DNA of 64,000 nt, taken from assembly GCA_001598975.1 (NCBI GenBank), contig BBXU01002910.1:62001-126000 (forward strand), written 5' to 3'. This document shows, piece after piece, positions 1 to 64,000 of the stretch. The position numbers and the translations under genes are program-made. Every line of letters starts with the position of its first letter. Positions within the stretch are counted from its first letter, which is position 1. The notes below the pieces were generated by a model that searched no databases, had not been told where the DNA came from, and was given only the letters and a program-made list of their open reading frames with translations. This stretch comes from Parachlorella kessleri. Its lineage: Eukaryota; Chlorophyta; Trebouxiophyceae; Chlorellales; Chlorellaceae.

Positions 1-30
1 CTTAATATCTCTTCATTGTACTCCGTTCAG

Positions 31-965
31 CAATAGGACACCGCTTGCTGGCAAGTTTAATAGGCACTGCACTCCCCTTTGACAGCCCTGTGGCCAGGAT
101 GGTGGGGCTTGATCTATCTGCCATCAGGACACAAGAGGGCATAGAGGTCGAGTACCAGGAGCGGCGCTTCAGGTGGTTTGCACCAGAGTCCCGACCGTGG
201 ACACCTACAACTCCAGCCCTTCCTATTGTTGCCATGACTGTCCAGAAGGGCACTCCTCTGTACCAGGCGTCCACGATACCTGACGTTGTACTAACGGGAC
301 AGCCACCCCCTTTACACTTACCAACCGTGCAGGGTGGGGGTGCCCCTTACAGAGGCAGGCAAAGCTGCAGGAATCTATATCAATGGCAACGAAGTCAACA
401 ACCCAGCAGGAGCGACTGGTGAGTGCTCGTTCGCGCTGAAAGTTTGAACGACTGACACCCAGTGAGCATAGACGGAGGGATGCAAGATATTGTGTGCCAA
501 TGCCAGTGTCCTGATAACACGTGACTAGCTCAACGAGGTCAAACCAGCGATCCAACAGGCCTTGCTTGGAGTCCTCAATGTGCGCCCCAATGTGCGCCGA
601 CTTTTGCAGGCACCTGGCCCACCGGTTATGCCAGCTTTCCTGACGGTGTCTTCTCCATCGGCTACGGCGCAATGGTCCTCCACAGGGATGGCGCCATCGA
701 GCTGGGCAGTCCACAGTGCACCCTCAGACCTGACAACCGCCTGGTGCTCAAGGATGGCATGGTGGTGCCTGCCCCCCCAACAGCAGCAGAGATTGAGGAT
801 TACCACTCCGCGGACGAGGAGGCACCCAGCCCGCCAAGGCTCAGCAGGGACTTCCTGAGAGGGCTGGTCTGTGGGGTGCTGGTGGGTGCTGCCACGGTGG
901 GGCTGGCTTGGCTGGGAGTGGCTCGCAGCAGCCCATGGGCGTGCAAGAGGCAGAGCAGAAAGTAG
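31..965 (+). CDS. 3' end of an unrecognised gene with a C-terminal membrane anchor (partial)
   Basis: Three phase-consistent exons are visible: 31-259, 333-418 and 610-965, ending in TAG. The 5' part lies outside the window, and an acceptor (TTCAG) precedes base 31. The intron at 260-332 contains a textbook TACTAAC branch-point-like element. The deduced C-terminal region of about 220 residues has a globular stretch rich in Gly and aromatic residues (GTWPTGYASFPDGVFSIGYG). An acidic/proline linker follows, then one hydrophobic segment of about 20 residues (GLVCGVLVGAATVGLAWLG), and it closes with a short basic tail (KRQSRK). This suggests a tail-anchored or type I membrane protein with a short cytosolic end. 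I do not recognise the family and assign no function. Exon structure is fairly certain, identity unknown. Confidence 0.6.
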
Positions 966-2094
966 GCCAGCCTACTTCATTGGGTTTTTGGGGTGCTCCT
1001 GGTGTGCTGTCTACGTGTTGTGGCGGTGGAGTGACCTTTGCATCTGACTGACTGACCGACCGACCTACAGATTGTGCACCATCCCTTGACCGACTGACAG
1101 ACCGACCAACTGACCTCCTTTGCAAGCCGAGTATTGCATGATGTATGCCTGTGCCTGTCTTGGCTCTGACTGGCTCTTTGACCTCAAAAGTTTCACTGGC
1201 TGCCTATCAACTTGACATGATTGACCTTGACTTGATTGACCGACCAGCTGTGCAACTTCTTTATTGCATGAAGGAGCTGTGCCTGGCTTACTGATCCCTG
1301 CTGACTGACCGACTGACTGACAGAGTATGCGACTGACTGACCTTAGAACTTTGACAAGTACAGCCAGGGGCCGCTAAAAAGCCTGTGAGCCTGCTCTAAA
1401 TGGCTTGTTGTATGCGTGTAGGGTGTACCCATGTAAGGAGCTGCCTGTGACCTGCCTGACACATGCATTTCCACTAACTATGGACGGGTCGCCTGACTAC
1501 TTACAAACTTCTTGTGTTGGTAAGACGTGCCTGGTACCAGAACATCATGCTGTGCTACCAGCAACAATTCACTGCCTTTGCTGTATGTAAGGGTGGCAGG
1601 TGGAGCGAACAGAGAGGATAGGGTTGAACTGTACTGACTGGGCTGGGCTGGATGCAGTTGCCTGGCATGGTGTTCAAACCTTGCATAGACATTGGCTCCC
1701 CTCCTAGCAGCCAGCATTGTAGATGAAACCCCTTTGTTTGATCAACCAAAACCTGTGCAGTTTCAAAGTTGGCATGGTACCAGCAGCTTCGTCACTTTGT
1801 CAACCTAGCTGGCCAGTCACGGTAAACAGTCAAGCCATCAGATCACAGGAATGATGGGACAAGAATATGACAACGGAAATAACCAAAACACAAGAGAGAG
1901 CCAGAAGGCATAGCACACAAATAAGCAACCAGCACTCGTCAGCAGTGCTTGGCAACAATCACCAGTCACAGACCAAACAAACAACCCGTGACTGTCATAC
2001 AGTCACCAACCATCCCGACCTAGCAGATCAGACCCATGCCAACCACACTTGTCCCTACTACAACATCCCCTCGAGCACTGTCCCATCCAACCCA
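966..2094. other. Intergenic region between two convergent genes
   Basis: This is the 3' flank of the left-edge gene and of the qRRM gene, which converge here. It contains a degenerate TGAC-rich tetranucleotide tract (about 1035-1325). Several short open frames have no splice signals or recognisable domain, and no RNA gene was recognised. A TTACA (TGTAA on the minus strand) occurs at 1501-1505, far downstream of the qRRM stop. Confidence 0.5.
1035..1325. repeat. Degenerate (TGAC)n / CTGACCGAC tract
   Basis: Clusters of TGACTGAC, GACCGACC and GACTGACC recur at about 1045-1070, 1085-1115 and 1295-1325, separated by unrelated sequence. It looks like an old, interrupted tetranucleotide microsatellite in the 3' flank of the left-edge gene. 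No gene function is implied. Confidence 0.6.
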
Positions 2095-4270
2095 TCACTT
2101 ATACCGCGCCTTCTCCTCAGTACTTGATGGGAAAATTTCAACGTACCTGCGGGAAAGGTAACAAGCGTTTAGGGACGGCAACACAGGTGTAAGCCGCTGA
2201 TTAAGAAAATGAAGGCATAAATTATCAGACGCACATACTTTGCATGGAGCGTGCAACATGTAGTTGTCAATCCCTACTGGCTGCCCCATGATGTAGGTGA
2301 CCTTCCCTGCTGACCACCTCTCTCAGCCGAACCTGCCATTTTGCAACAGCCCAACACAATCCTCCCACACAGCCAGTGAGACAAAGAGCGAGGGCAATAC
2401 GCTTTGAAGACACAGCTCGTCCACTGATGACTTAAGGTGTCGAATCTCCCCACCAGCCTAAGCTGCCCAAAGATCAAACAACAACTCCAGCACGCTTGCC
2501 TGGTGCCCATAATCTGCTTGTCCTTTTTCAAGCCTGCCTCTGCTGCCTCTGGCGTATCAAACTCCACAAACGCCATGCCATTGGGCCGCCCGTCCGGCGC
2601 CACGGCAATCGTCACCCTGCGCACGATTCCACCCTGATGAGGGTGAGTGGGTACATTGTTTGTGAGTGGTGAGCAGCGAGTGGCTTGTAGAATGGGCTGT
2701 AGACCTCAAGTGAAGTAGAACGTCATGCCTGCACTAGTGAGGAGTATAACATACACGCACTTGTGCTAAACAAGAAAGATGCACCGCTTGTGCATGCCAA
2801 TGCAGGTCCTTGGGTGCCGCGCCCCTCAAAGAAACAGTGCACAGTACCCAGGCGGCCCTACTTGCATCTAGGCAACCACAACGTGCACCCATCCACCAAG
2901 TAACTCACTGCTCGGAGTTCAGAGCGGGGATGCCCAGGGCAGGGTCATCGAAGAAGGCGACCACATCATCAGCAGTGGCAGAGAAGGGCAGTCCACGCAG
3001 CTTGAGCACGTTGGTCTGGCCAAAACGCCGGGGTGACCTTGACCGGCTGCGCTCACGGCTGCAGGTGGTAAGGGGCAGCAGGCAGTTATGGCAGGTGTGC
3101 ATAGAGGCCAAGGGCAGCAACAGGCGGAGATAGGAGCACTAGAGCCTGTGCTATTGCCTCAAACAGCTTGCGCAACGACAAATTTGTATAGGTGTCAGCA
3201 GAAGAGAGGGGTAACACCCAGACGACCACCCTACGGTGCTACCGGTCCATAAATTAGAAAAGACAAGGCATTGACAATACACACCTGGAATGCTCCCTAG
3301 GCTGATCGTAGCCCTCGCCCATGGCCTGCGCTATGGCCCTGTAGTACTCCTGCATTCAAGGCCACAGGGGCCCATTCTTTGAGAGGACCAAGTCTGGTTG
3401 GTAACACTGTCATGTCCCAGGAGCAGTTGTGCTCTGTAGACTCCACATGCACCAAGAAATGAACAAATCCATGTGTTTCGCAACACCTGGGCATTCGCAT
3501 CCTGCAACTCACCAGCTTCCGGGCTTCGAACACCTCAATGTAGCGGGTGCCCATGTAGGCTTTATTCTTGCGCAGGGCCATATCCATGTCTGGCAGGGTG
3601 CGCAGCACCGCAAAAGCCTCGCCGGTAGGGCGGCCGCTGCGGGCTACTGGGAGGATGTCTACGGGTTCAGAACCCTGCAGGCCAGCAAGAGCAAGCAATT
3701 GGACAGAGGACGGCACTCTTTGCAACGGCTGTAAGCTGGTTGCCCTCACACGCTGCGCCAACAGGTACAGAGTAACAGCCAATGCAACCAAGCCAGGTGC
3801 ACGAGCAAGCAGCCAGCGCGGCTGCACCGACGGCCGGCCCCCTACCAGGAACAAGACGATGTCCCTTTCTGTGACCCCAAAGGGGAGCCCCCGCAGCCGC
3901 ACGCAGGCAAACCCGCCTCCCATCGGTGCCCCCATCGCGCCTCCCGCTGCTGGCCCGCCGTATGGCCTGGGGCCTCCCCGCGGCTCGCCCCTATAACCAC
4001 CCTGCATGCCAGCGCCCGTATACCCCGGCCCATAGCCAGGCCCCATGCCCCGCTGGTCGTAGCCACCGGAAGCATCATACCCGCCGTATGACCCTCCATA
4101 GCTTCCAGACGTCGGTGTCCCACCTGCCAGGCAGCGCACACCACCCCCTCATGTCGCGCCACACCACCGCTCAGGAGGAGCCCGGGCGACTGCCCGGCTG
4201 GGCACCGCAGCAACTACCCACCATAACCGCCGTAGCCTGCACCCTGCTGGGGGTAGCCAGAGCCGTACAT
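2095..4270 (-). CDS. hnRNP F/H-like RNA-binding protein with two quasi-RRMs
   Basis: Seven exons read on the minus strand: 4270-4222, 4123-3846, 3674-3513, 3349-3285, 3058-2909, 2616-2500 and 2146-2095, giving 290 residues in consistent phase. The N-terminus is Gly/Tyr-rich low complexity (GGSYGGYDASGGYDQRG). qRRM1 starts with VRLRGLPFG and carries GRPTGEAFAVL and YMGTRYIEVFEA. A short linker contains an RS-like stretch (RERSRSRSPRRFG). qRRM2 starts with LKLRGLPFS and ends with GRPNGMAFVEFD, MGTRYVEIFPSS and a basic end. The R-L-R-G-L-P-F core and G-x-A-F-x-x-F motifs are those of the hnRNP F/H/GRSF quasi-RRM family, whose members bind G-rich RNA and affect splicing. The last intron has a GC donor (GCAAGC at 2499). 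The fifth intron works only with the acceptor at 2617, giving NSEQ-VTIAV. It is divergently arranged with the deformylase gene. Confidence 0.85.
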
Positions 4271-4512
4271 CTTGAGAAGGAGCGCGGACGCAAGACTCAA
4301 GAACGGCGGTAGTTCAACAAGCCACTAAGTAACCACTTGGGTTGTGTGGAATGCCAATTGAGGTCTGATGGAGGAAGCCAACCGCTTTATTGTCCCAGCC
4401 TAGGGTCCCGCCAAGGTTACAGAGCTGTGCGCGCATCCATCCTGTTGCCACAGAAGATTCCAGCCGCATTCAATTTCTAGCGCATAACGAGTCTGCATAG
4501 ACGCTGTATGCC
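4271..4512. promoter_or_regulatory. Short divergent intergenic region, qRRM gene / PDF gene
   Basis: About 242 bp separate the minus-strand ATG (4270) from the first candidate plus-strand ATG (4513), so the two promoters and 5' UTRs must share this space. No convincing TATA box was seen. The boundary depends on the uncertain PDF first exon. Confidence 0.45.
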
Positions 4513-6790
4513 ATGTTGTTGCATGCAGCGCTGCACCCGTCTCGGCCTCTGTTTGGGCAGGGGAAGCTGCACAAACTGGCTGAGGGCCTGAGTAGCAGCG
4601 GCAACAGGTGGAGCCGGTGCTTCAGCCGGTCACCACCACGACCCAGCCCCAGGGAGTTGCTGCGAGACCGGTTTGAGACTTTGGTAGCGAGTGCCAAGAG
4701 CAGCAGAGCACTGCAAGAGCTGCTGGAAGAGCGGGAGGAGGACAACACCCCAGTAGGCAAGCTCAAGGCATAAGAGTGAACAGACAGAGACTGGGTCACA
4801 CTGAGGCGCCGGCGCCAGTCACCTCTTGGACGTTTTACTCTTATCTGATCAGCCTTGCTGCTTGGCATGTTGGTGCCTGGCATGGAAGGGGGTTGTATTG
4901 CGTTCATTAGGCTAGTGTCACCACGTAAACATACCTGTCCCACTCGTGCATCACCTTTGACATTGCTTACATCAACACCTAAGCAAGTCTCTCTCCTCCT
5001 GCGCTGTTGTCACAGCCACCAAAATCGAGTGGGAGTCGCCACTGAGGATACTGCAGTATCCTGACCCTCGGCTTCGTGCGGTCAACGCCAAAGTTGGGGT
5101 CTTCGATGATTCCTTGCGGCGGTTGACGGAGGAAATGTTTGAGCTAATGTATCAGTGAGTTACCCTGCCCTTCCGGTGGGGTGGGGGTAGGGTGGGCGGA
5201 TTCTGCAGCCCATCTTTGCCTTACTTCATAGGTTGAGATAGTGGCAGGCCCAATCGATTGCATTGCAACCTCCTGGACGGGGAGTCTGGTGCAGAGCAGA
5301 GCAACGTGTCTCAAAGACTATTTGTTTTTCTTGCTTCAGTTCCTCCCTACAATGTGAGCGTCCCTGCTCCGCATGTGTGTAGGGATGATGGCGTGGGGCT
5401 GGCGGCTCCCCAGGTGGGCGTTAACCTGCGGCTAATGGTGTTTAACGAGACGGGGGACCCCACGAGGAAAGACAAGGAGCTGGTGCTGGCAAACCCAGTT
5501 GTCGTGCAGGTAGGGAAATGTTATTTTTTTATATATACAAACCAGCCTCATGGGGTTGGTGCTGGCAAACCCTGTTGTGATGCAGATGGGGTTATGGTGT
5601 AGCGTTTCTATAACACATCACCAAGCTGCTGCAATCATGAGAAGGGAGCTACAAACCTAGGGGTCATGCTCACGCCGGTCGTGGTGCGAGTGGGTGGGCA
5701 AATCGGTAGTTGATGCACTCCTGGTAGTAGCTACCATACCGTGTTCTGATGCTCGGGCGGATGCCAAGTTATGGCTCCCGCTGCATGGCAACAAGGTCAT
5801 GTGTTAAGAGGCCTTGCTGCGGTGCACTGCAGATGGGTGGCGGGAAGGAGGTGTCTGAGGAAGGCTGCCTGTCCTTCCCCCAGATCTATGCGGACATAGT
5901 GGTGAGCGGATGCGGTGCTGGCTGGCTAGGTATCTAACCCTGTGAGCACCCCCCCTGTGAACACACGAGGCTGCAGACGGGGGGATGTAGTGCGGAACCA
6001 TGGGGCCACAACAGGCAGGGTTATCTTCGTGCACGGACGTCTGTGCGGGCGGGTGCTCCCTTGGTCATGCTTTAGCCTGGCTAGAGGTGGCATGTGCAGT
6101 GGTGAGAAGACCTGGCAGGGTGGTGTCAAGGGATAGGCTGGTCGTTTGCGGCATTGGGGTACTGTAGCCCAGCCCAGTATGTCCCCACTGCATGGCGGTG
6201 AAAGTCCGCTGTGGCTGTCTCATCCCTTTCCAGCCAGGGAGTGGCATTAGAGGCCGCAGCCATCTGTAATCATAATATCTTTCAGCGGCGAGACAATGCA
6301 TGTAGATGATGGTCTGCAAGTCACAACCTGGAACAGACAGCTTGGTCGGCAGGCTCATGCGCTGACCCTTGTTTTTACCGATCTTGCCTGGTACCGTTTG
6401 CAGCGGCCGGTCAAGGTGAAGGTGCGGGCCCAAAACGTGACTGGCAAGAAGATCTTGATGCAACTGATGGACTTCCCGGCTCGCATCTTCCAGCACGAGT
6501 TTGACCACTTGCAGGTGCGTTGCCACTCGCTGTGCTCCGTGTTCTCAGGGCTTTAGTATGGGGTGACCGCATGGATTCCAGGGTGCTGGACAGGGAGGCT
6601 GGCACCCTGCCTGTGAGAGTTTTGCTCGTTGCAAGCCTCACATCAAGAGGGTGGGGTTGTGTGTTTGCAGGGGACGCTCTTTCATGACCGCATGGACCCT
6701 AAGGTTTTGGACAGCGTGCGCGGGGAGCTGGTGGCCCTGGAGGAGGCATACCTGCAGCAGCACCCAGGCGCAGCAATCAGGAGATTGTGA
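4513..6790 (+). CDS. PDF1B: Organellar peptide deformylase (PDF1B-like)
   Basis: It removes the formyl group from N-formyl-Met of organelle-made proteins. Core exons are 5016-5154, 5383-5509, 5833-5901, 6404-6514 and 6671-6790 (TGA), all joining in phase. All three PDF metal/active-site motifs are present: GVGLAAPQ (motif 1), EGCLSFP with the Cys ligand (motif 2), and QHEFDHL, the HExxH motif (motif 3). The C-terminal GTLFHDRMDPKVLDS matches plant PDF1B. The N-terminal exon is tentative. An open frame from ATG 4513 has a transit-peptide-like start rich in Ser/Arg/Pro. It can join by a donor near 4690 to the acceptor before 5016, or by a donor at 4753 to a possible acceptor before 4988. Degenerate copies of two exons sit in the introns (5556-5585 and 6565-6593). 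Plastid or mitochondrial targeting is inferred. Confidence 0.88.
5556..5585 (+). repeat. Intronic echo of the PDF exon ending at 5509
   Basis: 26 of 30 bases match exon positions 5480-5509, up to and including the final CAG. The copy lies in the following intron, 46 bases after the real exon end. The base after CAG is A, so the copied donor is not intact. Confidence 0.75.
6565..6593 (+). repeat. Intronic echo of the last PDF exon
   Basis: 23 of 29 bases match exon positions 6686-6714 (coding DRMDPKVLDS). The copy lies in the intron just upstream of that exon. It is not in a usable frame and looks like a decayed duplicate. Confidence 0.65.
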
Positions 6791-8276
6791 GTGTGAGCAG
6801 CAAACCACGGCTGCCGGCCGGCAGGAGAGGGCGGAGCCAGCACCTGCCGCCGTCACCAGGCAAACCTGAGCAGCAGCAAGAGCAGGAGTGAAGTGGGGCA
6901 GGCAGTCGAAGCGAGCGGCTGGGCAGCTACGGCTGGCAGCGGCTTGTGGAACTGAACCTCTTGGTCCCGTAGCGCTGAAAAAGCAGCGGCTTTGGGCGGG
7001 CAGTAGTGTCTACAGGTGGGATGCAGCAGAGTGGTGTGCTCAAAGTGCGCGAGTAAGAGCTTCAGCAGCTCTGGACATGTATCAGTCACTCCATACGTTG
7101 ATTTACTCGGTCACTTTCAAACACACATCCGGAGTGTGATCCTAGTGACATAACACAATGCACTGTACCCCAGTGCTGGAGACACTGGACGCTCCCATTG
7201 TCATGGTGTCATTGAGCTGCCCTTCCAGCGTGCTACAACATGTGAGTAGTAGTGGTGGCTGCTATGAGATTCAGGATGTATATTGGTACTACTGTAGTGG
7301 TATAGTAACCAGCAAACCTGGACGCGGGTGGTGTGAATTAGAGGCTGCGAATATCATGTGATGGTAGTTGCTGTAGCATGACTGCAGGAAAGCATGACTG
7401 AGCGGCGTACCACAGCTAATTCGATCATGGAACTGAGAGTTTATCCTACGCACTTCAATGCACTGCATTGTGGCACAACTCGCTGGCACAAGTCCCTGCT
7501 CTGTCACTTGCACTCCATTTGCCTTCATCAAGGATATGGAGATACATAGAGAAGCCTTGAAAGCTTTGCCTCCAAGCTTCCACCTCAAATTGCCGCACCA
7601 GGCAATCTCTCATTGCGACAGTATTACAGTGCGAACACAGCGTGTAGTATCATGAAACGCCTTGAGCACCATCAGACAATTGCACCATTTCAAGCTCTTG
7701 ATAACAGTAGCCGCTGCAGGATGATCATAACCGGTCACCACCAATAAAATGCGAGTACAATTGTGAGTACAAAATGCGGGACGACATTTGTCGGCTGCCA
7801 GGTGGGTGCAGTCAGTCTGCCTCACACCAGCCAGACGCACACCTATAAGAGAGCAAGGGAAAAAGCAGGCAGCACATGCGCCAGCCACCAGGCTAAAAAT
7901 TGCATCGCACAGACACTCAACCCCAGCATTTTCATGAGTTAGAGGTCACACAGCGGGCAAGAGCAAGGCTGACTCACCAAGTGACAGATCAAATATGAAA
8001 TGAAAGCCCACCAACGCAGCACACACACAGGCACAGCCACCAGCAGCCCCACGCCACCAAAAGCCAACAGCGCAGGAGGCGCTGTGGGACGGCCGGCACG
8101 TGGGCGGGGGAAGTCATGGCCTACCGCACAAAGCCCACAGCTGCGAGAAGCTCCCCTGGTGGTAGCTGCGGCCCGGCCAGCCAACCTTCAGCAAGCCTGG
8201 GCAATGTCCCTTGCCAGCATTCCTCCCCAGGCTACCGTGCCACGTTGCCGGCCATCCTCCGCCAGTTCACCACCTT
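6791..8276. other. Intergenic region between convergent PDF and FAD6 genes
   Basis: This is the 3' flank of both genes, about 1.5 kb. Only short frames with no domain signal are present. A TTACA (TGTAA on the minus strand) occurs at 7624-7628 and could be a distal 3' signal for FAD6. No tRNA or other RNA gene was recognised. Confidence 0.5.
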
Positions 8277-11200
8277 TCAGTTGGCCTTGAACGTCTCTGG
8301 CAGCAGCTTGCGCTGCATGGCCAGGAAGGGCTCCTCCTTCTGGTAGTCAAATGGCACATAGCAGTTCTCCTGCAAGGCGCAAAGTAGGCACAAAGTAAAG
8401 TAAACACCGCATAGGAAGGACGGGCGGCACTGCAAAGACGCACCACCGACTTTGTCAAAGTCATAGAGTAGGAAGCCCACACTCCAGAAGGTACCATGAG
8501 GCCCTGAGGGCACCCCCACACTCATACCAGAGTATAGAGCAGGAACAGATTCCTGCTTGCGGCGCACGTAACTGCGGGCTTGCACAACGGTGGGTGTGCA
8601 ACAAAGCCGGTGTGGGCCACTGCTGGGGTTTACCACGGAAGAAGCTGCTGTTATTATTCGCTGTCAATTCTAACGGATAGAACTTAGCAACGCAGCCGCC
8701 ACTGCTGCCCCGCCCCAGAGAGGGCAACATTAGACCCCTGTTCCACCCACCCCCTCCCCTTCCCCTCACCTCGTCATAGACGTGGCACTGTGTGATGACC
8801 TGCTTGATCATGCGCCAGTTGAAGGTGGTCTCGTTCATGTACTCGCCCCAGTTCTGCTTCAGGCTCTCGTGCGCCTTGCGCAGGTTGTACCTGCAGGAGT
8901 GGAAGCGACACACCTTCCACTCAGAAACTTGCGCATGGAAAGAGCTACCCGTAGCCGACTCGGTTGGGCTGAGGGCCATTGAGCCGGTCAGCAACGCAAA
9001 AAAAGTTCTGCAGCAGATGTGGCATAGCACGGGGAGAGAATTACTGGCTCAGAACTCAGGCAAGACTCAGGCTCATTCTGCATTCAGCCCTGTCAGTCCA
9101 GTCCGGCCCAGCTCTACTCCCTGTTTGCACTACCTCCCACCCATGCTAATAGCACGGCTTTTGGCATGTATATAGCAAAACACCTCAGCGGTGGGCGACC
9201 AGGCCATGCTGCCTGCTCACCAGGGAATCTTGGCGTTCACATGGTGGGGGACGTGCACAGAGATGTCGTGACACAGGAACTCGACCCTGCAGAGCGGCGA
9301 GTAAAAGGGATAAGCCGTCACGCAAAGAGCAAACATAAATTGGCATCCTGCCCATCCATACCACCTGCCCGCCAGCCCAGCCTTACGCTGCATTAGAGAT
9401 AGTGCCATCCTCTCCACAGAGGAACCATGCAAGACGCCGCGCCCTTGCATGCCCTCGTACACATAAGTATAACAGACAAGCCCGACATGTGGTACACACC
9501 ACCAGGAAGACTAACAGTGTTTGATGCCTACCAGCTGCATGTGCGCCCTAAGAAGTCTTGGAGGATTCAAAAGCAGGAAAGGAAAAATTCTATAGCATCC
9601 CAGCGCAGCAAGAAAAGGGTCGAGGGTGAGAGCGCGCGACCACAGGGATATGAAGCAGGCAGCGCTCACCAGCGGGGGTAGTCGCAGTGGATGGTGCCTG
9701 CCAGCTGGGCCTGCGCTGGGTTCCACTCCTTGCCGCCCTTGAAGGGGATGTGTGGGGAGGTGTGATGCACCAGGGTGAAGGTGGACATCCAGAAGTGGTA
9801 GCCCAGCCAGGGCATGAGCCAGTACTTGGCAAAGCCGCCCAGGCCGGTGTAGTAGATGAGCAGTGGCCAGCCGACGAGCATGAAGGCATACACGGCGGCA
9901 AGGGACACCTTGACTCGCGGCTTCTGCACAGGCAGGCAGGCAGGAAGCAAGGCTGGTATGAGAAGGGCGATGTAGATAGGTGACCAGCTGTGCCAGCACA
10001 AAAGCATATGAGGCGGAAGTGGCATCTGTCGGAGGGCGAGCGGGCAGATAGGTGCTGGGGTCCTTCTGGGCACTAATTGGCTCTCTGGCAGCACAATGGC
10101 CAGGGTCATCGAAGACAAATGTAGTGCTCAAGCCACACCGCTGGCCTGCTCTCCCTGCCCAACTTTGTTTTCATCATAGAATGCCCTAGTACACCTGGCT
10201 GCACTGTCCCGCCCTGCCTCGCACTCTTACCTGCGCCTCCGAGTACTTGGACAGGTCAAAGTGCCAGATCCACCAGTGGCCGATGGATGCCCAGAGCTTG
10301 AAGGGGCTGCCCAGGAAGAACTTGAAGAAGCCGGCGGTCACGGAGTCCATCTTCTCCAGGTTCTCCTTGGTCATGGGGTGCCAGGCAGTGTCGTCCACCA
10401 GCCTGCAAGAGCAGGGTTGGTGCACACCATAATGCAACATACACTGAAACTCCACATGAGATTGAATCCTTGATAACAGCACACGCAAGGCAGGTTGGTG
10501 GTAAAAGAACTGACAGGACTGCACCAGAGTTGCCATTTCAAAGCCAGTAGCATTACACACACAGTAGCAAGGTGGACCAGCCACGCCGCCGCCCGTGAAC
10601 CACACAGTCACCTTCCACCTGCCAATAGGCGCCAGCCCAAGTAGGGCCACAATCTCGCACCGGGGTCCAAGACACAACGCACCAAGTCAAATCCACCCAA
10701 CCTCTCCCCGCCATGCGGTGCTGCGCCCTCCCCAACACCGTGTTGCCCCGTGGTTTGGACGTGTGCAAGGCTCCAGGGCTTGAAGGGCCCGATGCCTAGA
10801 TGAGTCGCAGATACAAGCGACCGTACAGGCATCCCACACGCAACCCATCCCCCTTCAAAGCTCACTTGTTGGTGTATGCGTGGTGCACGTTGTGCTTGAT
10901 CCTCCAGGGCTCAAAGGGGTAGATGAGCGGCATGAAGGCAATGGTGCCAACAATGTCCTCCACCAACTTGTTCTTGCTGAAGCTGCGGTGCCCGCAGTCG
11001 TGGCCCACCACAAACCACTGCGGAGGTGAACCAGCCCGTCGGTTACCAAAGGCAGGCCAGGCAAACCAAAGGTCTTTGCTGCTGTGCCTGCCGTCAAGGC
11101 CACCCACCCCGTCACAAAATAACAGGCTGAGAAAGCTGGCACACCAGAGACAGTCACTTCAATCGGGGATGCTCTCTTATGGCTGACATAAGTTACCCCA

Positions 11201-12254
11201 TCTGCTATGAACAAAAGGACAGGCAAGGCCCAGAGGATAACCCCATCCCGCCTTGTCACAACAGTTTGCCTGCAACTTGTCCTGCACTACTTGCCACCAT
11301 CACCAAGTGCCAACATGGGTAGCACCAAAGGTTGACTCACCCCGGTGAAGGCGGTGCCGGCCAAAGCCCAGGCGAAGGGCAGCAGGTACCAGGGGGAGAT
11401 GGAGATGAGGTACTCTGACAGCGCAAAGCTGAAAATGGAGATGGCCACGGCACTCCAAGCGCGCAGAGGGTTGATCTCAAACACCTGCGCAGCAGGCAAA
11501 GCGAATGTTGACAAAGGTGGTGCAGGAACGGCGGCAGAATCCCAGGCACGTGGAGGGCATCGCCAGGTTTTAACTCACATAGCGCGAGTTGGTGGGTGCC
11601 ATAAGCAGATTGCTGGCTACTCAGAGGCAGCCAGGCATCAACACATCCCTAACCCAACAACTCCCTAACCCAGCCAGCTGGTAGACAGAACGCCCACGAC
11701 TAAGCAGATGACGCCGCCGCCTCTCGGGAGCAGCAATGCTTGGACACGGCCAGTCACTGGAAGCGAGCCTCACCTCTGACGGCAGGGTCTTGATCACATC
11801 TTGCAGGGTCACCTCATCCGGCAGGTGCTTGCCGACCTTTGTGAAACCTATTGATTCGGCGTACTTCTGCCTCTCCTCTTCTGATAGGAAGGGCACCTGG
11901 CCAGCGGGCGCCACAGCTGGCTCGATGGCTGCTGCTGCGCCTGCCACCACATGCTGCCTGGCGGAGGTCCCCAACCCACGGGCAAGGCCGATGCTGGCTG
12001 CGTGCACAGCAAAACGCTAAGTAAGAGGTGAGAAGTTCAAGCGACGAAATATGCAGAGAGCAGACAAGCCACAGGGGCCTCACCCTTGGTGCACCGCTGA
12101 AGGTCGCTGCGGGCAGGCCTGACCGCCTGCACGCCATAATGCGCTCACGTCAGCCCACAAACTTTAGCCATGACGGTATTCGCAAGTCACAGCAAGGCAG
12201 CACTGCGCCCACCTTGACAGGCAGCGCCACCTTCATCCCCAACACTGCAGCCAT
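8277..12254 (-). CDS. FAD6: Plastid omega-6 fatty acid desaturase (FAD6)
   Basis: It introduces the delta-12 (omega-6) double bond into 16:1/18:1 acyl chains of plastid membrane lipids, using ferredoxin. Ten exons: 12254-12213, 12126-12084, 11997-11774, 11484-11341, 11017-10866, 10402-10231, 9923-9670, 9286-9221, 8890-8770 and 8369-8277. They give 436 residues, against about 448 for Arabidopsis FAD6. The three His boxes are intact: HDCGH (157-161), HNVHH (193-197) and HVPHH (355-359). FAD6-typical blocks are present ([25 protein letters not shown]), distinguishing it from ER FAD2. Hydrophobic stretches flank the His boxes. The N-terminus ([20 protein letters not shown]) is basic, hydroxylated and acid-poor, as in a transit peptide. 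The start at 12254 is chosen because only it gives a consistent phase through the small second exon. An ATG at 12137 would break the frame. Confidence 0.95.
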
Positions 12255-12937
12255 TGCTGTGGGCAGGGTTGGGTGAGGGCTGCAAGACACCCACACCAGG
12301 TCTCCTTGCAAAATCAGGAAAGGGAGTGAGGGACTGCTGGCTGCCGTGCCCAATCTATGCGTGGCTAGGCAATGGCGGGACAGTGTCGACACAGAGAGGA
12401 TCAGGGGTGATCATGGTACACGATACCTTACGCCATGGGCCATCTGATACATCAGATGCTGGGCTGGCTTGGGGCGAGGTACCGTGTCCTGGTTACGACG
12501 GGCCTTGGAAGCACTTGCTTCACATACAACACAAAGTCAAAGTTGCAAGCCTGAGTAACCTTGACCTTGGCGTGACGGGTGACGGCTATTCAAGGGTCCA
12601 CAACACCGCCTGCTGCCATTCCTTGCGTCCGAGTGACCTTGAAGGGAACTTGTCTGGCAGGTGGAGCCAACCAAGGTTTCTGACCACGACCTGCCAGTGT
12701 GCACAAGCTTGGCAGCGGCGAGGTGCACTCTGTCCAGTGGTCCACATGATAGCCACATGCCTATAGGGTGGGCAGCTGAAACTTCCCTCGAGATTATTTG
12801 CAACAGATGCAAGGTAGTTGAGACAACAATATAAACAATGTCTAAAACAGAGAGCCTGCAGCCGCCATCATAGATGAGTCGATACACCATGCAACGACCT
12901 GGACTCGAGAGTCAGCCCCACTTCTCGCAAGCACAGG
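12255..12937. other. Intergenic region: FAD6 5' flank / PP6 3' flank
   Basis: About 680 bp lie between two minus-strand genes. This should hold the FAD6 promoter and the PP6 3' UTR. No coding signal or repeat was found, and no clear TGTAA was spotted downstream of PP6. Confidence 0.45.
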
Positions 12938-15668
12938 CTAAAGGAAGTAAGGCACGGCTGCGCGTGGGGCAATGGTGCTGGCATTCTCCTCCGTCTCCGT
13001 GAAATACTTGACGTCTCTGCACGGCAGCAGGTAGCAAAGCTCTGCCTTGGTGAATGGCAAACCTTACTCACCGTGGCCCTGGCTCCAGCAGACAATAACC
13101 TAACCCAACCACGCACGAGCTACAAGTTGCGAGGAACTCGCCCACTCCAAGGGTCAACTTGCTGCCACTTGCACTAGCGACACCCACACATTCCAACAAC
13201 GACAGCAGCACAAGCAGCAAAGGTCAGGCCCCACCCCACCTCTCCAAGTTGTCGCTGAAAGAGAGAATGGATGCCACGTTGCCACACCGATAGCAGTAGT
13301 TGGGCGCGGACCATACGGTGACCAGCGACCGCTCGGGGAACATGTATTTGAGCCCCTCCTGTAAACAGAGCACAGCACGGCAGGCCCATCACTCCCGGGG
13401 GCTGCACTAACCGTCAGCCAGCGGCATCGCTGCCTCCTCAAGCATGGGCTTTTGCTCTGTCTCGCACACACAAGCACCAGGCAACGGTAAGCCTGTACGC
13501 ATTGCAGGCTGCTGTTTTGCCAAGGCTGCAAAGGAGGCAGGCATGCTGTGTAAACAACAGGGCTGTCAGTTCATGAAGCACTCCTTCACCTATGGCAGCA
13601 ACAGCTGCGGACTGAGCATGCCCTTCCGCAAGCATCTCATTGTACCTGGACTAGCTGGTGCGCTCGGCACACAAGCTCCAGCCCATTGATCCGGTTGAAT
13701 TCGCTCACTACCCGCCCGCCAAACAGCCACCCTGCGGCGTCAAGCCAGGCAAACTTGGGCTTCTAAATCAGCTTTGCTGTTGCACGGACAGCCGACAAGT
13801 GTCTACAGGCAGTGCGAAACACATGACAGTAGGCAGGGTGCTTCTGTTCATCATGAGATCATTAACACATTACCCCATGCTTGCTTGCCTTGGCTTGCTC
13901 ATGCGGCTTCTGGCTGCCAGCCTGCCCCCTGGGCTTGCTGAGTGGCACCCTGTACTCAAGCTGCCTCGTGCCCTTGTCTAAACACTATTCCCACCTGCTC
14001 CGCGCGGGGACACTGCCCAAGACTCGATGTCCTCTGGGTCGCTCCACATGAGGTCACAGAAAGGTCCTTCATGAGGGATCTCGCAAATGCGGTCGATCAC
14101 CCGCACCTGCAACCGCACACTTTCTCGTCTGCTTGGTAGGAGTTTACATGCAGCCAACGAGGAGCGTCCCGCACAGGGACACATACACTTGCATATCCTA
14201 GCTTGCAAGGCCATCACCTGACTGCCGGGCCGGCTCAGCTGAGGGGGCGCACCTTACCGCCGCCATACCTACTGCCACCTGAGCACCAGGGCATGCACTA
14301 CTCCGACCTCAGGGCATCAAGCCATGCAGGTGTAGGTCTCACACTCCACAACCTCACCTGGTCCAACGTTCGAAGGTCGGGTGACAAGCCGCCGTGCACG
14401 CACAAGACCTGCCCGTCTATGATAGCCTGCAGTGTCCACCCCTCCAATATCAAAGCAGCAGCCGGAGGGCCAACCTGTGACACAATCATACTGGCAAACC
14501 CAGGAATGACAACATAGCTACAGTCGGACAGTTAGCAACCTGTGACACACAGGCTAACGTTACCAAGACTCTCACAACAAGTAAGAGAGCTGCAACAGCT
14601 GCAAGGCAGCCCCCATCAAGCCAACGCTCCGCCTCGTCACGAGCTACGCTGGAGCAGACGCACCGAAAGTGTGAGGTAGTCAAAGACCTCTGTGCAGTAC
14701 CGCCAAACATTCGGGTTGCCATATTTTCTTTGGCACTCATCATAGAAGCCATACACCTGCAAGCCATGCCGGAGTAGGATGTGGTGCACTGCACGACACC
14801 AGCTGTCAGCGGTGCTGCCATTCCCACATACACTGTGCAGCGGGCATCCCAAAAGCTACGATGGGGCCTCCAAACAAGGATCATTATCTAGCACCAGTGG
14901 CACATAGACTCGACTTTCTGTTGCAGCGCCCAGCTAGCCATGGCCGACGGGCCCTCCTCGGCCGTCAGCATGGCTCCCACAGCCCTTTATAGAAAAAGCC
15001 CACAGACTCTGAGCTTGCAAACAACTGTGCCTTCCCACACCTGTGTGATTTGTCGGCTTTCGTGGTTGCCCCGCAGCAGCGTCATGTGCGCTGGGTACCG
15101 TGCTTTTAGCAGCATGAGCAGCGTAAACACCTCCAGGCTGTTGAAGCCCCGGTCCACAAAATCGCCCATGAAGATGTAGTTGGTGGAGGGCACCTGGCCC
15201 CCTGTCTCAAAGAGCTTCAGCAAGTCATGAAACTGGCCGTGGATGTCTCCACACACCTGCACACCCGGACGCATCCAAGGCTCCACTCACGTAAACTACA
15301 GCTGCTCCTCAGCAAGTCAGCGCCTTTCTGGCTGCCTGGGAGCAGGGCAAGCGAGGCGCATGTTTGCGGCATCAGCCTGTCTTAGTGCCTTCCTCGGTTG
15401 CCGCCAGCAAGGCTTCACCAGTCACCTCCTCTTATCTTACCGTCACTGGGCTATTCACCGGTTGGACGTTAGACTCCTCGACTAGTATCTCCTTTACCTG
15501 CAAAACCACCAAACTTAGACTTCAAGCCAGTTGACGGGAGAGGAGACAACATGATCGACGTCCCCTGTTATGCCCAGCACCCACGTAGTCACAGAGCGCT
15601 TTCAGCTCGTCCTCCGCTAGGTACTCGGTCTTTCTAAGCCTCTCGATGCACTTGTCAAGATCAAGCAT
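12938..15668 (-). CDS. PP6: Serine/threonine protein phosphatase 6 catalytic subunit
   Basis: A metal-dependent phosphatase of the PPP family. Nine exons: 15668-15585, 15497-15441, 15256-15041, 14756-14664, 14426-14358, 14106-13995, 13731-13646, 13358-13240 and 13016-12938. They give 304 residues (human PP6 has 305). PPP signatures are GDIHGQ, GDFVDRG and [10 protein letters not shown], followed by a downstream HGG and [11 protein letters not shown]. It is PP6 rather than PP2A or PP4 on the basis of the N-terminus ([16 protein letters not shown]) and [18 protein letters not shown]. The C-terminal block ([14 protein letters not shown], ending in PYFL) resembles plant FyPP proteins. The PYFL end is that of carboxymethylated PP2A-like phosphatases. 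The first donor must be the GTGGGT after base 15585 to keep frame. Confidence 0.95.
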
Positions 15669-16408
15669 CCTACGCTCAAAACAACTGTCTCAAGTTCTGA
15701 GTATATATCAAATCGTGTTAGGTGTAGAAATGAACCGGTGCCACTCCATTCGCCTGGAATGGACAATGGTGCCACGTGGAGCCGTACTTGTGTACGTGAT
15801 ACATGCCCAGAATTGTGAAAGGGTGGGTCACGGTGGGTTGCAATGGTCAACCGTAGCGGGGTTGTCAACATGGATCTGCAATGACTGGTTTCAGCTCTGC
15901 ACTGCTTGCTCCTGTTGAGACTCTGCGGGCATAACTTGGTGACCTTGTGGCCAAAGGTAGCACCAGGCACACAGTGGACGGCGTTCCCTAAGGGGAATGT
16001 GCTTCTGCTTGGCTTTCTGGAGGTTTTTATCTCCCTTAGGTCCCGCACTTGCTTGCAGTAGCAGGTTTGAGGGACCCCCGTGCCTACACCGAGCAGGCCT
16101 TCAATACATTCTCTGGCATGCACAGTGCAATACCTGGCTCCACAAGCCTCAACTCCTTTGCTTGCTGTCCCTGGAAGTCCCTGAAGCTCACTTGCCCGGG
16201 CTTAGCCTTCTTAAAAGACGACCACGCCCTTCATTACATGGGACTATGAAACCTGACAGCAGGGCTGCCAGGTCCCCTGGCTGCCGCTATCCCAACTCCA
16301 CCAATCCCACCACTGCTCCCCTGCGCTGCTGCCACCGGGCTGTTCGCCCAAGCCAGCAATGCCACGCCCCAGCGCTGTTCTCCGTTGCTGCTCTGACTGG
16401 GTTTGCTA
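15669..16408. other. Intergenic region: PP6 5' flank / RPL10 3' flank
   Basis: About 740 bp between two minus-strand genes. It contains the RPL10 3' UTR with a minus-strand TGTAA at 16234-16238, and the PP6 promoter. No gene was recognised. Confidence 0.5.
16234..16238 (-). terminator. Candidate UGUAA polyadenylation signal of RPL10
   Basis: TGTAA on the minus strand (TTACA on the plus strand), about 170 bases after the RPL10 stop. UGUAA is the usual chlorophyte near-upstream poly(A) element. A five-base match alone is weak. Confidence 0.35.
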
Positions 16409-18582
16409 TCACTCGTCGTCAGAGCCGTGCACGGGGGTCCGGTAGAGGCGGGCGGGCGTGGGGAAGATGTGCGCAGACTCGCGCTTCTCCAGGGGGCCGT
16501 GGCAGCCCAGCAGCTTGACGTTCACGCCATCGTTCACCAGGCGGCCCTCGCGCTTCCACTCCAGGTAGTCGTCGCGCAGGTAGTCGGTGAAGCCCCTGCA
16601 GCAACAAGGCGGACAGCCAAGGCCTTAATACCAACGGCTCGCAACCATATGGCACCGGGCCCGCCGATGCATGCCGCGCGGCAATCCATGTCATATGCAT
16701 TTCCTAGACTGGAGCTGATCCAACAGGACCAGGATGATGGACTGCAGGATATGGAGCGCGCCCACTCCGCTCGCAGCCTAGCTGCAGAGCACTGGAGGGC
16801 ACCAGCTGCACTACGCACTGCAGCCAAAGCCCAGTCTGTCTTTACTTCTCGCTTTGCTGGACTCCCTGTCTCAGACACCCTGTGGCACCTGCAGCGCATG
16901 CGTATTTAACATAGCACAGAACCCATGCAACTCACCAGTTCCTGCTAGCCACGATCTTCTGGCGGCCGGGGAACTTGAACTTGGCACGGCGCAGAGCCTC
17001 CTCAGCCACCACTGCAAAAACAGCCCCACCAAACCACATTAGCAGCAGTGCACATTCAGAGTGCCTTTGCATCTGAGGGTTGCTGCCACGAAGTCCGACC
17101 CACTTCTGAGCCCACTGCATACCCAGCAACCGCACACCGCTCGATCATGCACTGGACCCTACCCTAAGGAACAGAAGAGGCCCAGTCACTGGCCTAGGCG
17201 GCTTCCAGAACACTGGGGCCTGCTGCGGGCCTGCTGTGTAAGCCCAAAAAAACACATAGCATTCAACCTTGCAGGCTAGCCTGACCTGTCACAGACTTTG
17301 CAAAGCCCACCCGGGCGACCCGCCCGGGTCCCACCGCGCCTAGGCGCAGAGGCCCCGCCCATCGCGGCAGACAGCACACCAGACCCCTCGCCCACTGACC
17401 TGCGTGCTGCTCCCTGCAGCGGATGGAGAGCAGGATCTGGCCGATGCCGACGCGGGCAGCCACGCCAAAGGGCTTGCCGAAGGCGCCGCGCATGCCGGTC
17501 TGGAGCCTATCAGCCCCGGCGCACGAAAGCATCTTGTTGATGCGCAGCACGTGGAAGGGGTGCACGCGCACGCGGAGGTGGAACGCGTCCTTGCCCGCAT
17601 TCTGCAACCATACAAACCGCCAGGCGCGCTTGCAGTGTCAGTGCAGGCTGACGACTGGACTGACAAACAAGCAGGATCGTAGTGCTGGAGCTGCAGCTGA
17701 CAAAGGCTCGCCTCCAAAGCAATCAAGGCTTGCTGTGCATGCTGCACTGGGACTTCAATGCTCAGCCCCTGCCGCAGCAACCACCCCCGTGCTGCAGGGC
17801 TGTGCCAAATGTCGAGTGTGCCCAAATGGTTGCCCAGTCTGTCACTGCTGCAGTTCATATACATGCCGCGGCCTGCTCAATCTGAGGCTGATTAGTGCAA
17901 AGACATGCACCAGTCGTGGCAGCAGCTGCTGACCGTCTGCTCAGTTTGATGACCCCGTCGCTGCACCTCCCCCGTTCAAGCTCATCCTCTGCTTTGCTCT
18001 GTCACTCCGTGCCGGCAACAGTGCCCCATCAAACTGTTCACTCTTACCACCGCTAACTACCATAAGCGCCAGCTGCCCAAGCTGTGCGCTGCCCTGCCAT
18101 CCCTGGAGCTGCTACACACCTTCACCATGTACTTGTTGGCAGCAATGCGGGCCGCCTCAAGAGCCTCAGAGGAGATGTGCTCCTTCTCCCAGCTGCAGCA
18201 CAGTGGCAGGACGTCATGAAGAACCGTCAGGCCACAGTGTCGACTACACAAGCTGCTTGTCTCCAAGTGACAGTGTCACCAAGTCCAGGCAGCAAGTCCG
18301 GGAGCCGTCAGGCCGGCAGCAACGCTAGTGGCAAGCAAACAGGTTATGTGAGCCCTTCATCAGAGACAGAAAGATGAGGTAACCTTCCTTGACGCGCTCT
18401 CAAATGATGGCATGCCCGCACCTGACCATGTGGACGCAGTAAGGGAAGGCATCGACGCCAGACTTCTTTGCGCCCACGTCGTAGATGCGGATTTTGGAGT
18501 CAGGCACACCACGGCAGAAGCGAGACTTGGGGTACGGCTTCCCCTTGATTTGCCGGTAGCACCTTGCTGGGCGGCGCCCCAT
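16409..18582 (-). CDS. RPL10: Cytosolic 60S ribosomal protein uL16 (RPL10)
   Basis: A late-assembling large-subunit protein near the P site. Five exons: 18582-18422, 18192-18120, 17601-17400, 17011-16936 and 16595-16409, in consistent phase, coding about 232 residues. Sequence is near-identical to eukaryotic RPL10: [86 protein letters not shown] and [12 protein letters not shown]. The C-terminus is longer than in animals and ends acidic (HGSDDE). The exon-1 donor must be the GTGCGG after AG (base 18422), not the nearer GTCAGG, to restore VSWEKE. It faces the bHLH gene across a short divergent region. Confidence 0.96.
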
Positions 18583-18864
18583 GGTTGCTGCACCTAACTA
18601 AACAAGAGCGCTAGGAAGAGGCTGAGTGTGAGCCCTGCAAGTCAGAAAAGCATGGGGGAGTCTTGGGCGCAGGTGTTTTAGGGCAGAAGCCTGAAATATT
18701 CCAAATACTGGAACCAATAATAAGATGAATCCCTGGATTCTCGGGGGTCCCGATCTGCCCACTGAGGCGAGGAAGCCAGGGCAAGCTATGCTGTTGCGGA
18801 GAGGGAGGTGTCTCAATCGAGGTCACGGTCCAGCATAGCTGGTAGTGACCTATCCGTCACCCCC
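18583..18864. promoter_or_regulatory. Divergent promoter region RPL10 / bHLH
   Basis: About 282 bp between two divergent start codons. A CCAAT-like AACCAATAATAAG lies at 18712-18724. A strongly expressed ribosomal gene and a transcription factor gene share this space. Confidence 0.5.
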
Positions 18865-21800
18865 ATGGGAACCGACCTAGGGAACGCCCTTAACGGGCTC
18901 TATGGTGAGTTGCCTGCCAGTACAGCAGCTGAGTGAGCTAGTTGAGGCCTATTCCTGCTCACGCGCCAGCCTCGGGCCTTACTGTGCTGTAGGGGGCGAC
19001 TTCGACTATACCTTCACGGAGGCTGAGCTCCATGACGTGCTTGGCTACATGGAAGCGCAGCAGTCGGGCGGGTTGGTGGAACCCTTGCCGTTCTACTCCA
19101 CAGCGTTGCAGTTCCAGGTAGGAACCACAGCTTGTTGAACAACCCTTGGCATTGCACTTCTCGTGTTCGTGGATGTGTCTTGTATATGAGAATAGGTTGC
19201 GGCCGGCAAAACAACCTGAAGGTTTCCTGCCTGCAGCCGCACAACACCTCCAGCCAGCAAGTGGGCATAGCGGAGTCGCTGGTGCCCTTGAAGCCGGAGA
19301 TGTTTGATGTGGTGGACTTGGGCCCGATGCCGCCGTGCCCGCCGGTATCCTCTGCCATGGTGCCAAGCGCTATCGCAACCCCACCGCAGCAGCCGCAATT
19401 GAACGGTGGAAACTACCATCCTCCTCCTCAGCAGCAACAGCAGCAAGTCAGTGGTACTGCCTACCAGCAGCCGCCCGGCATGGGGCAGACCGGCAGCAGC
19501 AGCTCCACAGGGGGTGGTGGAAGCGCGAGCGTGCCGCATGGCGGTGTGGTCGGGGTGCCGTCCGGCGCGGACCTGGCGGCGTCTATGTCGGGCGGCTCGC
19601 AGCCTGGGCCGCAGCTGCCGCCGCCGTCGCAGTTGCCGCCACCGCAGCCCCACACTTATCAGCAGTACCACCCACCGCCAGCTGTGGTGCGCCAGGCTGC
19701 CCCTCCCGTGCGGAAAGGTGGGCCCTCTGCTTTATTTTGGTGGCGATACTAGGTTGGTGGGTGCAGGGTGTCCTTTTTTTATTATTAGTGGCTGGGTGGT
19801 ACCGCTGATGTTAGGCTGGTGGCTTGGTGTCAGGTTGTGGCGGTGGTACCTGCCATCCTGCACCATGCTGCCGTCCGCAGGGCTGAGATGGTTGCTGTAG
19901 CCTGCACTGCCGACTGCCAAGCATAGCAATGCAGTGGGGGGAGGTGCATCGCTGTAGATTTGCGCTCGTTGTCCTGCAAGGCCTCAAGGGGTGGTGCCGT
20001 GCATGCAGATGGCAAGCCACATGTGAGCCACAGCACTGTAGAAAAGCAGCGCCGCGATCGTATTAACTCGCTAATCGATGAGGTGGGGGCACTCAATGGC
20101 AGTCACTATGCGTCATGGCCTGAAGGACCTAGGTAGCGGAATATGTTACTTTGTGTATTGGCGATACACATGGGGTGTACCCGACAGATGTCCAGCTGCC
20201 TGAATTTGAAAAGGCTGTTGTGTTAGTGGAGGGTCCACCTCTCTTCATGGCATTAGCCATAATTTTGCAGACTCACTTAGGTGGCTCCTTCTGGCTGCGA
20301 TCGGTGCAGCTACGGGAGCTGGTGCCTCCCAGCCGCGCTGATGCAGCCTCAGCTGCCCACCCACCCGACCCTCATGACACGAAGCGGCCAAAGCACGTGG
20401 TCCTGTCCGACACCATCGCCATGGTGAAGGAGCTGCAGGAGCGGGTAAGCAGGGCAACCCGGTGTGACTCAAGTGGGTTGACGTCTGACCTAGCTTCCCT
20501 GGCTCACGCTGCAGACTGGCATCGTAGGTTTTTGAGCAGGGTACCGTCAGGTCTATGGCTCCTTGTATACTTTCGTTGTTCTGTGCCTTTCGGGAGGAAA
20601 GGCCAGCTAGCTGTAGTCGTTATTCGACTCTGGGCCAGCCTGCTGGCCAGCGGGGTTGTTGAACACCTTGGGAGAAAATTCGAAGGTGTGGGCCCCAAGG
20701 CTTGTAGCGTTTTGTAGGGAATCTTGCTGGGTCAGCTATATCGCTTGCTCACTTCCCTCCGCAAGTTTGTACCAGCACCCCTTGCAAGTCTGCCGGTGCA
20801 GCTTGCTATGAGCGAGACTCAGCTGGCGCAGTTACGAGAGCATGAGGAGCACTGCCCCTTCCACGAGCACGAGGAGCACCAGGCGGCCCTGAAGGCAGCA
20901 ACTGGGGACAGGTGCGCCAGCTAGAACTTGCTTGGATAGCCCTGAATGCGGGTAGCGGTAACGTGCTGACGAGGAGCACCAGGCTGCTCGTAGGGTGGCA
21001 ACCAGGGATACCCACACCAACCAACCTTGCAACCTGCTGCACTCGTGTGTCTGTTGTGAGCGGGGCTGGGCCTCGGTGTTGATGCAGGGAGAATGGCGGG
21101 GGGCACGAGAACAGCAGCGGCAGCCGGGGGAGCCACCCGGAGCTGCCGCATGCCCCTGTTGGCCACCCGCCGGTGGCCGAGCCCACAGTACTGGTAGAGG
21201 AGGGAGAGGCGGGGTCCATGTATGTCAAGGCAAGTGCTTGTAGTCAAAACCTTTCCAGCTTGCTGCTGGTGCGCCTGGCAGTACGCTGGGTGTATAGCCT
21301 CTGCAAGTGCTTGTATTGACTATGCCAAAGTCAGGGCTTGACCTGGCATCTGTGTCCAGTGGCGCCCGTAAGGTTGCGCTGACTCTGCTTGAAGACAGCA
21401 CACTGCGTGGGCTGCTTATCATGCGGCTGCAGTGTTCCTGGGTTGGGACCCCGTACCAGGTGTGTGGTAAAGCATTGCCCTTGTCTTGAGGTGATGGGGA
21501 ATTGCTGCACCTTGCCTGCCAGCTGGCAGCGGCATACCTCCCACTGTCTGTAAGAACTTCAAATCGACTGCCGGCCTATATACACCCAACCACTTACGTG
21601 GACGTCACCTGAGGCCCAGCGTCCTGCGCTCCCCACCCGATGCAGATCAGCTGCAAGGACCGCCACGGGCTGCTGGCCGACCTTGTACGGGCTCTCAAAG
21701 CCGTGCCAGTGGAGATTGTGACGGCGGCCATCACCACCACACCAGAGGGTGGGGTGTACGACGTCTTCCAGGTTATTCCTGATCCGGACGGGCCCAATTT

Positions 21801-22481
21801 CAGCCGGGAGGAGGTGGCTGCGCGGCTGCAGCAGGTGCTGGCGGAGCAGCACACAGGTGGGTAGGTTGTTGATTGGGTGTTCCTATGGCGGGGGGGTCTA
21901 GTGGTACAGGGGTGCTTGCGGGGCACCGGGCGGGTGGCGTGTGTGGGTTGAGGGTGCGGAAGTCCTCCTGGCTGCAGGAGATGCTGGCGGAGTAGCTGTT
22001 GGTTGGTGATAGCAGGTTGAAGGATGTCTGTACTGTGGTAGGGAGATTCCGCAGTGGCTAGTGCATGGATTGAATCGGTGCGGAGTCTTTGGGTGGCTGC
22101 TTGGTGCGTGCGGCGGGCACCATACGGGAAGTTGGGTGGACTTTAGGGAGGGGCGTGTGTAGGGAGCATGGGCGACCAGCCCTAATGCAGCGGGGGCTGC
22201 AGGAGCTGTGGGGGTTTATTGGGGAACGTCCGTTGGTTATTGCTGTGCTGTTCAAGTGTGCTCCTGGTCAGTCGTGTCCCATCTTATGTGTGTCATGCCT
22301 GATCCCGGGGGTTCGCTGCTGCTTGGTGTGGGATGGTGCACTTCGAGAAGTTTTGTGTTGCAGGGCAGCCTTGTTAGCAGCCTGCAATGTGTAGGCATTG
22401 CCCGTTGAGGTGCCATTGCCTAGCAGCTGTGGTCCTGTTGCTGCTCTTGCAGGGGACAAGCGGAGGCGGGACAGCCTGTAA
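18865..22481 (+). CDS. bHLH transcription factor with C-terminal ACT-like domain
   Basis: Exons: 18865-18904, 18993-19117, 19237-19717, 20009-20082, 20310-20444, 20802-20911, 21088-21229, 21646-21856 and 22453-22481, about 448 residues. Exon 3 codes a long Gln/Pro/Gly/Ser-rich region. Exons 4-5 code the bHLH: basic region and helix 1 (STVEKQRRDRINSLIDE), then helix 2 (KHVVLSDTIAMVKELQER). Exon 8 codes an ACT-like fold (ISCKDRHGLLADLVRALK, PEGGVYDVFQV), as in plant bHLH-ACT regulators, where it mediates dimerisation. Intron 7 has a GC donor (GCAAGT at 21230). Two ends are possible. Reading past 21856 gives TGG then TAG at 21864. Splicing at that GTGGGT to the strong acceptor at 22452 adds a basic end (GDKRRRDSL). 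I prefer splicing because the next bases contain an echo of exon 8, which elsewhere marks introns. Confidence 0.85.
20968..21010 (+). repeat. Intronic echo of bHLH exon 6
   Basis: It matches the end of the preceding exon (20868-20911), including an exact 15-base block CGAGGAGCACCAGGC. The rest is degenerate. It lies in the intron directly after that exon. Confidence 0.7.
21970..21995 (+). repeat. Echo of bHLH exon 8 end
   Basis: 23 of 26 bases match exon positions 21824-21849 (coding LQQVLAEQ). One change converts a CAG codon to TAG. It lies about 115 bases after the exon, which supports this stretch being intronic. Confidence 0.7.
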
Positions 22482-24018
22482 AACATATTCTTTGCTGGGA
22501 GCGGCAACAGCTGGAGCTGTGCCCAAGAGAGGGGGTGCTGAGTGGTGCAGCTCTGGTGCGCACGTTGATCAAGTTGGCACAAGTGGAAGGATTTTACTGC
22601 AAAGCTACGTCTATGTTGCTGTTGGGCCAGCAGCTCATTGCTGGTTGTGAAGCGCCAGACAGGGCCTCGATGTTGGTATTAGGCCTGCAGGGTATTGAGC
22701 CTTGCAACTGCCTGTGAAGTGACACCCCCTGCCTTTTCCTCTAGGTCTTGTGTACGGAGCCTTCTCGCCTGTATCAGCACCGGCATGGGACATATAGTTG
22801 GGGTAGGTAGCTTTTCAGTTGGCACTGCTGTAGCTATTAACTTTTCCCTTGTACTGCTTACGCTGTTGGCTTCACTCCGCACTCTGTGTGGCTAAACTCC
22901 CTATTTCTGCTTTGCCTGTAGCCATTCGAAAGCTTGTTCCCAGTCCTGTAGTGCTGCTGCAGCGGGCCGCAGGCATAGTATACCTTGGGCGGTGGTGGTG
23001 TTCCCTGGCAGCGTCGCTGTTGCAGGAAGTTGCCTGCGAATGTCCTAATGTAGCCGAATTGCTCCTGGCTTTTGCAGCTATTGAATGTGTGAATGGGGGG
23101 TTTCCGTTGGCTTTGTACACTATGCATCGTTGTGTTCGGTGCTGGTCCTTCAGGTCCGAAGTTGTAAGTTAGCACTGTAGGGGAGAAGAGGGGCTGTTGG
23201 TGGTGGTGGTGGTGGGAAGTGTTCTGGTCCTGCGTCTTGTTCATAACTGTATGTCCTGCTCAGCGACTTGTAGCCCGCCATTGGTGGTGCTGGACCACCT
23301 TGCAATGCAGTCTCTGGGGTTGTGAGGACGAATGTGCGGTAGACGGTGTTGAACCTGAGATGAGAGTGTTTTGGGCTGGGATTGGCGCTGCCACATAGTG
23401 TTTGACATATGTCCCTGTGATGTGTCTCGCCATGCAAGCCTCATTGCCCCAGCCTGTTTCAGCTGTGTGCAAGTAGTGCCTCAGTTCTATTCAGGCCTTG
23501 GCTGCCTAACTCGACTGTAACTGCCCAAACCTTTCCACTTTGTTACATTAGTTCAAACATATGTTCCTCCAAGCCATCCGTTGCCCATCAGCTGAGCGCC
23601 CTTGCTCAGGCGCCCGTTCTGGCTTATTTGCAAGCACTGAGTGCAACGACTGGTAGCATCAGTCTTCGTGCTACAAAGGGAGAGAAGTAGGCTGACCACT
23701 ATTTGATTCCCCGACACTGTCTGGCAGACAGGGCTTCAGGCTTCGCCCTGGGTAAGACGAATCGATTCTATGATGCCGGTAATGACGCAAACCAGCATCC
23801 AGCCCTATCACTACGGTTTGCCTCTCCGTTCGCGCCAACCGTGGAGGATACCAAGGGCCAAGGGAATGCATTTTGTTAGTCAGCGACAGCGAGGGGATCG
23901 GCTACCAGTTGCCTCGGCAAGGATTCGGTTTTCCGCTCGTTCGAGGCACGGGGCGCTAGATGAGGCACCGCGACCTCTTCATTCAGTTCGTGTAATGTTC
24001 TAGACATTCACTTTTAAG
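22482..24018. other. Poorly resolved region, possible upstream exons of the next locus
   Basis: No known gene is recognised. Some segments look protein-like, such as an open stretch around 22500-22717 (ALVRTLIKLAQVEGFYCKA) and one around 22920-23172 (AIRKLVPSPVVLLQ). They could not be joined in phase to each other or to the exons that follow. From about 23500 the sequence is less G+C-rich to the eye than the neighbouring exons. No repeats or transposon domains were recognised. Confidence 0.3.
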
Positions 24019-24999
24019 GTGAACTGGTGGGCCACGCAGGCAGGCCTATTCGTCGCAGGCCTAGACTGGGATGCTACCCGGCAGCCTAATTGGTTGCTTG
24101 TCTGCCAGGCCGTCGGCCTATCCACGAGAAGCATGGGTGTGCTTCTGAGGACCAGGCAACACCTACACGAGGATCACGGGGTTGGACCTCCAACGCTGAT
24201 GAAAGCTTTGGTGCAAGCGGTGAGTCGGAACCATGATGGCATAGCTTGTGGCATAGCCCTTGCAGCACACCACTCAGGGACTGTGGCAGCTGAGTGCGTG
24301 AATCCTTCCAGGCTCTTAGGCCCTCAGGCAAGAATTGACTGTGTTGCCCCAGTGGCTGTGCCTCGTAACGTTTCTGACAGAACGGGCCTATATAGGATAT
24401 ATCTCATACCGTTAGAACTCAACTCACCTGCAGAATGTGCTACCTACGTGCCCTGCACAGAGTCCCAAAGTATTCATGTAGTGCTGGAAGAGGTAGCAGT
24501 TCATGCATAGCGGCTGGATGAGAGGGGTACCCCGGTGCTATATGCTTGATAGCTTGCACACTACCTGTGATTATATGAAGTTAGTCACCCTCTTGATCAC
24601 ACATAAGCTTATAGTTCGTGCCTCTTCCCCTGTCCCCATCGCAGCTCAACGAGGAGCTGGACCCTCAAAAAGTGAAAGTGGCTGCGCGGGCAGTGAAGAC
24701 TCTCGCAAGAGCTGCGCTGGAGAACTGGCCACATGTGGAAAGCGCAGGTCAGGACTGAGCCGTTCTCTACGCCAAGTGAAGCTCGTCCACAGCTGGCTAC
24801 TGTGCAGTGCACTTCACTGCACTTCACTGCAGTGCATGTCTTGGTAGCAAGATGAACTCAAGGATTTGAGGCTCTGTCCTTACCTAGCACGCACCTGTTT
24901 GCTGCAGAGCCCAGTCCAACAGACCTACAGAGCATGGAGCTGTTAAACGAGGCCTTCGCTTTGGTTCTGGCTCGCGACTCTACACCTCCCAGCAGCTGA
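24019..24999 (+). CDS. Unrecognised protein, three 3' exons (5' end not resolved)
   Basis: Three exons join in phase: 24019-24492 (after a CTTTTAAG acceptor), 24645-24747 (after a pyrimidine-rich CCCCATCGCAG acceptor) and 24908-24999, ending in TGA. The last two code a helical, charged stretch (LNEELDPQKVKVAARAVK, TLARAALENWPHV) and a Ser/Pro end. The first junction gives HVVLEE-LNEELDP. The 474-base first exon codes an unfamiliar sequence with Trp- and Cys-containing segments. It has an in-frame stop just upstream and no ATG at its start, so it is probably internal. I do not recognise a family. Confidence is moderate for the last two exons and low for the first. Confidence 0.4.
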
Positions 25000-25483
25000 A
25001 TTGATGCTGGCTTGGAGAAGAGGTTGACCAAGAGAACATTCCCGTCAGCCAAGGCCGGATATCTAATTAATCCTGCTCAAGCAAGCTCTGCAAGTGCCGT
25101 ATAGATATACATATCCTTCATTCACGCCCTACCTGCAAGTACAGTTGGTTTGGTAAGTTTAACAAGGCGTCCTTGCCTCGCTCAACAAGGCAAGGTCTTT
25201 TCAATTTGTTTTGGGTCGATCAAGTACTTCCCTGGTGAATCTTTACCCACTACAAGAAGTATCCCGCGCTCTGAAGCCAGGAAAACTTTGAAGAGCGGCC
25301 CCTAGCCATTGCTGTCGTAGCTGTTGCAGCGCATTGCACTCTTGCTAAATGGTGAGGCGAAATGCCAAGCGGTGGAACGCTTGCCTACCAAGGTTCCAGG
25401 CTTCCACCAGAATTTACCACGACTCAACAGAACTCCAGCAGTTTGCTCAACAACTCGACGGGGCAAGGCTGCCACTATCGGGG
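25000..25483. other. Convergent 3' region, unknown gene / MSH2
   Basis: About 480 bp between the TGA at 24999 and the MSH2 stop at 25484. Nothing coding was recognised. Confidence 0.45.
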
Positions 25484-28400
25484 CTAGCTTACCGGCGGCA
25501 GCAGCGGGGCCACCTGAGCTGCCCACCGCTGCAACGCTTCCCGTGCCTCCTCCTCCGGCATGGCTTCAAGTGGCAGCTCTGCCAGATCAAGCAGCAGCGC
25601 ACTCAGCGGACCCTCCCTGCTCTCCTGCCGGGCTCGCTTAGCCTGCACCAACGGTTTATGCCACCACTTCAGCAGGTAGGTACACCAACAATTTATGCCA
25701 CTACTCCAGTAGGTAGGCTTACCAGCCAGCTAAACGGGCTCCGGCAGGGATTGAGAGGGCTATGGTAGAGCTAAGCTTGCAGAAAGCGAGTTAACACCCT
25801 GTCACTCATGCCGCTACACACACCACCAGAAATGCCTTTGCAAACGTCTCAGCCATGTGCCGATGCCACCTCGCTACGCACACCACCAGCAATGCCCTCG
25901 CACACGCCTAGGGCATGTGCCGATGCCACCACCCACCCACCTGCTGCTGCTCCCCCTCGTCAAGCTCTTGCCGTTGCTGCTGCTGCTGTGCTGGCTGCTC
26001 CAGCTCCTCTGCCTTCCGCTTGGCCAGCTCCACAACCTCTGGTGGGAACTTGGCAAACTCGGCCACGTGGATGCCAAACGACTGGTCGCAGCCACCCTCA
26101 TGAACCTGCACAACCATGGCAGGGACTGGATCAGCACTTGGGCCAGCCCAGAGCATACATGTATGCGCATCCAGCCCTGTCAGTACAGTTTGCCTAATTT
26201 CCGTTCGTACTACCTGCACATGCATGGCAGAGACTGGGACAGCACTGTTTGCTGGGGTCTCGAGAAAGGCTAGGAAAGCCAAACCTAGCGGCGCTCTCAT
26301 GCACTGGTAGAGCACAAAGCACACACCAGGATGGGACAATGCCGGCAAGCTCCCCCGTCATCTGCCTGGCCTTGCTCTGGCCACTGTGCAGTGCGGCAGA
26401 AGCACAGCAAGCTGTCCCACCTGGTACAGCATGGTAAGGCTGCCCGACTGCTCATCGATGGCGCTGGTCACGTGCAGATTCTTCACACCCACTTCCCCCG
26501 TCAGCGCGGTAAGCTCGTGGAAGTGGGTTGCAAACAGCGTGGCGCACCCAATCTCCTGCAGGGCAAGGCCAGCTGTTGCTGACAAGGATAACTGAGCAAT
26601 GGGTGCAAGGGCCGCCCTCCTGGACACAGTAGGAAAGGGTATGTCTCCCATAACTAACATACCACTGGGCGCATGCTGATAAAGAAAAGAAACGGACACG
26701 CTCGCAGTAAAGCGCGTCACAACCAAGGGCTGCAGTATTCAGGTGTCTGACACCAAGCGAGCAGACCAGCAGGGCCTCACCCGCATCAGATGCTCTGAGA
26801 TGCTCCACGCCAGGGCCTGGCCATCGTAGGTGGAGGTGCCACGGCCCAGTTCGTCAATGATGACCAACGACTTGGAGGTGGCGCCCTGCCAACACCATTG
26901 CTACGCTAGTTTAGCTACAGCTTGCAGGAGAATGATGTCAGCGGAACCAGGCGAGGGCAGCCACTTGTTGAGGGCATACGATGAAGTACATGGCATTGTC
27001 TTGGGCAGCTCATCCACAGAAGGTCTGCCACCAGTGACCCTACCAGCCCTCCTCCAGCAACCAGCCGATCTGGCAAACCAGTGGGCCCACCTTGAGTATG
27101 GCTGCCGTCTCCAGCATCTCAGCCATGAAGGTGGACACACCCCGCAGCTGGCAGTCGCCGGCGCCCACGCGCGCAAAAATGCAGTCCCGCACCGCCATGC
27201 GAGCGGCGTCACAGGGCACAAAGCAGCCCACCTGGGCCAGGAGCACCGCCACGCCCACCTGTAGGGCAGGGCACCACGGGACAACAAAGTTTACGCTGCC
27301 TGCTACACTGTCAAACACCCACTTCATGAAGTCAAGCGCGCAAGATAGGCAGGAGCAAGGAGGAGACATGCTTGCGGTTGGCTGTCGGTTCGGCACTTGC
27401 CAGCGGCACCTAAAAGGATCTGCAGGCTCGGTGACAGCCCTATAGCCCCACTGCATGATGCAGTCGCATGATGCAGTCGCATGATGCAGTCAGCATCAAC
27501 ACGGCCACACCCCTTCCCATTCCCAAGTTGCCACTCGCCTGGCGGATGAATGTTGACTTGCCACCCATGTTGGGCCCTGTGATGACCTGGAACCAGCTCT
27601 CGCCCCGCCGCATGATGCAGTCGTTGGGTATGAACTCCACCCCGTCCTGGGCCTCCACGCAGGGGTGCCGGCACGCTTCCAACACCACCTCACCAGCTGC
27701 AGACAACAACAGGCTGCAGTATCTGTTCATGTGCCTTGCTCAACACAACATGGGCATAGGCATATATACGTATAACCCACAGCCAGCCGCCAGCCCCATG
27801 GCATTCCCTGCTGATGGTTAGTACTCATCAGAGTAGCAACTGCCAGGTTTTGGTGGCCGGTTTCAGGCCATCAGTAGATCTAACAGCCTGTCCACACACG
27901 CACCCTCCCCAGGGAGCATGGTTGGGCGAATGTACGGCTTGGGTGCCGCGGTTGACAGGTCGGCAAATGCCACCAGCACATCCAGCTCCGCCAGCAGCCC
28001 ACACACGCGCTCCCACACCTCGCAGAAGGTCGCCGCCACGCTCACCACCTGCAGCAGGGAAGGCAATGCCCGCCTCTTGAAGAACACTAGGTTGCAGAGC
28101 ACATGGAGCGATGTTCTCCTCCTGTTTCCCCAGTTTTCTGGTGGTTTGTGTATGTTGTTGCTCTTTTGTACAAAGCCCCTACCCTTCATGGAAGAGAAAC
28201 CCCTGTGCAGCCCCTGTGCAACAAGCCATTGCCCCGCCTGCTCCGCACGTGCTGCCTTCCCCTCATGCCCCCCGCTGTTCTTTGCCCCACAAAGTCGCCG
28301 CCCCCTCTTCAGTGACGACCCTGTAACTGCCCTACCTTCCGCTAACCCCAAGCCCTGCCTATGCCCTGCACAATGCTTGCACCTCAAGCCCAGCCCCCGC

Positions 28401-31400
28401 CCGCCCACCGGGATCACCGCCTAATTTCCTTCCCTGCAGGCACCTTGCTGCACCACGTCGATGACCGCTCCCCTACCCTGCCTACTTCTTGCTTGCCAAG
28501 CCAAGCCCCCGCCCGCCCACCTACCTGCTCCACCAGGTGCTGCTGGCGTGAGTCGTACTCGCCCGACAGCTGCTGCAGCCGGATAGCCGCCTCCTTCAGC
28601 GCCTTGCTGGTGAACTTGACGCCGTCACGCCGCGTCTCCAGCTCCTGGTACCGAACCTGCTTGCATGGGAACGGGGAGATAAAGACGTAACGCAGAATCT
28701 CAAGTGTTTTCCATAACGCCGAACCCAACCCTTCAAGTCAGGGAGCAGGGAGTTGCTTCAGGTGTACACCGCCAGCCAGCCAGCCACCCACCCACCATCT
28801 TCTTGCGGACGAGCTTCTCCTCCTTAGCCGTGATGCGCAGGCACCGCATGCGCTGGTTGGACACCTTGTGCCACTCCAGCCTGCAAGGCAGTCCAATGAA
28901 GGGAGCCACAGAGGAGGTTGATGGCAAACTAAGGATGAGGGGACACAGGGCAAGCCAAACCTGGAAAAAGCGGTCAGGGCGAGTCGGCCAATGCAACATG
29001 CCCAATCTATCCCCAGCATCTGTCTGTACTCTACATCTGAGTCCGGTCTGCCAGCAGTCTTGCTAACCACAAGATTTGCCAGTTGCTCTGGCTAGGTCAG
29101 ACTCACTTGATGGTCTTGTCCATGACCAGCCCCAGGTCCTTGGCTGCCTCACCCGCTAGCCGCACAATCTCCTGCTCAGCCTCCTCCTTACCCACCTGCG
29201 ACACGCCCAACAATGGCACCTCCTCGTAAGCATGCTCAATGTAGCCAAGGGAAATCCCCTAAGCACGCTCATCACTACCATGTATGACACACAGGGATTA
29301 TGGCACAACCCATGCACGTTGTAATACTGTCAACTAACAGTAGTGACAGCATCCAACTTACCCTCTACTGGGCCCCTTCAGTCCAAAGAGCAAGCCCTCA
29401 AAAGTGCGACAACGCACGCACACTGCAAAGCTGAGACGTCCAGATAGACATGAGCAAGCCAACACAAAAGGCAGTGTAGTTACCTGCAGGTCCCTCAGGT
29501 GGTCATCGTAGGCGGGGGCAATGAGGTACTCATCCGGCACCCGATCCAGATCCACGGCAGCCTCCAGCAGCTCCTCAAACTTACTGAGGTGCTCCTCATC
29601 GTGTGCTTCTGCTAGAGGTGTGGCGAACCTGGAAGAAGCCGAAAGTGGGCAGCCAACCAATTTTCTTGGCAAGCAAATCACAAGACTGAGACGCAGGGCA
29701 AGCCATGCTGTACAAGTGAACCCAGACAGCTGACTGGCCACAAAGTTTCGGCTATCCATATCTGGTAGGCCAGTTGTTGACAATTCTCTCATTATGCAGC
29801 TCTCATTATACAGCTCTCATTATCAGCAAGCTTGGGCTTTACGCACGCAACCACTGCAACTCACAGCTCCGCCAGCAGGCCCGCGTGCTGCCCCGCATGG
29901 CCCTCCAGCACCGCTTGGACCTGTGGCAGGCGGGACGAGGCCCGGTACAGCTGGCACAGGTCTGCCAGGCTCGCCTTCTGGCGGTCCAGCTTGCGAGCCA
30001 GGCGCTCAATGTCAGGCAGCCCTGCAGGCATAGACTATGCAAGTGTAACAGCTGTCATGAGCGGCCCAGTTACTTTCTGCTGGTAGCTGCACCCGGCAGG
30101 TTCGGGCCCACAGCGCCTTCAACCGTCCCACCCCAGCACTTTGAAGCCAGCAGCCGGCAAGCAAGCTGCAGCCTGTGCCGTGCCCCAAAAGTTTGCAGAA
30201 CTTACCCCTGAGGTGCATTTGCAAGTCCTGGCGCAGCGAGGCGTCCTCCACCAGCGCCTCCACAACATCATGCCGCCGCTTGATCTCGTCCAGATCCACC
30301 AGAGGCTGCTTCAGCCACACCTGCAGGGCAGGCGACCAGCAGGTTGAACCATGACATTTCCTAAGGCCTTTGGCAAATGCCAAACCTCACCCACAGTCAC
30401 CAACAAATACGGCCCCGGATGAGCTGTAACCCAATGCAGCTTACTGCGCCGCCACCCCAGTATCCAGGCACTCAGGCGAGGTCTTCATTTGGCAGGCAGG
30501 CAGCAGCAGGCATTCCCCACTTCCTTGCCTTGAGCAGGCGCTTGCCCATGGGTGTCTTCCCGCGGTTGAGGAGGCCGTAGAGGCTGAAGGTGTCGCTGCT
30601 GTCGGTCTTGCTCTTCAACACGTTGAGAGCACGCACAGCAGCAGAGTCCAGGCGCATGTACCGGCCTGGGCAGCACATACAAGCATACCAAGACCTAACA
30701 TCAGAAGTTGAAAGGCGCGAGGAGGTGCTGTGACATCACAGGAGAGATTGTAGTATCCAACCCACACGTCACAAGACTGTGCTGCATTAATGCTCAGTAG
30801 CATTGTTTGCAGCTTCCCCTCACTGCCTCACCTGTGTCATGCAGGCCTAGGGTGTATTTCCCATGGGAGCTGCTGTCACTGAGCAGCTCAGCAAAGGTCA
30901 GCAGACCTGCAGGGGCCAGGCTTGCAAAATAATGAAGCTGGTACACCAGGCCCCAGAGGCGAGACATGCCTGCGCTCAGTGCACCTCTCCCCAGCTGGCT
31001 CACCAGATTCTGGGATGTGCCGTCTGCAGAGTGCCCTGCAGACCTCGATCTACACAGCCTTGTGGTCACCAGCCGCGTCGGGTGTATCTTGCTCAAGTAG
31101 CATGCATGCTACGGCAGCTGCTGCTCCCTCCCATGTCAGTGCGGGCCGGATACTCTCCATGCAGCGGGCGCTCAGCCAGTGACATGTCTGCTATGCTGAC
31201 AGACCAACCAAGAAGCACGGCGTGCCTGCTATGGCGGCGGCTGCCTGCTGCCGCTCCAGAATGGGCCGGTACTGTTCCACGCAGCTGCCCCTCAGTAGCC
31301 GCCCCAGGTCCCCCTCCAGCGCCTTGGTGCTGAAGGCAGCCTTGGGCCGCTCCGAGCCCAGCGCGCCACAGCGCGACACCACGTCAGCAAGGCGCTTTGC

Positions 31401-33557
31401 GTCCGGACCGGTCATGCTGCCCGCCTCGCCAGCCTGCAGCGCAAGGGTGTAAAGCTGACAGGCTGACACAGCGAGGGCATGCTGAGCCAAGCGGCGCAGA
31501 TGTCAGCATCCCTCCTGGCAAGGACGGCCGCTGCCCAGAACATATACATCCACCAACCAATCCTGACAATCAGTGCCACTGAGGCTGCAGCACACACCCA
31601 CGTTGGGTGGCAAGCAACCCTTGTTCCCCCAGCTCTGCAGCTCCAATCCCTGCGTGCGGATTTGTTCTCCACTCTAAGAACTATGCCCCACCCACTCAGT
31701 CAGGGACATCATGGAGAGTAGGATGGTGGAGCGCAGCTTTTGTTGGCATGATTTCTTGTGGTTTCACAGCACGTACCCACCCACCCCATCCACCCACCTT
31801 GGGCAGCACACACTCCTTGGGGCCCAGCTGCACCAGCGCCGTCTCCAGGTGGCAGAACTGCTCGTCATCCGCAAACTCGCAGGCACCAATGCGACGCTGG
31901 GAGGGGTCCACAAATGCCAGGCCCACCACGCGCGCCCCTGTGGGGAGGGCGAGGAGATGCATGAGCGTGAACTGCGCATAGCACGGGCGCATGTGGGCAA
32001 GGATGTAGGGCCAAGCCGGGGCGGTGAGTTGCTGCTGATATTGTGCGGCGAAGATTTCCCATCAGCCACAGGGGCATTCCGTATGTGGGCTAGCCAGATG
32101 ATGCCAGCGCCTAGAACCTGCTGGACAGAGGAGCTGCACTGCAGACGCTACCAGGGCCCAGCTACTGCGCACGCCATTTCTCCTCCCACCCAAACATTCA
32201 TACGGACCGTCAAGCCCTCCAGGCGGCAAGGCACAGATCGTGAGGCCCCCCCGATGGGATATAACAAAACACATTCTGATGGGCCGCTGGGCCAGGGGCG
32301 CTGCGGGTGTGAGCAGTTACTGACCGTCCTGGATGGCCATGGTGGCTGCGGCTATAAGCGGTACTTCCGCCAGCGCGCCGCCACGGTTGAGCTCGTCATC
32401 AAAGTCGGCAAGCTTGGCGGGGCTGGCAAACCTGCACACCCGGTCCGCGACGGGAGGTAACGCATACAGCCCTCCAGCTCCTGCTTGTCGCCACCGCCAG
32501 TGATGGGCGCAGCCGCCCCATGCCTCCCAGCCATCCTCCCGCACACATACCGACCACGCCGCTCTCACATTGCCAGTACCAGCTATCCGTACCAACTATC
32601 TAGTGTCAAGCCTGGTAGGATGTTGCACACTCTCCGTCAACTCAGGAAGCCGCGAGCTTCTTACAACAACGGCAAGCTGTCATTGCTCCATGAGCAGGTG
32701 TTTACTTTCATAATACTTCCCATAAATTCCCTGATTATCCCACGATTTATCAACACCCTTCACTCACTTGGTCCGCTTCCAGGAGCCGCCAGCCCCCTCG
32801 TACAGTGCCACGCTGCTGTTGCCTTGTTCCACCAGCAGATCCCGCAGCAGAACTGGCAGCAGGTTGTTGCCAAAGGTGATGCCTGCGCGGGAAAGAGGTG
32901 CGGGCTGTTGCACTGCAGGTTGCGCATGAGGAATGCCATAAACAGAAACACACTGTGGTGCAAGTTGCGGGCGGGAGGTGCCAGCAGACTCCAGGCCGCC
33001 TGTACCAAGGGCGCCCTGTCATCCTTGCAGGAGTGGCCGGCACAAACGGAAGGAAGCTGTGCGTCTGCAGGTTGCAGGTGCGCACCTGGCAGGCCGCCCT
33101 TCTCCTGGCCGCCTATATAGGACACCTGTGCGGTGCTGCGGTACAGGAGGCGGGCCACCATGAACGCGTCCTCGCCATGCACGGAGTAGCAAGTCTGCAG
33201 CAGCAAGCCCAGCAAGAAAGGGCAGCAACAGGTTTATCCGCGACAGATATCCGCACAGATAACCAGCGGTTTTGCCTGCCTGCCCTGAAACCTCTGCAGT
33301 GACCCTGTATCTGCAGCGAGTCCCGTGTTTTAAGTGTAAGCCCTTACCTTACGGTCGAATATGTTGACTGTGCCACTCTCCTGCAAGCCACGACGTTCAG
33401 CACCTCAGCCAGGCTCCTGAGTTGAAGGTTTAATGCAAGCAGGATTTACACAGCAGCGTCTCGGCAGCACCTGTGGAAGTGATTTGTAGAGGCTGAGGAA
33501 GGCACGAAGGTTCTTATCATCCACTTGAAGCGCAGGTGCTGAGCCTTCCCCTGCCAT
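25484..33557 (-). CDS. MSH2: DNA mismatch repair protein MSH2
   Basis: The common subunit of MutS-alpha/beta heterodimers, which recognise mismatches in the nucleus. There are 22 exons, minus strand: 33557-33471, 33380-33348, 33194-33086, 32882-32768, 32431-32325, 31937-31798, 31433-31226, 30906-30832, 30665-30529, 30320-30206, 30021-29865, 29628-29484, 29195-29107, 28880-28796, 28656-28525, 28048-27904, 27696-27539, 27258-27091, 26885-26781, 26555-26421, 26105-25941 and 25642-25484. All phases agree: 922 residues (Arabidopsis has 937). Landmarks are the N-terminal mismatch-recognition region, [16 protein letters not shown], the MSH2-type [17 protein letters not shown], Walker [10 protein letters not shown] (667-675), Walker [11 protein letters not shown] (D746, E747) and [13 protein letters not shown]. 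The tail has polyQ (QQQQQ, QQQ) and a basic KRAR. Introns 7, 9 and 17 have GC donors. The start is the only ATG giving [20 protein letters not shown] in frame. Confidence 0.96.
25646..25719 (-). repeat. Duplicated acceptor region of the last MSH2 intron
   Basis: Two copies of a ~37-base unit (plus-strand CACCAAC...TTATGCCAC...) start at 25646 and 25683. On the coding strand the inner copy provides the intron's TTGGTGCAG acceptor. The outer one is a decayed acceptor with GTGTAC instead. Confidence 0.7.
25811..25930 (-). repeat. 60-bp tandem duplication at the donor end of the last MSH2 intron
   Basis: Two copies of exactly 60 bases (25811-25870 and 25871-25930), clearly diverged but aligning without gaps, both ending ATGTGCCGATGCCACC on the plus strand. 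They begin about 10 bases inside the intron from the donor at 25940. Confidence 0.8.
27453..27491 (-). repeat. Triple 13-bp echo of MSH2 exon 17
   Basis: Three perfect head-to-tail copies of GCATGATGCAGTC (plus strand) at 27453, 27466 and 27479. The same 13-mer occurs in exon 17 at 27610-27622, coding DCIM. The copies lie in the GC-AG intron that follows. Confidence 0.85.
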
Positions 33558-33799
33558 GATTGCAGCAACTCTGTCGTGCCTGCCACGATGGCACGGTTTA
33601 GAGCTTCAGCAGCCCCAGAATTCAGTGACTTCTCAGTAACGTTGTGAAGCGGTCTTGAACAGCGCTCCTCACTTGAACTTCCACTTCCTTGATGCTGTGT
33701 GTGCTGTGCTCCAGGCGCCCTCACCTATCTATGCATGCCTCCAGTGTTCCGAGCCCAACTGTAAGTAATCACTGTGATTTTCCCACACAGCTTTCCACC
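33558..33799. promoter_or_regulatory. Divergent promoter region MSH2 / LpxC-like
   Basis: About 242 bp separate the two divergent ATGs. No TATA box was evident. The spacing nearly equals that of the qRRM/PDF pair. Confidence 0.5.
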
Positions 33800-36700
33800 A
33801 TGCAACGGGGTGTAGTGGCGGAGCAGCGACCATGGTGTCCATTGCACGGTGCTAGGCTGCATGCAGCCCGACATCTGTGTGCGAGGCTCCCTGCGTTGCC
33901 CAGGGTCGGCAGAAGATGGCACAGTCAGCGTGCAATCGTGTGCCGTGCTACTGGCCCAGCATCGACCAAGCGGAAGCAGGCTGGGCCGAGTAAGGGGGGC
34001 CAGAAGGGCACAGAAAAGGTCCCTCAGCTTCCAATGGTAAGCTCTTGGCTTACAACTGGGGCAACAACACACCAGCCAGGTGCACAGCCTGCAACCTTGG
34101 AGGCCATGCGCCCATGGTGGACGTTTCTTGCCTACCTTCAGCAATTATTGTGTCCTCTCTCGTGCCCTTGCGCAGCCAGCAGAGTACCAGCAAACACTGC
34201 GCAAGTCTTTCACCCTCGGCGGCATCGGGCTTCACACTGGGGAGTATGGTGAGCTTTCCTTACCTAAGGTGTATGAGCTGCTGCTGTGGGCCGGGCTTTG
34301 CCTTGCTTGGGTTGTTGTGACAGCACCGTCTGGTAAGCCCGTAGCACTGTTTGTGCCTACCCTGCTTATTATGAGTGTTAGAAACATTTTTTGTGCACTG
34401 CAGCATATGTGCGAGTCAAGCCGGCATGCCCAGGAGAGGGCCGCTACTTTGTCAAGGTTCCTGATGGTGAGTTGGTGAGCATGTGAACCTGTGCAGCCCT
34501 TGTCGGTTGGGCTGCTAGTGAAAAGCGAGGTGTTTGTAGACTAAGTATGCTGCCTGCCAAGGGCGTGATGAAGTGCTCACAGATCTGTTATGTTCGGGTG
34601 CCATGGGAAGCTTGCGGCATCACTTTCGACAAGTTCTGAAGCCCCCCTACATGTGCTCCTTGCAAATCTCTGCTGCTGCCTCCTTTAAAGCCTGTTTTCA
34701 CCTGCCTGACAGGCACAAATGCGGACCTCTTCCAGCTGATGCGGCCAGACCGGGTGCAGAGCAACGACCCAGGCCACTTCCCCACAGATGACCTTAGCGA
34801 GGATGTGAGGACTGGCTTGTTCTTCGAGTGGCTGAAAGCTCAGGAGGAAAGAGGCTTTGAAGGCGATTTTGATGGTGAGCTTAGGCGAGTCGATTGGCAT
34901 CATGCTGGCCCTTCCTGTGTAAAACTGTAACCCTGGGGCCAGGTAATCCACGGCAGCTGCTGCCCTTTGCACTGTGGGATTGTGAGGTGTCTTTGTAATG
35001 CGTTGGGCAAATGTCTCGCCTGCAACAAAGGCATCTGGGTCGGTACCCGCAGGAGGCTGTCCCATGGTCCCGCTTTCAAGGTCCGATGTGGCTCGCTCGC
35101 ATGTACAAGGCAGAAACTGCAATGTCTTGCTGCTTTTGCACGACAGACTATCTAGAGGAGCTGAAAGCCCTAGATGCTGGTGGTGAGGCAGAGGAGGATG
35201 GGCGCCAGCAAGCGGCGGAAGAGCAGGTCAGTGTGGCGTGGCTCACTGCATTGGAGTCTGCGCGGGCATGGGGGTCATGAAGGGTGTGTTCTGCAATGGG
35301 CAGGTGACAGGCAGCAAATGAGGGGGGTTGGGCGGCCATGTAGCTTGACATGTTCATGACTAGCTGGACTGTGTGTTGTGCGGGGCACTCAACATGCCTG
35401 GTTGAGGGAAGTCAGAAAGAAATATTAGGGAGGGGCTTGGCTTCTCTGCAAAGGGACAAGCAGAGACCGAGACATGGGGGAGGAGAGGCAACAAGGACGG
35501 GAGCCGTACATAACGGCCGTGCTGACCGGACTACAGGCATGAGGGCGCAGAGACTGACCGTGTTCGAAATGGAAATTCTGCACAATTTGTGGCCCCTCAA
35601 GTTTGAGCCTACCAGTGTTCAAAGTGGCCTAGGCTGCTAACATCACTCGCAGGCTCTTCCTCGCGCCGAGGGCGCTGGCGAGTTTCTGCCGGCAAGCATT
35701 GACCTAGTTGCGGAGGACCACAGGCTGACCACGGTGCTGGGGCAGGGGGAGAGCAGGTGTGCAGGGGAGGGCTTGGGCGCCCACAAGGCGCTGGGACCGT
35801 GGAGTGATGTTCTGTTGTTGTAGCTGACAATTGAGGCCTCAAGAGTGTGCTGTGCTGTTGAATATCTCAAATAGTTCGGCTGTGCTTTCCTAGGCATGCC
35901 TAGGAACATCTTGGTTTTCAAGACATAGTGCCTGACTGGATGAAGGGGCGTGGCCCCAGCCGCCGGGCCTGTCTACAGGCTGTGGGGTGCGTCTGTCACC
36001 GGCGCACTTGCACCTTGTCTTGTTCATCATCAGTACCTCATGCCTCGTCAGCGCCTTGATCGTAGGGTTGTGGGCGCGGAGGCTTTGCTGGCTGCCCTAG
36101 AAGCCTGCGGCGTCGACAATGCGCGGATAGAACTCGAGGGCGGCAGTGAGGTACCCATTGTGGATGGCTCCGCCCTCGGCTGGTGCATAGAGCTGCAGAA
36201 GGCGGGGGTGCGGCCGGCCCTTGAGGCGGCGGGCGGCAGCGCAGCGGGTCAGCAGGCAAATCGGACAGCGCCATCCCCCATGCAGGTCGGTGAGACTTTG
36301 TGGCTCGTATGTACGTAACAAATTTAAGCGAGGGCTGTCAAGGATGCTGGCTAGCGGGATTCTACATTCTAGGCTGTGTGGCTGACTCTAGGGATCCAGC
36401 TGTCGGCGTGTGCCTTGTAGACCCCGATGCTGTTTTCGTTGCCTGCTTGCGTAGGCTGGCATCCCTTGCTGTGTTACAGTTTTTGATGAAACTGCACACC
36501 GCTGGCCTGCTTGCGCTGGCGCGCCCTGTCTTGTAGCCAAGCGAGAGACTTGCGTTGCATGCTTGGGCTCCACCTGCATGGACACACACAGTGTGTGAAG
36601 GCCTCCTGCCCCGCTTGCCCTGGCGACCCTTGGCTGCAGCCAATAGTTGTCCAGGAAGGGGAGTCCTTTGTGGCCTTTTACCCCGGCCCCACAGCGCGGC

Positions 36701-37788
36701 TCAGCGTAGGGCTTGACTACTCCGCGGTCGCCCCCGTCATCGGGCGACAGTGGTTCAGCTGGTCGCCAGAGCCGCTGGCTGGCTCGCCGGAGCAGCCCGC
36801 CGCTGAGCCCGAGAGCTTCCGCTGGGAGGTGGCCCCGGCTCGGACTTGCTTCCCCTCCGCACAAGTGAGCGGGCTGCTGGGCAGGCTGTGGTGGTCTCAT
36901 GGGCCAGGGCCAGCTCTACGCTGGCATTGGGGCTTCCGAGGTCCCTGGAAGCACATGTGTCAGGGCATCGGGTTGGCGGGATCGTGCACTGGCTGGCGGG
37001 CTCCGTGCATGCTTGTGCTTGGAAGTGGCCTCGGAGTGGATTCCTGCACCCACCTGCTCTCTGTTTGCAGGCTTGCTTTGTTGGGCTGCTGTGTAGAGTA
37101 TGGTTTGTGGCTAGTCAATGGCCATTCCAGGTATATCCCCTCCGAGAACTAGATGTCTCTCATCCCCATCTTGCAGGAGGTTATGAAGCTGGTGTCTGAG
37201 GGCGAGATCAAGGGTGGCCCTGACTTCTGTGCACTGGTAGCCGATTTTTATGACTGGCATGATGACTCCCTGCTGCGCTTTCCTGCTGACGAGGCAGCTC
37301 GACATGCATTGCTCGACATTCTGGTGAGTCCTGGCCTGGGCATCCTGCCTGGAGTGTCTGCTTGGGAATGAGTGCGAGAAGTGCCCGAGTGCGACATACT
37401 CTTTGGTGGTGGAGGCCTTAACATACTCTTGTGTGCCTGCTTACCAGCAAATCCGACCGCTGGCGGCTGAGCAGAGGTAGCGGAAGGGGCTGCGATACTA
37501 GGAGGCAGTGGGGGCGCCGTCTGGATTAAGCTTGGTTTTGGGTGACCCAGAGGACTAGATGGGCGTTTCTCAATTCTAATGGCAGGATGACTCAGTTCTG
37601 CCACTGTTGCTTGTTTATCTTCGCAGGGCAACCTCTCACTTCTAGCACGCCCAGGGCATCGTGGGCTGCCGGTGGGCCACATCGTTGCCTTCAATGCCAG
37701 CCCCGCCTTGCAGCTGCGCTTTGTTCGGGAGCTTAAGCGGCACACTGTATCCCCGGAGTTCTGCGACCATGTGCCGGTCAGTTGCTGA
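33800..37788 (+). CDS. LPXC: LpxC-like protein (UDP-3-O-acyl-GlcNAc deacetylase family), probable pseudoenzyme
   Basis: LpxC performs the committed deacetylation in lipid A synthesis, and plants keep plastid/mitochondrial homologues. Ten exons: 33800-34036, 34176-34248, 34404-34466, 34713-34874, 35147-35226, 35653-35756, 36066-36285, 36640-36864, 37177-37323 and 37627-37788. They code 490 residues in consistent phase. Exon 1 codes a basic, transit-like presequence of about 80 residues. Family motifs are FTLGGIGLHTGEY, GEGRYFVKVPD, CGVDNARIELEGG, VPIVDGSALGW, IGRQWFSW, VAPART and RHALLD. An acidic insert of about 90 residues lies between GRYFVKVPD and FLPASIDLV. Of the catalytic set (E. coli numbering), E78, H238 and D242 are kept (E245, H431, D435). 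H79 is Ala246, K239 is Ala432, D246 is Asn439 and H265 is Pro463. It is probably not an active zinc deacetylase. An alternative C-terminal exon after a GTCAGT donor at 37778 cannot be excluded. Confidence 0.88.
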
Positions 37789-37970
37789 CACTTGGGGTGT
37801 CGTGCGGCAGCAGCTGTTGTGCCCACGGGAAGGCCCGTTGCTAAGATTTGAGGGTGGTGATAAAGAGTCAATGATAGGAGCTATATGGCCATGCGTTTTT
37901 ATTGCTGCTGGCAGATGGTCTGCTTGTGGGTTGGCTGGCCTACTTCTGGCATCAGGTCTGGTTGGCGGTG

Positions 37971-37975
37971 TGTAA
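37971..37975 (+). terminator. Candidate UGUAA polyadenylation signal of the LpxC-like gene
   Basis: TGTAA about 183 bases after the stop codon, at a typical distance for a chlorophyte 3' UTR. The match is short, so support is weak. Confidence 0.35.
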
Positions 37976-38822
37976 GAGACACTTGTATGGAGCAGGGTGC
38001 CTTTTGAGTCAGCCACTGGTGCTTGGCGCTGCGAGCGGTGCGCCATAATTTAGCTGAGCAGAAGATGGCAGGATGTGCTGGGTCCCAGTGCCGGGTACTC
38101 ACCGTAGTTTTGAACGCACTAACCTGTACGCATCACTGCTGGCTCTCGAGGTAGCGATGCTGGTGGAAGAGGAGGGGTTTGCGGGTGCCACCATGTGGAC
38201 CCTTGTAACAATGCCGGGATTGCCTGTCAGTGACAAGTGTGGCAGTGCATTGCAATGTCATCAACAATGTTGGCCCCTGATCCTAGTGTTTATCAGAGCA
38301 TAGAACTAGTTGCTGCTGGCACTGCAAGGTGGCAGATTGTGGAGCACCGCTGACTGATACTAGCAAATGCAAGGACCCCGTGCTTCTCCCAGCCTGCCTG
38401 CAGTTTTACAAGTCTGGCCTACCGAAGCTGAACCCCAAGTGCTCACAATCGTTGATACCATATGTCAATGCACGGACATATTGAAAGCCACTGCCTACAG
38501 CATCATGTACACACCACATCAGGCCCTGCAAGAAAAATTCTATGAGACACTGACCCTGTCTCCTTTTAAGAAGGTGGGTTCTTGTGACATCGCTCCGACT
38601 AGAGCTGGGTACACAAGCCGTGCCCAGCACACAACTGCCTGGGTGCAGCGAGCCAGTATCGCATGGCCCGTTCCCCGAACAGCTTGCACAACACACTCCA
38701 GCACTCTAGTACCCACACTATTCAAGACTCAAAGAGGACCGAGACCCAAGCCGGCTATAACTGATCGCTGGCTGGCCTCGCCGGGCTGCCTGACGCAGCC
38801 GCCTGATGCTGGCCTGCCAACA

Positions 38823-38938
38823 GGCAGCCTGGATGGCCAAAGCTGCTGACAAGCCAGCCGAGGTCAAGTAAGGCCAAGTAGGCAGCCTGGATGGCCAAAG
38901 CTGCTGACAAGCCAGCCGAGGTCAAGTAAGGCCAAGTA
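38823..38938. repeat. 58-bp perfect tandem duplication
   Basis: Copies at 38823-38880 and 38881-38938 appear identical, so the duplication is recent. It lies in the convergent 3' region between the LpxC-like and PP1 genes, outside any recognised exon. Confidence 0.9.
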
Positions 38939-39019
38939 AGGCGACTGCCGGCTGCCGCCCCTGCTGCTACGCTGCCACCGCCTATCCTGCACCACTACCC
39001 TCCTCGATGCACAGCCGCG

Positions 39020-41672
<2,653 letters not shown>

Positions 41673-43375
41673 CTAGCGAAGGCTGTCGCTGCCTAACGGT
41701 GTGTAACTGATCCAGCTGCACCAGCTCCCCCTGCAGCCCCTGGCTGCAAATGCCCGCCAACAAGCCTGGCTAGAAGGCAGAAGACACTTGCTATCTGCCC
41801 CTGCCAGAGACTGCTCAGCTGCTGCGCAGCCGTGCTGGTCTCTGCCGATACTGTCCTGGCGGTCAGCAGCCAGCCGCTTCTAGCCGCACTAATCACCCGC
41901 TGGTGCGGCAATCAGCGAAAGATCGCTGCTCTTAGGCTGCCGTGGAATCGCCCTAGCTGCTCACGCAAGACCCCGGGGCATCTGCTTCTCCTCTTAACAT
42001 GCTTTACCACCAAAGTTGCTACGGAAGGGGCCCAAAGTATTGACCGCTGCCATTCCTCACCATCGCAGCGCGTCTCTGCCCGCACCAGGAGCCCTTTCAA
42101 ATAAGCTCTAGTCGGCCAGCATAGCTGTCAGAGCAACTAGGAATCCAGTGTTCCGTGAAAGTGGTGCTGAAAAATTTGCTCCGGTTTGCAGGCCCTGTGT
42201 AGTTTGGCGCGGCTGTACTATCATTGGGACAGTACAGCCTGCTTGCAAAAGGTCTGTTCACGGTGCTGAGAAAGGAGCTCAGTGTCCCTAATAGCAGCAT
42301 AGGTCTGCCAAACCTTGGGGCTCGTATTTTGTGGTTGGGAAGGTGAGGCATACACTTTGCAAAGACCTCTCCAGCCCAGCTGTGAACGAGCACTGCAGAG
42401 AGAGGTGGAGTGTTCTGTGTAGCCGCGGTGAAAGTGTTCCCTCAGCCAGTCTTGTCATGCCATGTGTACCTTGCTGCTGTTGGCAACCATCAGACCAAGG
42501 GGCTTTTTGCTGCCAGTTATCCTCGTTAGAGTCAGTGGCAGCGACCACGACCTGCAAGTAGTTGCTGAGTTGGGCACAGCAAGCTTTGGCCACATCAGAG
42601 GGGACGTGACAGAGCAAGGCAGGTGGAGGCCAGCCTACTTCAGAGAACAACAGGAGAGGAGGAACGGCTTCAAAAAACACAGAAAGCCCACAGGATATGG
42701 CAGCTAGCACACAGGGCTAACCCCCCGGACACCTAGCACCGGTGCAACCTGGAAGCATCGTGGCACTTGGTTCTTGTGAACTGGAGGGGGTGTTTGACCA
42801 AGCTATGCCCGATTTCATACCTTGCTGTGCTTACAATGATGACCCCTACCAGCAAAATCTTAGTCACGTTCTCGAAGCAGCCAAGCTGGCACAAAAAATG
42901 GTGAAGCAGTCAAGCAAGAGATATGCAGCAAATCAGGGTAACAATCTAGGCAAAGGCAGGAGCAGGGCACAATGTTGCCCAATGTACCTTGGGAGGTGCA
43001 ATACAAAAATAAGGCGTTTGAGCTACAGATATTGTATTTCCCCACAAGCCCTTGGCTGGATGCGGGTTTTGTCCAGACGGCCTGCCTCCCAATCCAGACA
43101 AGCGCTTGCGATGTCGGAGCAGCAAACATGTGCCTCTAATACGCCTCTGATAGGCTCTACCTAAGTTAGTGACCACTTTGTTGGAGGATGCTACTCTGCC
43201 TAACAAGGACCTCTACTAAGAGCCTGTGCCACTCTCCTGCGACGTCGCTATCTAGCTGCCAGATTGAAAAGGAATAATACCTAAACATAAGGCAAGCACT
43301 TATGCCTGATTGAAAGACTTGCTAAGTACTGTCCACAAGCACATCTCCCTGGAAACCCCTCTTGAGGGCAATGGA
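41673..43375. other. PP1 5' flank / Cj0069-like 3' flank
   Basis: About 1.7 kb. It must contain the missing first PP1 exon, presumably short, and its promoter. No ATG exon with compatible phase was convincing. No repeat or RNA gene was recognised. Confidence 0.4.
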
Positions 43376-46046
43376 TCATGCCATCTGGGCCTTCTTTGAT
43401 GAGACCACACTGACGATGGCATCAGCCACCAGCTCGGCAAGCTCCAGGTGGGTTGTGAAGCCCACGCAGCTGGCATTCAGCTCGCCCAGCCTGTATGCAT
43501 CCCCGCCAGCCTCATCCACATCCAAGATGAAATCGGCTGTCCAAATGAGGGGGTAGTCTAGGCCGCTCAGGTTCTCCCGCACCTGCGCCACAAAGCCGAA
43601 GCAGCGACGCTTCCCTTTGGGGTGCAAGAAGCTGAGCCGCACGTCCAATCAAGGGTAGGTCTGTGCCCACTGCGTCGCTAAGCAGGCATAGTGCTGCCAT
43701 GTTAGCAACGGCTATTGAGCGCAGCCTTGGAAACACAAGCACCCCTTGCGCAACAACCGGCCTGAGCTGTCAAAACACCTTATTTGCTGATTCACAACCA
43801 GTCTCCTGGCCAATTCAACCTCAACCACACACTGCCAGCACCGCAGCGCAAGCTCACCTTCGGAAGCGCCTCCAGCCAGGTGCTAACCAGCCGCTGCCAC
43901 TTTGGGTCACTAGCGTCATCATATGTGTACCTGCGGCAGGCTAACACAGCAGGAGTTATGTGTGCGCCACAAAACCTCCGGGAAGCAGCACCATGGCAAG
44001 CCAGCACGGCAAGCCTCTAGGCGGGCTTTGCCATCACACCTCAAACCCACAACACTGTCTCTCTGCCAGACAGAGGCAACACCCCCAGGAGCAGCTTGCT
44101 TTTGGACCAGAGGTTTTATACGGGAAAACCTTCTGGACGGGCCTACCAACCTCCGGTGCAGGGGCCGGCTACTGCAGGCAAATGGAAGCTGAGAAGTGTG
44201 AGTTGCCTACCTGGCACCGGAGAAGAGTGTGGCAGAAAGCTGGCCCTCGGCTGGCCGCTTGTGCACAATGGTGACTGGGCGGTCATAAATCATGAGCACT
44301 CGGACCTCACCCTCTACTATTCGGGGCAAGAAGCGCTGGTCCACCAGCAGCCCATTCTCTCCTGCGCACAGGATCGAGCAGCCAAGCAGCTGGGTGGTAA
44401 GCGGGCATAAGCATCACACACGTAGCATGGCTGCAGCAGAAAGTGACTGTGGCGGTGCTTGTCGCTGTCCTGATGGCAAGCAATTACATGCCGCTGGAGC
44501 AAATATCAACCACCTTGTGCTTGACACCTCACAACAGGTCGCTCCCTAGCATGCGTTCAGCACACCTGCACGCACTCTGTTTTTCATGTCACCCACAAAA
44601 GTGACAGCTGGCACTTCTACTCTGAGGGTAACACCCACCTTCGAGGTACTGCAAGCACATCTGCATGAAGTCCCCTAGCGAGTATAGGTGGGTGACGTTG
44701 TCCTTCATTTCCGTGCAGTCTACAAGTACATCAGCTGCCAGGTGCACCCCACGGCAGCGCTCCCAGCCGTGCGGGCGTACCACCCAGATGCCCTCGCCCG
44801 CACTGCCACGGTTCTGCTTAAGCACACGGTCACTCTGCACAAGACCAGGGTAACATTTAGTGCGTAAGGCGGGGGCTTTGTCTATAAATGCCACTGTCTA
44901 GTCCACCGCCACCAGAGACCAACTCTGCCGGCCATTTCGTTGTCGTGACAGCTGCGATCTGGCATATCCCACATGCAAGGCCGATTAGCAGGGCAGTGCG
45001 CAGCGCTAACAGAGACTGGTAGGAAAGCTTGAGAAGATAGGATAGCGCCCCCATTATTGGTATGATTAATTAAGCCAGTCCCAAATGTGCACACACCTGC
45101 GCTAGATGCTGCGGGAAGTCTTGCAGGAAGTCTGCAGCTTGGTAGTAGCACTCTGTGTCCATCAGGCCCGTTTGCAGATGCCTCAACTTCACAAGAGAGT
45201 CCTTGGTACCATATTGCATCATTACGTCTGGGTGTTGCAGCGCATGGACACCTGCAGCACCAAGCAGCAATGCCAATGGAGGCGTGCCTTCCACACGACA
45301 TATCTTTCAGCTTTTACACTGGCTTTGAGAGGCCAGCAACTTGTAAGGTGCCGCGCAGAGGGGCCTTGCAAGCAGGAGAGCTGGGGAGTCCTCCAGAAAC
45401 TCACCGGCAGCATGCAGTTCGCGTCCCATGGCCAGGAATGCTGCCTCAGTAAAGCCTTCGTAGCTGCCTGGGTTCACACGCATGAGGAAGGCATCCGCTG
45501 TGGCCAGGCAGTGCGCAGTAAGCTGAGCCCTGTCGGCATCTGAGTAAAACAGCACATCTGCATCCCAGCCGCGCTGCTGCAGCGCAGCGACGATGGGCAG
45601 AGTGTCCGCTCTGTGGCCGTCAAGCCCCTTGTCGCTGCCGCCCTGGACTTCGAAGATAACAACTGCAGCAGCATACCACAGGACGGTAAGCAGAGGCGCA
45701 CAAGCAATATGCTGGGCCTCCAGTCTGCCGTGCTTGTCGTCAAGGGAGGTGCGTGGTGGATGAAAAACCTGAAGCCTACCTTTCCTCCTGCCTGCCCTAG
45801 TGTTCACTAGGGAGGCTTGAACAGAGGTGTTGTGCTTCTCTACAGCGCCAGGCGTGAGGCTGCTGTTGTGATCATGCAAGACGGGCCGTGGAACGCCAGA
45901 TTCACCTGCAGGGAATTACTTCCCTCCAGGATTTGTCTATTTGTTGGCAGCGTTTTTGCTGCTACAGAAAGCAACGCTTGCTGCACCAAGAAGTCTGGAG
46001 CTCTCGTACCTTCATTTGCAAAGGAAACAGGTCCTTGCAGTTCCAT
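43376..46046 (-). CDS. Cj0069-family protein (ATP-grasp-like fold)
   Basis: Seven exons: 46046-46010, 45662-45405, 45251-45097, 44834-44639, 44361-44211, 43930-43858 and 43582-43376, all in phase, 358 residues. It matches the little-studied Cj0069 family known mainly from bacteria and some protists: VVIFEVQGGSDKGLDGHRAD, LFYSDADR, RVNPGSYEGFTEAAF, MMQYGTKDSLVKLR, RVLKQNRGSAGEGIWVV, GLLVDQRFLPRIVEGEVRVL, SATLFSGARY, YPLIWTADFIL and LGELNASCVGFT. KQNRGSAGEGIW resembles the nucleotide-binding loop of ATP-grasp ligases, suggesting a ligase-type reaction. The substrate is unknown. The start at 46046 gives a short 12-residue leader before the conserved domain. An open frame continues upstream without an ATG, so a longer N-terminus with a further exon is possible. 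Confidence 0.85.
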
Positions 46047-47564
46047 GAACCGCAGGCCGTCCTTACGCTGCCTTGCTAAACTCTTGACGTTTGAACGTGG
46101 GTGCACCAAGCAGAGCTCAGAAGAAGCGGCGGCCGGCGCCTTTGGCAATAGAGGCAAATAAGGGGAAGTCCGGCAACTCTGAAGGAATCTGGAGCCAACG
46201 ATGCCATGCTGTCCGCGTTTGTTCTATATGCGGTGCATGCTCCGGTGCTGAACTATTGCGCCATGGCGCCGGATCCATCGAAGGGGGCCCCCGGGGGCCC
46301 TCTCACTGCTGTGTCTTGGGTGCATCCACAAGATTGTTTCCTTTGCTGCGCCTTCTCGTTCATCCCCCGAGCTAGGGAGTGGAGAGTTTGCTATGCAAGC
46401 ATGGAAACACTGTCAACGGGCCAATGACAATGGCGGCAGGCATTGCGAACACAGCACTCCTCGGAGAGGTAGGCTTGGAATGCACTCACAGGACTTGATG
46501 CAGTTGCTCTTGGGCTTGCATGGAGGTAAGGATTTTGTGTACAGTGGCAGATAGGGCGGACAGAGAACAGGGTACTGGGACGGTCTAGACTGGATGCAAG
46601 AGAACCTCTGGGCTTGCCTGACCTGCCGATGGCATTACACTTCCCCCTTAGAAAGCTAAGGCCACTGAAGGTGAGTTGGGGGTGGTGGGGCCAGCAAGTG
46701 GCACGTGGGAGTCTTCTTGGACGCAAGAAGGGAGCAGGGTAAGCTAGGCAGTGCCCAGTTGTGCAGATGGACACTTTGCCGTTAGCTGCATTACCCTAGT
46801 TGCCGGCTCTCCACCTTTGGGCGTTTGGCTGCCAGCTCTGAGAGTATCAGCCAGCTCTGGCCTCAGTAAGCCCTTCACCACATAAGTGGCTGGCGCACTC
46901 ATAGCGCTCTTTGGCTTGCATATAGCATGGACATATTACGTTGTGCTCCGCAGAACGCATCTACGCCTTCCCTTTTGCTTCGCCTGCTTTGACTGAGGGC
47001 AGGCTCACTGCTTAAGCACCACTGCACGTCCTGCAAACTTGCAAGGAAGGCTGCATGGCTTGTGTCCTCGAGTACTACTGTTGTACACAGCTGGGCCAGC
47101 AGCGGTGCTGGTGTTTGCAGACAAGCGTCTGCTGGGCCTATCCATAACTACTGAACAAGACTGCACATCGTGCCTTCTGCCTTATTAATCAGCTGGGCAG
47201 CGCTTGGCCAGCTTGGCCACAGGCATACACATCTGCGCCTGCCTGGAGAAGCATGTCTACCCGGCAAGGTCCACTAGTAACAGCGATGCTGAGGCTGGGC
47301 CATGTCACTGATCAAAGCAGGCACATGTGCTAGGTGCGGAGTAGTTACAAACGTTCAAGAGTGGTGGCAAGGACACATATGCCCCACCTGGACAAAATAT
47401 TTGCTGGTCACCAGAGGTCCAGATTCTGCAGTCTTCCTCCCATCCACGCAACCCAGCTTACGTGAACACTCAGCTGCAAGGCAGCACTTGCCCGCCGCCT
47501 AGGAGGACCTGTTGCTGGCATGGGCCTTTCTGCTTCGGGGCTGCACTTCTCCGCCTCATTCTGC
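46047..47564. other. Cj0069-like 5' flank / thioesterase 3' flank
   Basis: About 1.5 kb between two minus-strand genes. It has a minus-strand TGTAA at 47345-47349. A 73-codon plus-strand frame at 46206-46427 has no homology or splice support. No RNA gene was recognised. Confidence 0.4.
47345..47349 (-). terminator. Candidate UGUAA polyadenylation signal of the thioesterase-like gene
   Basis: TGTAA on the minus strand, about 215 bases after the stop at 47565. The position is plausible for a chlorophyte poly(A) element. The match is short. Confidence 0.3.
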
Positions 47565-50500
47565 TCACAGCTCCAGGCTGACCACCTCGTCTGCAATTGT
47601 TTGGAGCCAGCCTTTCTTTGCATCCTTGTCCAGCGGCCACAGGTGGTTGCCTTCCACCCGGTGGCAGATGAAGGGCCCAGCGGTGAACTTCTGCCAGCCC
47701 TGCAGAGTTACAGCAGGCGCAAGAAAGGATCTAAGTGCTTCAGGGTATGTCACTTGCACGCATTCAGTCGGGGCCAGGAGGCAACTGACTGCTAGCCATG
47801 CAGTGGCAGATGGACAAGTGAATAGAGTGCCAAGTAAGCGAGCTAGTTGTTGCGAGCTGGAAAGAGGTGAGCTGAACCTTGGTGTGCTGTACAGGTGTGC
47901 CAGGGGCCCCTAGAGAGCGGGTCAGATAGTCGCGTGGCAAGCAGCACCACCCTCTTGCTCCCTCCATTACTTCCACCGCTTCTAAAGACAACATCTTAGG
48001 TGGGCGGGCTGACCACGCAGTCTGTTGCACTGCCACAGGGAATCACTGAAGATGATTAGCACCGGTTTCCTGCAGGTGGGCGGGCTGACCACGCAGTCTG
48101 TTGCACTGCCACAGGGAATCACTGAAGATGACTAGCACCGGTTTCCTGCAGGTCCACACAAACAGGCGCACCGCCCCAACAGGGACGCACCTCCACCATC
48201 CACTGCTGGATCTTGCGGTCCCTGGTCCCGTAGAAGGTTGTGACGGGGAAGGTGAAGCGACATTCACCTGCAGGCAGCAGCATGAGCAGGACATGTGCTT
48301 GGCCAGGGCTTACTGTTCCGCAGCCCTTGCTACCTCTGCACAAACATTTGGGCCTAGGTCGCAGGACTTGGATCCTTGGCAACCGCCGCTGGCCAACATC
48401 AGTTGGAGGCACTGATCAAAAAGCTCTGTTCTGTCCCTTAAACACATTATCCGCGAGGGAAGGCACCCCGACGTTCATTGACTACTAGCTCACCAGTTGT
48501 TGCTTGAAGCATGTTGCTGAAATGGACGAGCGCAAAGGACGGTCACCTTGCACGCCTAGAGCATGCCGAGGGGCATGGAAGGTGTACGACCTGCCCCACA
48601 TTCCAAGGCAGCCAGATAAGCACACCCAACCTCTCTCCAACCCTCCCTCCCACCAGGGTAAGCAGATCCTGGTGAACACACCTTGGTGAGTGAAGCAATA
48701 CTCGTCAAAAATGGTGAAGTCTGCCCGCATGATGGGCTGGTACATGCCCCACATAGCGTTGGAGAAGACTATTTCATTGACATCCCATTCGCGGCACTCA
48801 TCCTGCATAAGGTCGGGTAGGACGCAACTGTCCTCCTTTGCACTGGACCATGGGGAGGCGATCGATGTGACCCATATGACGGCAGCACACACTGCTGCTA
48901 CTTACCTAAACTTCTGCACGGCGCTCTCCAAGGCCTTTCGCAATTGCGCAGGCCAGGAGGAATTAGAGACCCTTAGCCATGCAAAGGCCCTCACTCCTTG
49001 TGCAGCGCCCACAACACCCCTCATATACCGCAACTCTCCAGCAGCGCTGCTTGCCCAGCCCTGTTTACCTTGAAGTCCTGCTCTCCTAGCAGTCGCTGCT
49101 GCCTCCAGGGCCGCTGCACCTCTGGCAGGTCCGGGGATGCAAACCCTGATAGGAAAGCGTGCCGCGGCATAGGCAGCCCTTGCTGGCGGGCGGCACACAG
49201 AAACTCGTAGGCCACCCAGGTGCCCACGCTGTGACCCACGATCTGCAACAGTTACAAGTAGAAGGCAAGAGTCACGGTTGGTGCATGGCTACAACGCACT
49301 TGGATGCATGGGTACGGATGGTCGTCAGCCTGCTCATGCGCTTGAGGGACCGCCGTGTAACCCCAAATTCGCCCCAAGGGTTGCCTGCCTGGTCGCCTGG
49401 GCACGCCAAGAACAGACGGGCCCCGCAAAAGGCCCAGCTCAAAAGTGGGTATCCTCACAAACTGCCACGCCTGCTGAGCCAGTGGCTCACGCCCACATGA
49501 CGCCACATACAACATGCGAGCAACTCACCACATACGGCACGTCGTACAGCTTGGACCCCACCACCTGTAGCACCTGCTGGCCCAGCTCCTGGGCTGTGGT
49601 GATGAAAGCCTCCTTGGCGCGGCCATTGCGGCCAGGTGGCTGCACCGCCAGGCACTCTGCGCTGTTGGCGCGGCACCAGTCCTGCGGGAACAAGCCCATG
49701 GCAGGCCAATGAGCCAGGTGATTAAAGCAGTGTGAACATGTGTTTGCCGGGGCAAGAACAGCACTTTAGTCTAAAATTGTACCACGACCTATGCAGGCTG
49801 CCGTGAGCTCCCAATGTGGGGCCAACAAAGACTCCAATGGACTATGAAAAGAGCAAGAGGTTGTGGGTAAGAAAGGTCTGTAAGGTGTAAAGTCACTGGC
49901 AGCAAGCATGCGGGGCCAATGAATACATCGAATCCAGTTAATGCATCAGCTGCATAGGACAGCAGCTTCAAAGCACGTGTTTACTAAGCGGACGTGCACT
50001 CATAGCTTACCAGCAGGGGGCTAGGTGCCTTCCTCACCCCCGTGCCTTCACTGGTGTACATGTCCTCAGCACTACCGGCATTTGGGAAGCACAGCACGCG
50101 GAGCCTGCATCAATGCTTGGGGAGGACAGCTTGGAGGCGTGCTAAGTGCCACAGTGTGTAAGATGTATCAGTGACCGCCTTGGGGTGCCAACTATGCTGG
50201 TTCGGCTTTGCCTCTAGAAGGTGTAGCCTGAGCGACCAGTGCTTCTTTCCCAGCCAGTGGACCAAGAGGTCGTCAGGCAAGCAACACACCAAGAAGCTCG
50301 TTGCATGCCAGGGCACAGGCAGTGCTGCTGCCATCTCACCTGGGCTGAGCGCAGGCAGTCTTGCTCAGCTCAAGGCCAGGAAACCACTTGGCGAAGACTG
50401 CGGGATCAGCAGGAGCTATCCTAGCAGCCTTGGCTGGCAAGACCTTGCCGCAAGACTTAAAGTATTCTCGGATGGCGCTCTCCGCCCTGCGAAGTTGCAG

Positions 50501-50855
50501 TGTGAACTGGCCGGTTGAGTGTACCGGCACAGCGGCAATGCAGTGAAGTGTCAGTGCCTGGTCATCACTTGCACTGAGCCCAAGGTTTTCTCCACGGAAA
50601 CCACATAATATTAACACATCCATTCCGGCGGTCTCTACCAACCATGTTCTTGCTCCAGCTGGTGGTTCTGGCACTTCAAGCCCTTGCTCCTCAGCCTCCT
50701 CCTGTAAAATCTGCAGATGCAAAGCAGTCCACCTCCAATATTTGCCCCTTGTCCACACCCTTGGCTGAGGTTCAGCAATCGAGGTCAGCATTCGGGCTGG
50801 TCAATACCTCGATCAGTAGGCCCGCCCGCACTTCAGCTTCACTGAGGACCGTCAT
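47565..50855 (-). CDS. Type II thioesterase-like alpha/beta hydrolase
   Basis: It resembles the GrsT-type thioesterases that clear carrier proteins of mis-primed acyl groups in PKS/NRPS systems. Eight exons: 50855-50808, 50710-50340, 50104-50011, 49681-49529, 49242-49069, 48802-48682, 48267-48191 and 47699-47565, 390 residues in phase. Catalytic elements: nucleophile elbow GHSVG (exon 5), acid in YGTRDRKIQQW (exon 7) and base in EGNHLWPL (exon 8). Family blocks are LRVLCFPNAGSAED, LAVQPPGRNGRAKE and MRADFTIFDEY. The N-terminal extension of about 140 residues (exons 1-2) is not recognised. It is Glu-rich at first, then a helical RRAESAIREYFKSCGK segment. No PKS or NRPS lies in the window, so the acyl substrate is unknown. 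Exon 2 is long and could hide a further intron. Confidence 0.85.
47999..48150 (-). repeat. 76-bp tandem duplication in the last thioesterase intron
   Basis: Copies at 47999-48074 and 48075-48150 differ by about one base. Each carries a minus-strand CACCTGCAG-like segment. The unit lies between exons 7 and 8 and is recent. Confidence 0.9.
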
Positions 50856-51229
50856 GCTGGCCAAGCGCCGTTACAGGCCTGCCAAAACCGAAAAGCCTTG
50901 GAACAACTTCTACGTATGATTACCTGAAGAAGGAGTTCCTAGGCGTTCCATCTGAGGCCGGAGAGGTCGAGGAGTTCGATATCCCCAATGCCAAGGGGCC
51001 TTAGGTGGAATACACGCAAACCCCTGCTTCCCGCTACCATTGTTCAAATGTCTCGATCAGAGCACTGGCAAGAATATGATATGAATGCCCGTCCATAAGG
51101 ACAACTCGGTGAAGTTTTGTATAAAACCTGCGCTCCCTTAGTGTCATGTTGATCACAGCTTGAACAGGCGGTACTCCTGACTTTGGACGCTTTGACAGGC
51201 TCGACTGAGTAACCCTTGCTTGGCAGCAC
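50856..51229. promoter_or_regulatory. Divergent promoter region thioesterase / CAP-D3
   Basis: 374 bp separate the divergent ATGs at 50855 and 51230. Nothing coding, and no clear TATA box. Confidence 0.5.
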
Positions 51230-54200
51230 ATGGAGCAGCTGATAGCCCTTCTCCAAGAGTTGAGCGCCTGTGGGCAGGCGCTGCAGGCAGCAGGGGAATC
51301 CGGGGACACTGGAGCCAATCTGCGCGCTGTGAAAGCACTGGCAATCGAATCTGGCCTTGTTGCGGCTACGAGGAGGGTGTCTGGGTGTGCCCAGGGCTCC
51401 TCGTTGTGGGAACACCTGGCCTCACTTCAGGTGCCACTAGCAGATGTATCCAGGTGCGTAGACACAATCCGCAAGACTGGAGCTAGTATTGGCGGCGAGA
51501 AATCCTAAGAACCAGCTCCTCTTACACTTAAAAGCCTTGTTGCAGGGGACTTGCTGGCGTAATGTCTCTTGGGAGCCAGCCACAGGCGTTGCTGGCCGCA
51601 GCGGTATACTCGCACCTGCTTGTCACGGCAGGGTGCCCCGTGAGTACATCGCAGAGGGATATTGTCCTTGCATGCTTGGTTCATCTGTGAACAGCTAAAC
51701 CACTGCCCGGCAAGCCTTGCTGGGACGGGAGCTTGGGAAGCAGATGTGCAAGCTTCGGCGGATGCTTGCATACGTGTTTCCGCCTTGGCTAACTCTTCTC
51801 ACGCTTACCCGGGCGCACTGCTATCAAAGCGGTTACCTGCTGGTACACATACCTGCAGGTCTTCTCTCTGTTTGACCGAGCAACCTGTGGTGCCTTCCTC
51901 AAGCTGTTGAGGGAGACAGCCTCGGCCCCGCCACGCAAGGCAGCCGGCGGCGGCGGCAAGGGCGGCAAGAAGGCAGCAGGCAGCGCTGCAAGCTCCCCAG
52001 TTGCCAGCGACGCCTTCACGACAGATGCCATGGATGTTGACGGGCCAAATGACGACCTAGGCAGCGATGGAGAGGGTGTAGAGGGACCCTCCCAGCGTGG
52101 CAGCAAAGCTCAGCAGAGATCCCCAGCAGGCGTAGCAGCCCTGGCGGAGCCTCTCGCCAATCTGGCAGCACTCCTTGCACGGTTCGGGCTGCGGGATCAG
52201 CCGGACACTGTAAGGAGCATCGCTGAGGCGGCTGCAGAGGTGTCCAGGGCGCCTACTGTGCCTGCTGAGGCTGCTGAGGCCAGCTATGCAGTGCTGGCGC
52301 AGCTGCTACAGCCCACCCACGGCAGTGTGCGGGAGGTGAGTTTACAAGGGCTCCGTGGCAGGCTTGATGGGAGAAAACCGGGAGGGATATTTGGGTCAGC
52401 TATGCGGTGTTAGCACAGCGTGGCCCAGGCGGGCTCTTCCTCTCACCGGGTACATGGTCTAGGTTAGTATGTTGTATATCAATCGGGCTGTCCTTGCAGG
52501 CTGGCAGCATGTAAGTGCTCCTCAACACTTGCGGCAGAGCAAAGTTGTTTGAATGTTGGAGTTGTGAGCTTGCTGCGCTGCTTGAGGCGGCAAAGTAGCC
52601 AATATCTCTGCTCTACTGCACTGCACTTGCAGGTTGCCGCCATGGTGTTCCGGCTGCTGGCCAACAACATACTTGGGGTGGGAGAGGGTGGCAAGGGGCC
52701 TACAGTTGCTGCTGGCACACGCCAAGCCGCTGCCCTGAGGGCACGGGTGGTGCAGTTTGCTAAAGACGCCCTCAAGTGAGTCGGGTTAAGTGGTGGCCTA
52801 ACCTTGTGAGCAATCTCTCAGATGCCCGAGAATGCCCCCATTGGTTTCACTGGATGGGACGGGACAAACTTACCTTCCCTTGTTGCCTTGTAACCTGGGT
52901 TGGTTGGTGTTGCATCCTCAAGCAGGCGTACTGCTGTGTACAGGGTTTCCCACGAGAGTCGAGAGGCAGTGGCTGCCCTAGCCCGCCATGTCGTGCTCAA
53001 GGCCCCAGACAAGGCAGAGTTCAGGGCAGCAGCAGTGGAGGGTGCTGTGGCGCTGGTGCTGTCGCTGGATGCGGGAGAGCAGCAGGCGTTTGTGGGCTTT
53101 GTGGCGCGGCTGTCACGGGCGCCCAAGGCAAGTCTGCGTATGTGTTGGGGGCTGGCATGGGAGGAAGGGGTGCTGCCTCAGGCCCTTCAGACGTTGCATG
53201 GAATCCGTGCTTGTGCGGCACATTGCAGCTCCTCCTGGAGCTGCTACTTGATTATGTCATTGGGGAAGAAAGCCAAGCTCGTGGCACCAGACGGGCTGAG
53301 AGTGTACATCACCTCCCTGCCCGTCACCATGCGCCGCACAGGCTGCATCATTTCTCACATATGTGGGGTGTTCCTGTGTAAGTCAGCCAGCGGCAGATGG
53401 CGGTTGAGCTGTCGCCGGTGCTGTGTAAGGGACCCTTGCACGCACGGGCTGCGTCAATTCCTCACATTTGTGGGGTGTTCCTGTGCAGGTCAGCCAGCGG
53501 CACATGGCGGTTGAGCTGTCTCCGGTGCTGTGTAAGGGACCCTTGCACGCACGGGCTGCGTCAACTCCTCACATTTGTCGGGTGTTCCTGTGCAGGTCAG
53601 CCAGCGGCAGATGGCTGTTGAGCTGGCGCCAGCGCTGCTGCAGTCCCTGGAGGACCCCTTTGCCCCGGTGGAGCTCCCACAGCCCCAGGCAGCCGACGGC
53701 AAGACCCCGGCTGGGGCTAACAGCAAGGGCAACCTCCTGGTGGATGGCCAGGCAAGCTCTCAAGCTATATTACCACACACTTGTCCCTCCTGCCGAGGAC
53801 TTCCACTTGTTCAGAGCCCGTCCTGGCTAATCGGCAACTGCAATATGCTACCTTTGCCCAGGGCGTGTTTGTCGTCGCAGTTGGCACCCGCCACTGTTTC
53901 AGTGGCTACATATGATGTTTGTCGACTTCACGGTTGATGCCACACACGAAGGGACTGGTACTGGTGCAGGAGTTGAGCGCGGTGCCCTGGGGCGCTGTTT
54001 GCCTGGCAGTGCTGGTCCAGCGCTGCGGGGACAAGTCAGCGGCTGTGCGTGGGCGGGCCATGCAGCAGCTGGCTTGCGTGGTAGGGGAGTGGACCTCGTT
54101 CAATGGGGGCAACTCCCGTGAGGAGGTAAGATATACAGTCTTGCATGGCGGAGAGCTGGCAATGACGACAGCAGGTCGGCAGGCATTGTGGGGGACTGAA

Positions 54201-57200
54201 GATCCTTGGATCAAGCAATTGCAAGGGGAGCGGCGGTACTGGGGCTGTAGGACGGTGTGAAATGCCATTGCATGGAAGCGTTTGTGGGACTTGAAGATGA
54301 CAGCAACCACTGTGTTGAGATGGGAAGCTTGATGGCAGCTCTTGCTGTTGGACGTGCTTGCAATGTACGGTCCTGCAGCAAATTGATAGCTTCCAAGGAT
54401 TTGCTGCTCAGAAAGCAACATGTGATTTGCGGCTGTGCCTGCAGGTGCGCTTCTGTGCTGCGCTGAGCCTAGCCCATGAGGTAAAGCTGCAGCCCCAGCC
54501 GCTGATGGCTGACATTCCGGGCCTTGTCTCTCCCGCAGTCGTCTCCCCTGCTGCCACGGACGAGCCAGGTAGGTGGCTTGAGCAAGTTGTGCAGGCTGAT
54601 TTAGTTTTGCGGGTACAATGCTGGCTGTCATGGGTGCATGGCACTCACACAGGAGCTGTTCATTGCTGACAGACATCATCATGTCATGTGCTTTCTTTGA
54701 ACCTCAAGCCCAGCCTTTGTCATACCAGCGGTCAACAAGCCGCCATTGGCTCCCGTCCTTGTGCTTACACCTCTCCACCCAACTGCGCTTCTCATAGGCG
54801 ACACCCCCATGACCCTGGGTGACCCCACGCCCCACCCTCGCACCGGCGGACGGCGCCGCGAGGGCGCCCGCACAGCTCCCACGGGCCGCTCATCTCGGGG
54901 CTACTCCTGCTTCACAGTGCCAGCCGCGCTGCTGGAGGCGGGGGAGGCGGACCTGCGGTCACTGCTGCACCTGGCGCGGAAACGCTGCAGTGACGAGAAG
55001 GGGCAGGTGGGAAGCGCAGACATGGGCTTTTAGCAATGCAAGGCTGGGTTTAGAAGCTGTTGGGGAGGCCGACCTCCACTTGCTGCTGCACCCGGCGCAT
55101 CTGCGCTGCTATGGTGTTAAGGTGCCGGGATGCCCAGGGTGAGGTAATTTACGACAGCTGTCATCATGACAACCGCAGGCATAGGGTAAGTTGGCGCGCT
55201 GGCTCCCCCGGTTTATAGGAGGTTTGAGCGGTTCTTACTATGCTGTGTTGCAGGTACGCAAGGCTGCTGTGCAGCTGCTGGAGGCCCTGCTTGTCATGCG
55301 GTCGGCGGGCGTGCAGAGAACGCTACCCCAGGTGGGCACAGCCATTCCTGGTCATTGGGACCGTCCTTGTTTGAGTGGTTGGCAGCTGGCTAGCAGGCAA
55401 GGCTTCCCCGGCCTTAGTGGGCCTGCCCTCGACCAGTGCATGGCTTCCTTGGTGCTTGACCTTGTACCCACCCAGAAAACAATGCACCTCGTGACTTCAG
55501 TATCACATGCATCGCTGCATCGGCCCTCAAGAAAACACTCTGCTGCGCAACCAGCAGCTTAGCAGTGTCCTTAGCGCTACCCCGCCGTGCTGCAGCCCAA
55601 GGACATGGCGGCCATCGAGGCCGCAACCAGCGATGCCCTGGTCAGCGTGCGCAAGGCGGGGCTCACAGCCGCCCACTCGCTGCTTAAGGCCTTGCCAGAC
55701 CAGCCGGCAGTGGCTGCTTTGTGGGTGCGAGCAGCACTGCCGCTTGTCAGGTGAACTGACACTCATTGATCCCCACTCCTTGTCAGGACAGAGCGTCGTT
55801 ATCAGAATACCCACTTGCTGCTGGAACCCCGCTCTTCCTTGGCCAGCATGCCGCCAGCACCAGCCCCTCGTAAAACAAAGCGGTGGCTGTCTTGCGCTTG
55901 ATGCAAGCTATGTTCCACCCCCCAGCTCCCCTGGCCTGGCATGTCCGAGGGTCGCAGGGTGAGCTGCTCCGGCGCTGCAAGCCCTGCTCTTGAACAACTC
56001 CACCTGAGCAAACCCCACTCTTCACAAGGTTTCCTGCTTCCTAGTTTTCCTGATTCCTATTGCCTGTAGGGATGTTGAGGCCAGCATCCAGGAGGCCGTG
56101 CTGGACCAGTTCCAGGACCTTGTCACCGGCAGGGCGGTCGCAGCAGGGGCATGCAGCAGGGAGGGTGGCCCCACCTCATCTGCACTTAAGGCAGCCGAGG
56201 AGCTCAGGCCCATCCTGGCAGCCTTTGCGACCGGTAGGTTGGTGGATGTGGGGGGCGCAGGGACAGTGGTGCTCTCACTATGCATCTAGGCTTGCTGCAG
56301 GTGCTGACACCCTGCGATGCTTGGTTGATGGTGTGTGTGGCGTAGGACCGCTGCAGCTCCTCAAATGAGCGAGGGCAGAGCCCAGGTCTGTGCTGACGGT
56401 CTTGTCCAAACCGGGTGTGTATCATAATTGAGAGAGTGTGCAGGTCGGCCTGTCTTATTTAAGCTGCCCTGTGTCAGGGCGGCAGAGAACCTCCTGCTGA
56501 GTTTGTGCCCAACCTTTGTGACCTGGCCACTATTGCAGGCGGTGGCGCATGTAAGGCGTGCGTGGCAAGGGCCTGCTCCAAGCTCAAGGCCAAGAGCCGC
56601 TTGCGGACCAAGCAGGCTGCGACTGGGCTGCAGCACATCATCCTGGGCTTGGGTAAGCTGTGCGTACGGTGATCGGTTAAGTCATTTGCTGACATGCACC
56701 AGCCTGCGATATTGGTTTAAGTTATTCGGGAGCTTCAGGTCATATGCAAGCAGCACATCTGTTACCGGGGGACACCCTGTTCAGGGTATTGGCACCCTGC
56801 GCAGCGACAAGGATGCTTGCCTAACCCAAGCCAAATTCTTTCACCACCCTGCAGGCAAGCCAACCAACGCATTCCCCCATGAAGCAGCAGCTGCAGCTGA
56901 CTCAGTGGCCGGTGCCTGGCTGCTGTTTGCCGAGGTGTCTACATTGGACCCCGCAGCACCATCCTGGCAGTTCCTGCAGGAGCAGTGGGATGCGATCACC
57001 ACTCACCAGGTTGGTCTGATTGACAGTTGAGGGGCCTGGAGGCTTGCATGGTGCGCCCCTGCTGCCCCCTTTGGCCGAGGAGCATGATGGCGCTTGCTGC
57101 TCATTGTGAAAGCAGCCTGACTGGATATCTAATTAAACAATGTATCACCTGGGGCCAGACACGGTCAATGATGCGTATTGGCAGATTAAGGTCCAATAAT

Positions 57201-60200
57201 TTGCCGGCTGTCTGCTCCTTGGCCATTGTTTATGGGTGGCCATGGTCAAGGAATAGTGGAGAGGGACTATACCAACGCACATGCCGCCCCATGGTACCCG
57301 CTGTGCAGTCTTTTCACATCGACCTGACCGAACCAACTCAGGAATACACACATCCATCACAAGCACACTCCCCAGCCTCAGGTCCATTCCGTCTTATCTG
57401 CAGGAGAACGGTGGAGTGGGCGCTCCCGCTGCTGCTGTCACTGCCGACAATGCGGCCCAGCTGCTCAAAGTGGTTGCAGCCGCCGCCGCAGAGTTTCCCG
57501 CCGAGCAAGCCCGCCAGCTGACAGAGCAACTGCTGAGCACGCTCCGCGGCTTCACGCTGCCGCCCGCTGCGGCCGCAGCGCACGTGGCGGCGGTGGCGCG
57601 GCTCTGGGGCCGGCATGGGGCGGGGGAGGGCAGCAGCAAGTGCGGCTGGGCACAGGAGCTGTTGACTGGGGCTGAAAAGGCGAGTGAGGGGGAAGAGGAT
57701 CAGCTGCTGTCATTTTAACCAGCGCATGGGTCGGACATGGCGGCCCCATGTCTAGAACCGGCGGCGGGACTGCGGAGCTGACCACGTGGTTCTCATGGCA
57801 TGGCTGGGTTTGAGCCTGCATGGGCGATGCAACCCAATATACATAGTGCAAGCAGCATCGTTTTTCAAAGACTTAAACATGCACGGCTGCCACCTTTGGC
57901 TGCAGGTTCTGGGAGACTATGTAAACTCCCAGCAGGTGGGGCGTGCTGTGGAGGGCATGCAGGGCGACGACTGGCGGGCTGCCGGCGCGCTGTTCACCGT
58001 GGGAGAGGTGCGAAGCACACTCAGCCAGCCTAATTTCTGTTCCGGCAACCTCTGCCGCCTAACCTTGACAGCCCTCGACTTCCAGCATAGTTTCGTGCAA
58101 GTCTCCTCTGCGTATGGGTGGTCTGCGGTCGCTGGTGAAACAAAAGGCCAGCAGGCTACTCAGCTGCTATAGACCAACCATGCCAGATTGGATGCCAACA
58201 TGTGCATCGCTACAGGTGGCTCTCCTGCGCTTGTGTAAGCCCTCCGGCAGACTCGTCACCCTTGTGCAAGCCATGACTGCCTCCCGGCTGGGCCCCTCCC
58301 ATCTTGGTGGCTCCAGCCAGGCTAGCCAGGGGCTTAGTCAGGGCCTAAGCCAGCAAGTCACTGCCAGCCAGGCTGCCATCCTGGACGGCGTTGCGGGCAT
58401 GGAGGCGCCCGGCACTGTGCAGGTAGGGGCGGTCCGCAAATGGCTTGGGCAGCAACCAGTATTGAAACTGTGGCGAGGGCCACGAAAGGTCGGGGATACA
58501 GCACGCGCATCCCAGCTGGCTGAATCTAGCCTAATTGTTTCGTATCTTCAACTCTTATATTGGTTGAGCAACCCTGGTGAAGGCTGCAGTTCCCTCCCGA
58601 CCTGCAGACCCATAGCTGGGTGGCCCTGGGGCAAGCTGTGCCTCACTTCAAGCTTTGCTATGAAGAAACCTACAAAAGGCTGCAGCTTCCTCCCTACCTG
58701 CAGGCCCACAGCTGGGTGGCCCTGGGCAAGCTGTGCCTCACCGACGAGGCGCTGGCCAAGAAGTGTGTGCCGCTCTTTGTCCAAGAGCTGGGCCGGGCGC
58801 AGCAGCCGGCTGTGCGCAACAACATCATGGTGGCCCTGGCCGACCTTGTCATCAACTACACTGCACTGGTGCGTGTCTCAGGGTTCGCGGCCAGCGGGCA
58901 CGGGACTGCAACTACGCATCAAGCGCCTGTGGTGTGCAACAACATTGTGTGGACGGGCTGACCTCATTGTCAGCTACACTGCGCTGCTGTCCTTAAATTC
59001 TCAAGGCTGTCCCAGACAAAGAGCCTTCAATGGATGAAACCAGTTGTCCAGCACTGTGCTAGCTATGTGCAGGTGGATTCCCACGTTCCCCGCCTGGCAG
59101 CTTGCATCCGCGACCCCAACGAGCTGGTCAGGACCCAGGCGCTAGCACTGCTGGCCAACCTGCTGCAAAAGGTGGGCAGGGTTGAGGTGTTGCTTCGAGC
59201 CGTTCAGCGGCAGCAGTCATGGAGCAGCACTGAGTGCAAGATTATTACAACGCACAAGGGTGCAAGGGGCAGGGGCTGTCCAATGTTGATGACTTGAATG
59301 AGCAAGCACCTGCAGGTCGTCCACCGGTTTGCTGGCCGGCTCCTTCCTCAAGCCTGCCCCCCATCTGGGCTGTTGCTCACCACCTTGGATGCTGCAGGAC
59401 TATGTCAAGTGGCGTGGGCCCCTGTTCCACCGCTTCCTGCTGGCCCTCATCGATGACTCGACGCGAGTAAGGGCCCTGGCGGAGTACTTGCTGGGCGACA
59501 CCATCGCTACCAAGGTGAGCAAGCCATATAGGCTTGTGACTGGGAGGTGCGGTATTTGTTAAGGTAGCTCCTCTTGCCTTCGTTTGCCCACACCTCATTC
59601 CAAAGTGAAGGATGCGTGTTTGTACTAGCGGCGGCAAACCAGCTCAACCGCCTTGAGAGAACCTCTCTGCAAATGCTACACAAGATCATCGAGTTTCTAC
59701 TCCATGCAGCTGCCAAACCTGGCATACAACCATTTTGTGGAGGCCCTCTTCGTGCTCAACGACTGCCAAGCGGGGCTGCATGGCGGTGCCAGCTCAGCCG
59801 CAGCAATCTCTGAGGGCGCAGGCGGGGGCTCTTTCTGCCTGAAGGGCGCCTCGCCCCTGGTGCGAGCCAAGCGGGACGCCATTTACAGGTGAGGTGGTTG
59901 AGTGGCAATCCGGCATGGAGGGCTATCCTCTTGCCCTCAAGCCCTCTGTGACCGAGCTGGAGGGGCCTTTCTCTTACACACTTTTGCCCGTGCAACGTCA
60001 TGCGCCCTGCTTGTCAGGCGCGCACGCACCCCAGTGGTGCAGCTTGCAGGTCCCTCGGTTTTGCCCGCTCTAACAGTCCATCCACCGTGAACAACCCTGC
60101 AGGGCGCTGCTAGTGCGCATGTCACCCGAGCACAAGTTTGCCACAGCGGCGCGGCTGTGCCAAGAGGTCCTTGGCGGTGCCGCTGATGGGGCGCTGCCGC

Positions 60201-62917
60201 TGGATGAAGGAGGCGAGGTGCTGGGAGATGCGCTGAGAATCCTGGCATGCAAGGAGATCAAGGTGGGTGGAGCCGGGCGCTGGTGAGAAAGGGAGGGAAG
60301 TGGTGGGTGGCGTTTAGACAAAGTTTGCCCATGAGGAGTTGAAGCTGGCATGATGGACTCAATGAGCACTGGTATATGCTGGTGTATGGCTAGCACAGGG
60401 AGGGCGCATGACCGTGAGGTGACGCACACCACTTTGTGCGCTGCAGGTTACTGCAAGCAAGGCCGGGGCTGAGGACCCTGATGCTGACCCTGCAGCAGCG
60501 GTGGGGGCAGCCAAGGGCAAGCTGGTGAGTCACCAGGCTGCCAGTCTCAAGTCAGCATCCCGATGACACACCCATTGCACGCTGTGTCAGCCCTGGAGCC
60601 ACTATGAACGCCGCTGGGTGTGCAGGGCACAGGGTACACATGGGGCAGGCTTGATAAGAGGTCCACCACATTGAAGCGTGCACCCTTGGTTAGAACCACG
60701 CTACAGCCTGCTGCCTGTGTTGAGAGCATAGGGGGCATCCCCTTACAAAGTCTTAAAGCCGCAGCTTTAATCCATTTTCCAGGTGAGCGCCATGATGAAG
60801 AAGCACCTGGTGGAGGGGGTGGTCCCTGTCATCATTGAGCTCAAGCGAGCCATGGAGGCTGCCAGGCACCCACTGCTAGGAGACCTCATGGCCGCCACAG
60901 CGGCCATGCTGAGGGACTACAAGAACGAGGTGAGGTCTGGAAAGCGGGGTCAGGGAGGGACCTGCCCTGTGACGTGCAGCATGCCTAGGTAACTGCCAAG
61001 GCTGGGCGCTACATTTGATGACATGCTCTGGAGCGCTATTTGGCAACACCCACTTCGAGGCACGCGTTACCAGCCGGAGGGATCCCCAAGGTTGGGTTGT
61101 TTTCTGGTATGGCCCGCGTCATGAGCACCTGCTGGGCCTTGCTCCTTCATGTGCAGATTGAGGACATCCTGGTGGCTGACAAGCAGCTGGCCAAGGAGAT
61201 CCTGTATGATATGCGCCAGGCAGAGCAGCAGGCAAAGCAGCAGCAGCAGCAGGCAGCCGCCAGTGCTCAGGCGCAGGCTGCTCGCGCTGGGTCCGCGACA
61301 CCGCAGCCGAGTGCGGCAGGCGGGCCAGGCCAGGGTACGAGGCGGGCGTGCCAGCATTCTAACATTGTCTTAGGAGCATGGTTGGCAGCAGTTTGGTGCA
61401 AGTGTCAGCACTAGCTCCGCCACTGCATGAGCTGCTGCCTTCTCTGAGGAACACATGCTGGGACACCAGCTTCAATATTAAGTGCAAAACGTATGTGGCC
61501 TTGCTCTTTGCCGCGCGCAGGCGGCCTGCCCTCCGGCACCTCCGCCGGGACCCCGCTTGCGGCAGAGGTGCTGCTCACAGCCCGCAAGGCGGCAGCAGGC
61601 GCAGCAGCTCCAGGGGCTCAGGCTACGGGTGCTACGCCAGGCGCCGCCCTGCCGGCGAGGACACCCGGTGGCAGGCTGCTGCCCGGCAAGACACCTGGCT
61701 CAGGTACTTGCTTGCAGTCCTTTGGGGGTTCCTATTGTGCCAGTCACATGTTGCATTTATTTTTTTGCTGCCTGAGAGACACCTGCCTGCAGGGCACGTC
61801 TGCACCTCAGTCTCACCTCCCGCAGGCCAGGACCTTCCCTTACAGTGCACCAGCGCCCCCCTGCCATGTTGATTTGACATGGATTCCTTCTAGAAGCTCC
61901 CACACTTGTGTGGTCACTGCTGATCCAACCCGTTGACCTCCCTGCAGGCTACAAGACACCTGGTGTGCCACACACAACAGCCAAGGGCCAGTCTGGCGGA
62001 GCCAACACTGTCTCGCGCCTGGCACGGGCCTCTGGTGAGCAAAGACTCGATATCTGCCTGAAAGTTAATTTGTGGGTGCTGACAGTCAAGAAGGCAGCAC
62101 CTGCTCATCAAGGCAGCACCGAGGCTGATGAAAGCTAGCTGCGTGAATGGTTTCTGTAACACAGCCAACACAAACATAGCACTTGTTATGTGATAGGTTT
62201 TTCAGTCCTGCCCTATCCTTGGCCCATGCAGGCCCCATCCCAAGCCCCCAGCAAGCTGTGCCAGGCAGCGCGGGCGCTGCACCTCTGTCGGCACCCCGCC
62301 TGCGAGGCACAAGTGGGCGCACCCCGGCCGGTGCGTCCCGCCTGGGCCCACGGGCGCAGGATGCCCTCGCCCAGCAGGCCGCAGCCCTGGCAGTGTCAGA
62401 GGGAGGGCCTGTGGCTGCAGCTTCAGCAGCCGGAGAAGGTGAAGAAGAGCAGCAGGTGCAGCTGCCGTTTGTAGCCCCTACAGGGGCTGGTGGCAGCGGC
62501 GTGCCACCCCAAGGCACAGCCTCCAGGCAGTGGAATGTATCTGCCGAAGCGGCACAGCTGGCACGCTCCAGCAATGAGGGGGCCGCAGCTGTAGCCGGTG
62601 CCAGAGCCGGCAGGGGCAGAGACGCAGCAGACCGGGTTAAGCAAGAGGATGCAGAGATGCCTGATGATGCCCGGGAAGGACCAGGGCCAACGGCAGGTGC
62701 AGCTGCTGGTGTGCCTCCATCAGCCTCAAAAGTGGCTGCCGTCGAGGGGGCCAGGAAGGGGAGGGGCAGGCGGCGACAAGGCAAGGAGGATGTCCCATTA
62801 AATGCCCCCGCGGAGCGTGGCAGCGGAAAGGGTGCAGGCGTGGCAGTGAAAGCAGAAGGGAAGGCATCTGGCAGCAGTGGGCCCAAAGCTCGGCCGAGCA
62901 GAAAGCGCAAGGTATGA
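51230..62917 (+). CDS. CAP-D3: Condensin II complex subunit D3 (CAP-D3)
   Basis: A HEAT-repeat subunit of condensin II that compacts chromosomes in the nucleus. There are 28 exons: 51230-51453, 51546-51639, 51859-52335, 52633-52775, 52944-53127, 53596-53751, 53970-54125, 54445-54568, 54798-55006, 55254-55331, 55596-55750, 56070-56233, 56539-56652, 56855-57009, 57404-57679, 57906-58007, 58216-58422, 58704-58868, 59073-59171, 59398-59514, 59710-59888, 60103-60262, 60447-60524, 60783-60929, 61157-61334, 61521-61703, 61948-62034 and 62232-62917. All phases agree: 1698 residues. D3 rather than D2 is shown by the order AHSWVALGKLCLTDEALAKK, VRNNIMVALADLVINYT, DYVKWRGPLFHRFLLALIDD, NLAYNHFVEALFVLND and IEDILVADKQLAKEILYDM. 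A QWNV motif (1570-1573) sits in a low-complexity tail ending RPSRKRKV, a likely nuclear signal. Introns 5, 6 and 15 have GC donors. Several introns carry exon echoes. Confidence 0.93.
53382..53702 (+). repeat. Three 107-bp tandem units duplicating an acceptor and exon start
   Basis: GTCAGCCAGCGGCA begins at 53382, 53489 and 53596, an exact 107-base period. The third copy is the real exon 6. The second keeps a perfect TGTGCAG acceptor and an open start (VSQRHMAVELSP). The first has GTAAG in place of GCAG, so its acceptor is lost. Copies 1 and 2 resemble each other more than either resembles the exon. Confidence 0.9.
55059..55110 (+). repeat. Intronic echo of CAP-D3 exon 9
   Basis: A diverged copy of exon positions 54938-54988 (coding AGEADLRSLLHLARKRC), lying in the intron right after that exon. 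It reads in translation as VGEADLHLLLHPAHLRC. Confidence 0.75.
58582..58646 (+). repeat. Echo of the acceptor and start of CAP-D3 exon 18
   Basis: It matches 58678-58741 over about 64 bases, spanning the pyrimidine tract, CCTGCAG acceptor and exon start (coding HSWVALGKLCL). It sits in the upstream intron, 57 bases before the real acceptor. Its own acceptor CAG is intact. The copied frame is shifted by one extra G. Confidence 0.85.
58929..58989 (+). repeat. Echo of the 3' end of CAP-D3 exon 18
   Basis: A degenerate copy of 58808-58868 (coding AVRNNIMVALADLVINYTAL) in the downstream intron. It includes GTGCAACAACAT and CAGCTACACTGCGCTG, with a frame-breaking deletion. Confidence 0.8.
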
Positions 62918-63580
62918 AAAATGGACATCACTGACAAACCATTGAGTTGCATTTATGACCCAGTACATTCAGTCCGCAATCCGTTGTGGAGAGGCAATTG
63001 TAAAGTCTACTTTGGACAGTGAGCAACACGTGTGATAGCGCTTTCATGCCTTCGTTGTTCCAACAGTCGGGCAAGGATGGTAACCAGCCAAACCAGTGGT
63101 AACCAGCCAAACCTGGAGTAAGCAGCCTCAGCTCTAGGGCATGTACAATACAGCAATGCAAACGCTCTTGGAAACATAGCTTAATTACCAAATGAAGTGG
63201 GGACGCTCGGCAAGACAGCAAAGCTTGACATAAACAAGAGCTACTTAACAGGTATAGATGACAACATTGACAAACAAAGCTTACAGGAAAATGCATAAAA
63301 ACCTTGCACCCTGTTGGGGCGGAAGGAGCAGGAAAGGATAAAGCACGAGCTTGTAGAGAGAGCGCAGTCCACCATATGCCTTCACCAAAACACGACAGTA
63401 ACACTCAGCCACAGAGCTGAAGCAGGAAACTGCAATACATACCCCTCACTATACAGTGAAAGCCCAAGGCAATGTACATGCCAACTCGTAACTCTCTCTA
63501 CACACCTTGGCATCCCAGGAGCTTGCAATGAAACTTCCTGCCCTTGATAGCGTCTAGGCAAGCTCTTCAGCGAAGTGCAG
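62918..63580. other. Convergent 3' region CAP-D3 / right-edge gene
   Basis: About 660 bp. TGTAA at 62999-63003 lies 82 bases after the CAP-D3 stop. A minus-strand TGTAA at 63281-63285 could serve the right-edge gene. A short direct repeat (GGTAACCAGCCAAACC) occurs at 63078 and 63099. No coding signal. Confidence 0.45.
62999..63003 (+). terminator. Candidate UGUAA polyadenylation signal of CAP-D3
   Basis: TGTAA 82 bases downstream of the TGA, in an AT-richer 3' flank. It fits the chlorophyte consensus. Confidence 0.4.
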
Positions 63581-64000
63581 CTACCCATACATCCCTTCGT
63601 CAATCCAGGCATCCACAAGCACCTGCACGAAGGGCACCAAGCCATGCACCCAATTGTCCTTCTACAACGCACTCACGTGAGAATCATGACCTCTTCCCTT
63701 GCAGAAGCATTTTCCGCACTCCCATCACCAGCATGGTTTGAGGCACACAAGTATACAATGCAGCAGCTCACCTCTACTAATTCCACAAGCGGCACTGGCT
63801 GCTCCAGCATGCCGTCTGGACTAAGAATATCATCATAGGAGGCATAGGGGCTGCAAGGGAAGGTCAGAGGACTTTAGCGTGCCTTGCACAGCGCAGTCCC
63901 AAGACTACAGGCGGCTGAGCTGAGTGCCACTACTTGCACCTGCAGCTTACGACTTCATTCGTCTTGCCTACGGACGGAGGAACAGCCAAGCAACAGGCTG
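63581..64000 (-). CDS. 3' end of an unrecognised gene (partial)
   Basis: Three phase-consistent exons on the minus strand: 64000-63972 (continuing beyond the window), 63850-63772 and 63622-63581, ending in TAG. They give a C-terminus of 49 residues (PVAWLFLRPPYASYDDILSP, then LEQPVPLVELVEVLVDAWID and a MYG end). The segment looks well conserved (aromatic, Asp/Glu and Pro pattern), but I cannot assign a family. It converges on CAP-D3. Confidence 0.6.

Follow-up and report, generated by a model that had tools for sequence, protein, structure and literature searches.

Exon echoes in introns of Parachlorella kessleri: probable traces of short tandem duplications across exon-intron borders

In the window, that is, the whole stretch of 64,000 nucleotides of Parachlorella kessleri DNA that was analysed, four genes (PDF, bHLH and CAP-D3 on the + strand and MSH2 on the - strand) have introns that hold a diverged copy, here called an echo, of part of the adjacent exon. 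In PDF, the end of exon 3 with the first intron bases (5473..5515, +), where alignment with chloroplast peptide deformylase 1B shows no gap at the junction, recurs at an offset of 76 (5549..5591, +) with the donor GT now AT, and 26/30 positions are identical between 5480-5509 and 5556-5585. A piece near the start of PDF exon 6 (6685..6714, +) has its echo within the preceding intron at an offset of 121 (6564..6593, +; 23/29 identical, 6565-6593 against 6686-6714). Two exon ends are echoed in bHLH: that of exon 6 (20869..20908, +) at an offset of 100 (20969..21008, +; 32/43 identical), and that of exon 8 (21824..21850, +) at an offset of 146 (21970..21996, +; 23/26 identical), the latter echo containing a stop in the frame of the exon.

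In CAP-D3, exon 6 is the site of a 107-nt tandem array of 2.8 copies (53335..53637, +), which comprises the acceptor site and the exon start and whose last copy is the exon itself; the array is found at one place in the genome, the unit adjoining the exon is identical at 77/107 positions, and the acceptor AG has been lost in the first copy. The end of exon 9 (54941..55007, +) is echoed at an offset of 121 (55062..55128, +; 47/67 identical). Exon 18 is echoed on both sides: its acceptor site and start (58661..58726, +) lie 96 bases from an echo that retains the acceptor AG (58565..58630, +; 54/66 identical), and its end with the donor (58838..58871, +) lies 118 bases from an echo in which the donor GT is now CT (58956..58989, +; 26/34 identical).

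The weakest case is in MSH2, where an exon piece identified by the MSH2 alignment as lying just ahead of the GPNMGGKS region (27602..27623, -) has an echo that has been multiplied further as a 13-nt tandem repeat (27445..27491, -), with a core of 14/14 identical bases and 91% identity over the 22 bases 27445-27466. An additional echo, absent from the list of the sequence-only reading, lies in MSH2 intron 30907-31204 (31100..31175, -) and corresponds to the end part of exon 31205-31433 (31220..31295, -); this is a gapped local alignment with a score of 27, and its coordinates were derived by hand. With respect to the pairs that the sequence-only reading had named, the recount reproduced its match counts exactly.

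Tandem duplications that contain no exon sequence are present as well. A single MSH2 intron holds one of 37 nt (25646..25719, -) and one of 60 nt (25812..25930, -), while a 76-nt duplication that is 99% identical (47998..48153, -), with 4 nt common beyond one unit, lies inside another predicted intron; AGGT starts each of its units and a third AGGT follows. A perfect 58-nt tandem duplication (38822..38938, given as - because the adjoining gene model, with doubtful-looking end exons at this place, is on that strand) is located in predicted non-coding DNA. In the four young tandem duplications found, none of which includes exon sequence, the overlap extends only 1, 4, 5 and 7 bases beyond one unit, which in this small sample indicates a junction overlap of about one unit and not slippage between long repeats. 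The intron-internal duplications seem to have arisen in the same way as the echoes. Repeats within exons were also seen, and these are mostly in frame.

In all, 294 kb of the same genome were surveyed with self-trained gene models, giving 990 pairs of an exon and its own intron over 520 introns (251 pairs and 128 introns in the window, 739 pairs and 392 introns outside it); exon-intron likeness was judged by local alignment scores with cut-offs of at least 16, 17 and 20, and the controls were ten length-matched shuffles and the own pairs in reverse complement. Splice sites are throughout those predicted by the gene models, and at least one border is placed wrongly by the gene finder, since MSH2 intron 27300-27510 should span about 27259-27538 according to the MSH2 alignment and a GC donor. 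At a score of at least 17, 24/990 own pairs (22/520 introns) were recovered, against a shuffle mean of 2.0 (highest single shuffle 5) and 4 for the reverse complement; at a score of at least 20 there were 16 own pairs against 0.3 in the shuffles and 1 in the reverse complement. The excess is seen when the window is taken by itself (10/251 pairs against 0.2 shuffled) and holds outside it (14/739 against 1.8). The comparison with shuffled pairings that the sequence-only reading had proposed comes out in its favour. Moreover, the likeness is confined to the neighbourhood of the exon: at a score of at least 16 the adjacent intron matches in 3.43% of the 990 pairs, compared with 0.16-0.75% when the intron is the second to sixth in rank of distance, and when all compartments are pooled at that cut-off, coding repeats included, near direct repeats outnumber far-offset ones by 54 to 6 independent events. 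The copies are thus direct, adjacent and local. In the window, 9/128 introns pass a score of at least 17, and all of them belong to the four genes in which the sequence-only reading had placed its echoes; bHLH exon 8 is missing from these nine because the gene finder calls a short exon of doubtful standing ahead of its echo. The window may be somewhat richer in such introns than the remainder (13/392, P=0.08), and for L016, with 3/21 introns echo-bearing, P=0.05.

For the anatomy of the echoes, 19 ungapped alignments were picked by eye among the 33 exon-intron alignments printed; the other 14 were dropped as low-complexity (3), as belonging to a coiled-coil gene (2), as short and weak (4) or because they repeated, at a second offset, an array or exon that was already represented (5), two of the 19 come from a single SQD1 array, of the CAP-D3 array only the exon-adjoining unit was kept, and the gapped MSH2 echo stands outside the 33. 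In 14 of the 19 the echo crosses the splice site into the intron, with one border in each of these 14 and none in the other five, so that an existing intron-exon junction lies inside the duplicated piece. Since the copy continues across the splice site, the template was DNA and not spliced RNA. The coding copy is the exon, as is evident from the absence of gaps at the two PDF echo junctions in the protein alignment and across SQD1 residues 71-463. Mismatches between exon and echo amount to 10.6, 9.6 and 25.8% at the three codon positions (third against the rest, P=1.6e-6), and this concentration at the third position reveals constraint on the exon copy. Third codon positions also differ somewhat more than intron positions of the same alignments, which plain neutrality does not predict, but the difference is not significant (stratified odds ratio 2.1, z=1.9), and it was not retained as a hint of coding echoes.

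Offsets fall between 46 and 157 bases in 17/19 inspected alignments. Per 100 offsets, there are 20 exon-intron pairs at 80-99, 20 at 100-124 and 12 at 125-149, while the later bins, which reach to 399, hold 4, 3 and 2, with none at larger offsets; unit lengths thus lie mostly within 50-200, with a density that falls above about 125. A tight fit to this size range is opposed by offsets of at least 200 (200-399) in 5/21 exon-intron pairs and of at least 150 in 14/37 non-coding pairs, in a count in which some long offsets are second offsets of one array and some may be chance. Borders do not have to be targeted: after setting aside 12 exon-exon, 5 intergenic and 2 mixed events, 14/28 border and intron-only events straddle a border, where random placement expects 38% (P=0.24), and a preference of duplication for exon borders is therefore unsupported.

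Our results suggest that the echoes are very probably the intron-side copies of ordinary short direct tandem duplications that straddled exon-intron borders and lengthened the introns. If the exon end, the donor and the intron start were duplicated together, use of the upstream donor would keep the old protein; if the intron end, the acceptor and the exon start were duplicated, use of the downstream acceptor would do the same. Border duplications could be tolerated in that the additional copy can be passed over in splicing; it would end up inside the intron, free to drift, while the exon copy remained under selection and the intron gained one unit. Which splice site the cell uses is predicted here from the gene models, and the duplications themselves may have originated when nearby nicks or staggered breaks were repaired. 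On the one hand, the tandem duplication across a border that the sequence-only reading had proposed is borne out at several stages of decay, and so is growth, with a median length of 330 nt for the 22 echo-bearing introns and 258 nt for the other 498 (P=0.013), although the greater target size of longer introns could also account for this difference. On the other hand, its suggestion of intron birth is not supported by the 516 introns compared, and the perfect end of its series is not confirmed for exon echoes: the exon-intron segments are 78-94% identical, and the window's near-perfect duplications (38822 and 47998) are without exon sequence. The sample contains no near-perfect duplication on the exon side, so that the earliest stage of the series is represented only outside exons.

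Birth by the Rogers/Hellsten model, in which an AGGT-bearing exon piece is duplicated in tandem and the AGGT copies become donor and acceptor, is established elsewhere (PMC3443670), and tandem duplications are present, the 76-nt one even having the AGGT motifs; yet that duplication lies inside a predicted intron, and the echoes copy one exon edge, mostly with its own splice site. The signature of birth is a donor flank that matches the acceptor flank when the two are aligned exactly one intron length apart. Among the 516 introns, own flanks reach a score of at least 9 slightly more often (38) than in all five permutations (27-34), but at higher cut-offs the difference vanishes (at least 10, 14 against 9-16; at least 11, 5 against 2-8; one at 14 against 0-1), and at a score of at least 15 there is none (0/516). 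Simulated births, which were given 60 bases of homology on either side, were recovered in 172/172 cases at up to 30% divergence and in 163/172 at 35%. Births beyond about 35% divergence, or so young that the gene finder calls them exon, are possible, while birth as the source of the echoes is very unlikely. Selection for functional alternative exons or splice sites, which we consider unlikely, would fit the GT or AG retained in 11/14 border-crossing echoes (46-217 bases from the real site), the single stop among 78 changed codons and the high third-position differences. However, 11/14 is about what roughly 85% identity yields without selection, 40/78 changed codons are non-synonymous, the CAP-D3 unit of 107 is not a multiple of 3, and both borders of an exon occur in 0/19 ungapped alignments, which also separates the echoes from mutually exclusive duplicated exons, where a whole exon is copied with both splice sites. 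The same retention leads us to reject selective silencing of the echo splice site, as most sites are still intact.

Two further readings concern the origin of the likeness itself. A few entries could be put down to fortuitous similarity, low-complexity sequence, internal coding repeats or errors of assembly: chance alone should yield about 2 of the 24 pairs that score at least 17, and two pairs come from a single, internally repetitive coiled-coil-like gene (C1485a, 49174-58983); as an account of the whole set this is highly improbable in view of the excess over controls, and identities of 78-94% are not what mis-assembly would make. Introners or other dispersed repeats with a chance likeness to exons deserve mention in an alga, introners being reported chiefly from lineages that evolve fast, green algae among them (PMC9860276), but they are hardly conceivable here: near-identical copies in many genes would mark them, and 5/5 echo-bearing stretches match only their own place in the 50.9-Mb assembly (the SQD1 stretch additionally its neighbouring source exon) and no other gene, in a search that passes over simple repeats and words of very high frequency.

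The duplication of borders resembles several systems. In rice, short tandem duplications made by patch repair are enriched at 50-200 bp and fall above 125 bp (PMC7971508); they share with the echoes a local, direct and tandem arrangement and a similar size spectrum, whereas here copies of various ages are found in one genome and were noted at exon borders, and the repair route is a supposition. The model of intron gain by duplication (review PMC3443670) likewise places exon sequence in a tandem duplication and leaves a copy in an intron, but in P. kessleri the duplicated piece holds an existing border, the donor and acceptor flanks are non-homologous and no new intron is seen. Potato RdRp (PMC4974935) has a tandem duplication that carries an existing intron-exon junction and a second, 83-bp duplication inside an intron; the potato gene thereby acquired an additional intron together with an inserted piece of exon, in contrast to the unchanged protein of our gene models. 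The duplications made at breaks by Pol alpha-primase (PMC8355091) are the same class of mutation, with short (<100 bp) insertions, but they were described in mouse and human cells, and the text covered makes no link to introns.

Among the papers listed in our literature search, which is no proof of absence, none dealt with the lengthening of introns through duplications that straddle a border. To our knowledge, intron lengthening is less documented than intron gain or loss. A raw-sequence count separates growth from birth in this sample, with 22/520 introns holding a match to their own exon (24 pairs, about 2 of them by chance) and no intron with a clear signature of birth by duplication. Tentatively, border-straddling duplication might act as a steady ratchet that lengthens introns by about 100 bases per event, borders admitting additional units with about the same ease as introns, in a series from fresh to faded in which intact copies could serve as ready-made alternative sites. 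Because the exon copy stays readable, border duplications are recognisable after intron-only ones have faded, and exon echoes are therefore useful markers of the process.

The partial, diverged copies of exon edges that lie in adjoining introns (echoes) are genuine and are not peculiar to the window, since clear enrichment is confined to the adjacent intron and an excess is also found outside the window. A repeat search located the exon/echo pairs of the sequence-only reading at or near their positions, and a recount of its match numbers (26/30, 23/29 and 23/26) was identical; the MSH2 echo, a short match within a 13-nt tandem repeat, is the weakest case listed. When exons of at least 15 nt were compared with their own flanking introns, 24 of 990 pairs scored 17 or more, against a mean of 2.0 in ten shuffles using length-similar introns from elsewhere and 4 for the reverse complement, and the comparison with shuffled pairings proposed by that reading thus revealed an own-intron excess. 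At scores of at least 20 the corresponding numbers were 16, 0.3 and 1, and beyond the window 14/739 own pairs compare with 1.8 in shuffles. Scores of at least 16 were reached by 34/990 pairs for the adjacent intron and by 4/899, 6/803, 2/711, 1/624 and 4/551 for introns ranked two to six away. Echoes occur in 9/128 introns of the window and 13/392 elsewhere (P=0.08), and 12 of the 19 sampled stretches contain none.

The sample covers 0.6% of the 50.9-Mb assembly (1642 contigs) and joins the window (G000:C1485:62001-126000) to 229,818 further bases, giving 293,818 bases, 129,708 of them from the window's own contig; stretches were picked by contig number, in addition to that contig. All exons are predictions of a hidden-Markov gene finder self-trained on this sample, which yielded 52 genes; their introns number 541, and 520 of these are 40 nt or longer. 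The predicted introns carry a strong TGCAG acceptor signal, which is typical of green algae; together with the chloroplast proteins that are the best solved relatives of two gene models, it suggests a green-algal genome. Both echo junctions of PDF are gap-free against its best solved relative, chloroplast peptide deformylase 1B (PDF1B), as are residues 71-463 of the SQD1 model (sampled stretch L018) against the chloroplast protein SQD1, its best solved relative, which we take to be that of Arabidopsis. Residues 13-926 align between the MSH2 model and solved Msh2, presumably human, with several gaps; 23 residues are in excess at intron 27300-27510 because the border is misplaced there. This alignment and the sequence point to a GC-AG intron at 27259-27538, whose echo has been multiplied into the 13-nt tandem repeat. 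Pfam supports PDF, bHLH, an epimerase (SQD1), a formyltransferase and, over 188 residues of CAP-D3, a condensin subunit; it also supports an M1 peptidase over 299 residues of the L016 gene. The Pfam and alignment checks covered these models and MSH2.

Of 33 exon-intron alignments obtained, 19 were taken for closer counts. The copy crosses the splice site into the intron in 14 of them (9 donors, 5 acceptors), and this inclusion of intron sequence beside the exon identifies DNA as the template. In no case among the 19 does the alignment take in both borders of one exon. The offsets of 21 exon-intron pairs fall at 80-149 in 12 cases and at 200-399 in five, with none beyond, and those of 37 non-coding pairs span a far wider range (23 below 125, 14 at 150 or more); some of these are second offsets of single arrays. 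Outside the window, SQD1 has a clear echo at offset 106 and a third copy at 217, and an M1 peptidase gene in L016 (C1100:1-10000) is a further clear case, its borders having given rise to four or more echoes over 10 kb, at offsets 95, 112, 142 and 210. Four young, near-perfect duplications, none with exon sequence, overlap beyond one unit by 1, 4, 5 and 7 bases. A 76-nt duplication with 99% identity lies within a predicted intron (47998-48153), where AGGT starts each unit and a third AGGT follows them. A perfect 58-nt tandem duplication (38822-38938) probably belongs to a 3' untranslated region or to intergenic DNA, and may be either a very recent event or an artefact of assembly. Degenerate repeats of the CTGACTGACCGACC type occupy 1048-1330.

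Of random placements of a 100-base unit in the sample, 27% touch one border and 44% fall within an intron. The observed duplications, 14 of each kind, fit this ratio (P=0.24), and therefore no targeting of splice sites need be assumed; border copies would remain visible longer, one partner being conserved. Differences between exon and echo amount to 10.6, 9.6 and 25.8% at codon positions 1, 2 and 3 in the 19 alignments, and this concentration at third positions indicates past selection on the exon copy. Third positions differ slightly more than nearby intron positions, but not significantly (z=1.9). Among 78 changed codons 40 are non-synonymous, with one stop. GT is retained in 7/9 and AG in 4/5 border-crossing echoes, about the level expected by chance at 85% identity, and the 14 border-crossing copies give no indication that competing splice sites have been eliminated.

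Tandem duplications are the most frequent insertions in rice, where they are enriched at 50-200 bp, initially make up 70% of events, fall above 125 bp to 5% by 200 bp, and are ascribed by the authors to repair of adjacent nicks (PMC7971508); in mammalian cells, small tandem duplications are described at breaks via Pol alpha-primase (PMC8355091). The nearest single precedent for a border-carrying duplication among these sources comes from potato, where a gene acquired a new intron through a duplication that included an intron-exon junction (PMC4974935). In CAP-D3 (53335-53637), 107-nt echo units carry a TGCAG that resembles an acceptor and is missing from the first copy, followed about 43 nt later, as counted by eye, by a donor-like GTAAGG. 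Judged from these motifs, splicing could include a unit as a small exon that shifts the frame, and by analogy with potato this might seed a new exon-intron pair. Introners are not indicated as a source of echoes: all five echo stretches searched in the assembly occur at a single place, that of SQD1 also at its own source exon.

Birth of introns by tandem duplication of an AGGT-bearing exon piece (reviewed in PMC3443670), one of two outcomes offered by the sequence-only reading, would leave a donor flank matching the acceptor flank at an offset equal to intron length. Own-intron flank scores track permuted ones closely in 516 introns (at least 8, 96 vs 81-102; at least 9, 38 vs 27-34; at least 10, 14 vs 9-16; at least 11, 5 vs 2-8; one at 14 vs 0-1), and none of the 516 reaches 15, which speaks against recent births of this kind. 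Simulated births, assuming 60 bases of homology per side, were detected at that threshold in 172/172 cases up to 30% divergence and in 163/172 at 35%. Very young births that the gene finder still takes for exon would escape this comparison, but 10 of 12 exon-exon repeats are multiples of three, like in-frame coding repeats. The other outcome, growth of existing introns, agrees with the lengths, the echo-bearing introns having a median of 330 nt against 258 in others (P=0.013), a gap of about one duplication unit. The duplications are best read as growth rather than recent birth of introns.
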